DNA from: Henriciella pelagia
GTDB lineage: Bacteria; Pseudomonadota; Alphaproteobacteria; Caulobacterales; Hyphomonadaceae
NCBI RefSeq assembly: GCF_002088945.1
Contig: NZ_NCSU01000016.1
Span: 1-64,000, forward strand
Reading direction: 5' to 3'
Length of the DNA stretch: 64,000 nucleotides
Shown here: piece after piece, positions 1-64,000 of the stretch
Position numbering within the stretch: the first letter of the stretch is position 1
Layout: each line of letters begins with the position of its first letter
Program-made: the position numbers and the translations under genes
Notes under the pieces: model-generated
What the model was told of the DNA's origin: nothing
The model's database searches: none
What the model saw: the letters and a program-made list of their open reading frames with translations, nothing else

Positions 1-283
1 CTTTCAGCCCTTCACGCCGCCAGATGCGATACACCCGCTTCTCGTTCACATGCCAGCCATCCCGTCTCAGCAGGGCCGTGATGCGGCGATAGCCATACCG
101 GCCGAACCGCTCGGCCAGGGCGATGATGGCCGCTGTCAGCATGTCCTCATCCTGGCGTGGCACACGCGGCTTGCGCTGAGTGGAACGGTGCTGGCCGATC
201 ACGCGGCAGGCCCGGCGCTCGGTTGCGCCGAGTGTCTCCACCACATGATCGACCGCATCGCGCTTGCGTGAAGGGCTCAGAAC
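1..283 (-). pseudogene. IS3-family transposase OrfB, N-terminal part, cut by window edge
   Basis: The translation starts near VLSPSRKR, continues through RRACRVIGQHRSTQRK and reaches RYGYRRITALLRRDGW and KRVYRIWRREGLK. These are typical N-terminal helix-turn-helix blocks of IS3 OrfB, ahead of the DDE integrase core, which would lie outside the window to the left. OrfB is read from the overlap with the OrfA stop at 277-279, consistent with a programmed -1 frameshift in the AAAG run just before it. The part outside the window cannot be judged, so OrfB itself may be intact. It is called broken here because the partner OrfA is truncated. Confidence 0.75.
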
Positions 284-452
284 TTTCCCTTGATGACTTC
301 CTGAAGGATCTGGTTGTCGAGAGTCAGATCAGAGATCGCCCGGCGAAGCCGTGCATTCTCCTTCTCCATCTCCTTCATCCGCTTGGCCTGGCCAACCTGC
401 AGCCCGCCATACTCCTTGCGCCACCGGTAGTAAGTCTGTTTTCTGTCACGCC
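277..452 (-). pseudogene. IS3-family OrfA, C-terminal remnant with internal frameshift
   Basis: The reading frame gives QTYYRWRKEYGGL, then a leucine-zipper-like stretch (KRMKEMEKENARLRRAISDL) and ends ILQEVIKGKF-stop at 277. This is the conserved C-terminal half of IS3 OrfA. The preceding expected residues GVTE are found in another frame at about 441-452, so two extra bases (or one lost) lie near 438-440. The helix-turn-helix N-terminus is absent here, and sequence upstream of about 450 belongs to trbI. The fragment cannot make a functional OrfA. Confidence 0.75.
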
Positions 453-1383
453 TTCCGACCGACTACACACACATACCCCAACTTGGACCGCCGCTGCCCC
501 GTGAACTCGGGCGGCCGATCCTGTCAGCTCAACAACGGGGGCAGCCCGTGTCGGCGGTCGTCGATCCTGACGAACAGCGACGGTTGCAGGAGTTGGAGGC
601 AGGCCGACTCAGCCGACTTTTCGCCGAAGCCATGACCACCATCGATGACCAGCCTCAAACTTCGTCTGCAGTCGCTCCTTTACAATCCGGCGCCGGATCG
701 TTCTTTCCCGCGAGCGTAACAAGCGCAGCAACTGATGCCACGGACAGACGGGAAGCCTTCCTCGACGAACCCGTTGACCGCCGCACGACAAGCACCGACC
801 GGCTTGTCGATCCGCCAAGCCCCTATGTTGTCCAGGCCGGTGCGGTCATTCCGGCGGCGTGGTCACGGGTTTGCGCCCGGACCTTCCCGGTCAGATCACC
901 GCGCAAGTGACGTCCAATGTCTATGACAATCCGACAGGGCGCTTCCTGTTGATCCCGCAAGGCTCGCGTCTGATCGGTGAGTACGACAGCCGCGTCGCCT
1001 TTGGGCAGAGCCGTGTGCCGCTGGCCTGGACACGCCTGATCCTGCCCAATGGGCGATCCATTGTTCTCGAACGCCAGCCCGGCGCCGACGAAGCCGGCTA
1101 TGCCGGGCTCGAAGACGGCGTCAACAACCACTGGGGCCGGCTATTCATGGCGGCTGGTCTGGGTCTGGCCACTGTCCTGAACATCGGCGTGGAACTTGGC
1201 GCCAACGATGACGATGACATTGCTCGCGCCATTCGTGAGGGAACCCAGGACACGATCGGGCGCGCTGGAGACGAGATCGTCCGCCGTCAGATTTCCATCC
1301 CGCCGACCTTGACCATTCGGCCCGGATTTCCGGTCCGCGTCATGGTCACGCGCGATCTCATCCTCGAACCCTATCGGAGTTGA
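449..1383 (+). pseudogene. trbI: Conjugal transfer protein TrbI (VirB10 family), 5'-truncated and frameshifted
   Basis: TrbI is the VirB10-like protein that spans the envelope in P-type conjugation machines. The frame from about 452 reads LPTDYT and LGPPLPRELGRPIL, a segment normally roughly 80-100 residues into TrbI, so the N-terminal transmembrane part is missing. It was replaced by the IS3 fragment. The frame continues to AGAVIPAA at 839-859. The expected continuation, VTGLRPDLPGQITAQVTSNV, then appears in the next frame from 862, so one base was lost near 859-860. The C-terminal domain (IPQGSRLIGEY, YAGLEDGVNNHWGRLF, PTLTIRPGFPVRV) is well conserved and ends at 1383. Both lesions make it a pseudogene relic of an integrated plasmid or conjugative element. 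Confidence 0.85.
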
Positions 1384-1386
1384 CCT

Positions 1387-1647
1387 ATGACTAAACTGAA
1401 ACTGGGCGCCATCCCCGACGACAAGCCCGTCAAGCTGAGCATAGAACTTCCCGCAGAAATCCATCGTGATCTTATTGCTTATGCCGACGTTCTCGCGCGC
1501 GAAACTGGACAGAAGAACGAGCCTGCGAAACTCATAGCGCCGATGCTGGCGCGGTTCATGGCGACAGATCGTGGTTTCTCGATATTTCGAAAAAGTGGCC
1601 GGTCGCCTTCCTCCCGCCGGTCAACGTCGGAACCACAAATCACCTGA
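1387..1647 (+). CDS. DUF2274 domain protein next to trbI
   Basis: The 86-residue product starts three bases after trbI. It carries the DUF2274 signature (KLKLGAIPDDKPVKLSIELP, then YADVLARETGQ, then PAKLIAPMLARFMATDR), a small protein almost always encoded directly downstream of trbI in conjugation modules. Its role is not established. The last 25 or so residues after MATDRGF do not resemble the family as I know it, so the 3' end may have been replaced by recombination around 1575. Its partner trbI is dead, so the gene is probably a passive relic. Confidence 0.7.
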   Translation: MTKLKLGAIPDDKPVKLSIELPAEIHRDLIAYADVLARETGQKNEPAKLIAPMLARFMATDRGFSIFRKSGRSPSSRRSTSEPQIT

Positions 1648-2164
1648 TTTCCGAAGCTTCATCATCACGGCCATCCAGGCATTGAGCGTTCAATCACCAA
1701 AAAAGCTTCGCCTTCCGGTGGCTACCGCCTGTGAGGAACCTGGCGGGAGGGCTGGATCGCCAGCCGTCAATGTCCTGTTGAGTATAGCTGTCTTTGTGGT
1801 AAGAAAACAGGGTGGCAGTCGTCGCGATGCGCACAGTCGCCTCCGCCTTGCGCAATTTCGATATGATTTCTTCAGGCCGAAATCGCTTTACCTCTATGAA
1901 TGCAGCCAGGTGATTCTTTGTTCGTGACCGCGTCCAAAGGGATCGGGTCAGTGCGGGCATTCTGATGCATGTCCATGTGGTGTTCCTCCGGCGAAGTTGA
2001 CGTGTCGGAACATCAGTCTCCTCCGGCATCGCCCATTGGACAACCTATTGAAAGTTCAAATTCAGGCGCGAAGAACGAGGTGGGGAATCTGTCTAATACT
2101 CTGGATGCGGCTTCGAAGCAGAAAAAGTGACCGAACTCGCCCCAAAATCAGACCTGATTGCGGA
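1648..2164. other. Gene-free stretch with a short IS3 OrfA N-terminal relic
   Basis: No convincing gene is present between the DUF2274 gene and alkT. On the minus strand at about 1830-1885 the residues KRFRPEEIISKLRKAEAT match the N-terminal helix of IS3-type OrfA proteins but lead into unrelated sequence. This is a second insertion-sequence scar. It has the same orientation as the IS3 fragment at 1-452 and supplies the OrfA part missing there. Confidence 0.5.
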
Positions 2165-3346
2165 TTATTGAGTGTCAACTGGAATGCGAGGAGAAATCGC
2201 TCTCGCAAGGGCGCTCTGACGAATGGGAAGGTTTACGATCTCGGCTGCGATAAGACGTTCGCCGCATTTCAGATGCGTTTCCAAAGTTGATGGATGCTGA
2301 GAGGCATTGCTGCGAACCAGATCGTAACCGGACGATATTCCGACCGCCTGAACCTTCATGTCTTTGAGATCGGACCAGAACCGTGGGGGAACTGGGGTGG
2401 GACGTTCTTTGTTGCAAATGGCCGCTGCCGCAATCTGGGCCTGCGTGGTTGCATTGTGAATGGTTTCGATACGCAGTTTTCCGGATGCGAATTCGTTTTC
2501 ACCGCGGGCACAATCTCCGATTGCGAATATTTCGGAGTCAGATGTCCGCATGTCCTGATCGACGCAGATACCATTGTCACATTCCAGGCCCGCGGCTTCG
2601 GCAAGCGCAATATTGGGTGTTGCACCAATCCCCGCCAACACGAGATCGGTCTTTATTTGGGATCCATCGCCAAGATGGATCGAGGAAACGCGGCGTTCAG
2701 CGGCGCCGAACCTCTCAATCTTCTGATTGAAGAGAAACTGAACACCGGCATCTTTCAGCTTCTGAGTAACGAAATTGGTTGTTGCGGGTGAGGCAACGCG
2801 GGCCATGGCACGAGCGGCGGCCTCGACAACAGTGACGGTTCTCCCAAGATTGACCGCGGCAGAGGCCACTTCGAGCCCGATAACACCGGCGCCAATGATT
2901 GCAACGTCGCGACAGCCAGGATCGCTCAAGGCTTGGCGAAGCCTTGCCGAATCGCCCAGGTCTCTCAGATAGTGGATCCCTTTCAGGTTCGCGCCCTTCG
3001 CATTAAGACGACGCGGCGATGCCCCTGTGGCAAGGATCAAGGTATTGAATTTCATCGTCTTCCCGTCCGCAAAGTGGATTCTACGCTTATTCCTATCAAT
3101 CTTGACGACCTTGCGCGCCCGCATCAGGTCGATGCGATTGTCTTCGTAGAATGAAAGAGGACGTATCAGAGTTGGTTGCGGTCTATCCGGTCCCTGCAGC
3201 CACGCCTTGGACAGAGGCGGGCGCTGATAAGGCAGCGACACCTCATCGCCAATAAGTTTTATCGCACCTTCGTAGCCATTCATGCGCAAGGTTGCGGCAG
3301 CATTTGTTCCGGCCACTCCATTGCCGATAATCACAGTTGTGTTCAT
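2165..3346 (-). CDS. alkT: Rubredoxin-NAD(+) reductase AlkT
   Basis: This 393-residue FAD enzyme passes electrons from NADH to rubredoxin AlkG for the alkane hydroxylase. It has an N-terminal FAD Rossmann motif (VIIGNGVAGTNAAATL, residues 4-19), the conserved LPYQRPPLSK, a second nucleotide-binding motif for NADH (VAIIGAGVIGLEVASA, about 150) and the C-terminal FAD motif IFAIGDCA. A strong Shine-Dalgarno sequence (GGAGGAAAG) lies just before the ATG at 3346. It lies 30 bases downstream of alkS on the same strand, so the two likely form an alkST operon as in Pseudomonas putida GPo1. Its length fits AlkT and related ferredoxin reductases. Confidence 0.9.
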   Translation of the reverse strand: MNTTVIIGNGVAGTNAAATLRMNGYEGAIKLIGDEVSLPYQRPPLSKAWLQGPDRPQPTLIRPLSFYEDNRIDLMRARKVVKIDRNKRRIHFADGKTMKFNTLILATGASPRRLNAKGANLKGIHYLRDLGDSARLRQALSDPGCRDVAIIGAGVIGLEVASAAVNLGRTVTVVEAAARAMARVASPATTNFVTQKLKDAGVQFLFNQKIERFGAAERRVSSIHLGDGSQIKTDLVLAGIGATPNIALAEAAGLECDNGICVDQDMRTSDSEIFAIGDCARGENEFASGKLRIETIHNATTQAQIAAAAICNKERPTPVPPRFWSDLKDMKVQAVGISSGYDLVRSNASQHPSTLETHLKCGERLIAAEIVNLPIRQSALARAISPRIPVDTQ

Positions 3347-3376
3347 GTTTCTTTCCTCCCCGGGTTTACCGATTGT

Positions 3377-5992
3377 TTAGATGAGGCTAAGCGAGCGCGC
3401 AGCCATTACTGCCTCGGTGCGATTGGCGACGTTTAGACCACGCAAAATTTTTCTGAAATGCCACTTCACGGTGTCTTCCGTGACATGCATGCGCACTGCA
3501 ATTTCCTTGTTGCTCAGCCCAAGTGCGGCATGTTGCAGGACGATTACCTGCTTCTGACTTAAGGGGGCCGATCTATATGCAAAGGGGCGTTCAGTAATCT
3601 GCACATCATGCGCAGGTACTTTGGTCGTGGCGACCTGAGTTGTCCGTTCATCCAAGAACGCTTTCGCCGCTGGACTGATGACACGCAGAAAATGCCGCCT
3701 GTTTATCAAGGACCTGAAAGCGCCCAGTTGTTGTGCCTTCAGATCGGCATCGGCGATTCTTTTCAGCGCCTGCTTTTTTTCGCCGATCAGATAAATCGCA
3801 GTCGCAAGCGTATATTGGGCCCTGATTTCTCCGCGTTGGTCTCTGACGGCGGAAAAGTTGGAAAGGGCTTTTCGAGCGTGCATCTCGGCCAGGCCCAGTT
3901 TGCCGTCTCGCAGAAATCTTGAGGCTTCTAGCAAGGCGATTTCCGCCTGGATGGCGCGATTCTGGTTTGGCAGAAACACCAGATCTTCGACGGACGGAAG
4001 CGGCTCGGTCGTGAGCGGAATGCTGGTTCGGGTTCCCATAGCAAAGACTTCGGAGCCCAATCGCACCAGAATGCCCAGCCGCTTCAGACCGCGATCCTTT
4101 GCCAGCAGGCGGCAACGTTCAAGCAACAAGAACGCCTGCAATGTGTCACCCTGGCGAATATAGATCTCGGCCGCGCTTCGGACGGTGTTCCACACCACAT
4201 CCGTCACCCCGAATTTCAGCGCAAAATCCAGAGCCTCTTGCACAAGACACTCATCGGGTGTGATCGACTCTTCTTCTGTTTGGACCTGAAGCTCGAAGGC
4301 CGCGAGCATTCCTTTGGTAAAGGGTGTGCACTCATGGGCGACGTTTTCGTTCTTCTGTGCCCGACGAATCTCGCTGCGCGCGCCATAGATGTCGCCATTG
4401 AGCAGCTTAGCCAGAATCCCAGCAGCAGCAAGCCAGCCAAACGCATAACGGTGACGGACCGCGCCGCTCACGACCGTGGCGGAGGCTATTTGATCTGAAA
4501 GGGCAGCAAACTGCCTGCCGGAAGCGGCGATGAATGCTCTGCACGTCTGTGCCGCGGCATGGCCGACAGGATTGGCCGACCCATAGGTATCAATCCAGGC
4601 CGCGCATCTTTCATCGCTTTCTTTCAATTCATCGTGGGTGGCAAGACCGATGGCATGCACCAGTTTCCCCCAGCCATTCGAATCTTCCTCCTCCGAAGGT
4701 GCGGAAACCCTCTGGTCGTTCAGCCTGGAAAGCACATCCTGTGCTTCCTGTGCGCGCTGACTGAAGTACAGCACCCAAGCATATCCGATAGCCAAGGATG
4801 GCATCTGAAGCAGTTTGGCTCTGGGAATGCCCGTGAACCAGATCGTCAAAGCCTCAATCTCTCCTTGTCTCAGGGCTAGATCTAACAGAGCTTGATCAGT
4901 TAGCCGTTTGGCCCAGCTGTGATCGTGTGCGCGAAGAGCAACGTCCACGACCAAACGGTACTCTTTTTTTCGCCAATGCCAGAATGCGATACGTTTTAGG
5001 AAATACGACCGACGCGAGCCATTTGCTTCGTTGAAACGATTGCGCAGGTACTCTCTCAGGGCCCGGTTCATTTCATAGCATTTTGGTTTTTCATCGCTGG
5101 ACATCAAAAGCCCGTGGCGCGATGCTAGTTCTGCCAATTTGCAACTGGAATCGTTAATCTTGAACACATAATCGCTGCAGTCTGCCGTGATTTCCTCCAG
5201 CCAACTGGCGTTAATCAGGTGATCGAGGAGCGGCCGCGTAATCTGTGCCAGTACGTCGGTTTCGAAGTATGCCCGAATCTCTGAAAGGTCAGCGATCGCG
5301 TCGCCTGATGCTTTCGATTTGCCAGCCAGTGCGCATAGAAGCGGCCAACCAGCCGTCTTGTTGTATATCTTCGTCGCCCGGTCGGCTTCCAACGGTAGAA
5401 TTGAACATGTCTCGTCAAGAGTGAAGCTTAACTCTCTTGGACCGATCGTCACCACATGCGAAACTACCGACAGGGTGACCAACGTGCCCGGTTGGTGCCC
5501 GCTTACTACCAGTCGAACGGCTTCTGGCGTTTCCAGGGTGATCGTTTTCAGAAATCTCTGCGTGGCGGCAGAGTCAGAAACGCCGTCCAAGCAAATCATG
5601 ACGGGTCTTTTCCAATCGAAAAGAAGACGCAGTGCGATGGTCTCTGGGCCGCAATCACCGGACGTGACGGGAAGGTCCGGTGGCGAAAGCATTGCGACAA
5701 TCGCGGTTGCAATAAGGTCCGCTTCAGAGACGCTCTCTGGCCAGGACGACGACAGGTCCAGATAGATACAATCGTCTCCTCGGTCGGCAGCTGATTGGGC
5801 GCACAAGGCGATCTGCACTGATTTGCCGAAGCCGCGAGGTGCCTGGTAAAGGAGGCATTTCGCGCCGGGGTGTCCCGCAATATCCAGTCTGTCACGTCTC
5901 AGGCAGCCCTGAGTCAATTTCTTTTGACGGACATTCATGCGTTCCAGAAAATCGTAGATGTCGTTCGGGATTGCGCTGGAGGTCTTAATCAT
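3377..5992 (-). CDS. alkS: LuxR/MalT-type activator AlkS of the alkane operon
   Basis: The 871-residue protein has the MalT/LAL architecture. An N-terminal ATPase has a P-loop (APRGFGKS, about residue 50), a long helical-repeat middle follows, and a C-terminal LuxR helix-turn-helix reads LSQKQVIVLQHAALGLSNKEIAVRMHVTEDTVKWHF. In alkane degraders AlkS binds the n-alkane and activates the alkB promoter. I place the start at the ATG at 5992 because a GGGAGG ribosome site precedes it. An in-frame start 14 codons upstream (6034) has no better support. It is transcribed away from alkB across a shared control region with a perfect palindrome. Base composition is more AT-rich than in the genes right of 16 kb. 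Confidence 0.88.
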   Translation of the reverse strand: MIKTSSAIPNDIYDFLERMNVRQKKLTQGCLRRDRLDIAGHPGAKCLLYQAPRGFGKSVQIALCAQSAADRGDDCIYLDLSSSWPESVSEADLIATAIVAMLSPPDLPVTSGDCGPETIALRLLFDWKRPVMICLDGVSDSAATQRFLKTITLETPEAVRLVVSGHQPGTLVTLSVVSHVVTIGPRELSFTLDETCSILPLEADRATKIYNKTAGWPLLCALAGKSKASGDAIADLSEIRAYFETDVLAQITRPLLDHLINASWLEEITADCSDYVFKINDSSCKLAELASRHGLLMSSDEKPKCYEMNRALREYLRNRFNEANGSRRSYFLKRIAFWHWRKKEYRLVVDVALRAHDHSWAKRLTDQALLDLALRQGEIEALTIWFTGIPRAKLLQMPSLAIGYAWVLYFSQRAQEAQDVLSRLNDQRVSAPSEEEDSNGWGKLVHAIGLATHDELKESDERCAAWIDTYGSANPVGHAAAQTCRAFIAASGRQFAALSDQIASATVVSGAVRHRYAFGWLAAAGILAKLLNGDIYGARSEIRRAQKNENVAHECTPFTKGMLAAFELQVQTEEESITPDECLVQEALDFALKFGVTDVVWNTVRSAAEIYIRQGDTLQAFLLLERCRLLAKDRGLKRLGILVRLGSEVFAMGTRTSIPLTTEPLPSVEDLVFLPNQNRAIQAEIALLEASRFLRDGKLGLAEMHARKALSNFSAVRDQRGEIRAQYTLATAIYLIGEKKQALKRIADADLKAQQLGAFRSLINRRHFLRVISPAAKAFLDERTTQVATTKVPAHDVQITERPFAYRSAPLSQKQVIVLQHAALGLSNKEIAVRMHVTEDTVKWHFRKILRGLNVANRTEAVMAARSLSLI

Positions 5993-6203
5993 CCCTCCCT
6001 CCCTGAAAGTGATGTATCGTAGGCGTGCCGACAACTTACCTAGCGCACAAAAAACTCAAAACTACACGAACGTGTAGTTGTGGAGTGATTTGATTGAGAG
6101 GCAGCTTAGGTCCAAGCGGCAAGAAGCAGCAAATACGAAACCGAGATGCTCTTCTGGCCAATACAGAAACTCACAACAGCCTTTTCGTAGGGAGGATAGA
6201 CTG
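5993..6203. promoter_or_regulatory. Divergent alkS/alkB control region
   Basis: This 211-base AT-rich spacer separates the divergent alkST and alkBGHJKL units and must hold both promoters. Its one clear element is the palindrome at 6060-6079. The alkB ribosome site GGGAGGA at 6190-6196 lies at its right end. I could not identify convincing -35/-10 hexamers by eye. Confidence 0.7.
6060..6079. promoter_or_regulatory. Perfect palindrome, candidate AlkS operator
   Basis: AACTACACG-AA-CGTGTAGTT forms perfect nine-base arms around a two-base centre. Short outer complements (ACTC at 6054-6057, GAGT at 6083-6086) flank it. It lies about 125 bases upstream of the alkB start and 68 bases from the alkS start. 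AlkS is known to bind an inverted repeat upstream of the alkB promoter, so this is the best candidate operator; the assignment is inference. Confidence 0.6.
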
Positions 6204-7415
6204 ATGAGCGATCTAAGCCAAGCGTCCACGGCCCAAGCTGGTGCCGATGAAGTATACGTTGATAAGAAACGGTATCTTTGGATTTTGTCCGTATTCTGGC
6301 CAGCAACGCCGCTGATCGGATTGTATCTGGTCTCGGTAACCGGCTGGAGCATCTGGTACGGGACTGTGCTGATTTTATGGTATCTGGCGGTTCCGATGCT
6401 GGACGCTATGTTTGGCGAGGATTTTTCCAATCCCCCCGAATCGGCCGTACCTGATCTTGAAAGAGACCGATATTATCGCGTGCTTACTTATCTGACGGTG
6501 CCCATGCATTATGCGGCTTTGATCGGGTCTTGCTGGTGGGTCGCAACCCATTCTCTGAATGCGCTCGAATTCGTCGCGCTGGCACTGTCGCTGGGGGTCG
6601 TCAACGGTTTGGCGCTGAACACCGGCCATGAACTGGGTCACAAGAAGGAAGCTTTTGATCGCTGGATGGCAAAACTGGTGCTGGCAGTGGTGGGCTATGG
6701 CCACTTCTTCATCGAACATAACAAAGGGCACCACCGTGACGTGGCCACCCCGAAAGACCCGGCAACCTCGCGTATGGGCGAAAACATCTATTCTTTCGCA
6801 ACCCGCGAAATCCCCGGGGCTTTCAAACGCGCTTGGGAGCTAGAAGAGGTGCGCCTTGAGCGGAATGGTAAGAGCGTCTGGAGCCTGGATAACGAAATTC
6901 TTCAGCCGCTGATCATTACCGTCGTTCTTTACGCCGGGCTGCTGGCATTCTTCGGGCCCATCATGCTTGTGTTCCTGCCCATTCAGATGGCGTACGGATG
7001 GTGGCAGCTGACCTCGGCCAACTATATCGAGCATTATGGCTTGCTGCGCGAAAAACTGCCCAACGGCAAGTATGAGCATCAGAAGCCGCACCATTCGTGG
7101 AACTCGAACCATATCATGTCCAACCTGATCCTGTTCCACCTGCAGCGGCACTCGGACCACCACGCGCACCCGACGCGGTCCTATCAATCGCTGCGCGACT
7201 TCAAGGATCTGCCTGCGCTTCCTTCAGGCTATCCCGCGATGTTCTTTGCTGCGCTTGTCCCCTCCTGGTTCCGATCGATCATGGATCATCGGGTCCTGGA
7301 CTGGGCCAAAGGTGACCTGAACAAGATTCAGATCGAGCCCGGCATGCGCGAATACTATGACCGAAAATTCGGGTCGGTCGCACCTGCACAACCTGCCGCC
7401 ATGCCCGCCGAATAA
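6204..7415 (+). CDS. alkB: Alkane 1-monooxygenase AlkB
   Basis: This integral-membrane diiron enzyme oxidises the terminal carbon of medium-chain alkanes to 1-alkanols. The 403-residue length equals that of AlkB. The histidine motifs are all present: HELGH (142-146), NKGHHRDVATP (173 onward) and LQRHSDHHAH (313-322), plus the AlkB-typical NYIEHYGLLR. Hydrophobic segments lie at about 25-60, 95-140 and 230-265. The start at 6204 is chosen for its GGGAGGA ribosome site; a longer in-frame reading from 6078 lacks one and would cross the control region. It is first in the alkBGHJKL operon and needs AlkG and AlkT for electrons. Confidence 0.95.
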   Translation: MSDLSQASTAQAGADEVYVDKKRYLWILSVFWPATPLIGLYLVSVTGWSIWYGTVLILWYLAVPMLDAMFGEDFSNPPESAVPDLERDRYYRVLTYLTVPMHYAALIGSCWWVATHSLNALEFVALALSLGVVNGLALNTGHELGHKKEAFDRWMAKLVLAVVGYGHFFIEHNKGHHRDVATPKDPATSRMGENIYSFATREIPGAFKRAWELEEVRLERNGKSVWSLDNEILQPLIITVVLYAGLLAFFGPIMLVFLPIQMAYGWWQLTSANYIEHYGLLREKLPNGKYEHQKPHHSWNSNHIMSNLILFHLQRHSDHHAHPTRSYQSLRDFKDLPALPSGYPAMFFAALVPSWFRSIMDHRVLDWAKGDLNKIQIEPGMREYYDRKFGSVAPAQPAAMPAE

Positions 7416-7444
7416 AACCCAGGCATGGCATCTCAGACAAAGGC

Positions 7445-7465
7445 GTTGGCCCCCATGGGGCCAAC
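7445..7465 (+). repeat. Intercistronic hairpin between alkB and alkG
   Basis: GTTGGCCCC and GGGGCCAAC form a perfect nine-base GC-rich stem with a CAT loop in the 173-base alkB-alkG gap. No T-run follows, so it is not a standard terminator. It could be an RNA-processing or 3'-protection element that sets AlkB levels apart from downstream products; that role is inference. Confidence 0.6.
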
Positions 7466-7588
7466 ACTGACCTGACAAACAGCCCCTTGCTTTAACCCAA
7501 AGATGGGGCCGCAGACGCAACCGACAGAAAATCTGGAGAGACGCATGTGCTTGCCTGTCAACGCACGTGTGTGAGGGAGGAATGAACA

Positions 7589-8074
7589 ATGTCTAAATAT
7601 CAATGCCCGGATTGCGGATACACCTACGATGAAATCCTGGGGCACCCGCATGAAGGTTTCCCGCCAGGAACGCCGTGGTCGCAAGTACCCGAAGACTTTG
7701 CGTGCCCCGATTGCGCGGTCCGCGACAAAGAGGACTTTGTGCTGATCGGCGAAGCCGCAGCGCCTACACCAACCCCGGCACCGGCACCAACCCCGGCACC
7801 GACATCCGCTCCGGCCCCGGCACCCGAACCCGTGGCGGTTGCCGCTCCTGCCGCCGCACCGCCGCCTGCTCCGGTGGCACAGGCGGCCCCCGCCGCCGGA
7901 ACCGCCTACCGGAAATGGCTTTGCATCACATGCGGTCATATCTACGACGAAGCCCTTGGCGACGAACACGAAGGTTTTCCGCCGGGAACTTTGTTCAGCC
8001 AGATCCCCGATGATTGGTGCTGCCCGGACTGTGGTGCCACGAAAGAGGACTATGTCCTCTACGAAGAAAAATAA
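7589..8074 (+). CDS. alkG: Two-domain rubredoxin AlkG
   Basis: The 161-residue protein has two rubredoxin domains (about residues 1-50 and 108-160). Each has paired CxxC motifs (CPDCGY/CPDCAV and CITCGH/CPDCGA), joined by an Ala-Pro-rich linker. Each domain binds one iron and shuttles electrons from AlkT to AlkB. The first domain carries an extra arginine after its second CxxC pair (CAVRDKEDF), the mark of AlkG1-type domains. The second (CGATKEDY) lacks it and is AlkG2-type, the form known to serve AlkB. This is the GPo1 AlkG layout. A GGGAGGAATG ribosome site precedes the ATG. No separate single-domain alkF precedes it. Confidence 0.93.
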
Positions 8075-8084
8075 GAGCGTGAAC

Positions 8085-9530
8085 ATGAATCAGGTTGCCT
8101 CATTTCCCGCCAAAACAGCCGGTGCCGATGACATCCGAGCGGCGTTTGACACCCAGGTTCGGGCACAACTTGCCCGACGGGCCAATTTTGACCGCAAGGC
8201 ACGCATCGCACAGCTTGACCGGCTGGCAGAGGCCGTAAAGCGGAACGAGGACAAAATCATCGCGGCCTGCGCCGCTGATTTTCGCAAACCCGCCGAAGAA
8301 GTGAAACTGACCGAGATATTTCCCGTGCTTCAGGAAATCCGGCACACCAAACACCATCTGAAGTCGTGGATGCGCCCCAAACGGGCGCGCGCCACTTTGG
8401 GGGTGTTTGGCACCAAGGCACGGGTTCGCCCCGAGGCCAAGGGTGTATGCCTGATCATCGCGCCCTGGAATTATCCGGTGAATCTTTCGCTCGGGCCGCT
8501 GGTTTCGGCAATCGCGGCGGGCAACAGTGCCATCATCAAGCCGTCCGAAATGACGCCGAATGCGGCTCAGGTCATCACCGACATCGTGGAAGAGGCGTTC
8601 ACACCGGACCTGGTCAAAGTCATCGAAGGCGATGCCGCGGTTTCCCAAGAGCTTCTGTCGCTGCCCTTCGACCATATTTTCTTCACGGGCAGTCCGACAA
8701 TCGGCAAGGTCGTGATGGAGGCGGCTGCAAAGAACCTCACCTCTGTAACTCTGGAACTTGGTGGCAAGTCGCCCACTATCGTCGGGCCCAACGCCGATAT
8801 CAAGAAGTCCGCGCGCAACATCGTCTGGGGTAAGTTCTCAAACAACGGTCAGACCTGTATCGCCCCCGATCATGTGTATGTGCACCGCGATGTTTCAGCT
8901 GCGTTCAAGACCGCGCTTCAGGCCGAGATCGGTCGGGTCTATGGGAAAACGCCCGAGGCACAAAAAGCAACGCCCGACTATTGCCGGATCGTGAACGATA
9001 GGCATTTTGACCGGGTGCGCAACCTGATCGAGGATGCCCGTGCCAAAGGCGCAAGTATCCTTCAGGGGGGTCAGACCGATGCGGGCCAGAACTTCGTTGC
9101 CCCGACGCTGATTTCCGAGGTTTCGGATGATATGGAAATCACTCAGGAAGAGCTGTTCGGGCCAATTTTGCCGATCATCGAATATGTTGATCTGGACAAA
9201 GTTATCGACAAGATCAACGCAAACCCCAAGCCCCTTGCTCTTTATATCTTCGACAAAAGCAAGGAATTCGCTGACCAGATTATCACGCGCACCTCTTCGG
9301 GCGCGGTGGGCGTAAACCTTACTGTTGTGCATTTCCTGCACCCGAACCTGCCATTTGGCGGCGTCAACAACTCCGGCATCGGGGCGGCCCACGGGGAATA
9401 TGGCTTCAAGGCATTTTCGCATGAAAAAGCCGTGCTGGAGGAAAAGCATTCGATTACGCACATGCTTTTCCCGCCTTACACGGGCTTTGTACGCCGCCTC
9501 ATAAACATCGTGGTCCGGGTGCTTGGATAA
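8085..9530 (+). CDS. alkH: Fatty aldehyde dehydrogenase AlkH
   Basis: This aldehyde dehydrogenase oxidises the alkanal to the fatty acid. With a start at 8085 it has 481 residues, close to AlkH. Motifs are the cofactor segment IIKPSE, the FTGSPTIGK turn, the catalytic-glutamate block LELGGKSP and the nucleophile in [12 protein letters not shown] (Cys258). A hydrophobic C-terminus ([19 protein letters not shown]) resembles the membrane-associated fatty aldehyde dehydrogenase class. The start lies 10 bases after alkG. An in-frame ATG at 8052 inside alkG is an alternative, and the ribosome site at either is weak. Confidence 0.9.
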
Positions 9531-9561
9531 CAGCCGCCCGGAACCAGTAGGGAGAGAAGAA

Positions 9562-11190
9562 ATGTACGACTATATCATCGTCGGCGCCGGATCCGCCGGT
9601 TGCGTTCTGGCCAACCGGTTGTCTGCAAACCCGGCAAAACGCGTCGCGCTTATCGAAGCGGGCCCAAAGGATAAGAACCCCCTGATTCACATGCCAGTGG
9701 GGATCGCATTGTTGGCCAATAGCAAAAAGCTGAACTGGGCATTCGATACCGAACCACAAGAACATTTGAATGGCCGTAGACTGTTCTGGCCTCGTGGCAA
9801 AACACTGGGCGGGTCGTCGTCCATCAACGCCATGGTCTATATCCGCGGGCACAAGGCCGATTACGACTACTGGGCGTCCGAGGCAGGCACGGATGTCTGG
9901 GGCTGGGACCGCATGTCCGACCTGTTCAAGCGGATCGAAGACAACCATCGGTTCGGTGCAACCGACACCCACGGCAAGGGCGGCGAGCTTTCCGTGAGCG
10001 AGCTGAAAACCGTGAACCCTCTGAGCCGCGATTTCGTACAGGCTGGGCGTGAATTGCAGATTCCCCACAACGGCGATTTTAATAGCGGTTCGCAAGAGGG
10101 GCTGGGCATGTACCAGGTCACGCAAAAGGACGGAAGGCGCTGGAGTTCGGCGCAAGCCTTTCTGCGGGGGGCTGAGTCCCGTTCCAATCTTGAAGTCATC
10201 ACCGACGCCCGTGTGACCCGCGTCGTCATGGAAGAAAAGTCCGCAACGGGTGTCACCTTGCGGCAGGGCAGTGAATATCGCCAACTGCGTCTCAATGCCG
10301 GCGGCGAGGTGATCCTGTCTGGCGGGGCCGTGAATTCGCCTCAACTCCTCCTTCTGTCGGGTATCGGGGATGCCCAGGAAATTAAACGCCATGGTCTAGC
10401 CGTCGTTCACGACCTTCCCGAGGTTGGCAAGAACATGGCCGACCACCTCGATGTAACGATTATGCATGCTGCTAGCTCACGGCGCCCGATCGGTGTCGCG
10501 CCCAGCTTTCTGCCGCGTGGCATTGGTGGTTTGTTTTCCTACGTCTTCAGACGTAAAGGGTTTCTCACGTCAAATGTTGCGGAAAGCGGTGGATTCATTA
10601 GGTCGTCCCCTGACCGCGACAGGCCAAATGTTCAGTTTCACTTTCTGCCCACATATCTGAAGGATCATGGCCGCAAGATCGCTTTCGGTTATGGCTATAC
10701 GCTTCACATCTGCGATCTTTTGCCCAAGAGCCGCGGCTATATCGGCCTCAACAGCCCGGATCCGTTGGACGATCCTCTGATTCAGCCGAATTATCTTGGG
10801 GATCCGGAAGATATGGAAACGATGATTGCGGCCTTTAAAGCCGGACGCAGGATACTCGAAGCTCCGGCAATGTCTGCGCACAGCAAATACGAAGTGCACC
10901 CCGGCAAATCCGTACAGACCGACGATGAGATTGCGGCATTCATTCGGGAAAGCGCAGAAACAATCTATCACCCGGTTGGCACATGCCGAATGGGTGCGGA
11001 CGAGGCTTCAGTTGTAGATCCGGAACTAAAAGTTCGCGGTGTATCTGGGCTGCGGGTGGTGGACGCATCCATCATGCCAAGCCTTGTCGCCGGCAACACA
11101 AACGCCCCGACCATGGTCATCGCTGAAAACGCGGCCGAAATCATTCTGGGGCAGGTGCGTGTTCTTGATCGGAGCCGGTCCGTTGCCTGA
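9562..11190 (+). CDS. alkJ: GMC-family alcohol dehydrogenase AlkJ
   Basis: The 542-residue FAD protein belongs to the glucose-methanol-choline family. It starts with the dinucleotide motif [17 protein letters not shown] and contains the GMC signatures [21 protein letters not shown] and [17 protein letters not shown]. The C-terminal active-site region is [10 protein letters not shown] and [15 protein letters not shown]. In alkane degraders AlkJ is a membrane-associated, quinone-linked enzyme that oxidises 1-alkanols to aldehydes. GGGAGAGAAGA precedes the ATG at 9562, which is the natural start because the FAD motif begins immediately. It sits in the operon between alkH and alkK. Confidence 0.93.
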
Positions 11191-11254
11191 GCTTGGCGAT
11201 AACAAATCAAACACTACCAGGTACCAAGGGTGCGATGGAGTCTGCTGCAACAAA

Positions 11255-11281
11255 CTGCAAGCCGCGACCAGCAGCTTGCAG
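11255..11281 (+). repeat. Hairpin in the alkJ-alkK gap
   Basis: CTGCAAGC (11255-11262) and GCTTGCAG (11274-11281) are perfect eight-base complements around an 11-base loop in the 147-base gap before alkK. No T-tract follows. It is the second intercistronic hairpin in the operon and may affect message processing; this is inference. Confidence 0.45.
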
Positions 11282-11337
11282 GCCGTTCAGCACGACCACA
11301 AGGCCGCTTTGAAACTCAAATCCGAAGAGGAAGTCAA

Positions 11338-12960
11338 ATGCGCGGACAGATGATGGCGATGCCACTGACCATTCATTCACTGATCGACCACGGAGCGCGC
11401 TATCACGGCGACACCGAAATAGTTTCGGTGGAAACGGATGGCACAAAGACCAAAACGAACTGGAAAGGTATTTCCGACCGGTCCCGACAGCTCAGCTCGG
11501 CGCTGGCAAAACTGGGACTTTTCAAAGGGGATCGCGTGGCGACGATCGCGTGGAACAACGCGCGGCATCTGGAATGCTACTTTGGCATTTCCTGCGGTGG
11601 AATGGTATGTCACACGATCAATCCGCGCCTCTTCCCCGAACAGCTTGTCTATATCATCAACCACGCGGAAGACCGGGTCATCTTTTTTGACAAGACGTTC
11701 CTGCCGCTCATCGAAGGGATCAGAGAAAAGCTGACGACGGTCGACACCTTCGTCCTTATGTCCACGCGTGACGAAGAAGCAGCCAGCAAAATCCCCGGAC
11801 TTGTGTTCTATGAGGATTTTCTGGCCACGGGGGACGAAAACGCCGATTGGGTGGATGTCGACGAAAATGACGCATCCAGCCTTTGCTATACCTCCGGCAC
11901 CACGGGTAATCCCAAGGGCGTTCTTTATTCGCACCGCTCTACGGTGTTGCATTCCTTGGGCGCGGCCCTTCCCGATACGCTGAACATTTCTGCGCGCGAA
12001 GTGATGATGCCGGTGGTTCCGATGTTCCACGTCAATGCCTGGGGCATCCCCTATGCCGCCGCGATGGTCGGCGCAAAACTGGTCCTGCCCGGTCCGGGGC
12101 TTGACGGTGACAGCCTCGCACGGCTCATCGACGACGAAGGCGTGACGGTCGCGCTTGGTGTTCCTACAATCTGGCAAGGGCTTCTTGCATCGCTCGACAA
12201 ACTCGGCTCCAAAGCCGAGACCCTCACACGGACGGTGGTCGGCGGATCGGCCTGCCCGCCTTCGATGATCGCCGAATTCCGCGACAAATATGGCACCGAA
12301 GTCGTGCACGCTTGGGGCATGACCGAAACCTCGCCTCTCGGGACCGCGAATGCCTTGCTGGAACGCCATGCAGGCATGACCGAGGAAGAGCAGGCGAAAG
12401 TGCGAGAAAGCCAGGGCCGCCCGCCCTATGGCGTGGAACTCAAGATCGTTGACGATGAAGGCAGCACACTTCCCGAGGATGGGGCGGCGCAAGGCAATCT
12501 TCGCATTCGCGGTCATTGGGTCGTAGACACCTATTTCGGTGCGGAACCGGGGACGACTTTGGAAGCCGACGGGTGGTTTGAAACCGGCGATGTGGCCTCG
12601 ATTGATGCCGATGGGTTCATGACGATCCGGGATCGCTCCAAGGACATCATCAAATCTGGCGGTGAATGGATTTCCACCGTCGAGCTTGAGGGCATCGCGG
12701 TCGGTTATCCCGGTATCGTGGACGCCGCCGCAATCGCGGCAAAACATGAAAAATGGGACGAACGGCCGGTCCTTGTCGCGGTCAAGGCACCAGGAGCAAA
12801 AGTGTCAGAGAGGGATTTGATTGCCTTCTTTTCTGACAAAGTCGCCAAATGGCAGATCCCGGATACGGTCGTTTTTGTGGATGAACTTCCACGAAACGCA
12901 ACCGGTAAGGTGCTGAAGAACAAGCTGCGGGAAGCCTATGGGTACGTGCTTCTGGCGTAG
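11338..12960 (+). CDS. alkK: Medium-chain acyl-CoA synthetase AlkK
   Basis: This AMP-forming ligase activates the fatty acid to its CoA ester before beta-oxidation. The 540-residue frame from 11338 starts [24 protein letters not shown], matching the AlkK start, and has a GAAGAGGA ribosome site. It has the P-loop [11 protein letters not shown], the core [13 protein letters not shown], the adenylate motif [11 protein letters not shown] and the catalytic lysine block [16 protein letters not shown]. The longer frame from 11230 is rejected because its first 36 residues are intergenic. It is fifth gene of the alk operon. Together AlkB, J, H and K take an alkane to acyl-CoA. Confidence 0.95.
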
Positions 12961-13053
12961 CCTGAAATCAGGCAAGCGGGTTTGCGGATCGCATGTTCCG
13001 CCTGTTTGCGACCGCGCAAAGGGCGCGAAAAAATGACCAAAAGAGAGGAATAA

Positions 13054-13740
13054 ATGAAACAATCTAATGTAAAATCCAAAGGGCCTTTTGCCTCGAAGTT
13101 TGTGTTAATCACGATGCTTGGTTGCTTTTCGTCGTTCGGCGTCGCAAAGGCGGAACCGCCTTACTCCAAGGGCGACTGGCTTTTTGGCCTGAATGCGGCG
13201 AAAGTATTCACGAATGAAACGTTGGATTCAATCAGCGCGGGCGGTGCGCCAATACCCGGGGCTGGTGTCAATATCACCGATGACACCACGCTGAGTTTCG
13301 ACGTTTCCTATTTTTTGAATTCATCTGTAGCGTTGAACTTCTTTGGTGGTTTGCCTGCCAGCGCTAATCTTGCAGGGAGCGGCAGTTTGACAGGACTACC
13401 TGTTGGAGAGACGGAATATGGCCCTGCTGTTTTGTCGCTTCAATATCACCTTTCGACTAATTCATCCGTTAGCCCTTATGTTGGTGCCGGTATCGCTCGA
13501 ATCTTGTTTCTGGAAGAACAAGGGGATGCACTCGCGGACTTCGACTTGAAAGACGCCTGGGCGCCCGCTGTCCAAGTTGGAATGCGCTATCAAATGAGCG
13601 ATAATTGGTTTGCTAATGCCGATATACGTTACACGCCATTCGAAACAGATATCTCTGGGACACTCGGCGGGGCGCCGGTCAGAGGCAAGATTTCGGTGGA
13701 CCCAATAATCCTCAATATCGGTATTGCCTCCCGGTTTTAA
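13054..13740 (+). CDS. alkL: Outer-membrane alkane uptake protein AlkL (OmpW family)
   Basis: The 228-residue protein has a signal peptide (positive N-terminus, hydrophobic residues about 15-30, cleavage after VAKA). An eight-stranded OmpW-type barrel follows, with SPYVGAGIA and WFANADIRYTPF, and it ends in phenylalanine as outer-membrane barrels do. In alkane operons AlkL carries hydrophobic substrates across the outer membrane. AGAGAGGA precedes the ATG. It closes the operon in the same position as in GPo1. Identification rests on fold and position, and a general OmpW role is possible. Confidence 0.88.
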   Translation: MKQSNVKSKGPFASKFVLITMLGCFSSFGVAKAEPPYSKGDWLFGLNAAKVFTNETLDSISAGGAPIPGAGVNITDDTTLSFDVSYFLNSSVALNFFGGLPASANLAGSGSLTGLPVGETEYGPAVLSLQYHLSTNSSVSPYVGAGIARILFLEEQGDALADFDLKDAWAPAVQVGMRYQMSDNWFANADIRYTPFETDISGTLGGAPVRGKISVDPIILNIGIASRF

Positions 13741-14129
13741 GCTATTATTGCTAGAAGAGCTGGCAAGGAAAGTGAGTTACAAAACCTCATTTTTTGGCCG
13801 CCCCTAAAAGTGCCCTCATTCAGGGCTGGAGTATTTGGCGCTTCCTTACCTCCACGGGCTGGCTCTAACGAGGCGATCCATCAGTGCTGGTTCAGGCATT
13901 TTACCCTGAGCCGGCCATTGAATGACACGATGAAAAGTCATTGTCTGTCGTAAGCGCCACACTGCTCCCCTCGTGCGGCGCATGAGGTAAATGTGGCAAG
14001 AGTCCGCCGATCGTTAGAGTCGGGCGGTCCAATTGGGAGCAGACGGAAAAATGGACGTCCTGAGGCGCCCCTAATGGGTTCCGAGATTATTGGGAGAGTC
14101 CGTTGGTTGAATAGCTCAAAGCGTGTTGG
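13741..14129. other. Gene-free right flank of the alk operon
   Basis: No gene is seen here. A weak stem (TGAG/CTCA) followed by six T at about 13772-13796 could terminate the alk transcript. A perfect five-base stem GCCCT-CATTC-AGGGC lies at 13812-13826 without a T-run. The stretch ends where IS66-like coding sequence begins and is probably the junction of the acquired alk block with older sequence. Confidence 0.45.
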
Positions 14130-14286
14130 TTGACGAGCGCGCCGAGCCCGGAGCCATCCCAAAGCTCAGGCGCTCGGCGCGCGCCTGTCGGCGTGAGGCC
14201 GCGGGTGCAGCAGGTCATCGAGCCCGAGCGCGCGTTGTGCCCGTGCGGCTGCGGCGAGATGGCCAGGATCGGCCAGGACGTCAGCG
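14130..14286 (+). pseudogene. IS66-family transposase (TnpC) zinc-finger fragment
   Basis: The frame contains PRVQQVIEPERALCPCGCGEMARIGQDVS. This matches the conserved zinc-finger block of IS66 TnpC transposases, including the CPCGCGEM cysteines and the following arginine-isoleucine-glycine. Where the family continues SERLD and the catalytic domain, this frame instead reads DGYIDNLDEG, which is TonB-receptor sequence. Only about 30-50 transposase residues remain and no terminal repeat was recognised, so it is a recombination scar, fused in frame to the next feature. Confidence 0.7.
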
Positions 14287-16001
14287 ACGGCTATATCGAT
14301 AATCTCGACGAAGGCCCTGATGGCGGGACACGGGAAGACATCGGCGCCCGGCTCAAATTGCGCTGGGATATTGCGTCCGATCTTGTCGCCAATCTGAAGC
14401 TGGAACGAATGGACTATGACGAAGAAGGGCTCACACCTTCGGAAACCATATTCTCGGCCCTGCCCGGTTTTCTTTTCACGGACAATCCTAATCCGGCCAT
14501 CGACGCCAATCCGGCCTATGATTTCGAGCCGAACTGGACAAGCTTTTATGACTGCACCATTGCCTATCCGGTTACCGGCACCTTCTGTCCGGGGCGCGAT
14601 CAGACTATGCACAATATCACGTTTGATCTCGAAAGGGATTTCGAAGGTCTCGGCACGCTGACAGCCATAAGCGCCTATCAGGAAGTAGATTACGAACACA
14701 GGTTCAGCCAGGTCGACGGAGGCGTCGGCGGCAGCTCCGTTCGCTTTTCCAGGGACGAGGCCTATGCCGGTCTCACGCAGGAATTGCGGTTCGCATCCGA
14801 AACCTATGACAAGTTCGATTACATCGTCGGAGCCTATTTCGAGACCAGCGAAATCACCAGACTCCAGCGGGATGACACCAACGTTCAGTTTTTTGCACCT
14901 CCCGCTCCCGGATTTCCAAGCACGTTCAACGAAGACTGGAGCCAGGAGACTGAAACCCTCGCCGGCTTCGGTCAGTTTCGCTACAACTTTACCGACCAGT
15001 GGACGGCCATCATCGGCGGTCGCTGGTCGAACGAGACCAAGGATTTCAACCTCGTCCGGCGCGAGGTCGCCTATGGCGCAGATCCACGCGATCCGGCAAC
15101 GCCGCTGCTGCTTGATCCGGCGACCCGTGAACCTGTCGGTGAGGAGATCGATTTCACGGATAGCCGAGAAGAGTCCAAGTTCACGCCATCGCTGACACTC
15201 CGGTACGAACCGAATGCGGATCTCATGGTCTATGCAAGTGTATCCCAAGGGCACAAGACGGGCGGTTTTTCCGATCGACCGCAGCTCGATCCGGAGTTCG
15301 ATGAAGAGCTTAACACGACCTATGAAATCGGCTCAAAGTTCACAGGGCTGGACGGACGGCTCAGGGCAAACCTGACCCTGTTCAGCATGCAGATCGAAGA
15401 CCTTCAGGTCGCAAGGACCTTGCCTGGAGCCGTCTCGGTCAATTTCGAAGTTCAGAACGCCGCAGAGGCCGTGAGCCAGGGCCTTGAAAGCGAAATCGTC
15501 CTCAATCTGGACAACGGGGTCGAGATTGGTGGCAATTATGCTTTCACGCAAGCCGAATACGAGGACTTCCCGGGAGCCAATACTGCACCCTGTCCCGCCG
15601 TTGGCGGACGTGTCGAGACGAATGCTGGCGGCGTGGATCTCTGCAATTATGAAGGCAATCCCCTCATCTTTGCGCCCGAACACAAGGGCACCGTATTTGC
15701 CTCCTATGAAACTGACACGCTTCCAGGACGCTGGAGCTTCAGCGCCCGGGCTGATGCAAGCTACTCATCGGAATACTACACCGAGAACAATTACTATGAG
15801 AACCTGAAGCAGGATGCCTACTGGCTATACAATGCCAGCCTCGCCTTGATGTCGCCCGATGGCCGCTACACCGTCCGTCTTTATGGCAAGAATCTGAGTG
15901 ACGAGTACGTCCTGGCATGGGGGCTGGAGGCAGGCCCAAGCCGGTTTGTCGCGCCCAATCCACCGCGCCAGATTGGTCTCCAGCTGAGCTACAGATACTA
16001 A
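14287..16001 (+). pseudogene. TonB-dependent receptor lacking signal peptide and plug
   Basis: About 570 residues of a TonB-receptor beta-barrel are present: SDGYIDNLDEGPDGG, KLRWDIASDLVANL, repeated amphipathic strands, YASVSQGHKTGGFSDRP and the C-terminal PNPPRQIGLQLSYRY. The signal peptide, TonB box, plug and first strands, normally about 200 residues, are missing. An IS66 fragment takes their place in the same open frame. Without export signal or plug the product cannot act as a gated receptor. No start codon with a good ribosome site is seen within the receptor part. The barrel itself has no stop or frameshift, so the truncation may be recent. Confidence 0.75.
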
Positions 16002-16421
16002 CTGTCGACCAGGTCGCCCACGAGACCTGTGCCCTATGCCACGGCGGTCTCCAATCCTGGGCGCAACCTGCCATACAGGACAATCGAACCGTCTCTGTCC
16101 GAGCGCTGGAGCGACATCGCGCTGGCTTTCGGGCAGGGATCGGTCCTGCAGCGCCTGTAGAAGGCAAAATTGACAATAGTCTCTAGGATTAGCTCCGGCA
16201 TGATACGCCACACGAATTTCCGTCTCGCGCATTTATCGAATGTTTCCGCGCCTTTAGTGGCGGTTGCCCAGCCACCAGAACCAATTCTTCGGAAGGCTTA
16301 CATCAATGCAACGGCACCAGAAATTATCTGTGCCCAGATGGTGATCGTCAGAAGGAGGCCCTGTACCTGCCGGGGTTGAGGCGCCGCTGGCTGTGGTCAG
16401 TTCCCATTTCCCTGCAGGCGA
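16002..16421. other. Gene-free stretch between two convergent coding regions
   Basis: No full gene is seen. A plus-strand frame over about 16001-16160 reads coding-like (PYATAVSNPGRNLPYRTIEPSLSERWSDIALAF) up to a stop at 16158-16160, but has no start and no family I recognise. It could be the 3' scrap of a lost gene. The remainder to 16421 shows nothing identifiable. Confidence 0.35.
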
Positions 16422-17591
16422 TCAGGCCTTAGCCGACATGGACTTGCGCGACGCATGAACGGAATACGTCCGGTCACGCCGAAACGCTTTCAGCTTGTCC
16501 TCGTCGACCTCGACGGCAAGGCCAACACCCTCTTCCAGCTGGAGTTCGAAATCGACATAGCGCGCCGCCTGCACGGCTATATCCTCGGCGACAAGACCGG
16601 GCCCCGACAGTTCTCCGCCATAGGGCAGATCTGCCAGGGTCGCGCACAGTTGCATATTGGCCGCCGTACCGATCGAGCACTCCAGGAACGTTCCCATGTA
16701 GAGTGATATTCCACCGGCTTCGGCGATGTCAGCTATCCGCCGGGTCGCGAGAAGCCCGGCCGATTTCATGACCTTGAGGGAGACGAGGTCTGCTGCGCGC
16801 ATCTCTGCGATCCGGAGCATGTCCTGCGGCGTGCAAAGCCCTTCATCGATCATGATCGCGCAGTTGCTGCGAGCGGTCAGCCGGGCCGAGGCAGCAAGAT
16901 TCCATCGCGCCATCGGCTGCTCGACCATGACAATGCCGGCATCGGCCATACGGGGGACGGCCCATTTGGTAGTGGTTTCATCCCACATCTCGTTCGGATC
17001 GCCCCGGACGCTCGCTCTGCCCTCGAGCCCGCGCGCAACAGCGCAAGCGCGCTCGACATCCTGAACCGGATCGACGGCCCCCATTTTCAGTTTGAAGATG
17101 TTGTGGCGTTTGCTTTCAAGCATGCGTTCGGCCTCCTCGATCTCACTTGAAGCCTCGCCGGTCGCCAGCGGCCACGAACAGGGAAGGCTGGCGCGACGCT
17201 TGCCCCCCATCAGGTCGTGAACCGGAACACCGAGAGCCTTGCCCTGAAGGTCGAGCATCGCCATTTCAACACTCGCCTTTGCGAATGCATTGCCGAACAG
17301 GGCGCGGTCGAGACGCGCCATGGACGGAGCGAGATCGAACGCATCAGTCCCTGTCAGCACCGGGGCAATTTGCTCGTCGATCATCAGCTTGATGGTTTCG
17401 ACGCTCTCGCCGCCCCACCATGGCCCTGAAGGCGTTACAGCCTCGCCGATGCCTTCCAGACCGTCCTTGGTACGCATGCGCACAAGCACAATACTTGTCG
17501 AATTCGCGCCGACAGCGGCGAAGCGCTGCAATCTCCGCAAGGGGAGATCGACAATTATTGCCTCGATGGACTGGATAGTAAGTTTGCTCAT
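16422..17591 (-). CDS. Muconate/chloromuconate cycloisomerase
   Basis: This 389-residue enolase-superfamily enzyme converts cis,cis-muconate (or its chloro form) to muconolactone or a dienelactone. Seen are the N-terminal cap, the KxK base motif in NIFKLKMG (about residue 167), metal-ligand segments RGDPNEMWD, VEQPMARW and IMIDEGL, and the opposite-face lysine in DLVSLKVMKSAG. It is slightly longer than usual (370-380). GAGGT lies before the ATG. It is divergent from a LysR regulator with an ATAC-N7-GTAT operator between, as in cat and clc loci. The neighbouring chlorocatechol-type dioxygenase, dienelactone hydrolase and maleylacetate reductase favour a modified ortho pathway over the ordinary catechol branch. 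Confidence 0.85.
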   Translation of the reverse strand: MSKLTIQSIEAIIVDLPLRRLQRFAAVGANSTSIVLVRMRTKDGLEGIGEAVTPSGPWWGGESVETIKLMIDEQIAPVLTGTDAFDLAPSMARLDRALFGNAFAKASVEMAMLDLQGKALGVPVHDLMGGKRRASLPCSWPLATGEASSEIEEAERMLESKRHNIFKLKMGAVDPVQDVERACAVARGLEGRASVRGDPNEMWDETTTKWAVPRMADAGIVMVEQPMARWNLAASARLTARSNCAIMIDEGLCTPQDMLRIAEMRAADLVSLKVMKSAGLLATRRIADIAEAGGISLYMGTFLECSIGTAANMQLCATLADLPYGGELSGPGLVAEDIAVQAARYVDFELQLEEGVGLAVEVDEDKLKAFRRDRTYSVHASRKSMSAKA

Positions 17592-17692
17592 GCTGACCTC
17601 GTTCGGGGCCTAACAAAGCAGGCCCGATATGTTTCGAGCGATGCTAGGAAGGAGCAAAGGCGCCTGTAAAATACCAAGTTCAATCCATCTAA

Positions 17693-17707
17693 ATACCGAA
17701 ACGGTAT
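17693..17707. promoter_or_regulatory. LysR operator (ATAC-N7-GTAT), copy 1
   Basis: ATACCGAAACGGTAT is a near-perfect dyad and fits the ATAC-N7-GTAT consensus bound by CatR/ClcR-type LysR regulators. It lies between the cycloisomerase gene (102 bases to its start) and the LysR gene (65 bases to its start), the expected autoregulatory position. Confidence 0.7.
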
Positions 17708-17771
17708 TGAAGCCCGGGAAAAACTTGCCTAGCCTGTATCACAGTGTGAGAAGAACCCGCTGGGCGGAGCC

Positions 17772-18674
17772 ATGGAACTCAGGCAGCTCAAATATTTTGT
17801 CGCTGTGGCCGAAGAAGGAAATTTCGGAGCTGCAGCGCGTCGGCTGAATATTTCTCAGCCGCCCATTACCCGCCAGATCCAGAAACTCGAAGACGAGCTC
17901 GGTGTCTTGCTTCTCAGGCGGACCACGAAAGGCGCAGAACTGACCACCTCGGGTGAGGTGTTCCTCGAAGATGCGCGCCAGACACTGGCCCAGGTGGCGC
18001 GCGGCATGGAGCGAAGCCGAGCCGCTCAGCGTGGAGAACTCGGTACGCTGGAGGTGGGATATTTTGGATCGCCCATCTACCGGGTCGTGCCCGAGCTGCT
18101 TCAGGCTTTCCATAGCGCCCTTCCCGATGTCGGCATTGCCCTGCATCGCATGAGCAAGGGCGAACAGGTCGCCGCCCTGCAATCAGGTCAGATCCATATT
18201 GGATTTGGCCGCTACTATCCTCCCGAGCCCGGTATCGTGGTTGAGGAAATCCTCAGGGAAGGCCTCTCAGTCGCCGTTTCGGTTGATTTCGAGCATGATC
18301 CCCCGGTGGGAGAGCGCCTGTCCATTTTCGACAAGGTTCCCCTCATAGTGTTTCCCGGACGTGGCCGGCCGAACTTTGCAGATGAAGTCCTTGGCATTCT
18401 AAAGCGAGAGAATGTTTCGGCCCGGGTTGAGACTGTTGCCGAGGACGTGCGCTCGGCGCTTACACTGACAGCCATCGGGGCAGGCGCGACCATCGTGCCG
18501 GGAACTGTGGCAGATTTCAGCTGGTCAGGTGTGCGCTTCATTCCGCTTGAAACACTGCGCCTGGAATGCCCAGTCAACTGCGTCTATCGCAAGTCTGAGA
18601 CATCGCCCATTCTGAAAGCGATGCTGAGTACGCTGCGGCAGTTCCGCGCGGAGCGGTCGCGGGAGGTGGCCTAA
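17772..18674 (+). CDS. LysR-family regulator of the aromatic pathway (CatR/ClcR-like)
   Basis: The 300-residue protein has a typical LysR winged helix (MELRQLKYFVAVAEEGNFGAAARRLNISQPPITRQIQKLEDELG, residues 1-44) and a periplasmic-binding-protein-like effector domain from about residue 90. The start MELRQLKYFVAVAEEGNF and ISQPPITRQI are characteristic of the CatR/ClcR/TfdR/BenM group, whose inducer is usually a muconate. It diverges from the cycloisomerase gene. ATAC-N7-GTAT sites occur in its own promoter, before the TonB receptor and before the dioxygenase operon, so it probably controls all three. Confidence 0.9.
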   Translation: MELRQLKYFVAVAEEGNFGAAARRLNISQPPITRQIQKLEDELGVLLLRRTTKGAELTTSGEVFLEDARQTLAQVARGMERSRAAQRGELGTLEVGYFGSPIYRVVPELLQAFHSALPDVGIALHRMSKGEQVAALQSGQIHIGFGRYYPPEPGIVVEEILREGLSVAVSVDFEHDPPVGERLSIFDKVPLIVFPGRGRPNFADEVLGILKRENVSARVETVAEDVRSALTLTAIGAGATIVPGTVADFSWSGVRFIPLETLRLECPVNCVYRKSETSPILKAMLSTLRQFRAERSREVA

Positions 18675-18725
18675 CAGCCGGCGAGTACAATTCGATAGCA
18701 TTCGCAATCGAAAAACAGTCTCACA

Positions 18726-18740
18726 ATACCGAATGCGTAT
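18726..18740. promoter_or_regulatory. LysR operator (ATAC-N7-GTAT), copy 2
   Basis: ATACCGAATGCGTAT shares ATAC-N7-GTAT and the CCGAA core with copy 1. It lies 81 bases before the ATG of the TonB receptor at 18821, suggesting the receptor is co-regulated with ring-cleavage genes. Confidence 0.6.
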
Positions 18741-18794
18741 CGACAAGAATTTCTGAAAGTATTGGCCGCATCATCCGTCACCTGACTAGCTTCC

Positions 18795-18812
18795 CCCAAA
18801 ATAACATTTGGG
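18795..18812 (+). promoter_or_regulatory. Hairpin overlapping the ribosome site of the TonB receptor
   Basis: CCCAAA (18795-18800) and TTTGGG (18807-18812) can pair around ATAACA. The right arm includes the first GGG of the GGGAGGA ribosome site, so folding would mask part of it. A role in translational control is inference, and six base pairs is a modest stem. Confidence 0.35.
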
Positions 18813-18820
18813 AGGAATTA

Positions 18821-21151
18821 ATGATGTTACGCTCGACGTTGTTGAGACGTTCGCTCGTGCTGGGCGCAAGTAGCCTGGCCTTTTCACTGAACGCGATCGC
18901 GCAGGAAGCCGGCTCTGAGCCGGCCGAGGATGATCGTCGCCTGCAGACCGTAACCGTTACTGCGCAAGGCCGCGAGGAGTCGCTCCAAGATGTTGGCGTG
19001 GCCGTTACCGCTCTGAGCGGTCAGGATATAACGACACGTGGAATCATCGACATTGAGAGCCTCGTTCCAGAAACTCCCGGCGTCACCCTGGCAGAATCGC
19101 CCTTCCAGCGCACCGTAGCGATCCGCGGCCTCGGCTCGACGGGTGGCAATCTCGGCATTGAACAGTCGGCACCCTTCTTCATTGATGGCGTCTTTGGCGG
19201 GCGTTCGGGCCAGTTTCTGGCCCCTTTTTTCGATCTTGAGGCCGTCGAGATCATTCGTGGCCCACAGGCCATATTCTTCGGCAAGAATGCGACAGCCGGC
19301 GCTGTCAGCATCAAGTCCGCACGGCCGACGGATGATTTCCTGGCCAGTCTGTCGGCAGGTTATGAGATCGAGAATGAAGGCTCCTTCGGTGAAGCCGTTA
19401 TTTCAGGACCGTTCACCGATACACTACGCGGGCGTCTGGCCGTTCGCTACACAGACCGCGGCGACTATCTGCGTGACACATCGACTGGCGGGGGCGCTGG
19501 CGGGTATGAGGAAACCGCCATCCGCGGCGGGCTGGAATGGGACCTCAGCTCCGATATTGAGGCCTATCTCAAATACGAGCATGCAGAGCGTGAAGCGAGC
19601 CGTCGGTTCCAGCTCGCATGCGCCAATCCGGAAGTGACGGAAATCGCCGGGCCGTTCGGTGCGGTCGTGGAATGCGTACTGGATGACAGGCTGTCTTCCG
19701 GCGCGGCATTCGGCCCCCTGTCCCAGACCTATCCGCCCGGAGGAGACCAATCGGAGAATGAGACAGAGAATGTTGCCCTGCAGGTCGACTGGGCGCTTGG
19801 CGCTCATTCCTTGGAACTGATCAGTGGTTACTCCTCATATGGCATGCAGTTCACGGACGGACTGGACCGCAGCGCCATTGGTCTGGCAGCGTCGACAACG
19901 GATGAGACATTCGAGCAATGGTCCCAGGAAGTCCGGCTCATTTCGCCAAGCGGCGGACAATTCGAGTATGTGCTCGGCGCCCTCTATCTCGAGCAGACAC
20001 ATGAAGCCCTGCAGAGCATCACCCAGCCAATTCCGTCAGATCCCATGCTCCTCGCTGCGCTGGGCCTCACGACGCCGCCCAATCCGCCTTTCCTTACCGA
20101 TGTCATCGACGCCACGCAGGAAGCGGAAGCCTATTCACTCTTCGCAGAACTGACCTGGAACTTCACCGATTCCTTCCGCGTATCGGCCGGCGCGCGCTAT
20201 ACGAGTGAGGAAAAGGATTTCGACCCAAACGTTTTCCGCTACTTCGGTCCCGTCGCCACGCAGACTACTGTGCATAATTTTGCATCCGCTACCGCTGACC
20301 AGGTTTTCACCTTCGAGAATCCCGGCGATGCTGAAGCGCTCCGCCGTGATGAGGAAAGCCTCGATCCTGTCGTCACGGCAGAATGGGAAGCGGCGGACGA
20401 TGTGCTGCTCTATGCGACGTACGCGAAGGGCACCAAGGCTGGTGGGTACGAATTCTTCGCACGCGGTCTTTTCCTTCCGCTACCTGCCAATTTCCTCAGC
20501 ATCGAGGAAGAGGAAGCCACGAATTATGAGCTAGGTTTCAAGTCGACCCTGGCTGAAGGGCGCGCGAGGCTCAATGGCGCGGTATTCCTCACAGAGATTG
20601 ACGGATTTCAAAACCAGGTCGTGAACACCCAGATCATTGGCTTCGAGACGTTCAATGCCGATGCTGAAATCTTTGGTGTGGAAATGGATGGCGTCTTCAA
20701 TATCACCGACACTTACCAGCTTGGCGGGTCATTCAGCTATCTCGACACTGAGTACAAGGAGCTGTTCACCGGCAATCCTCTGCCCTTCGCCCCTGAGTTC
20801 TCAGGCAATCTCTATCTTGCCGGTCACCGTTCGCTCGGCAGCACCGGCTGGCAACTCAACACACGCCTGCAGGCTAACCATACCGGCGAGATGTCATTTG
20901 ACGGTACGAATGCCGAGCCAGACAGGGCTGATGCCTACACTCTGATTGATTTGCGCATTGGGTTGGAATCGGAACGGAGTGGCTGGGAGATTGCGGTGAA
21001 TGCCAAGAATCTCACCGATGAGGACGATATTCTCCTCTATAGCGCGCCGACCTTTCTCAGCAATCAGCCGCAATACGCCGCTGCCAACCCCAGGGGCCCC
21101 CTGGTCGGTGAAGGCCGAACGATCATGCTACAAGTAAGGAAAGACTTCTGA
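18821..21151 (+). CDS. TonB-dependent outer-membrane receptor (aromatic pathway)
   Basis: The 776-residue protein has a signal peptide (about residues 1-27, cleavage after AIA) and a TonB-box-like LQTVTVTA. Its plug domain has VAIRGLGSTGG and VEIIRGPQAIFFGKNATAGAVSIKSARP, and a full 22-strand barrel ends in LQVRKDF. These receptors import scarce substrates across the outer membrane using TonB energy. GGGAGGA precedes ATG-ATG at 18821. It lies between the LysR gene and the oxygenase reductase and has its own ATAC-N7-GTAT site, so the substrate is probably the aromatic compound handled by this cluster. That substrate link is inference. Confidence 0.9.
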   Translation: MMLRSTLLRRSLVLGASSLAFSLNAIAQEAGSEPAEDDRRLQTVTVTAQGREESLQDVGVAVTALSGQDITTRGIIDIESLVPETPGVTLAESPFQRTVAIRGLGSTGGNLGIEQSAPFFIDGVFGGRSGQFLAPFFDLEAVEIIRGPQAIFFGKNATAGAVSIKSARPTDDFLASLSAGYEIENEGSFGEAVISGPFTDTLRGRLAVRYTDRGDYLRDTSTGGGAGGYEETAIRGGLEWDLSSDIEAYLKYEHAEREASRRFQLACANPEVTEIAGPFGAVVECVLDDRLSSGAAFGPLSQTYPPGGDQSENETENVALQVDWALGAHSLELISGYSSYGMQFTDGLDRSAIGLAASTTDETFEQWSQEVRLISPSGGQFEYVLGALYLEQTHEALQSITQPIPSDPMLLAALGLTTPPNPPFLTDVIDATQEAEAYSLFAELTWNFTDSFRVSAGARYTSEEKDFDPNVFRYFGPVATQTTVHNFASATADQVFTFENPGDAEALRRDEESLDPVVTAEWEAADDVLLYATYAKGTKAGGYEFFARGLFLPLPANFLSIEEEEATNYELGFKSTLAEGRARLNGAVFLTEIDGFQNQVVNTQIIGFETFNADAEIFGVEMDGVFNITDTYQLGGSFSYLDTEYKELFTGNPLPFAPEFSGNLYLAGHRSLGSTGWQLNTRLQANHTGEMSFDGTNAEPDRADAYTLIDLRIGLESERSGWEIAVNAKNLTDEDDILLYSAPTFLSNQPQYAAANPRGPLVGEGRTIMLQVRKDF

Positions 21152-21271
21152 AGCAGTAATGGAACTGCGCCACAGGACACTCAGACAAGATTTCAGGACG
21201 ATTTGGGCTGCGGTCCGAAACCACCGTCCCCTAGCATCAGGAATGACTTGAACTTGGTCAGGGAGATCCTT

Positions 21272-22237
21272 GTGGCGCAGACGATCACAGCAGAAGTATC
21301 AAACAAGACTCAAGTGGCGCGGAATGTCTTTGCCTTTGAGCTGCGCGTACCCGCAGAAGCCTTTCAAACTGCCGAAGCGGGGGCGCATATCGATGTCCAT
21401 GTCGCCGACGGCTTGATCCGCCAATACTCTCTGGTCGAGCCTGCAGGGCCTGGCGACGACGCTTACCGCATCGCGGTTCTCCGCGAGCCTGATGGCCGTG
21501 GTGCGTCCCTTGCGCTTTGCGATCGTGTCATGACTGGCGACCAGGTCGAGATTTCTTCACCGCGAAATCATTTCCGCCTTGATGCCGGTCAGGGGCACTA
21601 TTGTCTGATTGGCGCCGGAATCGGCGTTACTCCAATCCTTTCAATGGCCCATGCGCTACATGCACGCAGCGGTTCCTTCGAGGTCCATCTATGTGCCCGT
21701 TCGCCCGACCATCTTGCCTTTTATCACGAGATAAGGTCTGCGGCCTGGGCAGGGCGCGTTCACTATCATTTTAGTCAAGAAACCACTTCCGGACGCCTCG
21801 ACCTGGCAGCATTTCTACCCGGCCTCAATGCTGGCACCCAGCTTTACGTCTGCGGTCCCGAAAGGTTTCTGGACGAGGTATCAAATTTGACGCGCGGATG
21901 GTCGGCCGGAAGGGTTCGCCAGGAACGCTTTTCGGCATCTGCGAACGCGACAGTTGAAAGCGGGACTGGAAGCTTTGAAATTGCAATCAAGAGCACAGGA
22001 CAGGTCTTCTCCGTCGGTTCAGACCAATCTATTCTCGAAGTGCTTGAAGCCAATGGTTTCGATATAGACGTTTCCTGCACAGAAGGCGTCTGCGGGACAT
22101 GCCTGACAGGAGTCGTGGAAGGCAAACCAGTCCATCGCGACTCCTGCCTCTACGAAGAGGAACAGGCTGAAGGAAAAATCATGGCAGTCTGCGTGTCGCG
22201 CGCGAAACCTAATTCAACGCTCGTGCTGGATCTTTAA
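21272..22237 (+). CDS. Rieske oxygenase reductase (VanB/phthalate dioxygenase reductase type)
   Basis: The 321-residue flavo-iron-sulfur protein takes electrons from NAD(P)H to a terminal Rieske oxygenase. Order of domains is an FMN-binding barrel (RQYSLVEPAG), a nucleotide domain (YCLIGAGIGVTPILSMA, LYVCGPERF) and a C-terminal plant-type [2Fe-2S] domain (CTEGVCGTCLTGVV with the distal cysteine in HRDSC). I choose the GTG at 21272 because GGGAG precedes it and the length then matches VanB. An in-frame TTG at 21203 would add 23 residues. It converges on the AraC gene with overlapping stop codons. The likely partner is the Rieske oxygenase at 30184-31572. Confidence 0.9.
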   Translation: MAQTITAEVSNKTQVARNVFAFELRVPAEAFQTAEAGAHIDVHVADGLIRQYSLVEPAGPGDDAYRIAVLREPDGRGASLALCDRVMTGDQVEISSPRNHFRLDAGQGHYCLIGAGIGVTPILSMAHALHARSGSFEVHLCARSPDHLAFYHEIRSAAWAGRVHYHFSQETTSGRLDLAAFLPGLNAGTQLYVCGPERFLDEVSNLTRGWSAGRVRQERFSASANATVESGTGSFEIAIKSTGQVFSVGSDQSILEVLEANGFDIDVSCTEGVCGTCLTGVVEGKPVHRDSCLYEEEQAEGKIMAVCVSRAKPNSTLVLDL

Positions 22238-23142
22238 CCCTTCCGTTTCTGCTTGCGGTAGGCATTTGGACTCACGCCGATCATCCGTTTGAAAGCCTTG
22301 TGGAACGACGCGTCGGACTTGTAGCCCACTTCAAAGGCGATTTCCGAGACTGACAGCTCATTGGCCCGAAGCAGCCGGGTTGCCCGGGCCATGCGGATCC
22401 TGGTCAGATAGTCGACCGGTGTCTGATCAACAATCTCGCGGAAGCGCTGTGCAAACACAGACCGCGACAGGCCGGCCTGACTGGCAAGACGGTCGAGCGT
22501 CCAAGCCTCATCGGGGTTTTCATGGATGGCCAGAAGCGCCTTCCTGATATGAGGATCGCCGACACCAGCGGCCGCGTTGAGCCCGTCCGATTTGAGACTT
22601 CTCAGCACATATTCGAGAAGAATTATCGCGGCGACCTCTGCAAGCCTATGGGTAATCTGGGTGCGGTCTTCTTCGGGTGTGAGCGCATTCTCTCGGATCA
22701 GGCTGAAGATCAGGTCGAGCTGACGCTCCTGGCGCATTTCAGCACGACTTAGAACGATGATGTCCGGAACGATATCGGGGAGCGGATTCGACACGCTCGG
22801 CATACGGCCAGCAAAAATGACGGGCCCATCTCCATGAGGTGGATCAATCGGAAACGGCGGATCAAGGTGTCCTTGCCTGACGAGCGGATGACCGGGCGCA
22901 TGAAGGGTATGCATGCCTCCTTTTGGAAGACTGCAAAGCCCGCCCTTCTCGACTTGAACGGCCTTCCTGTCGCCTGATTGCACCATGATCGGGCCATCCT
23001 CGGGCAGATAGATGGCAGAGACCCCCGGAGCAGGAACCTCGTACCTTGTCCCGGGAACAAGTTGAACCAGACCAGCCACAAGTTCGGTCACGCGAATATT
23101 CGGAACAGCCACGAAGACTCCTGCTCTAGACGGGTCGGACAT
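22234..23142 (-). CDS. AraC-family regulator with cupin N-domain
   Basis: The 302-residue protein has an N-terminal AraC-type ligand domain of the cupin_6 group (SAIYLPEDGPIMVQSGDR, SLPKGGMHTLHAPG). Two helix-turn-helix motifs follow: WTLDRLASQAGLSRSVFAQRFREIV and VSEIAFEVGYKSDASFHKAFKRMIGVSPNAYR. The ATG at 23142 is preferred over an in-frame TTG at 23157, which would overlap the operator at 23151-23165. It diverges from the dioxygenase operon, so it may add a second layer of control there. The effector is unknown. Confidence 0.85.
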   Translation of the reverse strand: MSDPSRAGVFVAVPNIRVTELVAGLVQLVPGTRYEVPAPGVSAIYLPEDGPIMVQSGDRKAVQVEKGGLCSLPKGGMHTLHAPGHPLVRQGHLDPPFPIDPPHGDGPVIFAGRMPSVSNPLPDIVPDIIVLSRAEMRQERQLDLIFSLIRENALTPEEDRTQITHRLAEVAAIILLEYVLRSLKSDGLNAAAGVGDPHIRKALLAIHENPDEAWTLDRLASQAGLSRSVFAQRFREIVDQTPVDYLTRIRMARATRLLRANELSVSEIAFEVGYKSDASFHKAFKRMIGVSPNAYRKQKRKG

Positions 23143-23150
23143 GGCAAACG

Positions 23151-23165
23151 ATACCAAAACGGTAT
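23151..23165. promoter_or_regulatory. LysR operator (ATAC-N7-GTAT), copy 3
   Basis: ATACCAAAACGGTAT differs from copy 1 at one base. It lies 116 bases upstream of the dioxygenase ATG and directly upstream of the divergent AraC gene. A partial repeat, ending ACGGTAT, follows at about 23190-23196. It could be the weaker activation half-site seen at LysR promoters. Confidence 0.65.
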
Positions 23166-23280
23166 CCCCAACCCCGGAAAAAGGTATTAGACGGTATGAT
23201 GGCTGGATTTTACTCTGAGATCAATCACAGCCTGGGCCAATTGGGGTCAGGATTGGCAAGTAAGATGCGGAGGAGCAGTC

Positions 23281-24054
23281 ATGGCAAATAACAGGGCCGA
23301 CGAAGTGGTCAGCGCAATCGTGGAGGGCGTGCGTCATGCCGTCCGCGAAAAGGATGTCACCTTCGAGGAGTACCGTGCAGGTATCGCCTATCTGATGAAG
23401 ATCGCCCAATCCGGCGAACTGCCCCTGCTTGTGGACCTGTTCCTGAATTCGACCATTGTCAGCAATATCAATGAGAAAAACGCGCCTGGCGTATCGCCCT
23501 CCGACATGGAAGGGCCTTATTTCATCGAGGACGTTCCCGAAGTCGATGGCCAGCTCAAGGTGCTTGACGATGACCGCTGCGACCCGCTCCTGCTTCGCGG
23601 CACAATCCGCGACCAGGATGGAAATCCGCTTCCCGGCGCAACTGTTTTCGTCTGGTCCTCGACCCATGACGGCAAGTATGGCGGCATTCATGATGAGCTG
23701 CCAAAGGATCTCTATCGCGGCAAGCTCACAACCGATTCTGCCGGCCGCTATGAAGTGGAATCGCGCGTTCCTGTCCCCTATACAATTCCCAATACCGGTC
23801 CTGTCGGCGCCCTGCTTGAAATGATGGGCAGGCACACCTGGCGTCCGGCGCATGTCCACTACAAGATCCGCCATGACGGCTTTCAGGAACTGACGACCCA
23901 GGTCTATTTCGAGGGCGGTGACTATGTTGAGGACGATTGCTGCGAAGGGATCGTCCCGCCCGAATTCGTGAAGCCGGTCATAAGGGAGAACGGCAAGGTC
24001 GTCCTCGATGTCGACTTCACGGTCCAGCGCGCTGTCGAAACCGCATCAGCCTGA
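23281..24054 (+). CDS. Chlorocatechol-type intradiol 1,2-dioxygenase
   Basis: The 257-residue Fe(III) enzyme cleaves a catechol between its hydroxyls to a cis,cis-muconate. Ligands can be placed at Tyr133 (GKYGG), Tyr167 (PVPYTIP) and His191/His193 (WRPAHVHYKI). The N-terminal helical linker (residues 1-75) and the GPYF motif match the family. The length and the start (VVSAIVEGVRHAV, EYRAGIAYLMKIAQ) resemble chlorocatechol dioxygenases (about 250-260) more than catechol dioxygenases (about 300-310); hydroxyquinol 1,2-dioxygenase remains possible. It is the first gene of a plus-strand operon. GGAGGAGCAGTC precedes the ATG. Confidence 0.88.
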   Translation: MANNRADEVVSAIVEGVRHAVREKDVTFEEYRAGIAYLMKIAQSGELPLLVDLFLNSTIVSNINEKNAPGVSPSDMEGPYFIEDVPEVDGQLKVLDDDRCDPLLLRGTIRDQDGNPLPGATVFVWSSTHDGKYGGIHDELPKDLYRGKLTTDSAGRYEVESRVPVPYTIPNTGPVGALLEMMGRHTWRPAHVHYKIRHDGFQELTTQVYFEGGDYVEDDCCEGIVPPEFVKPVIRENGKVVLDVDFTVQRAVETASA

Positions 24055-24073
24055 TCGCAAGGGAGACTTTTTC

Positions 24074-24772
24074 ATGTGTCATGGTCATGCCGTCAAAGCG
24101 TTTCCGGCGCCCGCCCCGGCCGAGCCTTTCGACCGCACGGTCGCCGGTTTCACCTGGGGCGACCCGGCAGCAGAGAAAACAATCGCCGTCCTGCCCGATA
24201 TTTATGGCTGCAACCCATTTTATAAGGGCCTGTCGACATTGATGGCTCAGAAGGGAGCTCGCGTGCATCTCGTGGACACCTTTTACGGTCTCGGCGACTT
24301 GCCGGAAGCTACCCGGGAGGCTGCCTTTGCCCGCCGTAACAAGGTAGATGACAAAAGTTTCCTCGATCGGTTCGAGCAGTTCTGCCGTGAAGAGCAGGTG
24401 ACCGGTGTTGTCGGTTTCTGCCTGGGCGGTCTCTATATTTTCGAGCTTGCCCGCCGGGGTCTCTCAGCCGATCTGATCGGCCTTTACGGATTCCCACAGG
24501 GGCTTCCCAATGAGGACCCGCTTCCCGTCCCGTTCGACTATCTTCCGGAGGTTGACCAATCTTTCACCATGCTTGTCGGGCGCGATGACGATTCGGTCGG
24601 GCGCGACAATATCGAGAAACTGGAGAAAATGTCTCCGGAGGTGCGGGCCATGACGCTCAAGGTCTATGATGGGGTCGGCCATAATTTCCTGCCGCTGCTA
24701 GACAGCGACAAGCATAGCGAACGCGCCATTGCCGAAGACGCCAGGGACCGGATGCTGAGAACGCTTCTCTAG
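24074..24772 (+). CDS. Dienelactone hydrolase
   Basis: This 232-residue cytosolic alpha/beta hydrolase opens dienelactones to maleylacetate in the modified ortho pathway. The catalytic triad is visible: nucleophile Cys116 in GFCLGG, Asp near 171-173 in VGRDDD, and His203 in VGHNF. GGGAG precedes the ATG at 24074. The longer frame beginning inside the dioxygenase gene is rejected. It lies 19 bases after the dioxygenase gene, so the two are very likely co-transcribed. Confidence 0.9.
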   Translation: MCHGHAVKAFPAPAPAEPFDRTVAGFTWGDPAAEKTIAVLPDIYGCNPFYKGLSTLMAQKGARVHLVDTFYGLGDLPEATREAAFARRNKVDDKSFLDRFEQFCREEQVTGVVGFCLGGLYIFELARRGLSADLIGLYGFPQGLPNEDPLPVPFDYLPEVDQSFTMLVGRDDDSVGRDNIEKLEKMSPEVRAMTLKVYDGVGHNFLPLLDSDKHSERAIAEDARDRMLRTLL

Positions 24773-24832
24773 GCTGCAGATCAGGACAACGTACACAGAC
24801 ACTGTGCTCTCGTCTGAGAGCAGGAGGAAGAC

Positions 24833-25891
24833 TTGCGACCATTCACCTACACCGGACTGCCTGCCCGCGTCATCTTCGGGTCTGGAACGGTCTCCGTGCT
24901 CGCCGAAGAAATCAAGGCCCTCAAAGCGAGCCGCGCGCTTGTGCTGACGACTCCGCCCCAGGCCCCACAAGGTGAGCAGATCACCGAAGAACTCGGAAGC
25001 CTTGCTGCCGGCATGTTTACCCGTGCGGCAATGCATACCCCTGTCGCGGTGACGGAAGAAGCGATGAAGGCGTATGACAAAGCCGGTGCGGACTGCGTCG
25101 TCTCGATTGGCGGCGGATCGACGATCGGGCTCGGCAAGGCGATCGCGCTGCGAAACGGCACGCCTCAAATCGTTCTGCCCACGACCTATGCGGGCTCGGA
25201 AATGACGTCCATCATTGGTCAAACCGAGCAAGGCGAGAAAACCACACAAAAAACGCTCAAAGTCCTTCCGGAAACCGTCATTTACGATGTCAATTTCACT
25301 CTGTCGCTACCTGTGGGCATGAGCGTAACCAGCGGCATGAACGCAATCGCTCACGCGGTTGAGGCCCTCTACGCAGAACAAGCCAATCCCGTCCTCAGCC
25401 TCATGGCTGAAGAGGGTATATCGGCTCTTTTCGGGGCCCTGCCGCGTATTGTGGCTTCACCGCAGGACCCGGATGCCAGGAGCGATGCCCTTTATGGTGC
25501 CTGGCTCTGCGCGGTCTGCCTCGGTTCCGGCGGCGTCGCTTTGCACCACAAGCTCTGTCACGTGCTCGGCGGCTCGTTCGACTTGCCCCATGCCGAGACC
25601 CACACAATCGTGCTGCCTCATGCCCTCGCCTATAATGCCCCCGCAATACCGGACGCCATGACAGCGCTGAAGCGCGCAACGGGAAGTGATGATCCGGCGG
25701 GCAAGTTCTTCGACATCGCTCGCCAAGGCGGTGCGCCCGCTGGGCTCAGGGATCTGGGCATGCCTGAATCGGAAATCGACAGGGCCGTGGAAATCGCGTT
25801 CCGAAACCCGTACTTCAATCCAAGGCCACTCGAAGAAGCAGGGATCCGGCGTATTATCCGGGCCGCATGGGCTGGAGACCGGCCTTCATGA
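24833..25891 (+). CDS. Maleylacetate reductase
   Basis: This iron-alcohol-dehydrogenase-family enzyme reduces maleylacetate, and can remove a halogen from 2-chloromaleylacetate, giving 3-oxoadipate. The 352 residues match the family. Seen are SIGGGSTIGLGKAIALR for nucleotide binding, PTTYAGSEMT, the metal-site segment HKLCHVLGGSF and HTIVLPHALAYN. Translation appears to start at a TTG with a strong AGGAGGA site nine bases upstream; the next internal ATG would remove the N-terminal strands. Together with the two genes before it, it defines the chlorocatechol or hydroxyquinol branch. Confidence 0.9.
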   Translation: MRPFTYTGLPARVIFGSGTVSVLAEEIKALKASRALVLTTPPQAPQGEQITEELGSLAAGMFTRAAMHTPVAVTEEAMKAYDKAGADCVVSIGGGSTIGLGKAIALRNGTPQIVLPTTYAGSEMTSIIGQTEQGEKTTQKTLKVLPETVIYDVNFTLSLPVGMSVTSGMNAIAHAVEALYAEQANPVLSLMAEEGISALFGALPRIVASPQDPDARSDALYGAWLCAVCLGSGGVALHHKLCHVLGGSFDLPHAETHTIVLPHALAYNAPAIPDAMTALKRATGSDDPAGKFFDIARQGGAPAGLRDLGMPESEIDRAVEIAFRNPYFNPRPLEEAGIRRIIRAAWAGDRPS

Positions 25892-25970
25892 CCAGGCGAA
25901 GCGTACTCATACAACTCGTCTTGCCGAGACGCAGCGCCCCCGACCCAACCACGCGGCGGGAGGTTCCGTG

Positions 25971-26261
25971 ATGGATACGCTACCTGCCGCCTCACTTGCC
26001 GATGTGCAGCGTCCCATCTCATTCAGGCGCGCGCTTCTTGAGCCGGTTACGGTCAAGCGTGCCCTGAAAGTTGGCCTGCTGGTTGGCTCCATCCTTGTGC
26101 TGATCAATCAGGGCGACGGCATGATCGGGGGCGCCATCCCCCCTTACTGGAAGGTCCTCCTGACCTACTGCGTGCCCTATTGTGTCTCTTCATATTCTAC
26201 GGCCATGTTCATGGTCGAGCTCGGCCGAAAATCCTCTCGGCCGCAACGGCAGGACGCCTGA
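25971..26261 (+). CDS. NrtS-like small membrane protein
   Basis: The 96-residue protein has two hydrophobic helices, VGLLVGSILVLINQGD and YWKVLLTYCVPYCVSSYSTA. The conserved blocks LINQGD and LLTYCVPYCVS match the NrtS family, described as small nitrate/nitrite transporters. GGGAGG precedes the start; a GTG one codon upstream is an alternative. It sits inside the ring-cleavage operon, between maleylacetate reductase and a peroxiredoxin-like gene, where a nitrate transporter is unexpected. The name is a family resemblance only, and its substrate here is open. Confidence 0.65.
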   Translation: MDTLPAASLADVQRPISFRRALLEPVTVKRALKVGLLVGSILVLINQGDGMIGGAIPPYWKVLLTYCVPYCVSSYSTAMFMVELGRKSSRPQRQDA

Positions 26262-26263
26262 CC

Positions 26264-26812
26264 GTGCCGGTACTTCGTCCCGGTCAGCCTGCCCCGCCCC
26301 TGCAGTTCGGCCTTGCCGACGGCTCATCATGGAGCCTCGATGCGCAGGCGCCCGACATCTTCACCATGATTGTCTTCTACCGACATCGCCATTGCAGTGT
26401 CTGCAAGGAATACCTGAAAGCACTCGATGAGCTGCACGCAGATTTCGCTGCGCAAGGGACATCCTCTGTCGCCGTCTCCATGGGCTCGCGTGCCGATGCG
26501 AAAGCGTCTGTCAATGACCTTGACCTTTCAACCCTGCCGCTTGGACATGGACTGAGCCTGATGGCGGCAAGGGACTGGCAGCTCTTCCTGTCGGCCAGCC
26601 GACGCGAGACCGAACCTGCGCTGTTTTGCGAACCCGGCCTGTTTCTCGTCGACCGAAACCAGCGCCTCTACTTTGCCTCGATCCAGTCCATGCCATTTGG
26701 CCGGCCGGTCCTGGAACAGGTTCTCGACTGGATCCCGAAACTCGTCGAGCGCCGGACCGAGGCACGCGGTGAGGTCCCCATCGAACCAGCCATAGAAAGG
26801 GCAAAGGGCTGA
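26264..26812 (+). CDS. Peroxiredoxin-like (AhpC/TSA superfamily) protein
   Basis: The 182-residue protein has a thioredoxin-like fold as in the AhpC/TSA superfamily. The N-terminus is PVLRPGQPAPPLQFGLADG, the redox motif is VFYRHRHCSVCKEYLKAL (Cys-x-x-Cys, about residue 46) and LFLVDRNQRLYF lies in the C-terminal half. The GTG at 26264 lies two bases after the preceding stop, so translation is probably coupled. It may protect against peroxide made by uncoupled oxygenases; that is inference. Its specific partner is unknown. Confidence 0.65.
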   Translation: MPVLRPGQPAPPLQFGLADGSSWSLDAQAPDIFTMIVFYRHRHCSVCKEYLKALDELHADFAAQGTSSVAVSMGSRADAKASVNDLDLSTLPLGHGLSLMAARDWQLFLSASRRETEPALFCEPGLFLVDRNQRLYFASIQSMPFGRPVLEQVLDWIPKLVERRTEARGEVPIEPAIERAKG

Positions 26813-26813
26813 C

Positions 26814-27521
26814 ATGACAGAAAAGGTATATGCATCCGCCGAGGAAGCTCTGAATGGCATTGTTCGCGATGACATGCTCGTCTGTGCAGGCGGGTTTGGC
26901 CTCTGCGGAATGCCGGAAAGCCTCATCTATGCTCTTCAGGCAACCGGCGTAAAAGGGTTGAGCGTTGTATCGAACAATGCTGGCATTGACGGCATCGGAC
27001 TGTCACGGCTGATAGAGACGCGACAGATCAGCAAGATGATCTCGTCCTATGTCGGAAACAATAAGACATTCGAGAAGGCCTATCTCGCCGGCGAAATCGA
27101 ACTTGAGTTCTCGCCGCAGGGTACGATGTCGGAACGGCTGAGAGCCGGCGGCGCGGGGATTGCCGGCTTCTATACCAGAACTGGCGTCGGGACCGTCATT
27201 GCCGAAGGCAAACCGCTAATGGAGTTCGAGGGCGACACCTTTGTCCTTGAGCGGGGGATCCGTGCCGATCTTGCCCTTGTCCGCGCCGAAACCGCCGACA
27301 CTGAGGGCAATCTCGTCTACCGGAAGACGGCAAGAAACTTCAATCCGATGATGGCGATGTCAGGGAGGGTGACGGTCGCCGAGGTCGAGCGCATTGTTCC
27401 GGCCGGCACGCTTGATCCCGACCACATCCACACATCCGGAATCTTCGTGCAGAGGATCGTAAAATCCTCCCAAGCCAAGCGCATCGAATTCACGACCAAT
27501 CGTGAGCGGGAGACTGCCTGA
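26814..27521 (+). CDS. 3-oxoacid (3-oxoadipate) CoA-transferase subunit A
   Basis: The 235-residue subunit belongs to CoA-transferase family I. Seen are the N-terminal [16 protein letters not shown], the [11 protein letters not shown] segment and the [21 protein letters not shown] block. With subunit B it moves CoA from succinyl-CoA to 3-oxoadipate (or acetoacetate). Position after maleylacetate reductase, whose product is 3-oxoadipate, favours the oxoadipate role. Its TGA overlaps the ATG of subunit B by one base. No 3-oxoadipyl-CoA thiolase gene is seen in the window. Confidence 0.88.
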
Positions 27522-28159
27522 TGACCTGGACAAGAGACGAAATGGCCCGTCGTGCCGCCGCCGAAATCGAGGACGGGTTCTATGTCAATCTCGGCATCGG
27601 CATCCCCACGCTGGTCGCAAACCATATTCCGCCGGGCCGCAAGGTTATCCTGCAGTCGGAAAACGGAATGCTGGCGATGGGCCCTTTTCCCTATCCGGGC
27701 GAGGAAGACCCAGACCTGATCAATGCCGGAAAGCAGACCGTCACCGAATTACCGGAAACCTCCTATTTCTCCTCGGCTGACAGTTTCGCCATGATCCGGG
27801 GCGGCCATATCGACCTGGCCATTCTGGGCGCCATGGAAGTCGCTGCCAATGGTGACCTCGCCAACTGGATGATCCCTGGAAAGATGGTCAAGGGTATGGG
27901 TGGTGCCATGGATCTTGTCGCCGGCGTTAGGCGGGTTGTCGTCATCATGGACCATTGCGCCAAGTCGGGCGAACCGAAACTTCTGAAAGCTTGCCACCTT
28001 CCGCTGACCGGCAAGGGCGTTGTCGACCGTGTGATCACCGATTTGGGGGTCTTCGACATTCTCGGGGACGCGATAGCGATTGCTGAACTCGCACCCGGCG
28101 TAACCCGTCAGGACGTCATCGACAGGACAGAAGCCGATATCAAGGACACAGAACGATGA
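27521..28159 (+). CDS. 3-oxoacid (3-oxoadipate) CoA-transferase subunit B
   Basis: The 212-residue subunit has the family motif [16 protein letters not shown] and the catalytic glutamate in SENGML (Glu47). [15 protein letters not shown] follows, and [21 protein letters not shown] lies in the C-terminal half. It overlaps subunit A by one base, giving coupled translation and equal amounts. A possible small reading frame begins at 28156 in its own stop region (ATGA overlap). Confidence 0.9.
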
Positions 28160-28317
28160 CCCGAACGAACAGAGCCGCCCCTGTGTGGGCCTCCCTCCGG
28201 GCTCGTTGTCCCTTCGTGACGCACGAGGCGCTCACCTTCAACAATGCGCATACCCAGAAAATCGATGGAGACCGTTCCCGCCGGGCGAAGTTGGTCACCA
28301 GCCATTCCGGATTCTAA
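28156..28317 (+). CDS. Possible 53-residue small protein overlapping the CoA-transferase stop
   Basis: An ATG at 28156 overlaps the TGA of CoA-transferase subunit B (ATGA) and opens a 53-residue frame ending at 28317, just before the ribosome site of the sulfatase gene. The product is basic ([18 protein letters not shown] at the start, [14 protein letters not shown] at the end). I recognise no family or membrane segment. The only support is the coupled start and the fact that it fills the gap; it may be untranslated. Confidence 0.25.
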
Positions 28318-28340
28318 TCCTGCCAAAGGAGCAAGCAGCC

Positions 28341-30077
28341 ATGCCCCGCCATCGACTCAGACTGGCCATACTGTTCAGCGTGCTCGGCGCCTGCTCCGGA
28401 GAAGGTCATGGAGGCGAGTTCGAGGCTCCGCAGGCACCCGCCAGCCAGACGGCGAACCCGGATCGCCCGACCAACATACTCCTTATCCTGGCAGATGATC
28501 TCGGCTTTTCTGATCTTGGTGCCTACGGGTCCGAAATCCCGACACCGCATCTAGACGGGCTCGCCCGCGAGGGCGTCCTTTTCACAAATTTCCATGTTTC
28601 GCCATCATGCGCCCCAACGCGGGCCATGCTGATGACCGGTGTTTCACCACTTGATGCAGGCATGGGGAGCGTTCCCCAGCTCATGACACCAGCGCAGCAG
28701 GGGCAGCGAGGCTATGAGGGACAGCTTGCCGCGCGTGTATCGACCATAGCCGAACATCTATCGGCGGCAGGGTACATGACATTCATAGCCGGCAAATGGC
28801 ATCTGGGAGCGACTCCGGAGGCGCTTCCAGACCAAAGGGGCTTTGAACGCAGTTTCGTGCTCGTCGATGGCGCAGCCAGCCATTTCAGCGACGGATATGG
28901 GTACAATGCCCGAAAGAAGCAGGCGACCTATGTCGAGAACGGCCAGCCTGCCCGCCTGCCTGACAGCTTCTATTCCTCGACCTATTACGCCGACCGCGTG
29001 ATCGAGAATCTGGAACAGGCCGCCAATGATGGTAGGCCGTTTTTTGGATATCTCGCTTTTACCGCGCCCCATTCGCCCCTTCATGCCCCGGATGACTGGA
29101 TCGCCCGCTTTTCCGGGCATTATGATGCGGGCTTCGAGGCGATCGCCGCTGACCGTATCGAAAACGCCCGCCAGAAAGGCGTAGTGCCGGCAGAAGCGGC
29201 GGCGCGCCCAGAGATCAAGCTTTCCAGCCGGTGGAACGATCTCTCGCAGGAGCAGAAGGCTGATATGGCAAGGCGCATGGAGGTCTATGCCGCCATGGTC
29301 GCCAGTATGGACCATGAAGTCGGCAGGGTGCTCGAACGGCTGGAGGCGCTTGGGCAGTTGGATGATACGCTCATCATCTTCCTATCCGATAATGGCCCCG
29401 ACCCCTCCTTCCAGGAAGAGGCGCCAATGAATAACGCCTGGATCGAGCAGACATTCGACAACAGGCTTGAGAATTATGGCCGCCGCGGATCCTATATTTC
29501 CTACGGGCTGGACTGGTCACTTGTTTCATCGGCCCCCTTCAGCCTCTTCAAGGGCACTGTGGGAGAAGGCGGGATCCGTGTGCCCGCGATCATACGTTTT
29601 CCTGATGGCCGCCATGCTGGCGACCTCTATCGCGACTACGCAACCGCACTCGACGTGCTGCCAACCATTCTGGAGGTGTCGGACGTGTCGGCGGACGCCC
29701 TGATCGTCGGCAAGGGTACCATCCCGCCGCAGGGGCGCTCGCTCATAAGTGCCCTAGAGCGCCCCGGGAAGGGTGCCAGCCTCTCTACGCCAGCCGCATG
29801 GCAATCGCTTGGCACGAGAGCGTTGCAAGACGGACGCTGGAAGGCGCGCTATATCCAGCCACCTCTCGGCAGCGGCCAATGGACCCTGCATGATCTTGAG
29901 ACAGACCCCAACGAGGCGAACGACGTGTCATCAGAATATCCTGACCGTCTTCAAACGATGATCGATCAATGGACCGGCATCATGCAGGAGCGCGGTCTTG
30001 TCGAACCGCCTCCCCACTTCCTGTCGATGATCCTTCCATCCAAAAGATCAGACGCGGAAGAATCGAAGCCGGACTGA
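28341..30077 (+). CDS. Lipoprotein arylsulfatase
   Basis: The 578-residue type I sulfatase hydrolyses a sulfate ester. The N-terminus is a lipoprotein signal with lipobox LGAC (Cys16), so it is probably membrane-anchored outside the cytoplasm. The metal-site motif ILLILADDLGFSDLG and the activation motif SCAPTRAMLMTG (Cys90, the CxPxR signature for conversion to formylglycine) are intact, followed by GKWHLG and a C-terminal alpha/beta subdomain. AAAGGAG precedes the ATG; a longer frame to 28185 lacks a site. It ends the plus-strand ring-cleavage operon. A formylglycine-generating enzyme is nearby at 32239-33195. The substrate is probably an aryl sulfate entering the pathway, by context. Confidence 0.88.
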   Translation: MPRHRLRLAILFSVLGACSGEGHGGEFEAPQAPASQTANPDRPTNILLILADDLGFSDLGAYGSEIPTPHLDGLAREGVLFTNFHVSPSCAPTRAMLMTGVSPLDAGMGSVPQLMTPAQQGQRGYEGQLAARVSTIAEHLSAAGYMTFIAGKWHLGATPEALPDQRGFERSFVLVDGAASHFSDGYGYNARKKQATYVENGQPARLPDSFYSSTYYADRVIENLEQAANDGRPFFGYLAFTAPHSPLHAPDDWIARFSGHYDAGFEAIAADRIENARQKGVVPAEAAARPEIKLSSRWNDLSQEQKADMARRMEVYAAMVASMDHEVGRVLERLEALGQLDDTLIIFLSDNGPDPSFQEEAPMNNAWIEQTFDNRLENYGRRGSYISYGLDWSLVSSAPFSLFKGTVGEGGIRVPAIIRFPDGRHAGDLYRDYATALDVLPTILEVSDVSADALIVGKGTIPPQGRSLISALERPGKGASLSTPAAWQSLGTRALQDGRWKARYIQPPLGSGQWTLHDLETDPNEANDVSSEYPDRLQTMIDQWTGIMQERGLVEPPPHFLSMILPSKRSDAEESKPD

Positions 30078-30183
30078 ACCCTGAAATCATCCAGAACCGG
30101 GGCCGCTATTACGTCCGCGCAAAAGCAGATGGGCGGCCGCCTGGAGCTGCCGCCCATACGAATTGTACTGTGACCGGAGGGGA

Positions 30184-31572
30184 TTATCCCGCCGAAGCGC
30201 CAGCTCGGGTCGTGACACGGTGCGCGAGGGGATCCAGGCCGCGCTTTCGGCGTTCTTCCTGTTCTTCCTTGTGCGCATCCTTCATCATCTGACGGACCTT
30301 GAGCACCGCCCGGTCAGTACGCGCGAGCTGGTCCTTGTCCCAGCGTGCAATACGGCCTTGCGACATCTGCATTGGGGCATCACCGCCGACGAAGCAGGCC
30401 ATGCCAGGCAGCTGATCTGACTGCAGGGCCTTTTTCAGCATGAAGGACATGGTCTTGGCCTTGCGCTTGGAGACGACCGAGGAATCGATCGCCCCGATAA
30501 GCCAGCCGGTAAAAGTGCCGATATCGTTAGGTACGAACCAGAAGAACAGGCCATGGACGCCGCCTTCCATGAATTCACGACCGTGGTGCACGAGATTTGG
30601 CATGAACCAGCGAATGTCGTCGATCGCTTTTGTGCCCCCGTGACCGCCTTCCTCGCGAAGCGATGCGTAGACGCCATTGCCCGGCAGCATCTCGAATTTC
30701 ACGCCCCCGCCCATCTTCTGGTCACCGAAGAGATAGCAGGTCCGGTGAAGGCAGCCGACATGGGTCATGTCGACGGTATTGTCGAGCTGGTTGAGATAGC
30801 TGTAGGGCACTTCCATCCGGTTGCGCACAAGAACATCGTCAGCCAGGACTTCCCGGATATGCGCCATTGAGTCCAGAAGCGGTTTCGGCTCCTTGACCCC
30901 CATATAGACCCAGATGATACCGCCTTCCTCTGTGGCAGGGTAGGATACAGCCTTCACCTTCTTGCAGGCTGGGCTGTCAGGTCCATCCGCGAGGAATGCC
31001 ACGCAGTCGCCGTGCTTGTTAAAGGTCATGCCGTGATAGCGGCAGGTAATCGTGCCCACATCCCAGACATTGACCTGACCGAGCGAGAGGAGCGGGCCAC
31101 GGTGAGGGCACCGGTTCTCCAGCGCGCAGGGGCTACCATCCTTGTCGCGAAACAGGATGACATTATCGCCCAGAAGCTTGATCGCCTTGTGCTCATTGTG
31201 TTTGAGCTCATCGGAGAACAGTGCCGGATACCAGTATTCACGCAGACCAAAGAACGGGATTTCCTCCTGATACTCCTCGACATAGTCCCAGGGCACTTCG
31301 CGGATGGAATCCGGCTTGTCGGGCGTACCGTGAGGCTTCTTGTACCAATTGGCCATGAAGCTGCTCTCGGACGAAAGGACCTGCAGTCGCGGCTCGTCAT
31401 ACCTGCGCTTCAGGAAACCCAGTCCGGGAATGCTGCCAAAGATCGCGCGTGCCTTGCGGCCAACCAGTTCAGCCGTTCCGCGCTTGAACTTGCCGCCATA
31501 GCTGGTGGTCGGTGCAACCGTCTGAAAACGTTCTTTCTCATCGATCAGCGTATGGGCGTTACCGTCAGGCAT
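30184..31572 (-). CDS. Rieske non-heme iron oxygenase, alpha subunit
   Basis: The 462-residue terminal oxygenase has a Rieske [2Fe-2S] site (Cys155-x-His157 in NRCPHRG, Cys177-x2-His180 in CRYHGMTF). A mononuclear iron site lies in NQLDNTVDMTHVGCLH, with His271 and His276 and a bridging Asp. The single-subunit layout and VanB-type reductase point to the vanillate O-demethylase/phthalate dioxygenase group, which hydroxylates or O-dealkylates aromatics. GGAGG precedes the ATG. It converges on the sulfatase gene. With the reductase at 21272 it would make a two-component system feeding a catechol to the intradiol dioxygenase. The exact substrate cannot be read from sequence. Confidence 0.88.
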   Translation of the reverse strand: MPDGNAHTLIDEKERFQTVAPTTSYGGKFKRGTAELVGRKARAIFGSIPGLGFLKRRYDEPRLQVLSSESSFMANWYKKPHGTPDKPDSIREVPWDYVEEYQEEIPFFGLREYWYPALFSDELKHNEHKAIKLLGDNVILFRDKDGSPCALENRCPHRGPLLSLGQVNVWDVGTITCRYHGMTFNKHGDCVAFLADGPDSPACKKVKAVSYPATEEGGIIWVYMGVKEPKPLLDSMAHIREVLADDVLVRNRMEVPYSYLNQLDNTVDMTHVGCLHRTCYLFGDQKMGGGVKFEMLPGNGVYASLREEGGHGGTKAIDDIRWFMPNLVHHGREFMEGGVHGLFFWFVPNDIGTFTGWLIGAIDSSVVSKRKAKTMSFMLKKALQSDQLPGMACFVGGDAPMQMSQGRIARWDKDQLARTDRAVLKVRQMMKDAHKEEQEERRKRGLDPLAHRVTTRAGASAG

Positions 31573-31918
31573 GAGGAATCCTCCACATTGTTCACGTGCC
31601 GCCTGGCACGAATTTGGTGAATTATCTCAATAGTGTAGCCTTCCGGATTAGAGGGCGCCCTGCCCGATCGTCTGGATTTCGCTCCAATCGTCCTGAATTA
31701 CCTCCCCACTGGCAGACCACGATCTGGCTCAACGCTATTTGACGTTAGCACTGGAAACACGCCTGCAATTATATAGGACCCCTATTTATAATCGTCCCGA
31801 GACAGGAGGCGAGCGATGCGGCCTCCGACCGCGAGGCGACTGCCAGATCGCAGCGCTTCGCAAGTACGGATGCCAACCAGACGGACGCCCCGCCCGCGGC
31901 AACGGTCGAGGCGCCCTG
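31573..31918. other. Promoter-side spacer upstream of the Rieske oxygenase
   Basis: No gene is seen. It must contain the minus-strand promoter of the oxygenase gene. An imperfect AT-rich dyad (about 31767-31791, TATATAGG opposite CCTATTTATA) is the only structured element. No ATAC-N7-GTAT site was found here, so this oxygenase may not share the LysR control. Confidence 0.4.
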
Positions 31919-32176
31919 ATGTCAAACCCACCTCTCGAAGAGTATCGCATCGGTTATCCCGTTGCCATCGACGCACCGGGCGTGGATGGCGGGCCGCCGA
32001 AGACATTGACCGCCTATGGCATACAGGGCACGCCGGCATTGGTCATGATGCTCGGAATTGAAGCACATATTCGCGTAGCGCGGCGCGCACATCGGCGGCT
32101 ATATCAGAACTGCGAATTCAAGGGGTTCCTTGCCCGAAAGCAGCAGTCATGGAGTTCGCGCAACACGATTTCCTGA
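31919..32176 (+). pseudogene. Remnant of a thioredoxin-like (redoxin) protein
   Basis: The frame reads EEYRIGYPVAIDAPG and TLTAYGIQGTPALVMM. This resembles the C-terminal half of TlpA/redoxin-type proteins, where a YG-x-x-GTP-x-LV turn carries the cis-proline. The CxxC half is missing upstream, and after LVMM the sequence loses family character. It appears to be a decayed fragment. Identification is tentative. Confidence 0.35.
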
Positions 32177-32238
32177 AACAATTGCCGTGCTCATCATCTG
32201 TCTGCCCCAGGGAGGAGGCGCGCGGCGCCGACCAGTTT

Positions 32239-33195
32239 TCAATCAACATCATATGCAACCCGGAAACCGATATGGCTCGCGGAGAAGTCGAGTTGCTGAA
32301 TCTGTTTGGCTGCCGGCCGATAGCGTTGGCAGTAAGTGTCCGAGCACAGAAATGAACCGCCTTTCAGCAGCCCTCTATTCTGCTCGATGCTCGCATCTGC
32401 GACCCACTCCCAGACATTACCTGTCATGTCATGAAGTCCGTATCCATTGGGTGGGTAACAGCCGACTGGCGAACTGCGGTCAAATCCGTCAGCCTCTGAA
32501 TTCTCGATGGGGAATACGCCCTGCCAGATATTCGCGCGGTAGGCACCCGCATCAGGAACGGTGTTACCCCATTCATAAGTTGCGCCGGACAAGCCACCGC
32601 GCGCGGCAAATTCCCATTCCGCTTCGGTGGGAAGGCGACCTCCTGCCCAGTCAGCGAAGGCTTTGGCATCGGCATAGGCAATGTGAACGACAGGATGGTC
32701 CCAACGACCATCCAGCGATGAGCCTGGCCCTTCAGGATGGCGCCAGGATGCGCCTGGAATGAATTGCCACCAGTTCCGCATCAATTTCGAAGGCACCAGG
32801 AACACGGCCGATCCCGGAATCAGCAGCGCTTCTGGAATATCAGGATGAAGATCAGATGAGGGTTCGCGTTCGGCAACGGACTTGTAGTCCGTCGCTTCGA
32901 CAAATTCGGCAAATCGCCGATTGCTGACTTCCGTCGCATCGATCTCGAACGGACCGACCGTCTTCATCTGGGCGGGTGCTTCCTCCGCGTAGCCCTCATT
33001 GCTGCCCATCAAGAATGTGCCGCCAGTGAGTTTTACGCGAGGCGATACAAGCTGAGACCTGCAAAGCTCCGATGAATGATCTGCAAGCGGCAGTTGGTGT
33101 TGCGCCTTTCCCGCCTGCGAAAACACAATGGCCATACCCGTCCACAACAAGAATGAATGGAGTTTGCCTGATGAGATGGTCTCGACCATGGTCAT
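32239..33195 (-). CDS. Formylglycine-generating enzyme (sulfatase-maturing), with signal peptide
   Basis: The 318-residue SUMF1/FGE-family protein oxidises the sulfatase active-site cysteine to formylglycine. Seen are VKLTGGTFLMGSNEG, IDATEVSNRRFAEFV, GGRLPTEAEWEFAARGG, MTGNVWEWVAD and the catalytic pair Cys284/Cys289 in GGSFLCSDTYCQRYRP. Residues about 8-35 look like a cleavable signal peptide (LLWTGMAIVFSQAGKAQ), which is unusual for a bacterial FGE expected to act before export. Start is placed at the ATG at 33195; an upstream in-frame TTG at 33234 would lengthen it by 13. The evident client is the arylsulfatase at 28341-30077. Confidence 0.85.
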   Translation of the reverse strand: MTMVETISSGKLHSFLLWTGMAIVFSQAGKAQHQLPLADHSSELCRSQLVSPRVKLTGGTFLMGSNEGYAEEAPAQMKTVGPFEIDATEVSNRRFAEFVEATDYKSVAEREPSSDLHPDIPEALLIPGSAVFLVPSKLMRNWWQFIPGASWRHPEGPGSSLDGRWDHPVVHIAYADAKAFADWAGGRLPTEAEWEFAARGGLSGATYEWGNTVPDAGAYRANIWQGVFPIENSEADGFDRSSPVGCYPPNGYGLHDMTGNVWEWVADASIEQNRGLLKGGSFLCSDTYCQRYRPAAKQIQQLDFSASHIGFRVAYDVD

Positions 33196-33234
33196 TTCAC
33201 TCGCCGCAGATTTGCTGAGCGGATTCCGCTTCAA

Positions 33235-33568
33235 TTAGCACAGAGTCTAGCAATTTGAGCGTGGATAAACAGGCCATTTTCAGAACGCCACGGCACACGG
33301 GGCGAACGCCCCTGCAAGTTATTTGATTTATGCTTCCAGCCCATGATCCGGCCCGCTACAAAAGTGAGGGGCGTCGGGTGGGTCTATTCGGGCCGGTGAC
33401 CAGAGCCCCTCCGGCTTGTTGTCAGAAACTGGAAAGTCTAAAAAGGTCAAAACGAGTCGTATAACTCACATCAATATATATGTTGTGAGTCAGGCATGTG
33501 GGTGGGGACCGCGCGCTTGCGGCACAAACAACGAAAACGACAAGCGTCGAGCGGTTTTAGAGACACAA
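33235..33568. other. Spacer upstream of the first hybrid kinase
   Basis: No separate gene is supported, although the kinase frame stays open to 33416. The stretch holds a perfect seven-base inverted repeat at 33464-33490 and a 12-base word, GTCTAAAAAGGT (33436-33447), that recurs at 39330-39341. It probably contains the kinase promoter. Confidence 0.45.
33464..33490. repeat. Inverted repeat upstream of hybrid kinase
   Basis: ACTCACA (33464-33470) and TGTGAGT (33484-33490) are perfect complements around a 13-base AT-rich spacer. It lies 79 bases before the chosen kinase start. It may be an operator or a leader hairpin; function unknown. Confidence 0.4.
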
Positions 33569-35839
33569 ATGCCAGTCCTTGATGCGTTCTTCCGGAATCA
33601 TCCGGAGCCAATGTGGGTGTATGACCTCGAAAGCCTGAGCTTCCTGGCGGTCAATCACGCTGCGATCACACATTACGGATACTCTGAAGCAGAGTTTCTT
33701 CGAATGACGATTGCCGATATCCGTCCAAAGGAAGATGTCCGCAATCTCATGGAGAATATCGCAAAAGTCGCAGGCGGACGCGATGAGGCCGGCATCTGGC
33801 GTCATGTCAAGAAATCCGGCGAGCTGATTCATGTCCGGATCACATCATACGAGACGATTTATGAGGGCCGCAGGGCAGAGATTGTTTCCGCCACCGACGT
33901 GAGCGACCTCGTCCGGGCGAAGATGCGACTCCAGGATCAGGACGCAGCCCTTCGCACAGCTCAAAGCCTGCTTAAAGTGGGGCCCTGGAAAATTGACTGC
34001 GAAACCAGACGTATCAGCTGGCCAGACGATATAGAAAGCATAACCGGCATGCGGGCTGAAGACATCCCGCAGGATTTTGACGCGTTCATCCCCCTCCTGC
34101 ATCCGGACGACAGAAGTCGGGAAGTTACCGCATTTGAGAATTTTCTAAACAGCGACAACGATCAATACGAATTCCAGTATCGCATCATCGGTCCGGACGG
34201 TGAGATTATCCATCTGCGGGGCAAGGGTCAGGTGGTGGAGACTGCGAATGGCCGTGCATTGACCGGTATCATCCAGAACGTCACTGAAATGGTTGAGCAA
34301 TCATCGCAGATGTGGCTGCTCAGCGAATGCATGTCTCGTGTGAACGACATCATCCTGATCACGGAGGCCGGCCCCATAGACGATCCGGACGGCCCTCGCA
34401 TCGTTTTTGTGAACGAGGCCTTCGAGCGCAAGACCGGCTACTCAATCGAGGAAGCGATCGGCAAGACGCCCCGTTTTCTGCAAGGTGCTGAAACCCAGCG
34501 CACAGAGCTGGACAGGATTCGGAATGCCATTGCCGCGCGGCAGCCGGTCCAGGCGCAATTGATCAATTATACAAAGCAGGGAACGCCTCTCTGGCTCGAA
34601 GTTGACATTGTTCCGGTTGCGATCGGAGGGGGCGAGTTCACCCATTTTATCGCGATCGAGCGCGACATTACCGAGCGCAAGGGACTTGAAAACAGGCTTC
34701 GCGAATCCGAGCGCCTGGAATCTCTTGGCCAGCTAACCGGCGGGATCGCACACGATTTCAACAATCTGCTCACAGTCGTCCTTGGCAACAGTGAGTCGCT
34801 CTACAATCGCTTGCCTGACGGCCCGCTGCGGGAAATGGCATCCCTTTCTCTTGCCGCGTCCCGGAGAGGTTCAGACCTGGTCATGAGACTTCTCGCATTT
34901 GCGCGTCGGCAGGCGCTGGCACCTGCCCCCGCTAACCTTAATGAGTGGCTGGAGGATAACCTGCCCCTCTTGCGGCATTCGCTTCCGGAGTCGATTTCGA
35001 TCGATCTTGATCTGCACCCTGACATCGGCATCGCTGCGGTTGACCGCTCCCAGTTCGACACGGCGCTGTTGAACCTGTGCCTGAACGCAAAGGATGCGAT
35101 GGCCAATGGTGGGCAGCTTCACATACAGACGAAGAATGTCGATGTTGACGACAGCTTCGCGGAAACCATGCCCGAGATCGAACCGGGCGCATATGTCATG
35201 GTCGCGGTCAGGGATAATGGCTCCGGAATGGCTCCCGAGGTAAGGGACAGGGCATTCGAGCCCTTTTTCACCACAAAGAATGCCGGCGTTGGCTCTGGCC
35301 TCGGCCTGAGCATGGTCTACGGTTTCGTCAGGCAGTCAGGCGGCGATGTCGCCATTCACTCAGATCCCGGACAAGGAACAACGGTAAGGCTCTTCTTTCC
35401 GCAAAGTGCAGACAGGACAGCCAAGGTCGTCAAGCCTGCCCGCCGTGAGCGTGCGGCTCTGCCTGAATTGAAGGTGCTGGTTGTCGAAGACAATGAATTC
35501 GTGATGGCTCATGTCAAACGTCTCATGAACGATCTGGGCATGAAGGTTGTCGCCGCGGCGAATGGACCGGAAGCTCTCGAGCAGCTGAGCAGACATCCGG
35601 ACATTTCACTGCTTTTCACCGATGTTGTCCTGCCGGGGGGCATGGATGGCGTCCAGATATCCGAAGCTGTGCGTGCCGTGCGTCCTGAAGTCAGGACCAT
35701 CTACACGACCGGCTATACTGAGAATGCCACCATACTCAGTGAGAAGGTCGACGACAAAATTCTCTTGCTTGGCAAACCATATCGCAAACAGGATCTGGTG
35801 GAGAAGATCTGGGCCGCGCTGGAACGTCGTCCCGCATGA
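33569..35839 (+). CDS. Hybrid sensor histidine kinase with three PAS domains and a receiver
   Basis: The 756-residue soluble-looking protein has PAS domains at about 1-125, 140-255 and 265-385. A HisKA domain follows (phospho-acceptor His395 in GGIAHDFNNLL), then a HATPase domain (NLCLNAKDAM, DNGSGM, GSGLGLSMVYGF) and a C-terminal receiver (Asp685 in FTDVVLPGGMDG). The third PAS looks like a LOV domain (GKTPRFLQGAETQ, IERDITERK) but has Thr-Pro where photoactive LOV domains have Asn-Cys. No membrane segment is seen. The start at 33569 is chosen where PAS homology begins; an in-frame start at 33416 would add 51 unremarkable residues. It converges on the response-regulator gene at 35863. Confidence 0.85.
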   Translation: MPVLDAFFRNHPEPMWVYDLESLSFLAVNHAAITHYGYSEAEFLRMTIADIRPKEDVRNLMENIAKVAGGRDEAGIWRHVKKSGELIHVRITSYETIYEGRRAEIVSATDVSDLVRAKMRLQDQDAALRTAQSLLKVGPWKIDCETRRISWPDDIESITGMRAEDIPQDFDAFIPLLHPDDRSREVTAFENFLNSDNDQYEFQYRIIGPDGEIIHLRGKGQVVETANGRALTGIIQNVTEMVEQSSQMWLLSECMSRVNDIILITEAGPIDDPDGPRIVFVNEAFERKTGYSIEEAIGKTPRFLQGAETQRTELDRIRNAIAARQPVQAQLINYTKQGTPLWLEVDIVPVAIGGGEFTHFIAIERDITERKGLENRLRESERLESLGQLTGGIAHDFNNLLTVVLGNSESLYNRLPDGPLREMASLSLAASRRGSDLVMRLLAFARRQALAPAPANLNEWLEDNLPLLRHSLPESISIDLDLHPDIGIAAVDRSQFDTALLNLCLNAKDAMANGGQLHIQTKNVDVDDSFAETMPEIEPGAYVMVAVRDNGSGMAPEVRDRAFEPFFTTKNAGVGSGLGLSMVYGFVRQSGGDVAIHSDPGQGTTVRLFFPQSADRTAKVVKPARRERAALPELKVLVVEDNEFVMAHVKRLMNDLGMKVVAAANGPEALEQLSRHPDISLLFTDVVLPGGMDGVQISEAVRAVRPEVRTIYTTGYTENATILSEKVDDKILLLGKPYRKQDLVEKIWAALERRPA

Positions 35840-35862
35840 TGACCAAGCCCAGGACAAAGCCC

Positions 35863-36552
35863 CTAGGCGACCAATCTGTATCCTACACCACGAATGGTCC
35901 GAATTGCAGCCGCTCCGTCTTCGGTGTGCTCATTCAGCAAGCGTCTCAAGCGGCTCACATAGGTTTCCAGTGACTTGTCGCCGAATTGGGCCTCTCGTTG
36001 AAACACTTTCAGATACAAGTCTGTGCGAAGGACGGGTTCGCCATTCGCCAGAGCCAGTTCCTCCAGAAGGCTTGCTTCTGCGCCCGTCAGCTTGGTTGTA
36101 TGGGTTTCCCCTTTGAGCAACTGGGCCTGCACGTGGAATTCGCAATTTCCGATCGCAATGACAGAAGGCTTTGGTGATGATCGCTTGCGATGCAGCAAGG
36201 CGGCCTTCAGCGTCCGCGCATGAAGTTCGCGAATGCCAACAGGCTTCATGATATAATCATCCGCACCGCTCATCAGCGTATCGGCCCTGAACTGGGTATC
36301 TCCCCAGGCGGACAGCATGATGACAGGCGTGTCGGTCCTTTTGCGCACCTCTGAAAGGATCGTCGTTCCGCTTGCATCGGGCAATTGCAGGTCGAGAATT
36401 ATGCAATCGAAATCACCGGCGCGACCGGGCAACAGGGAACGTTTTGCCTCTTCGAACGATCTGGCCGTCACGATCTCATCGTCTGGCTCAGGCCAACCAA
36501 GCTGAACGGTCCGCAGCAGGCTCTCCTCATCATCAACTAATAAAATCTTCAT
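35863..36552 (-). CDS. OmpR-family response regulator
   Basis: The 229-residue protein has a receiver domain (acidic LLVDDEE, phospho-acceptor Asp54 in IILDLQLPD, Lys in YIMKPVG). Its C-terminal winged helix is of OmpR/PhoB type (LTGAEASLLEELALANGEPVL, LETYVSRLRRLL, IRTIRGVGYRLV). It is the last gene of a minus-strand group with the GAF and GGDEF/EAL proteins, 22 bases after the latter. It lies tail-to-tail with the hybrid kinase. No dedicated membrane kinase is adjacent, so its input probably comes from one of the two hybrid kinases. Confidence 0.88.
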   Translation of the reverse strand: MKILLVDDEESLLRTVQLGWPEPDDEIVTARSFEEAKRSLLPGRAGDFDCIILDLQLPDASGTTILSEVRKRTDTPVIMLSAWGDTQFRADTLMSGADDYIMKPVGIRELHARTLKAALLHRKRSSPKPSVIAIGNCEFHVQAQLLKGETHTTKLTGAEASLLEELALANGEPVLRTDLYLKVFQREAQFGDKSLETYVSRLRRLLNEHTEDGAAAIRTIRGVGYRLVA

Positions 36553-36574
36553 TGCTCAGAACTGTTAGGGGATA

Positions 36575-38386
36575 CTAGCCAACCAGCTTCAATTGGCTTC
36601 CCGCAATTGATTGGAGTGGCAGATTTGTTGCCAAAGAGCCGCTGCGAATATTGCACGCCAACCAGTTATCAAGATTCTCCAGGGCGAGCGGAGCACTAAT
36701 CGCATAACCCTGAAAGTAGTGACTGCCGAGCGCCTTGCATATCGCTGCCTGTTCTGCGTTTTCTATGCCTTCGACAACAATATCTGCCGCGAACACGCGC
36801 CCCAGGTGCACAATGGACAGGGCCGCCTGCATCGCGCGCTCATTGTTGGCGATGTCTGAGATGAGGGATCGATCGATCTTGATAACGTCCACTGGCAGAT
36901 CGAGCAGTGCGCGCAAGTTTGAATATCCGGTCCCATAGTCATCAATTGCAACAATGACACCAAACTCCTTGAGTTTCAGGATCGCGTTCTGGGCCAGGTC
37001 GAAATTGTCGACCATGCTCTCTTCGGTAATTTCAACGCAAATTCTCGACGGAGAAATTCCTGATCTCTCGATGATATCGACAAAGCGACGGATGTACTCG
37101 TCCGCTTGCAACTCACCAGGCGACACGTTGAAGGACACGAATTTGATCTCGTCTCGCTCGACCAGATATCTTAATTCTGCGCACGCCTGCTCAACGATCA
37201 TCAGATCGAGCTGTGGAAGCACACCAATCTCGTCAGCGATTGCAATAAATTCCACCGGCGAAATATTGCCGTAGACCTCATGACGCCACCGCGCCAACAC
37301 CTCGACCCCAATGAAGTCCGGGGCACGTCCAGAAATCACGGGCTGGTAGCAAGTGGTCAGAAGCTTGCCTCTTATAGCCTTGCGCAAATCCCGTTCGAGC
37401 GAGTGGCGGCGCTCAATTTTGGTGGCGAGTGCCAAATCAAAAAACTGCACTCTGTTCTTTCCGTTCCTCTTCGCGGCAAGCAATGCCAAGTCCGCCTCTC
37501 TGAGATGCTCGTCGAGCGCGAACGGACCATTGGTAATGCGGGACACGCCGATTGAACCAGAAACCTTGATCTCCACGTCCCCAATGCGCACGGGCGACCA
37601 TAACCCATCCACGATACGCCCAATAGTGTCCCACAAGTGTTGGGGGTCATGGCTTTCAGCGTCGACAAGAATCGCAAACTCGTCACCACCAATTCGTGCG
37701 GCGCTGAAGACATGATCCGATGAAGAGAGGCGTTTTCCCACGACGCGTAGAAGTTCGTCGCCCATCTCGTGCCCGAAATGATCATTCACAGCTTTAAAAT
37801 CATCCAGATCAATCGCAGCCAGATAAATGAACGCGCTTTCTGCGCGCTGAATCTGAAGCTTCTTCTGAAGCGCCCCCTTCAGGCCGGCCCTGTTGTTAAG
37901 GCCGGTTGTCGGGTCAGTCTCGGCGTGCTTTTGTGCAATTCGCAACTTCTGCTCCAGGCGCTCAATCGTCGCCTGCATGCGCAAATGTTTGCTAGAAATC
38001 CCATGTAGCAGCACCCGGCCATCATGGACGTCCGGAAAAAGCCCCGCCTCTCGCACCGGATCTTCGATCCTGTTCGAGATCAGGACAAATCCCATGGCAT
38101 GCGAGCGTCCATCACTGGCGGTATGTTTGACGAATTTTATGACGGAGGCGATTACACCCAGGAGCACATGATCCTCGATGCTGTCTTCACCTTGCAGTAT
38201 CTGGGGCAGAAGCTGGGTCCAGCGCGACTTCTCGTTGCATTTCAGCAGATCTGCATATTTCCGTCCGGTGACGCGGTGCAGCCCAAGTAAATCCAGAAAT
38301 TGCTGGTTTGCCGTTGCGATCCGGCCATCTTCGCCAATGGTCACGCAAGGTATTGTGACTTCCGTCAGAAATTTGTTCAGCGACAT
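36575..38386 (-). CDS. PAS-GGDEF-EAL cyclic-di-GMP protein
   Basis: The 603-residue protein has an N-terminal PAS-like domain (VTIGEDGRIATANQQFLDLLG), a GGDEF domain with an intact RIGGDEF motif (233-237) and an EAL domain. In the latter the signature is EVL (362-364, GVEVLARWRH) and DDYGTGYSNL is kept. The diguanylate cyclase site therefore looks active, and the EVL variant is found in functional phosphodiesterases. No RxxD inhibitory site is seen five residues before GGDEF. The ATG follows the GAF gene stop by one base, so the two are coupled. It likely sets c-di-GMP in response to the neighbouring sensors. Confidence 0.88.
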   Translation of the reverse strand: MSLNKFLTEVTIPCVTIGEDGRIATANQQFLDLLGLHRVTGRKYADLLKCNEKSRWTQLLPQILQGEDSIEDHVLLGVIASVIKFVKHTASDGRSHAMGFVLISNRIEDPVREAGLFPDVHDGRVLLHGISSKHLRMQATIERLEQKLRIAQKHAETDPTTGLNNRAGLKGALQKKLQIQRAESAFIYLAAIDLDDFKAVNDHFGHEMGDELLRVVGKRLSSSDHVFSAARIGGDEFAILVDAESHDPQHLWDTIGRIVDGLWSPVRIGDVEIKVSGSIGVSRITNGPFALDEHLREADLALLAAKRNGKNRVQFFDLALATKIERRHSLERDLRKAIRGKLLTTCYQPVISGRAPDFIGVEVLARWRHEVYGNISPVEFIAIADEIGVLPQLDLMIVEQACAELRYLVERDEIKFVSFNVSPGELQADEYIRRFVDIIERSGISPSRICVEITEESMVDNFDLAQNAILKLKEFGVIVAIDDYGTGYSNLRALLDLPVDVIKIDRSLISDIANNERAMQAALSIVHLGRVFAADIVVEGIENAEQAAICKALGSHYFQGYAISAPLALENLDNWLACNIRSGSLATNLPLQSIAGSQLKLVG

Positions 38387-38387
38387 G

Positions 38388-38963
38388 TCAATCCACCTTC
38401 CCCCGCACGTGTCTCATGCCATCCAGCAAGCGATTGGGGAGCTGAAACTCGTGCTCCAGGATGACGGACAGGATCGACGCAAAGTGGCCGAGCATCCTGA
38501 CATTGTTTGGCGTTAAAGAGCGTGGCTTGGTGTCGACGATGCAGAGGCTTCCAATCGCAAACCAGTTGTCGATGATGACAGGGGCACCTGCGTAAAAGCG
38601 GATAGACGGCGCCTGCGTGACCAGTGGATTATGCCGGAAGCGCTCATCCTCCGCAGCATTATCAATAATCATTGGCGTTCTGGCTTTTATCGTATGGTCG
38701 CAGAATGCGATATCCCGCGGCGTTTGCTTAAGGGAAACCCCAAACCTCGAATAGAGATGCTGGGTGTCCTCATCGAGGACGGAAAAGAAGCCCACCGGTG
38801 TACGAAAAAAACGAGCCGTACATTCGACAAGGTCGCTCACCTGGGGGCTCGCCTGCCGCCCCAGTATGTTGAGACCATGCAGTTTCTGCATCCGCTCTGC
38901 TTCGCTCGAAAGAGGAAGCTCAAATAGCTCTTCTGCCGTCTTGTTTATTTTCCAGTTCGGCAT
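38388..38963 (-). CDS. GAF-domain protein
   Basis: The 191-residue protein carries one GAF domain. The N-terminal LPLSSEAERMQKLHGLNILG leads into VECTARFFRTPVGFFSVLDEDTQHL, CDHTIKARTPMIIDNAAEDERFRHNPLV, and IRFYAGAPVI with AIGSLCIVDTKPRSL. This is the usual look of bacterial GAF regulators that precede GGDEF proteins. Start at the ATG at 38963 fits the family; an open extension to 39068 overlaps the upstream small gene in another frame. Its stop is one base from the GGDEF/EAL start, suggesting they work together. The ligand is unknown. Confidence 0.8.
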   Translation of the reverse strand: MPNWKINKTAEELFELPLSSEAERMQKLHGLNILGRQASPQVSDLVECTARFFRTPVGFFSVLDEDTQHLYSRFGVSLKQTPRDIAFCDHTIKARTPMIIDNAAEDERFRHNPLVTQAPSIRFYAGAPVIIDNWFAIGSLCIVDTKPRSLTPNNVRMLGHFASILSVILEHEFQLPNRLLDGMRHVRGKVD

Positions 38964-39003
38964 GAGGCCGCGGCTCCGTTGTCGTTGGACGTGTTGCGCA
39001 AAG

Positions 39004-39237
39004 CTACATTCCCATTCGGCGTTGAATTTGGGCAGCCTCGGTCGGGGCAGACGTCTCGCGCTCCGCACGAGCCACCAAATTTGATGTCACAAGAAGACCT
39101 CGCTCAATGTCCCGAGAATAGTTTTGGCATTGATCGAACTGGTTCAGCGCCAAGGCCAAAGAGGCGCGAAGGGCTGAGATGCGAACCTGCTCTCGTTGCG
39201 ATATTTCGGCTCCGCAAACGCGATGAAACGATTGCAT
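39004..39237 (-). CDS. Unknown 77-residue helical protein upstream of the GAF gene
   Basis: An ATG at 39237 follows an excellent ribosome site (GGGGAGGTGG, 7 bases away) and opens a 77-residue frame. The product is predicted mostly helical and charged (EISQREQVRISALRASLALAL, then DIERGLLVTSNLVARAERET). I recognise no family and see no signal or membrane segment. It lies at the head of the minus-strand GAF, GGDEF/EAL, response-regulator group, 40 bases before the GAF start, so it may be a small regulator of that module. Confidence 0.5.
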   Translation of the reverse strand: MQSFHRVCGAEISQREQVRISALRASLALALNQFDQCQNYSRDIERGLLVTSNLVARAERETSAPTEAAQIQRRMGM

Positions 39238-40401
39238 CCGGCCACCTCCCCTGCCCTCTATTTATTGGGCATGCTTAAAGACTGGACGGCTTTATGGGAG
39301 CTCAGAAGCATACATTCTGTTAGAACTAGGTCTAAAAAGGTAAATGCGCGTTTTCAGATGCGAACCGAGTTCCAGTCTTCGACACGTTGAGACCGACTAC
39401 ACAATCAAGTGGCCATTCTTCTGACCGAATTCTTCGAACCCGGTTCAGCGTCACATCAACACGACTCTACAAGATCGGCCCGGTCGGTTGTCCGAGCCCG
39501 CGAGCCTGTTCAAACTCCAGTCCATTGTATTCCGCACGAAACTGAACAGCGACCCGTTTGTGCCTCACTTCTTCAATCGTCAGGAGCTTCTATGAATTTG
39601 AATGCAAGGTCCGACCCGGTTTGCCGCACGCGCTGCGCCCATGTGTCGAGCCCCAATCCCGGGCAAACAAACCTGAACACTTCATTGGAGGGAAGCCGGG
39701 AAAAGCTTCGAACCCGCGCGCCAGACTGAGAAACTTCCAGGCACATGGCTGAAGTACGATCAGACTTATTCCAGATCAGTTGGCAGGGCTGCCACACACG
39801 CTTGCGCTCCGCACGGGAAAAGTATCGTTTTGGGCCGTGCCGGTTTGCGGTGCTCCTATTGAGGATGCCATCAGCCAGCCGTGTTTTTGTTTTTCTCCGC
39901 CAAAGCATGCTTTCAATCCATCAAGGTTTGAATAACTCAGGAATGCGCTCTGGCTCCGAATGCTTGCCAAAATCATAAGCACAGGTCGATTTTGTCAAAG
40001 TTCGCCTATGACGTTGGCGGGCGACGGCTTGCCCCCCACTCCTTCCCATTCTGAATGAGCCGTAGCGGCAGGGGCCCGCCCGCGAGAATATTCGGCCTCG
40101 TCGATGACTGAGCAACCTAGGTTTCGTACACCGCCAACCTGGATTACGATCACCTTCATGATTCGCCATGCAGTTTTACACGAAGCGATTTTAAGGACAT
40201 GGCTTTGAGTGCGGCGCAACGTATCGCACTTTGCGAATCACGCCAAATACTAGCGCGTTATCAATAGTATAGCACGAAATATCGCGCCATACTGATTGTG
40301 TCGCGCTCCTTATATGAACGTACCTGGCAACGCATGGGCTGGCCGGTTCGCATCCATGAGCGTCTTCGCCCACCCATGGCGGACCAATCCGAACGAGACA
40401 T
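39238..40401. other. Long intergenic region between two signalling units
   Basis: About 1.2 kb lacks a convincing gene; open frames here have no good starts, ribosome sites or family resemblance. It must contain the divergent promoters of the minus-strand signalling operon and the plus-strand second kinase. The word GTCTAAAAAGGT occurs at 39330-39341, as it does before the first kinase. A six-base dyad ATACTA-N12-TAGTAT lies at 40247-40270, 132 bases before the second kinase. Small RNAs cannot be excluded by eye. Confidence 0.45.
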
Positions 40402-42852
40402 ATGACCCTTTCGAATACTGACCGACTTTACCAAATGGATTGGGGCCAGACTGTGCTGGGGCCGATTGACAACTGGCCGCCGGAAATGCGGACGGTACTC
40501 GACACCATCATGGCGTCGGACTTCCCAATCTGCACGGCTTGGGGAGAAAGCAACATTCAGATTTATAATGATGCCTACAATCCAATTTTTGGTGACAAGC
40601 ACCCTCAATCCTTCGGCGCTCCGGTCTTTGACAGCTGGCCAGAAATATCTGAATTCCTGAGCGAATCCCTGGGGCAAATCTGGTCTTCAGGGCAGCCCGT
40701 CGCTTTCAGGGATATGCTGTTGCCCCTGAATAAAGCCGGGGCTCCCGAAGAATGCTATTTCGACTTCTCCTATAGCGCGATCAAAGGCCGCGACGGTCAG
40801 ATTCTGGGATTGATGTCGATTGCTCATGAGACAACGCCACACGCCGTCCAACAGCGCCGCAATGCCATTCTTGCGCTCAGACAGGCCAACCCTCCGGAAA
40901 GCGGGGTATTGGCTTTTTCTCAACAGCTCCATGACATTCTTGAACAGAATGAGATGGACTGCCGAGCCGGAGCGTTCTTTGAGCTTTCTGCGGAAAATGG
41001 TGTGCCGGCCAAATGTCTCTGGTCAATCAGAGCCGAGGATGGCCTGGTTGCACGGCTTCGGTCCAAAGCGGTTGAATACCTGAACGCCGGCTCAGGAAAC
41101 ATTTTCGATCTGTCGATTGATGCCGATTGCCCTCAAGGCCTGGAAGGTGGGCTTTGCGTCCCTTTTGCAAACGGGAAAGGGCATTTGATCGCAATCCTCA
41201 CTCTGGTTCCGGACCCTCTGGTCCCGGTTGAGCGCAGCCTGAGCCAATTCGCGAGGCAAATCTCCCAGCATGTGCACGACGTCATTCAGGCGTCAGAATT
41301 GCTCTCCGAAAACGTGCGGGAGGCGAAGCTCAGAATGGCTGAGCAGTCCGCAATGTACAAGTTCCTGTTTGACAACATTCAGGACGGGGTCATTTATTCA
41401 GCGGCGACGGGCGGGGCGGATGATGAAGCGTTCATTCTGGCGATTAACAAGCAAGCCTGCCGCATGCTGGGATACACGCCGGAAGAGGCGATTGGCCTTG
41501 AAAGGTCTCAGCTCTTTTTCTCGCAGGACAGAAAACTGGCGGATGCCTTGCGAGAACGAAGCACGGACGGCTATTTCTGGGGAAGTCTGGTTTTTCGAAG
41601 AAAGGACGGGTCTCCGGTTCCTGTAGAGCTGACATCGAACCTGTTTGAAGATCCGTCGAAAGGGCGGCGCGCGGTCACGATTTTCCGTGACCTCGGAGAG
41701 CTGAAGATCAAACAGGATGAGGGAGCCCAGATGCTGCGTTCTGAAGCAATAGCAAGCCTGGCTCAATCCGTCGCTCATGACTTCAACAATATGCTCACCG
41801 TCATCCTGGGCAGTCTCGACGAACTGTCTGACCCTCGCACTGGCGGGTCGTTGCAACAGGAAACGTTGCAAAGCGCGAAGCGCGCAGCCGACCATGCCGC
41901 AAAACTGACCAACCAGCTTCTTAGCTATTCACGCCGAGAAAAAATAAAACCAGTCCCCGTTGAAATCTGGGCGTTTCTGGAAGAAATTCGTCCTCTGCTT
42001 ATTTCGGCCCTGTCTGATTCAGCTTCCCTTCGCATTGATGCAGGCGAGGACAGGCTGGTCTGCCTGACGGATACCTCCGTCCTGACATCGGCGATCATAA
42101 ACCTGCTGAGAAACGCTCGTCATGCAATAACAGGCTCCGGACTGGTTACAATCCGGGCAGAGGTCGTCAGCCCTGGCGATCTTTCTCCATCACATGACGG
42201 TTACGAGTTGGAGGACGAGCGATATCTGGCGCTATATGTCCGCGACAATGGACCCGGCGTGCCTGAAAACCTTCGCGAAACAATATTCAATCCCGCATTC
42301 ACGACGAAAGGCGTCGGCGATGGAACGGGGCTTGGACTGACAATCGCATTGAGCACGCTGAGGCAGATTGGTGGAGACTTGAGGCTTGCACGGGAAACGG
42401 AAGGAGGGGCCGAATTCCAGATCCTGCTGCGTCTGTCCGACACCGACATCGACCAATCGGCAACCCCGGACCTTCAAGGTCACGACTATTGTGTCCTGTA
42501 TGTCGAAGACAATGATCTGGTGCGAGAAAACACCGTGTCGATGCTGAAACAGATTGGCACACGACCTCTCGTCGCTCGCAATAGCCGGGAGGCTTTGGAG
42601 ATCGCAAAGGAAAACTCGGCAATCGATATCGTTCTGACAGATCTTGTCTTGCCCGGCGGAATGTCAGGCAGAGCACTATCGAAACAGGTCAAACACATCC
42701 TGCCTGAAGTGCCCGTCATAATCACGACTGGATACTATCCTGAAGAACCGACGGGCGAGCCGCCCGAGACAGCATACTTGCGCAAGCCATACACACAGGA
42801 CCAGCTCGTTGAGATACTTGCTGGAGCACTACAGCGCACCAGGCCTTCGTGA
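40402..42852 (+). CDS. Second hybrid histidine kinase (PAS/GAF-PAS-HK-receiver)
   Basis: The 816-residue protein starts with a PAS domain of the type that begins WGQTVLGPIDNWPPEMRTVLD, FPICTAWGE and YNDAYNPIFGDKHP. A GAF-like region (about 155-300), a second PAS (about 315-435), HisKA with His459 in SVAHDFNNML, HATPase (NLLRNARHAI, DNGPGV, GTGLGLTIAL) and a receiver (Asp747 in LTDLVLPGGM) follow. No membrane helices are seen. It is organised like the kinase at 33569 and shares its HDFNN-type H-box. It stands divergent from the GAF/GGDEF operon and probably signals through the OmpR-type regulator or its own receiver. Confidence 0.85.
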   Translation: MTLSNTDRLYQMDWGQTVLGPIDNWPPEMRTVLDTIMASDFPICTAWGESNIQIYNDAYNPIFGDKHPQSFGAPVFDSWPEISEFLSESLGQIWSSGQPVAFRDMLLPLNKAGAPEECYFDFSYSAIKGRDGQILGLMSIAHETTPHAVQQRRNAILALRQANPPESGVLAFSQQLHDILEQNEMDCRAGAFFELSAENGVPAKCLWSIRAEDGLVARLRSKAVEYLNAGSGNIFDLSIDADCPQGLEGGLCVPFANGKGHLIAILTLVPDPLVPVERSLSQFARQISQHVHDVIQASELLSENVREAKLRMAEQSAMYKFLFDNIQDGVIYSAATGGADDEAFILAINKQACRMLGYTPEEAIGLERSQLFFSQDRKLADALRERSTDGYFWGSLVFRRKDGSPVPVELTSNLFEDPSKGRRAVTIFRDLGELKIKQDEGAQMLRSEAIASLAQSVAHDFNNMLTVILGSLDELSDPRTGGSLQQETLQSAKRAADHAAKLTNQLLSYSRREKIKPVPVEIWAFLEEIRPLLISALSDSASLRIDAGEDRLVCLTDTSVLTSAIINLLRNARHAITGSGLVTIRAEVVSPGDLSPSHDGYELEDERYLALYVRDNGPGVPENLRETIFNPAFTTKGVGDGTGLGLTIALSTLRQIGGDLRLARETEGGAEFQILLRLSDTDIDQSATPDLQGHDYCVLYVEDNDLVRENTVSMLKQIGTRPLVARNSREALEIAKENSAIDIVLTDLVLPGGMSGRALSKQVKHILPEVPVIITTGYYPEEPTGEPPETAYLRKPYTQDQLVEILAGALQRTRPS

Positions 42853-43139
42853 TTTCCTTGAGATCAGGATTGGCAGTCATGCCGACGCATGATGAGGCGG
42901 CGTAATCACGAAGGTTGCAGTCTACACAGACGTCGAAATACTCGATGCTCCAATGGCTCTGGCGAGCCGGGCTCTCAACGTTGGAGCTGGGCTCGAAGAC
43001 AAGCTCGCAGGCGACGATGACCATCAGGCTATCGAAGCCCCCCTGTGCATCTCCACGACAGAGAGCCAGACCTGATTTCGCGATCCGCGCGATCCTCAAT
43101 GACAAGACATGAACTGGCAGATGCCTGGCTGTCCAGATT

Positions 43140-43944
43140 TCAGACGTGTTCGGATGGCTGCAAACCCAGATCCACGGAAAAGCGCATGATTTCCCGACAG
43201 CACTGAACCGGCTTCTCCAATGGCAGCATGTGTCCTTCGCGGGAAAAGGTTACGATCTTCGCGTCCTTCATCAGCAATGCGTCTTCATACTGGCGCGCTG
43301 GTGGCACGACGACGTCCAAGGCTCCAATCAGGGAAAGGACGGGCAGGCTGATTTCCGGAAGCTGCCCGGTCTGATTGCTGTTCGGCCACTCCTCTCGTAT
43401 CCAGCGTTCGGCAACTTCGTCAGGAAGCCGAAGCGCCGCCTGCCGGAGAATGTCCAGTTCAGCGCTGTCCGGAGGCGACGTGAACATGGCACCAAATCGC
43501 TGATGCATCAGGGCAGCGTCCCTGCGAGCTGCCATAAAATCCGCCACGACTTCCTCCGGATTTGGCTGCCCCTGGCTGCCGGCGGGGGTGAGCAGAGCCA
43601 GTGCCGAGAAGCGATCAGGCGCAAGTCGGGCAGCGGCCATGCTCAGATAACCGCCCATGGAATGGCCGATGAGCGGCAACCTCTGCAAGTTGAGAGCTTC
43701 AGCGAAAGCGACAATGTCCCGGGCGCACGCGCCAAGCGTGATGGAGCGGCTATCCGCGACAGTCTCGCCATGGCCGCGCATGTCGACCGCATAGACCGTG
43801 CAGGACTTCGCAAGCTCCTGCTTGAATGCGGCGTAGTAAGGGCCGGTCGAATTGGCGAGAAAACCATGAACAAAGATAACCGGTGGGCCTTCACCAGAGA
43901 CTTCATAGGCGAGGCGCGCATCATTCAGGTCGACAAATTTCATG
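43140..43944 (-). CDS. Alpha/beta hydrolase
   Basis: The 267-residue hydrolase has the oxyanion-hole HGF (26-28), nucleophile elbow GHSMGG (Ser95), acidic residue in IGALDVVVPP (about 213) and catalytic His in REGHMLPLE (about 245). The substrate cannot be fixed; esters or C-C bonds of ring-cleavage products are both possible for this fold. The ATG at 43944 is chosen because MKFVDLNDARLAYEVSGEG is the usual family start; an in-frame ATG at 43967 adds eight residues. It lies 53 bases after a TonB receptor on the same strand, suggesting that the imported compound is its substrate. Confidence 0.8.
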
Positions 43945-43997
43945 TGTGTATTCCATTGATCAAGCATGGGAGGAAACAGGTTGAGTCCGGTGCAGGT

Positions 43998-46151
43998 TTA
44001 GTGACGAAAGCTCAGGCGGATGCCGACTTCGCGCCCTGGATTGGCCGTGGCCATGGCAATCGAGTTGAGGACAGCCGACGCGACGACCATGCTGGAATAA
44101 GTTCGCTCATCGGTGAGGTTTCGGCCGTACAATCCAATCTGCCACTTGCCGTCCGGAAATTCGTAATTTGCAAAGGCATTGAGACGCCCACTCGAGTCTT
44201 CTGAAACAAGCGGGAGATTGAACTCGGAGAAGTAAACCTCCGACCGCCAATCGTACCGCGCTGAAAGTGAGAGCCGCCCGCCGCCCGACAGGTCGCGTTC
44301 ATAAGCCGGACCGAAGCTCAGCGTGTATGCGGGCGCATTCGGCAGATCATTACCGGCAAGGCTCAAAGGTCCAAGTTGCGGTCTCGCGCTGTCTTCGGTG
44401 AGAAATTCATCGAATGTGGCGTCGAGCCATCCTCCGTTGAAAATGAAGCTGAATTCGGGGGTGACCTGCTGGACGAGTTCCAGTTCCACGCCATTAATCG
44501 TGGCTTCGGCGGCATTGGTTACCACTGAAGACACCCCAACCACCTGGTTCACCTGCAGATCTTCATAGGCCATGTGAAACAGGGCGAGGTTCGCGTTTAG
44601 CGTCCCGTCCAGATAGGTGCCCTTGAGGCCCAGCTCCCACATGGAATTGGTTTCCGGGTCAAAAGCCGACTGCAGCGAACCTGAAGCATATCCACCGCTT
44701 TTGTAGCCGGTTGCGTATTTCAGATAGGCCGTACTGTTTTGTCCGACGTCGAGGCTGGTGCCGATCTCGTAAGTCGGTTTCGACCACTCATCGCGCTTTG
44801 AATCGGTGCCGATGAAGTTGTTGGATTCGTCCATGGATTTGCGGTCGCTGGAGTAGCGGGCCCCGCCGAAGACGCTCCAGTAGTCTGTCACTTCATAAGT
44901 TGCGCGTCCGAACACCGCATAGGCTTCGGTGTCGACGTCTCCTGTCAGAATGACCGGCGCTGGAAAGAAGAGCACAGGCACTTCAACAATCTGGACCTGC
45001 TGGTCGTTTATATAGTTTGCGCCGAGAATATAGGAGAACGGACCGTCCCCATCCGAACTGTAGAGGAGCTCGAAAAAGTCGGTATCGCGGGACTGATCGA
45101 CCCGCGTCGAGGTATACTCGACTTCGGTGCCATCGCCGTCATAGAACCGATCATTCTCTGAATGCCGCGTTGAAAGCGTTGCGCGGAGCGAGCCGGGGCC
45201 AAGATCCCAATCGACGAACAAGGCCAGATTTCGCTGCATCAGTTTCGAACTGCCGGCGGTTACCGCTATTTCATCATCGTCCAGTCCACCAATAAAGGTG
45301 GATGCCAGCTGTGCAGGCAGGCCCAGCCCCGTATTTGGAGTTCCTGCGAGATAATAGGCAGGACCTGCTGTATCGGCGTCCTGGTAATCGGCTTGCAGGC
45401 GCGCGCTCAGCGTCGAGGTTGGCCGCCATTCCAGCTGGGCGCGGGCCGAGAGGCTGTCCTGATCGTTGAGGTGGTCCGGGCCGGTGAAGGCGGTGTTCTC
45501 GACATCGCCTTCGCGGTAGATTTTCTGCACGGCGATCCGGCCAAGGAGTTTTCCACTGTCGACCAGAGGCCCGCTCGCAAATGCATCAGCCTGCACCCCC
45601 AGCGGCGCGCTGACAGATGTGTTGAACCCGTAAGATGCAGTTGTGGTCGGCGTGTTGGAGATGACGTTGACGGCACCGCCCGTGGCGTTTCGGCCAAAGA
45701 GGGTCCCTTGCGGCCCCCGCAGGACTTCCACGCGTTTGACATCGAGGAGTGTCGAGAGCGCCAGCGCCGGATCTGCGACGTAGATGCCATCGAGGTTGAA
45801 AGCCACGCCGGGATCATTGCCGGCAGTCTGGAGATTGGTGCCGATACCACGGATCGCGATATTGGTGTTCCCGCCATTCGCCCCGAACTGCACGTTCGGG
45901 CTTTGCAGGGCAATATCTGCAAAGTCCTCGACCCGCTCCCTGCCAAGCTGTTCGCCGTCATAGGCCGATACGGCGATCGGCGTATCCTTCAGGGTCTCCT
46001 CACGGCGCAGTGCCGTCACGACAACCTGGTTGAGCCGTCGGGTTTCAGCCTCCGGAGCATCTTCTCCTGTCTGGGCGTGAGCGGCGCTCCAGACCGTCAT
46101 GAGTGTCGCTGCCGTTCCTGCCAGCAGGCAGGCTCTCTTGTACTTTTTCAC
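43998..46151 (-). CDS. TonB-dependent receptor linked to the alpha/beta hydrolase
   Basis: The 717-residue protein has a signal peptide (cleavage near AHAQ at 26-27) and a TonB-box-like LNQVVVTA. The plug has IAIRGIGTN, RVEVLRGPQGTLFGRNATGGAVNVIS, and the barrel ends GREVGIRLSFRH. It starts with GTG, with GGGAGAGAAAC before it. It is transcribed divergently from an AraC-type regulator and ahead of the hydrolase gene. It resembles the sphingomonad-type receptors of unknown substrate that cluster with catabolic genes. Confidence 0.9.
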   Translation of the reverse strand: MKKYKRACLLAGTAATLMTVWSAAHAQTGEDAPEAETRRLNQVVVTALRREETLKDTPIAVSAYDGEQLGRERVEDFADIALQSPNVQFGANGGNTNIAIRGIGTNLQTAGNDPGVAFNLDGIYVADPALALSTLLDVKRVEVLRGPQGTLFGRNATGGAVNVISNTPTTTASYGFNTSVSAPLGVQADAFASGPLVDSGKLLGRIAVQKIYREGDVENTAFTGPDHLNDQDSLSARAQLEWRPTSTLSARLQADYQDADTAGPAYYLAGTPNTGLGLPAQLASTFIGGLDDDEIAVTAGSSKLMQRNLALFVDWDLGPGSLRATLSTRHSENDRFYDGDGTEVEYTSTRVDQSRDTDFFELLYSSDGDGPFSYILGANYINDQQVQIVEVPVLFFPAPVILTGDVDTEAYAVFGRATYEVTDYWSVFGGARYSSDRKSMDESNNFIGTDSKRDEWSKPTYEIGTSLDVGQNSTAYLKYATGYKSGGYASGSLQSAFDPETNSMWELGLKGTYLDGTLNANLALFHMAYEDLQVNQVVGVSSVVTNAAEATINGVELELVQQVTPEFSFIFNGGWLDATFDEFLTEDSARPQLGPLSLAGNDLPNAPAYTLSFGPAYERDLSGGGRLSLSARYDWRSEVYFSEFNLPLVSEDSSGRLNAFANYEFPDGKWQIGLYGRNLTDERTYSSMVVASAVLNSIAMATANPGREVGIRLSFRH

Positions 46152-46371
46152 TGTTTCTCTCCCTCATTTATTTATGTGATTGGCGCGAGTGATAGTCGGA
46201 AGGCCTGTCTCGACGAAGGACCGAAGGCCCGCCTGAGGCGCGCAAATGGGGGACAGATTCGCTCGCTCAGGCTTTTTTGCCGGCAGTCCAAGCGCCCAGC
46301 GCTTGCGGCAAACCGGATTGCAGCCAACAATGGCGCGAAAAGAAGAGACCAAGAAGAGAGGAACAAGCCAG

Positions 46372-47406
46372 ATGCTGGGGCAACAGATTCCCCTGTCCTG
46401 GGCCTGCCGTCAGGCCGCGCGTGCCGTTTCCAATGGCGTCTGCCTTGATGAGGTGTTTGACCGTTCGCTGATCTCGCCCAAATTCGGCGATGATCGCGAC
46501 CGCATATCCAGTTTGCAGATGACGCTTTTTCAAGCCGTGCTGGTTCAACAGACCAACGACTCCACCCACATGATGCTCCGTCACCGACTGGAGCCGGACA
46601 CCGGTCCTCTTGCCTTCCGCATATTGTTCGGTAGCACGAACCTCGAAGACGGATTGAACGCCGTCTCCCGCTTTTACCAGATGGCTTCGCGCTGCCTGCA
46701 GATTAAGCTTGCGACCGACGGACCGTACGCCTTTCTCGCTATTTGCGCAGATGAGAACAGCGATGCTGGTTGCCTGCAGGAAGACATACAGCTGATCTAT
46801 TTCTTCCTTGGCCTCAGTTCGTACCTGCAGCAGCCTCTTCCGGTGAGCTGGCTCGTCACACGTGATGCACAGCATATAAATCTCGGTGCGCGTCACTACG
46901 CCATCGGCTGCCCCGTTCGCCTGGGCGGCACCGCAGGTTTTGCCTTTCCACGCGAGCTCCTGTCCTGTCGCCCACCGCGCTCCAATGTGAACGAGTTCTT
47001 CTGGCATCCTCTGCACACTGCGCTTCGTCTGACCGAACTCGAAGACCCTGCGACGTTGAGCGACGGCGCTTCGAATCTCGACTTGCGGGTCCAGAAACTC
47101 GCAGCGGAGGAAGACATTGCGCCATCGACCTACCGGCGCCGTATGGCACAGACTGGTCAGAACTTCCGGGCGTATCGCGAGCGCATGCTCCTGCAGGCCG
47201 CAATGGCGCTCCTGCGCAACCAGCATTGGTGCATTGAAGCCGTCGCCGCAGAGCTTGGCTATGCTGATGCCCGGAGTTTTCGCAGGTTCATCAAGCGAGC
47301 GACAGGCAGGACGCCGAGTGACATCCGAAATGAAGCGGCTGCGGAAGTATCGCCGACTCTTGTATTCAAGCGCCTGGGTGAAACGCTTGAGGCAATGAGG
47401 GTGTAG
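46372..47406 (+). CDS. AraC-family regulator with arabinose-binding-like N-domain
   Basis: The 344-residue protein has the N-terminal domain typical of OruR/ArgR-like AraC regulators. The C-terminal helix-turn-helix pair reads IAPSTYRRRMAQTGQNFRAYRERMLLQAA and IEAVAAELGYADARSFRRFIKRATGRTPSDIR. GAGAGGA precedes the ATG at 46372; an in-frame ATG at 46330 lacks a site. It diverges from the TonB receptor and precedes the acyl-CoA dehydrogenase on the same strand, so both are plausible targets. The effector is unknown. Confidence 0.8.
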   Translation: MLGQQIPLSWACRQAARAVSNGVCLDEVFDRSLISPKFGDDRDRISSLQMTLFQAVLVQQTNDSTHMMLRHRLEPDTGPLAFRILFGSTNLEDGLNAVSRFYQMASRCLQIKLATDGPYAFLAICADENSDAGCLQEDIQLIYFFLGLSSYLQQPLPVSWLVTRDAQHINLGARHYAIGCPVRLGGTAGFAFPRELLSCRPPRSNVNEFFWHPLHTALRLTELEDPATLSDGASNLDLRVQKLAAEEDIAPSTYRRRMAQTGQNFRAYRERMLLQAAMALLRNQHWCIEAVAAELGYADARSFRRFIKRATGRTPSDIRNEAAAEVSPTLVFKRLGETLEAMRV

Positions 47407-47643
47407 CCAGTCCGGGCAGCGCCGCATTTGCACGGACGCTCCTGCGTGAAGCAAATTGCCCCATCAGCGCCTGAGCAGACTTCCTCTCCGCCAGACAGTC
47501 GCCCGGTTTTTCGACAATGTTCGCGCTCCCTACGCTCGCCAACATCGTCAGCGCAACAGCCTGGTCACTAGGTAATTGTCCCGATTGGCTGCCCTGACCC
47601 GCAATTGCACCCTGCCCGAAAGCGAGAGGGAAAGAGACGTACA

Positions 47644-48792
47644 ATGCAGGGCGCAACCAGATTTGCTCTTGAGCGTGAGCCGGCTAACGAGGCCCCGGTA
47701 CCAATGCGCGACTTTGCGTTCGAGGTAGATGATTTTCTGGCGCGTGACCTCACCGAAGACCTTCGAGATGCCGGGCGTCGGACCACCGGCCTGAAATCAG
47801 ACCCCGCCGCCTGCAAGGTCTGGCGCGAGCGGCTGCGTCGCAAGGGCTGGCTTGCTCCCTCCTGGCCGGTCGAGCATGGCGGCCCCGGCTGGACGGTCGA
47901 ACAGCGCCTCTACTTCGAACGCGCCTGCGCCGACAATGACGCGCCCGTCCTGATGTCGTCCGGCATCCGCACGATCGGCCCGCTGATCATGTCCATGGGA
48001 ACGCCGGAACAGAAGCATCGCTACCTGCCCGCAATCCTGTCTGGTCGCCATGAGTGGTGCCAGGGATTTTCCGAACCACAGGCCGGTTCCGACCTCACAG
48101 CGCTCGCCCTCAAAGCGGAGCTGGATGCAGACGATTTCATACTCAACGGCACGAAGCTCTGGACCAGCTTTGCGCAGACAGCCACGCACATGTTTCTCCT
48201 GGCCCGCAGCGACCGCAATTCCTCCGGCCGCGATGGCATCGTCTTCCTTCTCGTGGATCTCTCCTTGCCCGGTATCAAGGTACAGCCGATCAGGTGTATC
48301 GACGGATCTGCCGAAGTGAGCGAAGTCTTCTTCGACAATGTCCGCACGCCCGCTCGCGACAGGATTGCCGCTATCGGCGAGGGCTGGAAAGCCGCCCGCA
48401 AGCTAATGGAAATAGCCCGCTCCAACAACACCACGACCGGTGTCCTGCGCGCCGCCTGGCGCTCGGCAAAACGGCACGTTCTTGCGCTCGATATTCCGGA
48501 CGAGGCGCTCCTGTCCCGGCTCGCCAGGCTCGACGCCGACATTCAGGCATTCGAGGCGCTGGAAGGCCGGCTGGCATCTGGCCATCCATTCCTGAAACCA
48601 GCGTCGCGCGCCTCCCTCATCAAGCTGCGGGCGACCGAACTGCGTCAGCAGATCTCCGAAATCGGCCTTGCGGCCCAACCAAACCACCCCCTCGCCCAGA
48701 CGCAATATCTCTCGACACGAGCGGCAACCATCTATTCCGGCACCAGCGAAATCCACCGCAATGGCCTTGCCCACGCCATCGGATGCCCCTGA
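47644..48792 (+). CDS. Acyl-CoA dehydrogenase family protein
   Basis: The 382-residue flavoprotein has the acyl-CoA dehydrogenase order. The N-terminal helical domain carries KGWLAPSWPVEHGGPGW, the middle barrel has WCQGFSEPQAGSDL and LNGTKLWTSFAQ, and the C-terminal helical domain ends in IYSGTSEIHRNGLAHAIG. The catalytic base region (YSGTSEIHRN) is of the type seen in dehydrogenases of branched, steroid-side-chain or aromatic acyl-CoAs. GAGAGGGAAAGAG precedes the ATG. Its end lies 11 bases from the convergent ccoS stop. Substrate is unknown. Confidence 0.85.
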   Translation: MQGATRFALEREPANEAPVPMRDFAFEVDDFLARDLTEDLRDAGRRTTGLKSDPAACKVWRERLRRKGWLAPSWPVEHGGPGWTVEQRLYFERACADNDAPVLMSSGIRTIGPLIMSMGTPEQKHRYLPAILSGRHEWCQGFSEPQAGSDLTALALKAELDADDFILNGTKLWTSFAQTATHMFLLARSDRNSSGRDGIVFLLVDLSLPGIKVQPIRCIDGSAEVSEVFFDNVRTPARDRIAAIGEGWKAARKLMEIARSNNTTTGVLRAAWRSAKRHVLALDIPDEALLSRLARLDADIQAFEALEGRLASGHPFLKPASRASLIKLRATELRQQISEIGLAAQPNHPLAQTQYLSTRAATIYSGTSEIHRNGLAHAIGCP

Positions 48793-48803
48793 CACGAGAC
48801 CGT

Positions 48804-48968
48804 CTAATGCCGGTCAGGCAGGGGCCGGTCTTCGTTATCGGTTAGAATGCGCGCCGCATCGCCCTGCGGATCGTCGAACTGACCGGTCCTCACCGCCCAG
48901 ATGAAAGCGCCGAGCCCCGTCAGGCCGAGCAGGATTGCAACCGGGATCAGGAAGGTGAGCATCTCCAT
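48804..48968 (-). CDS. ccoS: cbb3 oxidase assembly protein CcoS
   Basis: A 54-residue frame starting MEMLTFLIPVAILLGLTGLG has one membrane helix, followed by FIWAVRTGQFDDPQGDAARIL. This is the classic CcoS/FixS signature. CcoS is needed for heme and copper insertion into the cbb3 oxidase. It follows ccoI by nine bases on the same strand, completing the ccoNOQPGHIS order. Confidence 0.9.
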   Translation of the reverse strand: MEMLTFLIPVAILLGLTGLGAFIWAVRTGQFDDPQGDAARILTDNEDRPLPDRH

Positions 48969-48977
48969 GTCTGCCTC

Positions 48978-51182
48978 CTATCGACCTGGCCGGAGCGCGT
49001 TCAGCGTCACAATCAGCGACGAGGCTGACATGGCAATCGCCGCGACCAGCGGTGTTGCGAAGCCTGCCACCGCAATCGGGACTGCGATCACATTATAGCC
49101 TGCTGCCAGCGCAAAATTCTGCAGCATACGGATTTTTGCGCCGCGCGCCGCGTCGATGACCCCCTCGATCGCGTCAAGGCCCGCACCGGTATAGACCGCA
49201 TCGCTTGCCGACTGGCTGACATCCATCGCACCACCCGGCGCGAGCGATGCGTGGGCAAGGGAGAGGGAGGCCGCATCATTCAGGCCATCCCCGATCATCA
49301 GAACCTTGCAGCCTTCCTCGCGCAGCTCTTCCAGACGGGCAACCTTGCTGGCCGGGCTCGCGCCGGCGCGCCAGTCACTGATGCCGAGCTGCCAGGCGAT
49401 ATCCGCAACGGCGCCCTCACTGTCGCCGGACAGGATTTCGAGGCCGGCCCCGCGTTTCTTCAGCGCTTCGGCGAGCTTGCCGGCTCCCGGCCGCAGCGCG
49501 TCTTCGAAGGCAAATCTGCGGGGCTCGGAATCGCCTTCGACATACCAGAGGCGCAACCGGCTCTCGCCCCGGACCTCTTCCGCGCCGACCCACTCAGCCG
49601 AGCCAAGTCTACAGACGACACCATCAATGTCCGCCTCAAGGCCAAGCCCTGGATGTTCCCTTACACCGGCCGCCACCTGCCCCGCCCCTGCTGCCGCCAC
49701 AACCGCACGGGAGAGTGGATGGCGAGAGGCCCTGGCCAGCCGCGCGGCTCGGGCAATGGCGTCGTCATCGTCATCAGTACGCACGAGCTGCGGTTCTCCA
49801 AGTGTCAAGGTGCCGGTCTTGTCGAAGACGACATGATCACATTCTGCGAGCCGCTCCAGCGCGTCGCCGGACTTCAGGAACACGCCTCTCCTGAACAGCC
49901 GCTCGGATGTGACGACCTGAACCACGGGCGCGGCAAGGGCCAGCGCGCACGGGCAGGTGATGATCAGTGTCGAGACGGCAATCATCAGCGCCTCGCGCAC
50001 GCCCGCCCCGGCAAGCACCCAGCCGATGAAAGTCAGCGCCGCCGTCGTATGGACGAGCGGGACGTAAAGCGAGACAGCCTTGTCCGCGATCCGTCGATAG
50101 GCCGAGCGGCGCTGTTCGCCCGCTTCCAGCATGCGGGCGATGTCGGACAGGAGAGAGTTTTCAGCGCTGCCAAGCGCGCGCCCCCTGAGCGGCTGCGAAA
50201 GGTTTACCGCGCCTGCATAGAGGCGCACGCCTGGCGCCACGGCCTGCGGCAGGCTTTCGCCGCTCACCATGCTCTCATCAGCCTCGCTGACACCTTCGAT
50301 GACCTCAAGATCGACCAGCACGCGCTCGCCCGGTGCAACCAGGATCGTGTCGCCGGGTGCGATGTCGCTTGCGCGGACGGACTGCGTCGTCCCATCCACG
50401 CCAATCCGTGTCGCGGAGCGAGCCTGCAGGGCTGCCAGTTCATGTGCAGCAGCGTGCGTCCGCCGACGTAATCTCGCATCGAGGAAACGGCCGATCAACA
50501 AGAAGAAGAGCAGCATGACCGTGGCGTCGAAATAGGCATGCTCCCCGCCGCGGATCGTCTCATGCACGCTGACGCTGAGGGCGAGGATCACGGCCAGCGA
50601 TATTGGCACGTCCATGTTGGCATGGCCCTTTTTCAGCACGCTCCAGGCCGAGCGGAAGAAGACACGGCCTGAAAACAGCGCTGCCGGCAGGGCAATCGCG
50701 CCGGAGATCGCATGCATGATGCGGCGCGTCGTCTCGCCCATCTCCCCATGGCCTGACCAGACAGAGACGGACAGCAGCATGACGTTCGCCGCCGCGAATG
50801 CGGCAACAGCCATGGCGATCAGCAAGCTGCGCTCTTCCGCCTTCGCGGCCGCATCGCCCGTATCCGGATCGAACGGCGCGGCACCATAGCCAAGATCCGT
50901 GACGGTCCGGGCAATCCGGTTGGCGTCAAGATCGCCCGTCCATTTCACTTCCATTCGGCCATTCGAGAGGTTTAGCCGGGCCTGCCGCACGCCCGGCAGT
51001 GCGTTCACCGCGCCTTCGATCTTCGACAGGCAACCGGCACATTTTGCCCCGCGCACAGAAAGGGAGAGAGACTTCTCGCCGCCCTTCTGCACAACGAAAG
51101 CGCCGACATCCCCGCTCGCCCCTTGGCCAACTGGCGCGAGCCCACTCGGGCAGCCTTGCTCTATCGGCCCCGCCAGTGTCAT
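48978..51182 (-). CDS. ccoI: Copper-exporting P-type ATPase CcoI (FixI)
   Basis: The 734-residue P1B-type ATPase delivers copper for cbb3 assembly. It has an N-terminal metal-binding CAGC (Cys48/Cys51), eight membrane segments including the CPC motif (TCPCALALAAP), the phosphorylation motif DKTGTLTLG, the HPLS motif and hinge GDGLNDAASL. Its ATG overlaps the ccoH stop (ATGA), so the two are translationally coupled. Length fits FixI. Confidence 0.92.
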   Translation of the reverse strand: MTLAGPIEQGCPSGLAPVGQGASGDVGAFVVQKGGEKSLSLSVRGAKCAGCLSKIEGAVNALPGVRQARLNLSNGRMEVKWTGDLDANRIARTVTDLGYGAAPFDPDTGDAAAKAEERSLLIAMAVAAFAAANVMLLSVSVWSGHGEMGETTRRIMHAISGAIALPAALFSGRVFFRSAWSVLKKGHANMDVPISLAVILALSVSVHETIRGGEHAYFDATVMLLFFLLIGRFLDARLRRRTHAAAHELAALQARSATRIGVDGTTQSVRASDIAPGDTILVAPGERVLVDLEVIEGVSEADESMVSGESLPQAVAPGVRLYAGAVNLSQPLRGRALGSAENSLLSDIARMLEAGEQRRSAYRRIADKAVSLYVPLVHTTAALTFIGWVLAGAGVREALMIAVSTLIITCPCALALAAPVVQVVTSERLFRRGVFLKSGDALERLAECDHVVFDKTGTLTLGEPQLVRTDDDDDAIARAARLARASRHPLSRAVVAAAGAGQVAAGVREHPGLGLEADIDGVVCRLGSAEWVGAEEVRGESRLRLWYVEGDSEPRRFAFEDALRPGAGKLAEALKKRGAGLEILSGDSEGAVADIAWQLGISDWRAGASPASKVARLEELREEGCKVLMIGDGLNDAASLSLAHASLAPGGAMDVSQSASDAVYTGAGLDAIEGVIDAARGAKIRMLQNFALAAGYNVIAVPIAVAGFATPLVAAIAMSASSLIVTLNALRPGR

Positions 51183-51679
51183 CTCAGCACGATCTCCTTG
51201 CGCGCCGTCGCCGCCGGTGTGCCATCGGCCCTGCGCGCATCGATCAGTATCTCCCAGCGGCCGCTGTCCAGCGCAGGCAGTTCGGCCTCATACCGTCCTG
51301 TGCTGCCCGCCCGCTGTAGCGTGAGCACGACATCATCCGTATCCGTCACAGCCCGGCGCAGCGTCGCCTCGACGTCCAGCGTCGACACGTTCGGGGCGGC
51401 TTCGGATGCCAGTTCAACGACCAGCCTGCCACCTTCGACACCGGCCCGCACCGTCCAGCCGGCTTCGGCCTGCGCACGGCGCGCTTCCAGCGTCGCATTG
51501 TAATCGAGCCCCTGGACATAGCTCTTTTTGACGTCCTCGCCGGGAAAGCTTGTAATCGCGGAATAGAGAAACACGCCATTCACCGCGAACATCACACCGA
51601 AGAAGCCAAGCATGATGAGGAGGACGTGCCAGCCTTTCAGCTTGGCGTCCGGCCCTTGCCTGTATTGCGCTGCGGCCAT
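51179..51679 (-). CDS. ccoH: CcoH (FixH) assembly protein
   Basis: The 166-residue protein has one N-terminal membrane helix (GWHVLLIMLGFFGVMFAVNGVFLYSAI), then the FixH domain with SYVQGLDYNATLEARRAQAEAGW. CcoH stabilises the cbb3 complex during assembly. It sits between ccoG and ccoI with ATGA coupling to the latter. Confidence 0.88.
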   Translation of the reverse strand: MAAAQYRQGPDAKLKGWHVLLIMLGFFGVMFAVNGVFLYSAITSFPGEDVKKSYVQGLDYNATLEARRAQAEAGWTVRAGVEGGRLVVELASEAAPNVSTLDVEATLRRAVTDTDDVVLTLQRAGSTGRYEAELPALDSGRWEILIDARRADGTPAATARKEIVLR

Positions 51680-51681
51680 GA

Positions 51682-53139
51682 TCAGTCTCCCGGTGCCATG
51701 AAGCTGGTGCGATTTGTGTGGACCTCGCCGGAAGCGACATCCGTCAGGACGAGCGTAAAATACCGGCGGCCATTTGCGCTGGCACTAGGTACTGTTACGA
51801 GGAGCCGGTAGCGATCCACACCATTCGCTGCGACCGGCAGGACAAGCTCGCCATCAGCGCCGCGCTCAAGGCCGACAACTTCCAGCTCCAGCCCGTCTAT
51901 CCCAAGCGTTTCGACAGCGAGGTCACGTGTCTCGCCAGACTTGTTGACGAGCTTCAGGGCATAGCCATTGCGGATGTCACCATTCGACAGCTCAATGTAA
52001 GGCGGCGAGCGGTCCTTGAGCACATTGATTTCGAATGTCCCGCGATTGAAGAGGCCGAACGCCATCAGACCGGCAATGCCGACCATCAGCACGGTATAGA
52101 GTATAGTCCGTGGGCGGATGAGCCGATACCTGGCCTTCTGCCCGCTTGCACGGCAGGCGACCGCCGTATCGGTATCATAGGCGATCAGGCCCGTCGGCCG
52201 CCCGATCTTTTTCATCATGTCATCGCACGCATCGATACAGAGCGCGCAATGGATGCATTCAAGCTGCGGCCCGTCGCGGATATCGATACCGACAGGACAA
52301 ACCTGAACACACTGCTTGCAGTCGATACAGTCGCCCCGCCCATCCCAGCTCTCACCCTTGCGGTGCGGCCCGCGCGGCTCGCCGCGGTCATAGCGATAGG
52401 TGACGTTGAGCGCGTCCTCATCGGTCAGCGCGGCCTGAATACGTGGCCACGGGCAGAGATAGGTGCAGACCTGCTCGCGCATCGTCCCGGCAAGCGCATA
52501 GGTCGTGAAGGTCAGCACGCCAGCAAACCAGTAGGCCGAGAGCGGCGCTTCGCCAATGAAGAAGGTCTGCGCGATCATCTGCGCGTCATGGAAGTAGAGG
52601 ATGAACGCCCCGCCCGTCAGGAAAGCGATGATCAGCCACACACTATGCTTGCCGATCTTGCGCGCAGCCTTTCCGACACTCCAGGGTGCCCTGTCGAGCC
52701 GCATCCGCTTGGCGCGGTCGCCTTCGAACGCCCGCTCCACCCAGATGTAGAGATCCGTCCACACAGTCTGCGGACAGGCATAGCCGCACCAGACCCGCCC
52801 GAACAGCGACGTCACGAGGAACAGGCCAACCGCCGCCAGGATCATCAGGCCGGCAAGGTAGTACGCCTCCTGCGGCCAGATCTCGATGCCGAAGAAGAAG
52901 AACCGCTCCCCTGCAAAATCCGCTAGCACAGCCTGGTTCGGCGCGCCCTCTCCTCTCTCCCAGCGCAGCCAGGGGATCAGGTAGTAGATGCAGAGCGCCA
53001 CCGCCATCGCCGCCCACTTTACCGTCCGGAACTTGCCATGAGCGAGCTTCGGGTAGACCTGCTTGCGCCTGGAATAGAGATCCTGCGCCGGAGGGGGCGG
53101 CGGCGGCGACTTTGAAGAGATGAGGGTAATGCGGCTCAT
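51682..53139 (-). CDS. ccoG: CcoG (FixG) polyferredoxin
   Basis: The 485-residue protein has membrane helices from about residue 40 with WCGYACPQTVW and CTYLCPWPRIQ. Two [4Fe-4S] motifs lie in CIDCKQCVQVCPVGIDIRDG and CIHCALCIDACDDMMKKIG, and a C-terminal immunoglobulin-like domain follows. CcoG acts in copper reduction for cbb3 assembly. It starts 11 bases after the ccoP stop. The polyproline run near the N-terminus is unusual but does not affect domains. Confidence 0.92.
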   Translation of the reverse strand: MSRITLISSKSPPPPPPAQDLYSRRKQVYPKLAHGKFRTVKWAAMAVALCIYYLIPWLRWERGEGAPNQAVLADFAGERFFFFGIEIWPQEAYYLAGLMILAAVGLFLVTSLFGRVWCGYACPQTVWTDLYIWVERAFEGDRAKRMRLDRAPWSVGKAARKIGKHSVWLIIAFLTGGAFILYFHDAQMIAQTFFIGEAPLSAYWFAGVLTFTTYALAGTMREQVCTYLCPWPRIQAALTDEDALNVTYRYDRGEPRGPHRKGESWDGRGDCIDCKQCVQVCPVGIDIRDGPQLECIHCALCIDACDDMMKKIGRPTGLIAYDTDTAVACRASGQKARYRLIRPRTILYTVLMVGIAGLMAFGLFNRGTFEINVLKDRSPPYIELSNGDIRNGYALKLVNKSGETRDLAVETLGIDGLELEVVGLERGADGELVLPVAANGVDRYRLLVTVPSASANGRRYFTLVLTDVASGEVHTNRTSFMAPGD

Positions 53140-53150
53140 GACGCGGCGCC

Positions 53151-54038
53151 TTATTCGCCGCCACCAAGCGAGTGGACATAGACCGCCAGCGACTTGATCG
53201 TTGCATCGTCGAGGCGACCGCCCCAGGCCGGCATGTGAGCGTTCCGCGCATTGTAGACGGTCGTGTAGATCTCCCTCTCAGAGCCGCCGAACAGCCACTC
53301 ATGGTCGGTGAGATCTGGCGCGCCGAGCGTGCGATCACCTGTGCCATCAACGCCGTGACAGCTGGCGCATTGCGATGCGAACGTCTCCGCCCCGCGTGCC
53401 GCACTTGCCGCATCATGCGCTTCCTTGCCCGCTATCGTCATGACGTGCGCGACCACATCATCGATCTGCGCGCTGGTGAGCAGGCGGTCCTTGCCAAAGG
53501 CCGGCATGAGCGAAAATCGCGTGTCGACATCGTCCTCATGCCGGATGCCGTGGCGCAGTGTGTACTCGATGCCATCCAGCGTGCCGTCCCACAGCCAGAC
53601 ATCGTCGGCCAGCGTCGGATAGCCCTTCGCCCCGCGACCACCCGCGCCATGACAGGTCGCGCAATTATCGCCAAAGGCGCTCTCGCCCGCCGCCATCGCA
53701 AACTGTTGCAGGGTGCGGTCGGTCTCGATCTCTTCGAGGCTCGCCTCGACAAGCGCCGAGCCAGCCGCCATGCGCTCTGTCCGCAGCTCTGCGATCTGCG
53801 CGGCGACAACATCTCGGTCGGAGTGGTTGCTGATCCCCCGCGTATTGGTGCCAAGCCCGGGCAGCGCCGGAATGGCCGGCATCACCACCATGTAGACCAG
53901 CGAGATCGCAATGGTGGCGTACCAGATATACAGCCACCAGCGCGGCAGCGGATTGTTCAGCTCCTTGATGCCGTCCCATTCATGGCCGGTGGTTTCGACC
54001 CCGGTCGGCTGATCGATATCCTTGGTGTGATCACTCAT
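53151..54038 (-). CDS. ccoP: cbb3 oxidase diheme subunit CcoP
   Basis: The 295-residue subunit has an N-terminal cytoplasmic segment, one membrane helix (WWLYIWYATIAISLVYMVVMP) and two cytochrome c domains with CATCH and CASCH heme sites. Distal ligand methionines are likely in LMPAFG and HMPAWGG. The start at 54038 fits because ccoQ ends inside it (8-base overlap); an open extension to 54113 is rejected. Confidence 0.93.
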   Translation of the reverse strand: MSDHTKDIDQPTGVETTGHEWDGIKELNNPLPRWWLYIWYATIAISLVYMVVMPAIPALPGLGTNTRGISNHSDRDVVAAQIAELRTERMAAGSALVEASLEEIETDRTLQQFAMAAGESAFGDNCATCHGAGGRGAKGYPTLADDVWLWDGTLDGIEYTLRHGIRHEDDVDTRFSLMPAFGKDRLLTSAQIDDVVAHVMTIAGKEAHDAASAARGAETFASQCASCHGVDGTGDRTLGAPDLTDHEWLFGGSEREIYTTVYNARNAHMPAWGGRLDDATIKSLAVYVHSLGGGE

Positions 54039-54192
54039 CTCCGGGCTCCCGGTCTGTAAGGGGAAGATTGGCAGCCTCGTCGAACCGTCTCTGGTTGCGG
54101 GGCCACAGCGCATAGGCCAGCACGACAGCGAAGATCGCGACGAAATAGATAAGCCCGCCTGTCTGCGCGAAGCTGGAAAGCATCTCGTACAT
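54031..54192 (-). CDS. ccoQ: cbb3 oxidase subunit CcoQ
   Basis: A 53-residue frame starting MYEMLSSFAQTGGLIYFVAI has one membrane helix and the typical YALWPRNQRRFDEAANLPL tail. This is CcoQ, a small subunit that protects the complex. It begins three bases after ccoO and overlaps ccoP by eight bases. Confidence 0.9.
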   Translation of the reverse strand: MYEMLSSFAQTGGLIYFVAIFAVVLAYALWPRNQRRFDEAANLPLTDREPGDE

Positions 54193-54194
54193 GG

Positions 54195-54962
54195 CTATCT
54201 CCGGTTCATGAGGTCGCCGGCTTCATAAGTGGAGAAATCCACCAGCGTGCCGGTCATCTGAAGGTAGGCGACGAGTGCATCCATCTCGGTGATGCGGTCA
54301 GGGTCCATGTCATAGTCCCGGATCTGGACCGTGCCTTCACGCCCTGCGGCCTCGGTGTATCGGGCCACCAGCGCGTCCTGCTCGTCGAAATAGATGTCCG
54401 GATCGACCTGGGCGCGCAGGTCCATCTCCGCGTTCTCGATCATTTCATCGGTATACGGAACACCGACCATGCGCAGCGCCTTGAGGTCATCGCCGATATG
54501 ATCGAAGTCGAGCTTTTTCTCTGCCAGGAAGGCGTAGGGCGGCATGATCGATTCCGGTACCAGGGCGCGCGGATCGATCAGATGGTCGACATGCCACTCG
54601 TCAGAATACTTGCCGCCAACGCGCGCGAGATCCGGCCCGGTCCGTTTCGACCCCCACTGGAACGGGTGGTCATACATCGACTCCGCCGCCAGCGAGTAAT
54701 GGCCATAGCGTTCCACCTCGTCGCGCAGCGGGCGCACCATCTGCGAGTGGCAGACATAACAACCCTCGCGAATGTAGATGTTGCGGCCTGCCACTTCGAG
54801 CGGCGTATAGGGGCGCATCCCCTCAACCTTCTCGATGGTGTTCTCCATGTAGAAGAGCGGCGCCATCTGGATGATCCCGCCAATCGAGACCGTGATCAGG
54901 ATACCGATGGTGAGCAGGAGCGAGTGACGCTCGAGCACACCGTGATTGTTCATGAGTCCCAT
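54195..54962 (-). CDS. ccoO: cbb3 oxidase monoheme subunit CcoO
   Basis: The 255-residue membrane-anchored cytochrome c has an N-terminal helix and heme motif [12 protein letters not shown], then [39 protein letters not shown]. The axial methionine is likely in SIMPPYAFL. It passes electrons to CcoN. It starts 11 bases after ccoN. Confidence 0.94.
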
Positions 54963-54973
54963 CTCACGAGCTC

Positions 54974-56653
54974 CTATTCGGCAGGTTGGAGGGCAGCAGC
55001 GGCGGGCGGATTGCTGGCCGCGGGCGCGCTGTCTGGCTGATTGATCCGCTCATGCCCGAGGGCGGTGCGGACCAGATTGTAGAACATGATCACGGCGCCG
55101 GCGAAGTAGAGCAGGCCCCCGGCCATGCGGATGATGTAGCTGATATGCTTGGCTTCGACGGTCTCCACGAAGCTGTATTCGAGGAAGCCGAACTCATTAT
55201 AGGCGCGCCACATCAGGCCTTCGGTGATCCCGGCGAACCACATCGACACCATGTAGAAGACGATGCCGATGGTCGCGAGCCAGAAATGCCACTCGACGAG
55301 TGCGACGGAGTAGAGGCTTTTGCGCTTCCACAGCCACTGGGCGAGACAGTAGAGCGCGCCGAAGGAGATGAAGCCAACCCAGCCGAGCGCGCCAGAATGC
55401 ACGTGACCGATCCCCCATTCAGTATAGTGGCTGAGCGAGTTCACCGCCCGCACCGACATGAGCGGCCCCTCAAAGGTCGACATGCCATAGAAGGCGAGCG
55501 AAACGACCATCATCCGGACGACAGGGTCGGTGCGCAGCTTGTCCCAGGCGCCTGACAGGGTCATCACGCCATTGATCATCCCGCCCCAGCTCGGCATCCA
55601 CAGCATGATCGAGAAGGTCATGCCGAGGGTCTGCGCCCATTGTGGCAACGCGGTGTAGTGAAGGTGGTGCGGGCCGGCCCAGATATAGATGAAGATCAGC
55701 GACCAGAAGTGCACGATGGAGAGCCGGTAGGAATAGACCGGCCGGTTCACCCGTTTCGGGATGAAGTAATACATGATGGCGAGGAAGCCGGTCGTCAGGA
55801 AGAAGCCGACGGCATTGTGGCCATACCACCACTGCGTCAGCGCATCCTGCACGCCCGAGAAGAGCTGGTAGCTCTTCGACGAAGCGAGGTTCACCGGCAG
55901 CGAAAGATTGTTGACGATGTGCAGCATCGCAATTGTCACGATGAAGGACAGATAGAACCAGTTAGCCACATAGATGTGCGGCTCTTTCCGCTTCCAGAGC
56001 GTGCCCAGGAAAACGAGCAGATAGGCGACCCAGACAATGGTCAGCCAGAGATCGGCATACCATTCAGGCTCGGCATATTCCTTCGACTGGGTGATCCCCA
56101 TCAGATAGCCGGTGCCGGCAATCAGGATGAAGAGCTGGTACCCCCAATAGACAAACCAGGGGAGCATGCCGCCAAACAGTCGCGCCCGCGTGGTGCGCTG
56201 GACAACGTAGAAACTGGTCGCCAGCAGCACGTTCCCACCGAACGCAAAGATCACCGCTGAGGTGTGCAGCGGACGCAGGCGTCCGAAATTCGTCCAGCCC
56301 CATTCCTCGAAATAGAAGAGGTTCGGCCAGGTCAGCTGGCAGGCGATGAGAATGCCGACCAGGAAGCCGGCGATCGCCCAGAACATGGAGGCGAATACGC
56401 CCATCTTGACCAGCGTGTCTTCGTATTTCGTCTCATCGAACGGATCGCGCGTGCCGAGCTTGCCAGCCCACATTCCCGTCGCGACGAGCCAGACAATCGT
56501 TGCCGCCAGGAACATCAGGGCATGCACGCCCATCATCCGGTCAGTCGCGTTCGCCGCGATGTAGAGAGACAGGATGGCGAACAGGCCGACAATGCCTGAA
56601 ACAATCCATGTACTCTGATCGGCTCCGCCTCTTTTGAGTGCGAGACTGCTCAC
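54974..56653 (-). CDS. ccoN: cbb3 oxidase catalytic subunit CcoN
   Basis: The 559-residue heme-copper oxidase subunit has about 14 membrane segments. Conserved histidines lie in [17 protein letters not shown] (heme b), [17 protein letters not shown] (copper B) and [14 protein letters not shown], and heme ligands in [17 protein letters not shown]. It is the oxygen-reducing, proton-pumping subunit of the high-affinity terminal oxidase used at low oxygen. Translation appears to start at GTG with GAGGGGAT before it. It is first of the ccoNOQPGHIS operon. Confidence 0.95.
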
Positions 56654-56708
56654 GTTTCAGATCCCCTCTTCTCTCGCCGTTGCAACAGCCATCCGGCTGG
56701 GCACGCGG

Positions 56709-56728
56709 CCCCTCAGATCGATGAGGGG
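56709..56728. repeat. Inverted repeat upstream of ccoN
   Basis: CCCCTCA-GATCGA-TGAGGGG has perfect seven-base arms. It lies 56 bases upstream of the ccoN start, between ccoN and the divergent small gene. No canonical FNR/FixK box (TTGAT-N4-ATCAA) was seen here, so this dyad is the only candidate operator; its function is unknown. Confidence 0.4.
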
Positions 56729-56828
56729 AGGAATATTTGAGTGCGCCGCGGCGCTGAATACGGGGTCTTACGTATGGGCCAGCCTGTCGCACTGTGGCTT
56801 ACATCCGGCATATCCAGAGGAGATTCAC

Positions 56829-57098
56829 ATGTACCGACTGGCTGTTTTCGCGACTGGACTGGCCATTGCCGCCCTCGCCCTGCCGACCGTTCTGGAGCAC
56901 CATGCGCACGCCGAGCTGCTGCAATCGACCTGGTGCCTGTCCGGTGGCCGGGATGCACCGGCTGCCGCCCTGTTCAGCTGGCACTGCCCGGCCTGCCCTG
57001 CCCTTGTCGCAGGTCTTGCCCTGATGGCGCTCGGCCCATTCGTGAATGTCCTTCCACGCCTGCGCGCGCCGGCCCGCGACAGGGCTTCGCAGTCTTGA
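56829..57098 (+). CDS. Small membrane or secreted protein between cco and fixL
   Basis: The 89-residue protein has an N-terminal hydrophobic helix (LAVFATGLAIAALALPTVLEH) and a second one near 55-78. A cysteine/histidine-rich segment lies between them (STWCLSGGRDA, SWHCPACPA). AGAGGAG precedes the ATG. I recognise no family. The HCPAC and HHAHAE residues could bind a metal, and the position between ccoN and fixL suggests a link with oxidase biogenesis, but this is inference. Confidence 0.55.
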   Translation: MYRLAVFATGLAIAALALPTVLEHHAHAELLQSTWCLSGGRDAPAAALFSWHCPACPALVAGLALMALGPFVNVLPRLRAPARDRASQS

Positions 57099-57152
57099 TT
57101 ACCTTATTGACCTTCCTGCGCTGCATGCTCCAATCCTCCCAATCGGGAATGG

Positions 57153-58316
57153 ATGGAGCGCGCGCTGACGCAACGGGACCAGATATTCGACATGGCGGAG
57201 ATGGACATTGATGCCCTCCACCAGCACTTCCGCTCGATCCTTCGATCGGTGCCGGATGCCATGGTCGTCATCAATGATGTCGGCCTCATCACCGCGTTCA
57301 GCGAGGCTTCCGAGAAGCTGTTCGGCTATGACGCTGCTGACGTGCTTGGCAAGAATGTCAGCCTGCTTATGGGTCCGGCCGACAGGGACGATCACGACCA
57401 GTACATCGCCCACTATCTCAAGACCCACCGCGCCAAGATCATCGGTATCGGCCGCACCGTCACCGCGCGGCGCAAGGACGGCACGCTGTTTCCCATCGAT
57501 CTCAAGATCGGCGAAGCGAAGATTGGCGATCATTACCTGTTCACGGCTTTCATGAGGGACCTGACCGAGCAGCGGCGAAACGAATCGCGGATGAAGGCCC
57601 TGCAGGCCGAGCTCGTGCATTTCTCGCGGCTGAGCTCGGTCGGTACGATGGCTTCGGCGCTCGCACATGAGCTCAACCAGCCGCTCACCGTCGTCACCAA
57701 TTACCTCGAAGCTGCCCGCGACCTGCTCGACACGCCGGATGCCGAATCCATGGCGATGGTGCAGGAGGCACTGGACGAGGCGGCCAAACAGTCTGTGCGC
57801 GCCGGCCAGATCGTCCGCAAGCTGCGCGATTACGTCTCCCGCGGCGAGGTCGAGAAGCGGCCTGTGCCGCTCGTTCCGCTGCTCGGTGATGCCGTCGCAC
57901 TCGTCCAGACGGAGATGAGCCTCACCACGTCCGAGATCGATGTGCGCGTCACCGAAGACATTGCCGACGTCATGGTCGACCCGATCCAGATCCAGCAGGT
58001 CGTCATCAATATCGTCCGCAACGCCTTCGAAGCCATGGCCGGGCAGGAGAAACCGCGCGTCTCGATACAGGCAGCGCCCGCAAGCGGCGGTCTTGTCATG
58101 GTCGCGATTGAGGATAACGGCCCCGGTCTCGACCGCGAGATCGCCGAACATTTGTTCAAGCCGCTCGCCAGCTCCAAGGCGACAGGCATGGGCCTCGGCC
58201 TCTCCATCTGCAAGACAATCATCGAGGCCCATGGCGGGACCATCGAGGCGATGCCTGCAGGCGCGACCGGCACCCGCTTTGTTTTCACGCTGGAACGTGC
58301 TGAAACCGCTGCATGA
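57153..58316 (+). CDS. fixL: Oxygen-sensing histidine kinase FixL
   Basis: The 387-residue soluble kinase has a heme PAS domain (about 20-140). The proximal heme ligand is His81 in DDHDQYIAHY, and the oxygen-contacting arginine is kept in KIIGIGRTVTARRKDG. HisKA has His172 in ALAHELNQPL, and HATPase has NIVRNAFEAM and GMGLGLSICKTIIEAHGG. Without oxygen FixL phosphorylates FixJ to switch on micro-oxic genes. There are no membrane helices, as in the soluble Bradyrhizobium type. The arginine normally six residues after the heme histidine is a histidine here. Its stop overlaps the fixJ start. Confidence 0.92.
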   Translation: MERALTQRDQIFDMAEMDIDALHQHFRSILRSVPDAMVVINDVGLITAFSEASEKLFGYDAADVLGKNVSLLMGPADRDDHDQYIAHYLKTHRAKIIGIGRTVTARRKDGTLFPIDLKIGEAKIGDHYLFTAFMRDLTEQRRNESRMKALQAELVHFSRLSSVGTMASALAHELNQPLTVVTNYLEAARDLLDTPDAESMAMVQEALDEAAKQSVRAGQIVRKLRDYVSRGEVEKRPVPLVPLLGDAVALVQTEMSLTTSEIDVRVTEDIADVMVDPIQIQQVVINIVRNAFEAMAGQEKPRVSIQAAPASGGLVMVAIEDNGPGLDREIAEHLFKPLASSKATGMGLGLSICKTIIEAHGGTIEAMPAGATGTRFVFTLERAETAA

Positions 58317-58942
58317 GCGAATCTGAGAAACCTCTCGTCCACCTCGTCGATGATGATGAGGCGATCCGTCATTCGGCGAGCTTCATGCTGCGCCTCGCAG
58401 GCTACCGGGTGCAGACCCACAAGGACGGCGTCGCCTTCCTGGCAGACCTCGCCACGCTCGAACAGGGCGCGATCCTGCTCGACGTACAGATGCCGCACAT
58501 GAACGGTCTCGCCGTCCAGAAAGAGCTCAATGCGCGCGGCTGCGAAATGCCCGTCGTCGTGTTGACCGGCCATGGCGATGTGTCGGTTGCTGTTCAGGCC
58601 ATGAAGTCCGGCGCCGTGAACTTCGTCGAAAAGCCTTATGAAAAGCAGGTCCTGCTCGACGCCCTGTCGGAAGCCTTCAGCCAGCTCGACAGCGCGGCGC
58701 GCGTCGCGCTGCACAAGGCTGAAGCGGAAAAGCGCCTGGCGAAGCTCTCTCCGCGCGAAATGGATGTTCTCAAGGGCCTCGTCGACGGCCTGACCAACAA
58801 GGCCATTGCCAACACGCTCGACATCTCTCCGCGCACAGTGGAAATTCACCGCGCCAACCTGATGGAAAAACTGGCCGTCAACAGCCTCTCCGCCGCCCTC
58901 CGCATCGCTTTCGCTGCGGAAGTGTCATCCGAGAGCGATTAG
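58313..58942 (+). CDS. fixJ: Response regulator FixJ
   Basis: The 209-residue regulator has a receiver domain (VDDDEAIRHSASFML, Asp57 in ILLDVQMPHMNG, Thr in VLTGHGD, Lys in FVEKPY). Its LuxR-type helix-turn-helix reads LSPREMDVLKGLVDGLTNKAIANTLDISPRTVEIHRANLMEKL. ATGA overlap with fixL ensures coupled synthesis. It likely activates the divergent cco operon directly or through a FixK encoded elsewhere, since no fixK is seen here. Confidence 0.93.
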   Translation: MSESEKPLVHLVDDDEAIRHSASFMLRLAGYRVQTHKDGVAFLADLATLEQGAILLDVQMPHMNGLAVQKELNARGCEMPVVVLTGHGDVSVAVQAMKSGAVNFVEKPYEKQVLLDALSEAFSQLDSAARVALHKAEAEKRLAKLSPREMDVLKGLVDGLTNKAIANTLDISPRTVEIHRANLMEKLAVNSLSAALRIAFAAEVSSESD

Positions 58943-59189
58943 CGCCGACATTTGATTTCAGCTCGTCGACGCAGACGCGCGGACCTCAAGCCTGCCCACG
59001 GCGGACCAAGGATCGGGGAAATTGCAAGCCTTCCCTATGGCACGCGTGCAGGAGAAAGCTGAATCGGATACGGTTGGCACTCTCAAGCGCGCCCCCATTC
59101 GACCTGGTCGACAACGCGAATTCTGGAACATTTCGTCCAGTCGGTGGCCGCGATTATCTCCATGCCAGCCGACGGTCCCGCCAGAACGC

Positions 59190-59646
59190 CATAGCCGGTT
59201 GTCCCGTCTCGAACCTGCCGGTCTCCGTCGTCTGAGGTTTGAAGCCGGCACGCTCTTCGCGCCGCTCTCCGGCCTTGCGGGCGAAGGGGATTTCCTTGGT
59301 GTCGGCGTCACGAAGTCCTATCGCGAGCTTCAGCCAACGCGCGTCCTTCGGCCGCTCGGCCAGCGCTCCTTCGAGCTGAACCGCGCCAGCGAAGTAACCG
59401 TGCTCGTCGACGGCCAGGTCGTGTCCCGCTTTGACGCGCCTGCCGGGCCCGGCAACCTATGCCATTCCCTATTCGGCCTTCATCAATGGTCGGCCAATCT
59501 CAACCGAAGGGACGCAGGAAGTCCTGCTCGACAGCCAGAGGTCGGGCAACAGTTTAGGGTCGGTCAGCTTGCGGCTCGGCGACATTGGTACGCCGGTTGC
59601 CGGCGAATATGCCGACATTCTGACGCTCAGTTTTACAACGGACTGA
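59190..59646 (+). pseudogene. Decayed pilus remnant: usher fragment fused to spore-coat-U C-terminus
   Basis: One frame (about 59235-59450) reads GVGVTKSYRELQPTRVLRPL and SFELNRASEVTVLVDGQVVSRFDAPAGPG, like an internal part of a fimbrial usher. From about 59440 a second frame reads YAIPYSAFINGRPI and GEYADILTLSFTTD-stop (59646), like the C-terminus of a spore-coat-U-type pilus subunit. The two parts are in different frames and neither has its start. This looks like a deletion that collapsed a chaperone-usher (Csu-like) locus. The segment 58943-59190 shows nothing recognisable. Confidence 0.5.
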
Positions 59647-59657
59647 GGCGGCCAGGA

Positions 59658-60062
59658 TTAGCTCGGCACGACGTCGACGGTGAGGCTGTCGAGCTCTGCA
59701 AGCGTGTTGTTGAAGTCCACGTCAATGATCTGGAAATCCGGGCTGGTGGGGTTCAGTTCCACGGCATCGGAAAAGACCGTGACAGTCGCCCCAGCATTCT
59801 GCCCCGGGCGGGCAGCAGACAGGTAAAGCCCCGGCACGCCGTCAAACTCGATGCGAAATCCGGGAGCGTTGCAATTGGTTGCGACGGTGACGACCGATCC
59901 GGCGGCATGCTCGACCCGCGTGACCTGCGCGACAACGCAATTCAGGGGCACCGAACCGGCGACACTGATCTCCATGTCGCCCTGCGCCGACGCGAGTCCG
60001 GTTGCGGAAAGACCCAAAAGGCCGGTGCAGATCGCCTGCAAGGCAAATCGATGACTCTTCAT
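59658..60062 (-). CDS. Secreted spore-coat-U/fimbrial-like protein
   Basis: The 134-residue product has a signal peptide (MKSHRFALQAICTGLLGL, cleavage after ASA) and a beta-rich body with two cysteines (VPLNCVVAQV, VATNCNAPGFRIEF). That body resembles subunits of the spore-coat-U/Csu pilus family. It ends TVDVVPS. It lies opposite the decayed usher remnant and may be a surviving or orphaned component. Start is placed at the ATG at 60062. An in-frame ATG four codons upstream (60074) is possible. Confidence 0.6.
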   Translation of the reverse strand: MKSHRFALQAICTGLLGLSATGLASAQGDMEISVAGSVPLNCVVAQVTRVEHAAGSVVTVATNCNAPGFRIEFDGVPGLYLSAARPGQNAGATVTVFSDAVELNPTSPDFQIIDVDFNNTLAELDSLTVDVVPS

Positions 60063-60245
60063 GCAGCCCTCCATACGGCCCCAAAAATTGAGAAGCCGTT
60101 ACTCCCCTAGCGTGCAATTTTGACGATTACACTTCCTTTTACGAGAGTTGACGGACGAAAAAGTGTGGAAGACTCGCAGAGAATGGGCGTCTGCGGCCAT
60201 TTCGCTGGCGTTTTCCCTCGCCGATCAGCGAGGATATTGTCGGGC

Positions 60246-61838
60246 TCAGGCAGCCTGCGCGTTTCGCGCCGCCGCCAGCGACGCACGCGCCACGCGATCA
60301 GCATTTGCCATGATTGAAAAGCTGATGGTGGAGCTGGGAATGGTCGGAAAACTCGCCGGATCGACAATGTGCACGCGCTTCAGTCCGCTTGGGCGCCCCA
60401 GTGCGTCGCTGGAATAGACAGGATGCTCCCCACCCATCGGGAAGCTGCCGCCCGCGTGAAAGCTGCGACCGGGCGGTACGAGCGACAGCCCCAGGGGCGG
60501 CGCGATACCAAAGGGCAACATCGAATGACGAACAAGCGCCTGCATCTTTCTCGCAACACGGATGGCGTTCGGGTTCTGTCGCCCCCGGACGATGATGTCG
60601 TCATGCGCGGGGCCGGACGACGCGATCTCGATATCAACGCTTCCGGAATCGTCGGAATGAAGATAGCCTTGGAACACATAGAAGCGCTTGAATAGCGGCG
60701 ACAAGGGCACCAGCCCACGCGACTCCTCCCGCAGCATTTTCACAAAGATGGGATTTAGCCCGTAGACCTGCATATGCTGCTTGTGCGGACTGATCTTGTC
60801 ATTGCTCACCTCAAGGAAGGCCTCGGCGAGCGTGTACTCGATCTGCTCCAGTTTCCGCCCGGCATAGGATAACAGCGGAAAGAAATAGTATTGTGTATCG
60901 AGCGTGCGAATGCGTTCGCCGATCCGGTTCAGCGAACGCGCGATCATCCGCGTCGTGCCGACATGACCGAGGCCGAGGAAAAGCCGCCGCGCCCGCCACG
61001 TCCGGACCGCGCCGCTGCGCACATCTATGGCCGTGACGTTTACGCAGTCGGCCATTTCCTTGAATTCGAGTGCATAGAAGCCACGATGAAACCGCTCGCT
61101 TGCCACGCCGGCCTCAAACCCCGGAATGGACGACCAGGCCTGTCCCGGATTGAAGATGGCCCCATAGGCGCAACCATCCAGGCATCTCCCGCAATACCGG
61201 CATCCTGTCTCTCCCTGTGACACGTTCACCGCCACACGGGCCCGGCCAAATGTCGCGCCGCGTCTGGCCAGCGCGCTCCTGCGCCGCTCGAACGCGCCGA
61301 GCAATGTTTCCGTCTGCTGCGAACGCTTCAGTGCGGACGGGTCATCCGTGTACAGCGGATATGTCTCGGCGAGAGTGTCGTGTTCAGCGCTGATCGGCGC
61401 ATAGTCGAGCACATTGCGGTAAGAACGCGCCATTTCCTCCGGCGAAACCGGCCACCTTGCAATTTCCGAGGCATCATAGGGCAGCATCGCGCTGCCCCAG
61501 ACATTGCCGAAGCCACCCAGCGCATGCGAAAATTCAGTCTCGCAATCCTCCGTGCGGACCGAAAACGGCTTGGGGATGCGATAGGGAAAGGTTGAACCGA
61601 ACAGGGTTCGCCGCTTCACCCCGCGTGTGGAGGCCTCAGGCGGCGGAAACAGGCGTTCGGTCGTCTGCGCATCCCATTGCGCAGGCGGCGTCCTGGCAAG
61701 ACCGGCCACATCTTCGGCAATCTCCGACTCCAGGTCGTAGGCGACGTCAATGACTTCGAAGTCGGCCCCTTCACGGCTTAAAGCCTGTGCAGCGGCGTAA
61801 GCGGCGAAGCTGGACCCAATGATGAGGTTTTCAATCAC
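60246..61838 (-). CDS. GMC-type oxidoreductase with ferredoxin-like cysteine motif
   Basis: The 530-residue flavoprotein starts NLIIGSSFAAYAAAQAL (FAD motif with a variant glycine pattern). It ends with a GMC-type C-terminus (HAGGSFPMG, VHIVDPASFPTIPSSTISFSIMANADRVA). Residues 213-223 read CRYCGRCLDGC, a C-x2-C-x2-C-x3-C pattern like a [4Fe-4S] ferredoxin site, inserted in the middle of the protein. Some GMC-like proteins of lipid and polysaccharide clusters share this. It starts 21 bases before the aminotransferase stop position on the same strand, so it is probably co-transcribed after that gene. Its substrate is unknown. Confidence 0.75.
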   Translation of the reverse strand: MIENLIIGSSFAAYAAAQALSREGADFEVIDVAYDLESEIAEDVAGLARTPPAQWDAQTTERLFPPPEASTRGVKRRTLFGSTFPYRIPKPFSVRTEDCETEFSHALGGFGNVWGSAMLPYDASEIARWPVSPEEMARSYRNVLDYAPISAEHDTLAETYPLYTDDPSALKRSQQTETLLGAFERRRSALARRGATFGRARVAVNVSQGETGCRYCGRCLDGCAYGAIFNPGQAWSSIPGFEAGVASERFHRGFYALEFKEMADCVNVTAIDVRSGAVRTWRARRLFLGLGHVGTTRMIARSLNRIGERIRTLDTQYYFFPLLSYAGRKLEQIEYTLAEAFLEVSNDKISPHKQHMQVYGLNPIFVKMLREESRGLVPLSPLFKRFYVFQGYLHSDDSGSVDIEIASSGPAHDDIIVRGRQNPNAIRVARKMQALVRHSMLPFGIAPPLGLSLVPPGRSFHAGGSFPMGGEHPVYSSDALGRPSGLKRVHIVDPASFPTIPSSTISFSIMANADRVARASLAAARNAQAA

Positions 61839-61859
61839 AGCCCCGCTCCGCCCGGAGGC

Positions 61860-63338
61860 TTAGTCATGGGCGAAGACTTGCTTGATGTTTTTCGCCACAA
61901 ACTTCACCGTTGAATCGGCGAGTCCACGCTCGAAAATCTGGTCGAGGGCATCGAGCAGAAGGTCAATCTGCCTCTCTTCGATGATCAGGGGCGGGATGAA
62001 GTGAAGAATGTCCCGCGCGCCTGGCTGAAAGTGTACCAGGATGTTGTGATGCTCGAACAATTCCCGCGTGACGCCACCCAGCAGGACTGTTTCATAGGAT
62101 TTGAACAGCGGGTTGCTGGAGATGTCGACGAGCTTGGAGACCGTGTCGCGACCAAAATTGAGACGGATGGCCTGGAACAGGCCCTTCCCCATCACCTCCA
62201 CGATCGTTTTTGGATGCTTTTCCTGCAGGCGCAGCAGCCCGTTGCGCATATAGTCGCCCATGGCGGCCGCATTCTCGATCAGGCCCTCGTCCTGCAGGAC
62301 GTTCAGCGTCTCGATGGCGACGGCGCAGCTTTCGCCCATGCCGCCAAAACCTGATGTGTGAAGCGTGCAGGTGGCCTTGCTGCCATAGGCCTTTTCCCAG
62401 AGCTTGCGGGAGGTGACCATGGCACCGATCTCGCGTTTGCCGCCGCCAAGTGTCTTGGCGAGCGTGGTCACGTCCGGCACGACATCTTCGTGCTGGAACG
62501 CGCAGAACTTGCCGGTTCGGCCCATGCCGGTCTTCACTTCGTCAAAGAAGGACAGGATGTCGTTCTCGCGGCAGAACCTGGCGACCTCTGTCAGGTACCC
62601 TTCCGGAGCAACCTCGCAGGCCTCGCCGCGAATGGGTTCGACCATGATTGCGATGATATTGTTACGCTTGCCGTCGCTTTCGGCTTGAACAGCAGCCCTG
62701 AGCGCGTCCATGTCGCCAAACGGCACTGCGATGACATTCTCTTTTGGCACACCCATGAGAAAACCGTTCTGGAACGTGTGCGCTGTGGTCACCGAAAGCG
62801 GGCCATGTGTCTTGCCGTGGAACGCGCCTTCCATGCAGATGAATTTCGTCTTGCCCTTCGGCGTCTGGATACGCTCGCAGAGCTTCATTGCCGCCTCGAC
62901 GGCTTCCGACCCGGAAACAGCGAGATATGCCATGTCGAGCGGCTCAGGCAGGTACTGCACGATATTATAGGCCAGCGCGCCCTGCAGCTTGTGCGGCGCG
63001 AGCTTGTTCATGTCGATCACATTGCGGTCATGGCACATGCGCTCGGCTGCGATGATGCGCGGATGGTTATGCCCTAGCCCGAGAATGCCGATCCCCGCCG
63101 AAAAATCGGTCAGCGTGCGACCGTCCTTCAGGTAGATCTCGCACCCTTTCGCCGAAACGATGTCCATCTCGCTATAGCCGAGGATCTTCCAGATCTGCAG
63201 CAGGTACTTGTTCAGGTGCCGCTCGAACAGCCCGTTCGCCTCGGCATGATCCAGCTCGAGACTTTCCTCGAGTGAAAGCAGAGGTATTCTGTTGGTCGCG
63301 CGCGACCGAATTTCTGTTACTGACGAATTTTGGGACAT
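61860..63338 (-). CDS. Class III (PLP-dependent) aminotransferase
   Basis: The 492-residue fold-type I aminotransferase has the class III features: SGSEAVEAAMKLC, CMEGAFHGKTHGPLS, IMVEPIRGEACEVAPEGYL, and FFDEVKTGMGRTGKFCAF. The PLP lysine is in TLAKTLGGGKREIGAMV. GGGGAG precedes the ATG at 63338. An open extension to 63374 is rejected. A perfect ten-base inverted repeat lies 43 bases upstream. Its amino acceptor is not evident. Linkage with the GMC enzyme and a HAD-UbiA prenyltransferase hints at a polyprenyl or lipid-linked modification pathway (inference). Confidence 0.82.
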   Translation of the reverse strand: MSQNSSVTEIRSRATNRIPLLSLEESLELDHAEANGLFERHLNKYLLQIWKILGYSEMDIVSAKGCEIYLKDGRTLTDFSAGIGILGLGHNHPRIIAAERMCHDRNVIDMNKLAPHKLQGALAYNIVQYLPEPLDMAYLAVSGSEAVEAAMKLCERIQTPKGKTKFICMEGAFHGKTHGPLSVTTAHTFQNGFLMGVPKENVIAVPFGDMDALRAAVQAESDGKRNNIIAIMVEPIRGEACEVAPEGYLTEVARFCRENDILSFFDEVKTGMGRTGKFCAFQHEDVVPDVTTLAKTLGGGKREIGAMVTSRKLWEKAYGSKATCTLHTSGFGGMGESCAVAIETLNVLQDEGLIENAAAMGDYMRNGLLRLQEKHPKTIVEVMGKGLFQAIRLNFGRDTVSKLVDISSNPLFKSYETVLLGGVTRELFEHHNILVHFQPGARDILHFIPPLIIEERQIDLLLDALDQIFERGLADSTVKFVAKNIKQVFAHD

Positions 63339-63380
63339 TGTCTCCCCACAAAAAATCCACCGAGCCAAATGCAAGGACTG

Positions 63381-63413
63381 TGCTCAGGCGCTTGGTCCCC
63401 ACACGCCTGAGCA
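63381..63413. repeat. Ten-base inverted repeat before the aminotransferase gene
   Basis: TGCTCAGGCG (63381-63390) and CGCCTGAGCA (63404-63413) pair perfectly around a 13-base loop. It lies in the minus-strand leader of the aminotransferase gene. A second short dyad, TTCCCA-GA-TGGGAA, lies at 63485-63498. Either may be an operator or leader structure between the two divergent genes. Confidence 0.55.
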
Positions 63414-63624
63414 GTCATATTATTATCGCAGCATGTGCATAAGAACCGAAATCATTTTCTCGAAGTATTTCAACTTGCAATTTCTTCCCAGATGGGAAAA
63501 TGGCTGACGAACGATTCTTACCCAATTTATAGTCCCTCGACATTCAGCTTGTGCGGCAGAAGCATTGCGTTATCGTAATATTAAATCGACTTCGGTGGGG
63601 GCCGATCGACAATTGGGAGAAGTC

Positions 63625-64000
63625 ATGGACTCTGGGACGATGGTTCGGGCGGACGGCGCAGTCGAGCCGTACGCTACACCTGACAAGGTTCCGCTGATCG
63701 TGGACCTCGACGGCACTCTGATGCGGTCGGATATCCTCGTTGAAACAGCCTTCGAACTTCTGGGCCGCAAGCCCTATCTCGTTTTCACCCTGTTTTTTGT
63801 CCTTCTTTCAAAGGGCAAAGCCGGACTGAAGAGCTTCATCGCAGCCAGGTCGGACATCGATATCCCACACCTGCCTTACACTGAAGAAGTGGTGTCGATC
63901 ATCGAACAGGCCCGCGCCGAAGGCCGGCCGGTCTATCTCGCTTCGGCATCGCACGAAAAATATGTAAGCGCTGTTGCCGACCATCTCGGCACCTTTACCG
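63625..64000 (+). CDS. HAD-UbiA prenyltransferase family protein, N-terminal part (cut by window edge)
   Basis: The first 125 residues show a HAD phosphatase-like domain: VDLDGTLMRSDILVETAFELL with the DxDGT nucleophile motif, and VYLASASHEKYVSAVADHLG with the second HAD motif. Proteins with this start continue as UbiA-type integral membrane prenyltransferases, as in polyprenyl-phosphate sugar pathways. GGGAGAAG precedes the ATG. It diverges from the aminotransferase gene. The membrane domain lies beyond the window, so the prenyltransferase part is inferred. Confidence 0.65.
   Translation, partial: MDSGTMVRADGAVEPYATPDKVPLIVDLDGTLMRSDILVETAFELLGRKPYLVFTLFFVLLSKGKAGLKSFIAARSDIDIPHLPYTEEVVSIIEQARAEGRPVYLASASHEKYVSAVADHLGTFT

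Follow-up and report, generated by a model that had tools for sequence, protein, structure and literature searches.

The window, which is the whole 64,000-nt stretch of Henriciella pelagia DNA analysed here, contains what we read, at somewhat better than even odds, as a horizontally assembled cluster for the catabolism of (halo)aromatic compounds, with an accessory arylsulfatase and formylglycine-generating enzyme (FGE) that may serve sulfate-ester substrates. Its conserved core consists of a Rieske oxygenase with its reductase, a LysR and an AraC regulator, and a chlorocatechol-type ring-cleavage set. On the observed genes, motifs, synteny and recurrence of this core, a two-component Rieske oxygenase would convert an aryl substrate to a (halo)catechol in one go, and the chlorocatechol-type dioxygenase would open its ring. 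Cycloisomerase and dienelactone hydrolase would then yield maleylacetate, with halide released en route if the substrate were halogenated, after which maleylacetate reductase would form 3-oxoadipate and PcaIJ would activate it, leaving a thiolase encoded elsewhere to split the product. The arylsulfatase and FGE would be an addition beside the cluster in this genome, the sulfatase probably acting outside the cytoplasm to remove sulfate from esters of the substrate, or from aryl sulfates of other kinds, and thereby letting the phenol enter. Every gene named in an earlier sequence-only reading was found where it had been placed, as an intact open reading frame with family support, and the cluster also carries the two regulators and a redoxin. 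The single operon region proposed there did not hold: the genes lie on both strands and not in one operon, with the Rieske, FGE, AraC and cycloisomerase genes on the minus strand and the dioxygenase-to-PcaJ genes and sulfatase on the plus strand.

The core recurred without sulfatase or FGE in two other genomes when the gene set was searched for, as that reading had proposed. In G756, from another family of the same order, it formed a single compact cluster, and in G028, of the same genus, it was divided into two modules, A and B, on one contig. Of the overall route suggested from sequence, the association of Rieske and ring-cleavage genes was therefore upheld, whereas the sulfatase pair, absent from both clusters, was not a conserved part of it. 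Contig sizes also pointed to association: 5 of 71 dioxygenase relatives matched one of 110 Rieske relatives in longest-contig size, where 0.1-0.3 were expected. Both genes were rare, the Rieske gene occurring in 2/105 family, 3/398 order and 1/385 class genomes (own genome included) and the dioxygenase in 2/105 family and 1/385 class genomes. The LysR-type regulator (17772..18674, +), divergent from the cycloisomerase, had counterparts in G028 (71%) and G756 (56%), as did the AraC-family regulator with its cupin-like N-terminal part (22234..23157, -; 46% in both), which adjoins the reductase and Rieske genes in both genomes. The TonB-dependent receptor (18821..21151, +; PF00593/PF07715) was 55% and 64% identical to two pieces of the module B receptor of G028; the G756 receptor, at just 27%, was ruled out as its orthologue. 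A redoxin (AhpC/TSA; SelL-related; 26180..26812, +) held the same position in G028 (42%) and was not found in the G756 cluster. G756 fits the published sponge symbiont SP12AHP1, since its dioxygenase is 64% identical to the marensis protein, the same value as given by Podell et al. 2020 (PMC7313196), who describe a 3,5-dichlorocatechol pathway cluster in the Lamellodysidea symbionts SP12AHP1/SP5AHP2. Like the window, that cluster places genes for a chlorocatechol dioxygenase, a cycloisomerase, a dienelactone hydrolase and a maleylacetate reductase within a genome of the Hyphomonadaceae. For the sponge symbionts the chlorocatechol portion has already been published, and the Rieske gene goes unmentioned in the main text of that paper, where 'Rieske', 'sulfatase' and 'TonB' have 0 occurrences. 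G756 shares Rieske, reductase, AraC, LysR and PcaIJ genes with the window, but its contig has a linked PcaF, a different TonB receptor and no match to the sulfatase or FGE.

The sulfatase (28341..30077, +; PF00884) is predicted to be an aryl sulfatase of AtsA type and a lipoprotein (lipobox LGAC), the latter, and presumably its gene neighbourhood, distinguishing it from the P. aeruginosa arylsulfatase AtsA (1hdh), with which it shares whole-length homology. It scored 436 bits to 1hdh, the best chain other than 1hdh variants reaching 213 bits, and carried SCAPTR (CxPxR) at Cys90; in an alignment read by eye the other active-site positions, to whose residues we presume the usual roles apply, were alike. 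The FGE (32239..33234, -; PF03781, 236.8 bits) had a signal-like N terminus (by eye) and a catalytic pair, Cys297/Cys302, aligned with that of 6s07. As sulfatase and FGE lie on opposite strands, they are not on one transcript. The sulfatase starts 181 nt past pcaJ on the same strand with its own RBS-like AAAGGAG and may be co-regulated with the pathway; the gap between them held no terminator-like or promoter-like match, the scan performing no better than on shuffles. The genome encodes a second sulfatase (on contig C2), and a second FGE (on C5) ruled out this FGE as its sole maturase.

The strongest alternative, which we hold to be a serious contender though short of an even chance, is that sulfatase and FGE are passengers, the sulfatase being of a sulfur-scavenging or polysaccharide type and functionally unconnected to the aromatic cluster. 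That the pair is a dedicated and conserved part of the system was not supported by the comparisons: no AtsA-type sulfatase or FGE match was found in the G756 contig or the G028 modules, and among the family sulfatase neighbourhoods screened, 0/25 held a Rieske gene or genes for ring cleavage, maleylacetate reductase or CoA-transferase. A sulfatase just beyond pcaJ in G756 was ruled out within the remaining 826 bases of the contig, which contain no sulfatase start and, by eye, a transposase-like open reading frame adjoining pcaJ and the start of an ATPase-like one. Sulfatase-FGE pairing is ordinary (within 8 kb in 35/63 family genomes), the nearest FGE relatives (68% and 66%) are in G037 and G053, both without such a sulfatase at E<=1e-50, and the window FGE could instead mature the second sulfatase. 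A review (PMC3920027) also links the induction of sulfatases to conditions in which sulfate esters are the only source of sulfur. Against passengers stand the small-aryl AtsA type of the sulfatase, which lacks a close family relative (44% to G066 and 43% to G041 at best), its position close behind pcaJ on the same strand, and its parallels on plasmids. The sequence-only reading had taken a sulfatase never found with ring-cleavage genes elsewhere to speak against a link; pND6-1 and the Paracoccus plasmids pTAV3 and pFER3 carry both, with an AtsA-type sulfatase and FGE inside catechol or hydroxyquinol clusters. The arylsulfatase-FGE-salA-catA segment of pND6-1 resembles the window in its sulfatase (42%), FGE (47%), intradiol catechol pathway and nearby AraC gene, but has a plain catechol 1,2-dioxygenase, a salicylate hydroxylase and no annotated Rieske gene. 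The Paracoccus clusters share sulfatase (41%), FGE (50%), intradiol dioxygenase, maleylacetate reductase and PcaIJ, and also encode PcaF; they differ in a flavin hydroxylase for the Rieske enzyme, a hydroxyquinol-type dioxygenase and no annotated cycloisomerase. Two of these three plasmid cases are one Paracoccus cluster, and in the plasmid survey ring-cleavage enzymes were annotated near 3/11 annotated AtsA-type sulfatases versus 1/8 control stretches, which shows no enrichment, in counts of annotated ring-cleavage enzymes that excluded VOC-family proteins, which may include extradiol enzymes (one at the Rhodococcus place, one at the pND6-1 place and three in the P. versutus control).

Other comparisons bear on the same link. 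A flavin monooxygenase 27% like TfdB lay 5.4 and 3.6 kb from the G066 and G041 sulfatases, in 2/25 neighbourhoods. Coincidences of sulfatase and Rieske relatives in longest-contig size numbered 3 against 0.18 expected (contigs >4 kb), one of them (4667 bp) pairing different data sources; of two sulfatase-dioxygenase coincidences, one paired different sources and the second involved a contig that could not accommodate both genes. Searching genome contigs for the sulfatase returned one Verrucomicrobiaceae locus only, a distant one (24%). The G028 contig does carry a pair of distantly related sulfatases (26% and 22%) from about 7.5 kb past the module B receptor, next to a glycosidase-like gene and a further TonB receptor (names by eye); we did not count them as equivalent, yet they point toward a sulfatase link. 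The annotated neighbourhood of the Sphingobium herbicidovorans chlorocatechol dioxygenase contained no sulfatase. A limited literature search returned nothing that combined arylsulfatase, chlorocatechol and Rieske, nothing on chlorocatechol in Henriciella and nothing on aryl sulfate with sulfatase within aromatic-degradation gene clusters, and only off-subject matches for bromophenol with arylsulfatase in marine bacteria; one report on Rhizobium gives an arylsulfatase and a maleylacetate reductase as separate salicylate-induced genes. We continue to favour an accessory arylsulfatase, and the presence of arylsulfatase and maturase in ortho-cleavage clusters of Henriciella-like, Pseudomonas and Paracoccus bacteria suggests, without proof, that aryl sulfates can supply carbon as well as sulfur.

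The Rieske terminal component (30184..31572, -) carried CxH/CxxH motifs at 155-180 and D268-x2-H271-x4-H276, and so combined cluster ligands and iron site with a partner reductase gene, present in all three genomes, as expected of a two-component system. The probable reductase (21203..22237, +) has FAD/NAD-binding and C-terminal 2Fe-2S domains and was 44% identical in G028 and 43% in G756. The Rieske enzyme probably makes (halo)catechol directly, because no dihydrodiol dehydrogenase was seen among the shared genes (open reading frames of the three genomes, read by eye) and no TfdB relative was found in the genome at E<=1e-10; in a PF01494 control the strongest match in the genome was 107 bits versus 403 bits for the TfdB-type gene of G028. 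Module A of G028 and plasmid tfd-type modules have modified ortho-cleavage genes like the window, but G028 adds TfdB, whereas the window genome has none and a Rieske gene in its place. On plasmids, Rieske relatives were confined to 4 records (25-37%). Catechol might arise by demethylation, with the Rieske enzyme an O-demethylase of guaiacol/haloguaiacol type and not an ether-cleaving or angular dioxygenase. We consider this rather unlikely, though demethylation needs no dihydrodiol dehydrogenase, the reductase is VanB-like, fold comparisons, in which the angular carbazole 1,9a-dioxygenase was a candidate for the closest fold, placed guaiacol O-demethylase 7qwt (Z 27.4) and dicamba monooxygenase (27.2) within about 2 Z units of the best, and a weak LigXa_C match fell under its cut-off. 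That the substrate is methoxylated or halogenated is an inference. Present alongside the chlorocatechol pathway in three genomes, the Rieske gene offers a concrete, testable first-step candidate for it.

The intradiol dioxygenase (23281..24054, +; RPAHVH at 188) matched the chlorocatechol 1,2-dioxygenase model TIGR02465 best, at 335.1 bits and just below the equivalog cut-off of 359.25. The cycloisomerase (16422..17591, -; 71% in G028, 66% in G756) scored 415.9 bits to TIGR02534 (cut-off 334.95), which does not separate muconate from chloromuconate cycloisomerases. Assigned at family level only were the dienelactone hydrolase (24074..24772, +; PF01738, GFCLGG motif, start set from orthologues beginning MCHGQAV) and the maleylacetate reductase of the iron-containing ADH family (24833..25891, +; PF00465/PF25137, 56% to the annotated pTAV3 enzyme). 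Both 3-oxoadipate CoA-transferase subunits exceeded their cut-offs, PcaI-type subunit A (26814..27521, +) with 260.7 bits to TIGR02429 and PcaJ-type subunit B (27521..28159, +) with 323.8 bits to TIGR02428. The search for a thiolase proposed by the sequence-only reading found none above the PcaF cut-off of 597 in the genome, the best PcaF-like match (367.2 bits) being unlinked, on contig C3. It is improbable that the chlorocatechol likeness reflects ancestry only, with the pathway serving non-halogenated catechols: the sub-cut-off dioxygenase score and the finding of no halide-specific marker would fit this, but the modified ortho-cleavage branch is represented by both dienelactone hydrolase and maleylacetate reductase, the closest solved relatives of the dioxygenase are chlorocatechol 1,2-dioxygenases (best 3th1), and the G028 module holds a TfdB-type hydroxylase 64-67% identical to plasmid-borne TfdB. 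Least probable, and in our view a long shot, is that the cluster degrades natural marine halogenated aryl ethers or phenols (hydroxy-/methoxy-polybrominated diphenyl ethers, bromophenols), Rieske attack at the ether-bearing carbon giving bromocatechol for the ring-cleavage genes plus bromophenol, and arylsulfatase and maturase tapping a sulfate-ester reservoir of the same compounds; for the sponge-symbiont pathway, action on brominated compounds is put forward in Podell et al. (PMC7313196) as a hypothesis for future testing.

The (halo)aromatic cluster was probably assembled horizontally. IS66 transposase matches were found at 14198-14292, and the adjacent TonB receptor (14278..16001, +) is truncated, its 5' part replaced by an IS66-like remnant; it was 68% identical over 571 aa to the module A receptor of G028 (L026), which is full length. 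A TrbI gene also lies within the window, and the transposase-like reading frame beside pcaJ in G756 (by eye) is a further sign of mobility. Base composition gave no sign of a recent arrival of the sulfatase, whose GC content (0.599) fell within the range of the other cluster genes (0.56-0.61), the FGE having 0.557.

All the genes named in the sequence-only reading were intact and fell in their expected families, so that observation was right. The genome holding them comprised 3.44 Mb in 16 contigs, with the window on contig 7. Missing from the earlier list were a LysR regulator (17772-18674, plus strand), an AraC regulator (22234-23157, minus strand), a SelL-related redoxin between the maleylacetate reductase gene and pcaI (26180-26812, plus strand), and a truncated TonB receptor upstream of the cluster (14278-16001). 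The redoxin had a counterpart at the same position in G028, a genome of the same genus; none was found in the cluster of G756, from another family of the order. As the cycloisomerase, AraC, Rieske and formylglycine-generating enzyme (FGE) genes lay on the minus strand, and LysR, the receptor, the reductase, the genes from dioxygenase to PcaJ and the sulfatase on the plus strand, several transcription units are present, and what had been called the same operon region is a multi-unit cluster rather than a single operon. The sulfatase ATG was situated at 28341, 181 nt past pcaJ, with AAAGGAG upstream; a scan of this gap returned no terminator-like or promoter-like match, and the scan's overall site count was similar to that of shuffled sequence.

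The core of Rieske, regulatory and ring-cleavage genes was rare. A search of 105 genomes of the GTDB family, counting the window's own, placed both the dioxygenase (E ≤ 1e-40) and the Rieske protein (E ≤ 1e-60) in the same two, the window's genome and G028; in an evenly drawn class-wide sample, the Rieske protein (1/385, E ≤ 1e-80) and the dioxygenase (1/385, E ≤ 1e-45) were found in the window's genome alone. An order-wide sample returned the Rieske protein in three of 398 genomes: the window's, G028 (78% identity) and G756 (69%). Over about 14 kb, G756 encoded PcaJ-PcaI-PcaF-maleylacetate reductase-dienelactone hydrolase-dioxygenase, AraC, reductase, TonB receptor, LysR, cycloisomerase and Rieske protein. 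G028 carried the core as two modules on one contig, with 43 kb between dioxygenase and Rieske genes: the first comprised ring-cleavage genes, LysR, redoxin, a TfdB-type hydroxylase and a full-length copy of the window's upstream TonB receptor, the second reductase-Rieske-AraC-TonB. The window therefore unites both. The hydroxylase of the first module (L026:6922-8706), a TfdB-type 2,4-dichlorophenol hydroxylase 64-67% identical to plasmid TfdB, was located between cycloisomerase and pcaJ.

We also compared relatives of the dioxygenase (E ≤ 1e-60, n = 71) and Rieske protein (E ≤ 1e-40, n = 110) in a protein database, inferring a shared contig from equal longest-contig size. Five of the 71 dioxygenase relatives matched a Rieske relative, versus a chance mean of 0.1-0.3 and a maximum of 3 in 2000 jittered trials. 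These were G028, G756's own proteins on another assembly (identity checked by comparison), Alterisphingorhabdus coralli, and contigs of 34,613 and 4,850 bases. Synteny of the core supports the predicted route from an arene to 3-oxoadipyl-CoA, as first proposed, and the Rieske gene is the part of the cluster most deserving of test.

A complete 3,5-dichlorocatechol pathway has been described for a pair of Hyphomonadaceae MAGs obtained from Lamellodysidea sponges, hosts to cyanobacterial symbionts that produce polybrominated diphenyl ethers; its gene order resembles that of Altererythrobacter marensis, and brominated substrates were raised as a hypothesis (Podell et al. 2020, PMC7313196). One of these MAGs, SP12AHP1, comprises 2,316,397 bases in 125 scaffolds (91.4% complete; PMC7313196). 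The G756 dioxygenase was 64% identical to the marensis protein, the same figure as in that study, whose main text contains no occurrence of 'Rieske', 'sulfatase' or 'TonB'.

The sulfatase resembled AtsA, scoring 436 bits against the arylsulfatase of Pseudomonas aeruginosa and 213 bits against the best solved chain other than variants of that enzyme. Its nearest counterpart within the family was not close (44% identity), though 64 of 105 genomes, own included, held some relative at E ≤ 1e-50. Since an FGE (E ≤ 1e-50) lay within 8 kb of a sulfatase in 35 of the 63 other genomes, the pairing itself is ordinary. In 25 sulfatase neighbourhoods screened from these 63 genomes, most of the own genus and one on a contig of just 4.3 kb, none matched the dioxygenase, catechol/hydroxyquinol dioxygenase, cycloisomerase, maleylacetate reductase, PcaI/J, PcaF or Rieske protein (tblastn, E ≤ 1e-12). 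Two of the 25, those of G066 and G041 with the closest sulfatases, contained flavin monooxygenases 27% like TfdB-type queries (L035:2414-3712 and L036:4726-6333, 5.4 and 3.6 kb from the respective sulfatases). Neither the G028 modules nor the G756 contig matched an AtsA-type sulfatase or FGE, which, together with the 25 neighbourhoods, places the pair outside the conserved core; the evidence did not support the sulfatase and its maturase as a dedicated, conserved component. Elsewhere in G028, an AtsA relative (34%) and an FGE (59%) sat 160 kb apart on contig 13, and two distant sulfatases (26% and 22%) started about 7.5 kb beyond the TonB receptor of the second module.

The association was nevertheless repeated on plasmids. 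Of 64 records with a sulfatase relative (E ≤ 1e-60), we examined 14, chosen among the top-ranking ones at roughly one per species; 11 carried annotation and three did not. Ring-cleavage genes were annotated within 9-12 kb of the sulfatase in three of the 11: pND6-1, with arylsulfatase-FGE-MFS-salA-catA on one strand, plus two Paracoccus plasmids, pTAV3 of P. versutus and pFER3 of P. ferrooxidans, sharing a cluster that comprises intradiol dioxygenase, maleylacetate reductase, flavin hydroxylase, arylsulfatase, FGE, PcaF and PcaIJ. FGE adjoined the sulfatase in six of the 11, and at the three unannotated places a tblastn screen found no match to ring-cleavage genes, maleylacetate reductase or CoA-transferase. 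As one of eight control stretches, taken elsewhere on eight of these plasmids, also held a ring-cleavage dioxygenase (nahC, pND6-1), the survey provides precedents, not enrichment. Sulfatase identities (those of pND6-1 and P. versutus each about 42% to the window's, 53% to each other) and differing partner pathways suggest separate insertions. Three sulfatase-Rieske contig-size coincidences (99,573, 5,476 and 4,667 bases; 120 listed sulfatase relatives of 5392, 110 Rieske), with 0.18 expected above 4 kb and a maximum of 3 in 2000 jittered trials, hint further at association; the 4,667-base case, joining different data sources, is the least trustworthy. Two sulfatase-dioxygenase coincidences were discounted, one too short for both genes (2,309 bases), the other from different sources (5,906 bases). 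The proposed sulfatase-ring-cleavage link thus recurs in other replicons but is not conserved with the window's core, and the pair makes sense as a putative aryl-sulfate add-on.

Downstream of FGE, hybrid PAS histidine kinases, a response regulator and a GGDEF-EAL-like protein (33416-42852, partly by eye) are possible sensory neighbours, with cytochrome cbb3 oxidase genes (named by eye) further downstream; the 64-kb window contained no tRNA genes. Upstream lay a complete-looking alkane oxidation set (2165-13740: rubredoxin reductase, large LuxR-type regulator, AlkB-like hydroxylase, two-domain rubredoxin, aldehyde dehydrogenase, GMC dehydrogenase, acyl-CoA ligase and OmpW/AlkL-like porin), which reads as an alkane operon similar to the alk genes of Pseudomonas. 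Its junction with the chlorocatechol genes was marked by an IS66-like transposase remnant fused to the truncated TonB receptor (14130-16001) in place of its N-terminal part; the full-length copy in G028 adjoins the cycloisomerase. A TrbI conjugation gene near the left edge (859-1383, 194.5 bits) suggests that the catabolic genes reside on a conjugative element, and this arrangement fits a catabolic stretch put together by mobile elements. In G756, a transposase-like ORF (by eye) lay immediately past pcaJ (L047:589-813), so a mobile element marks that cluster's edge too.
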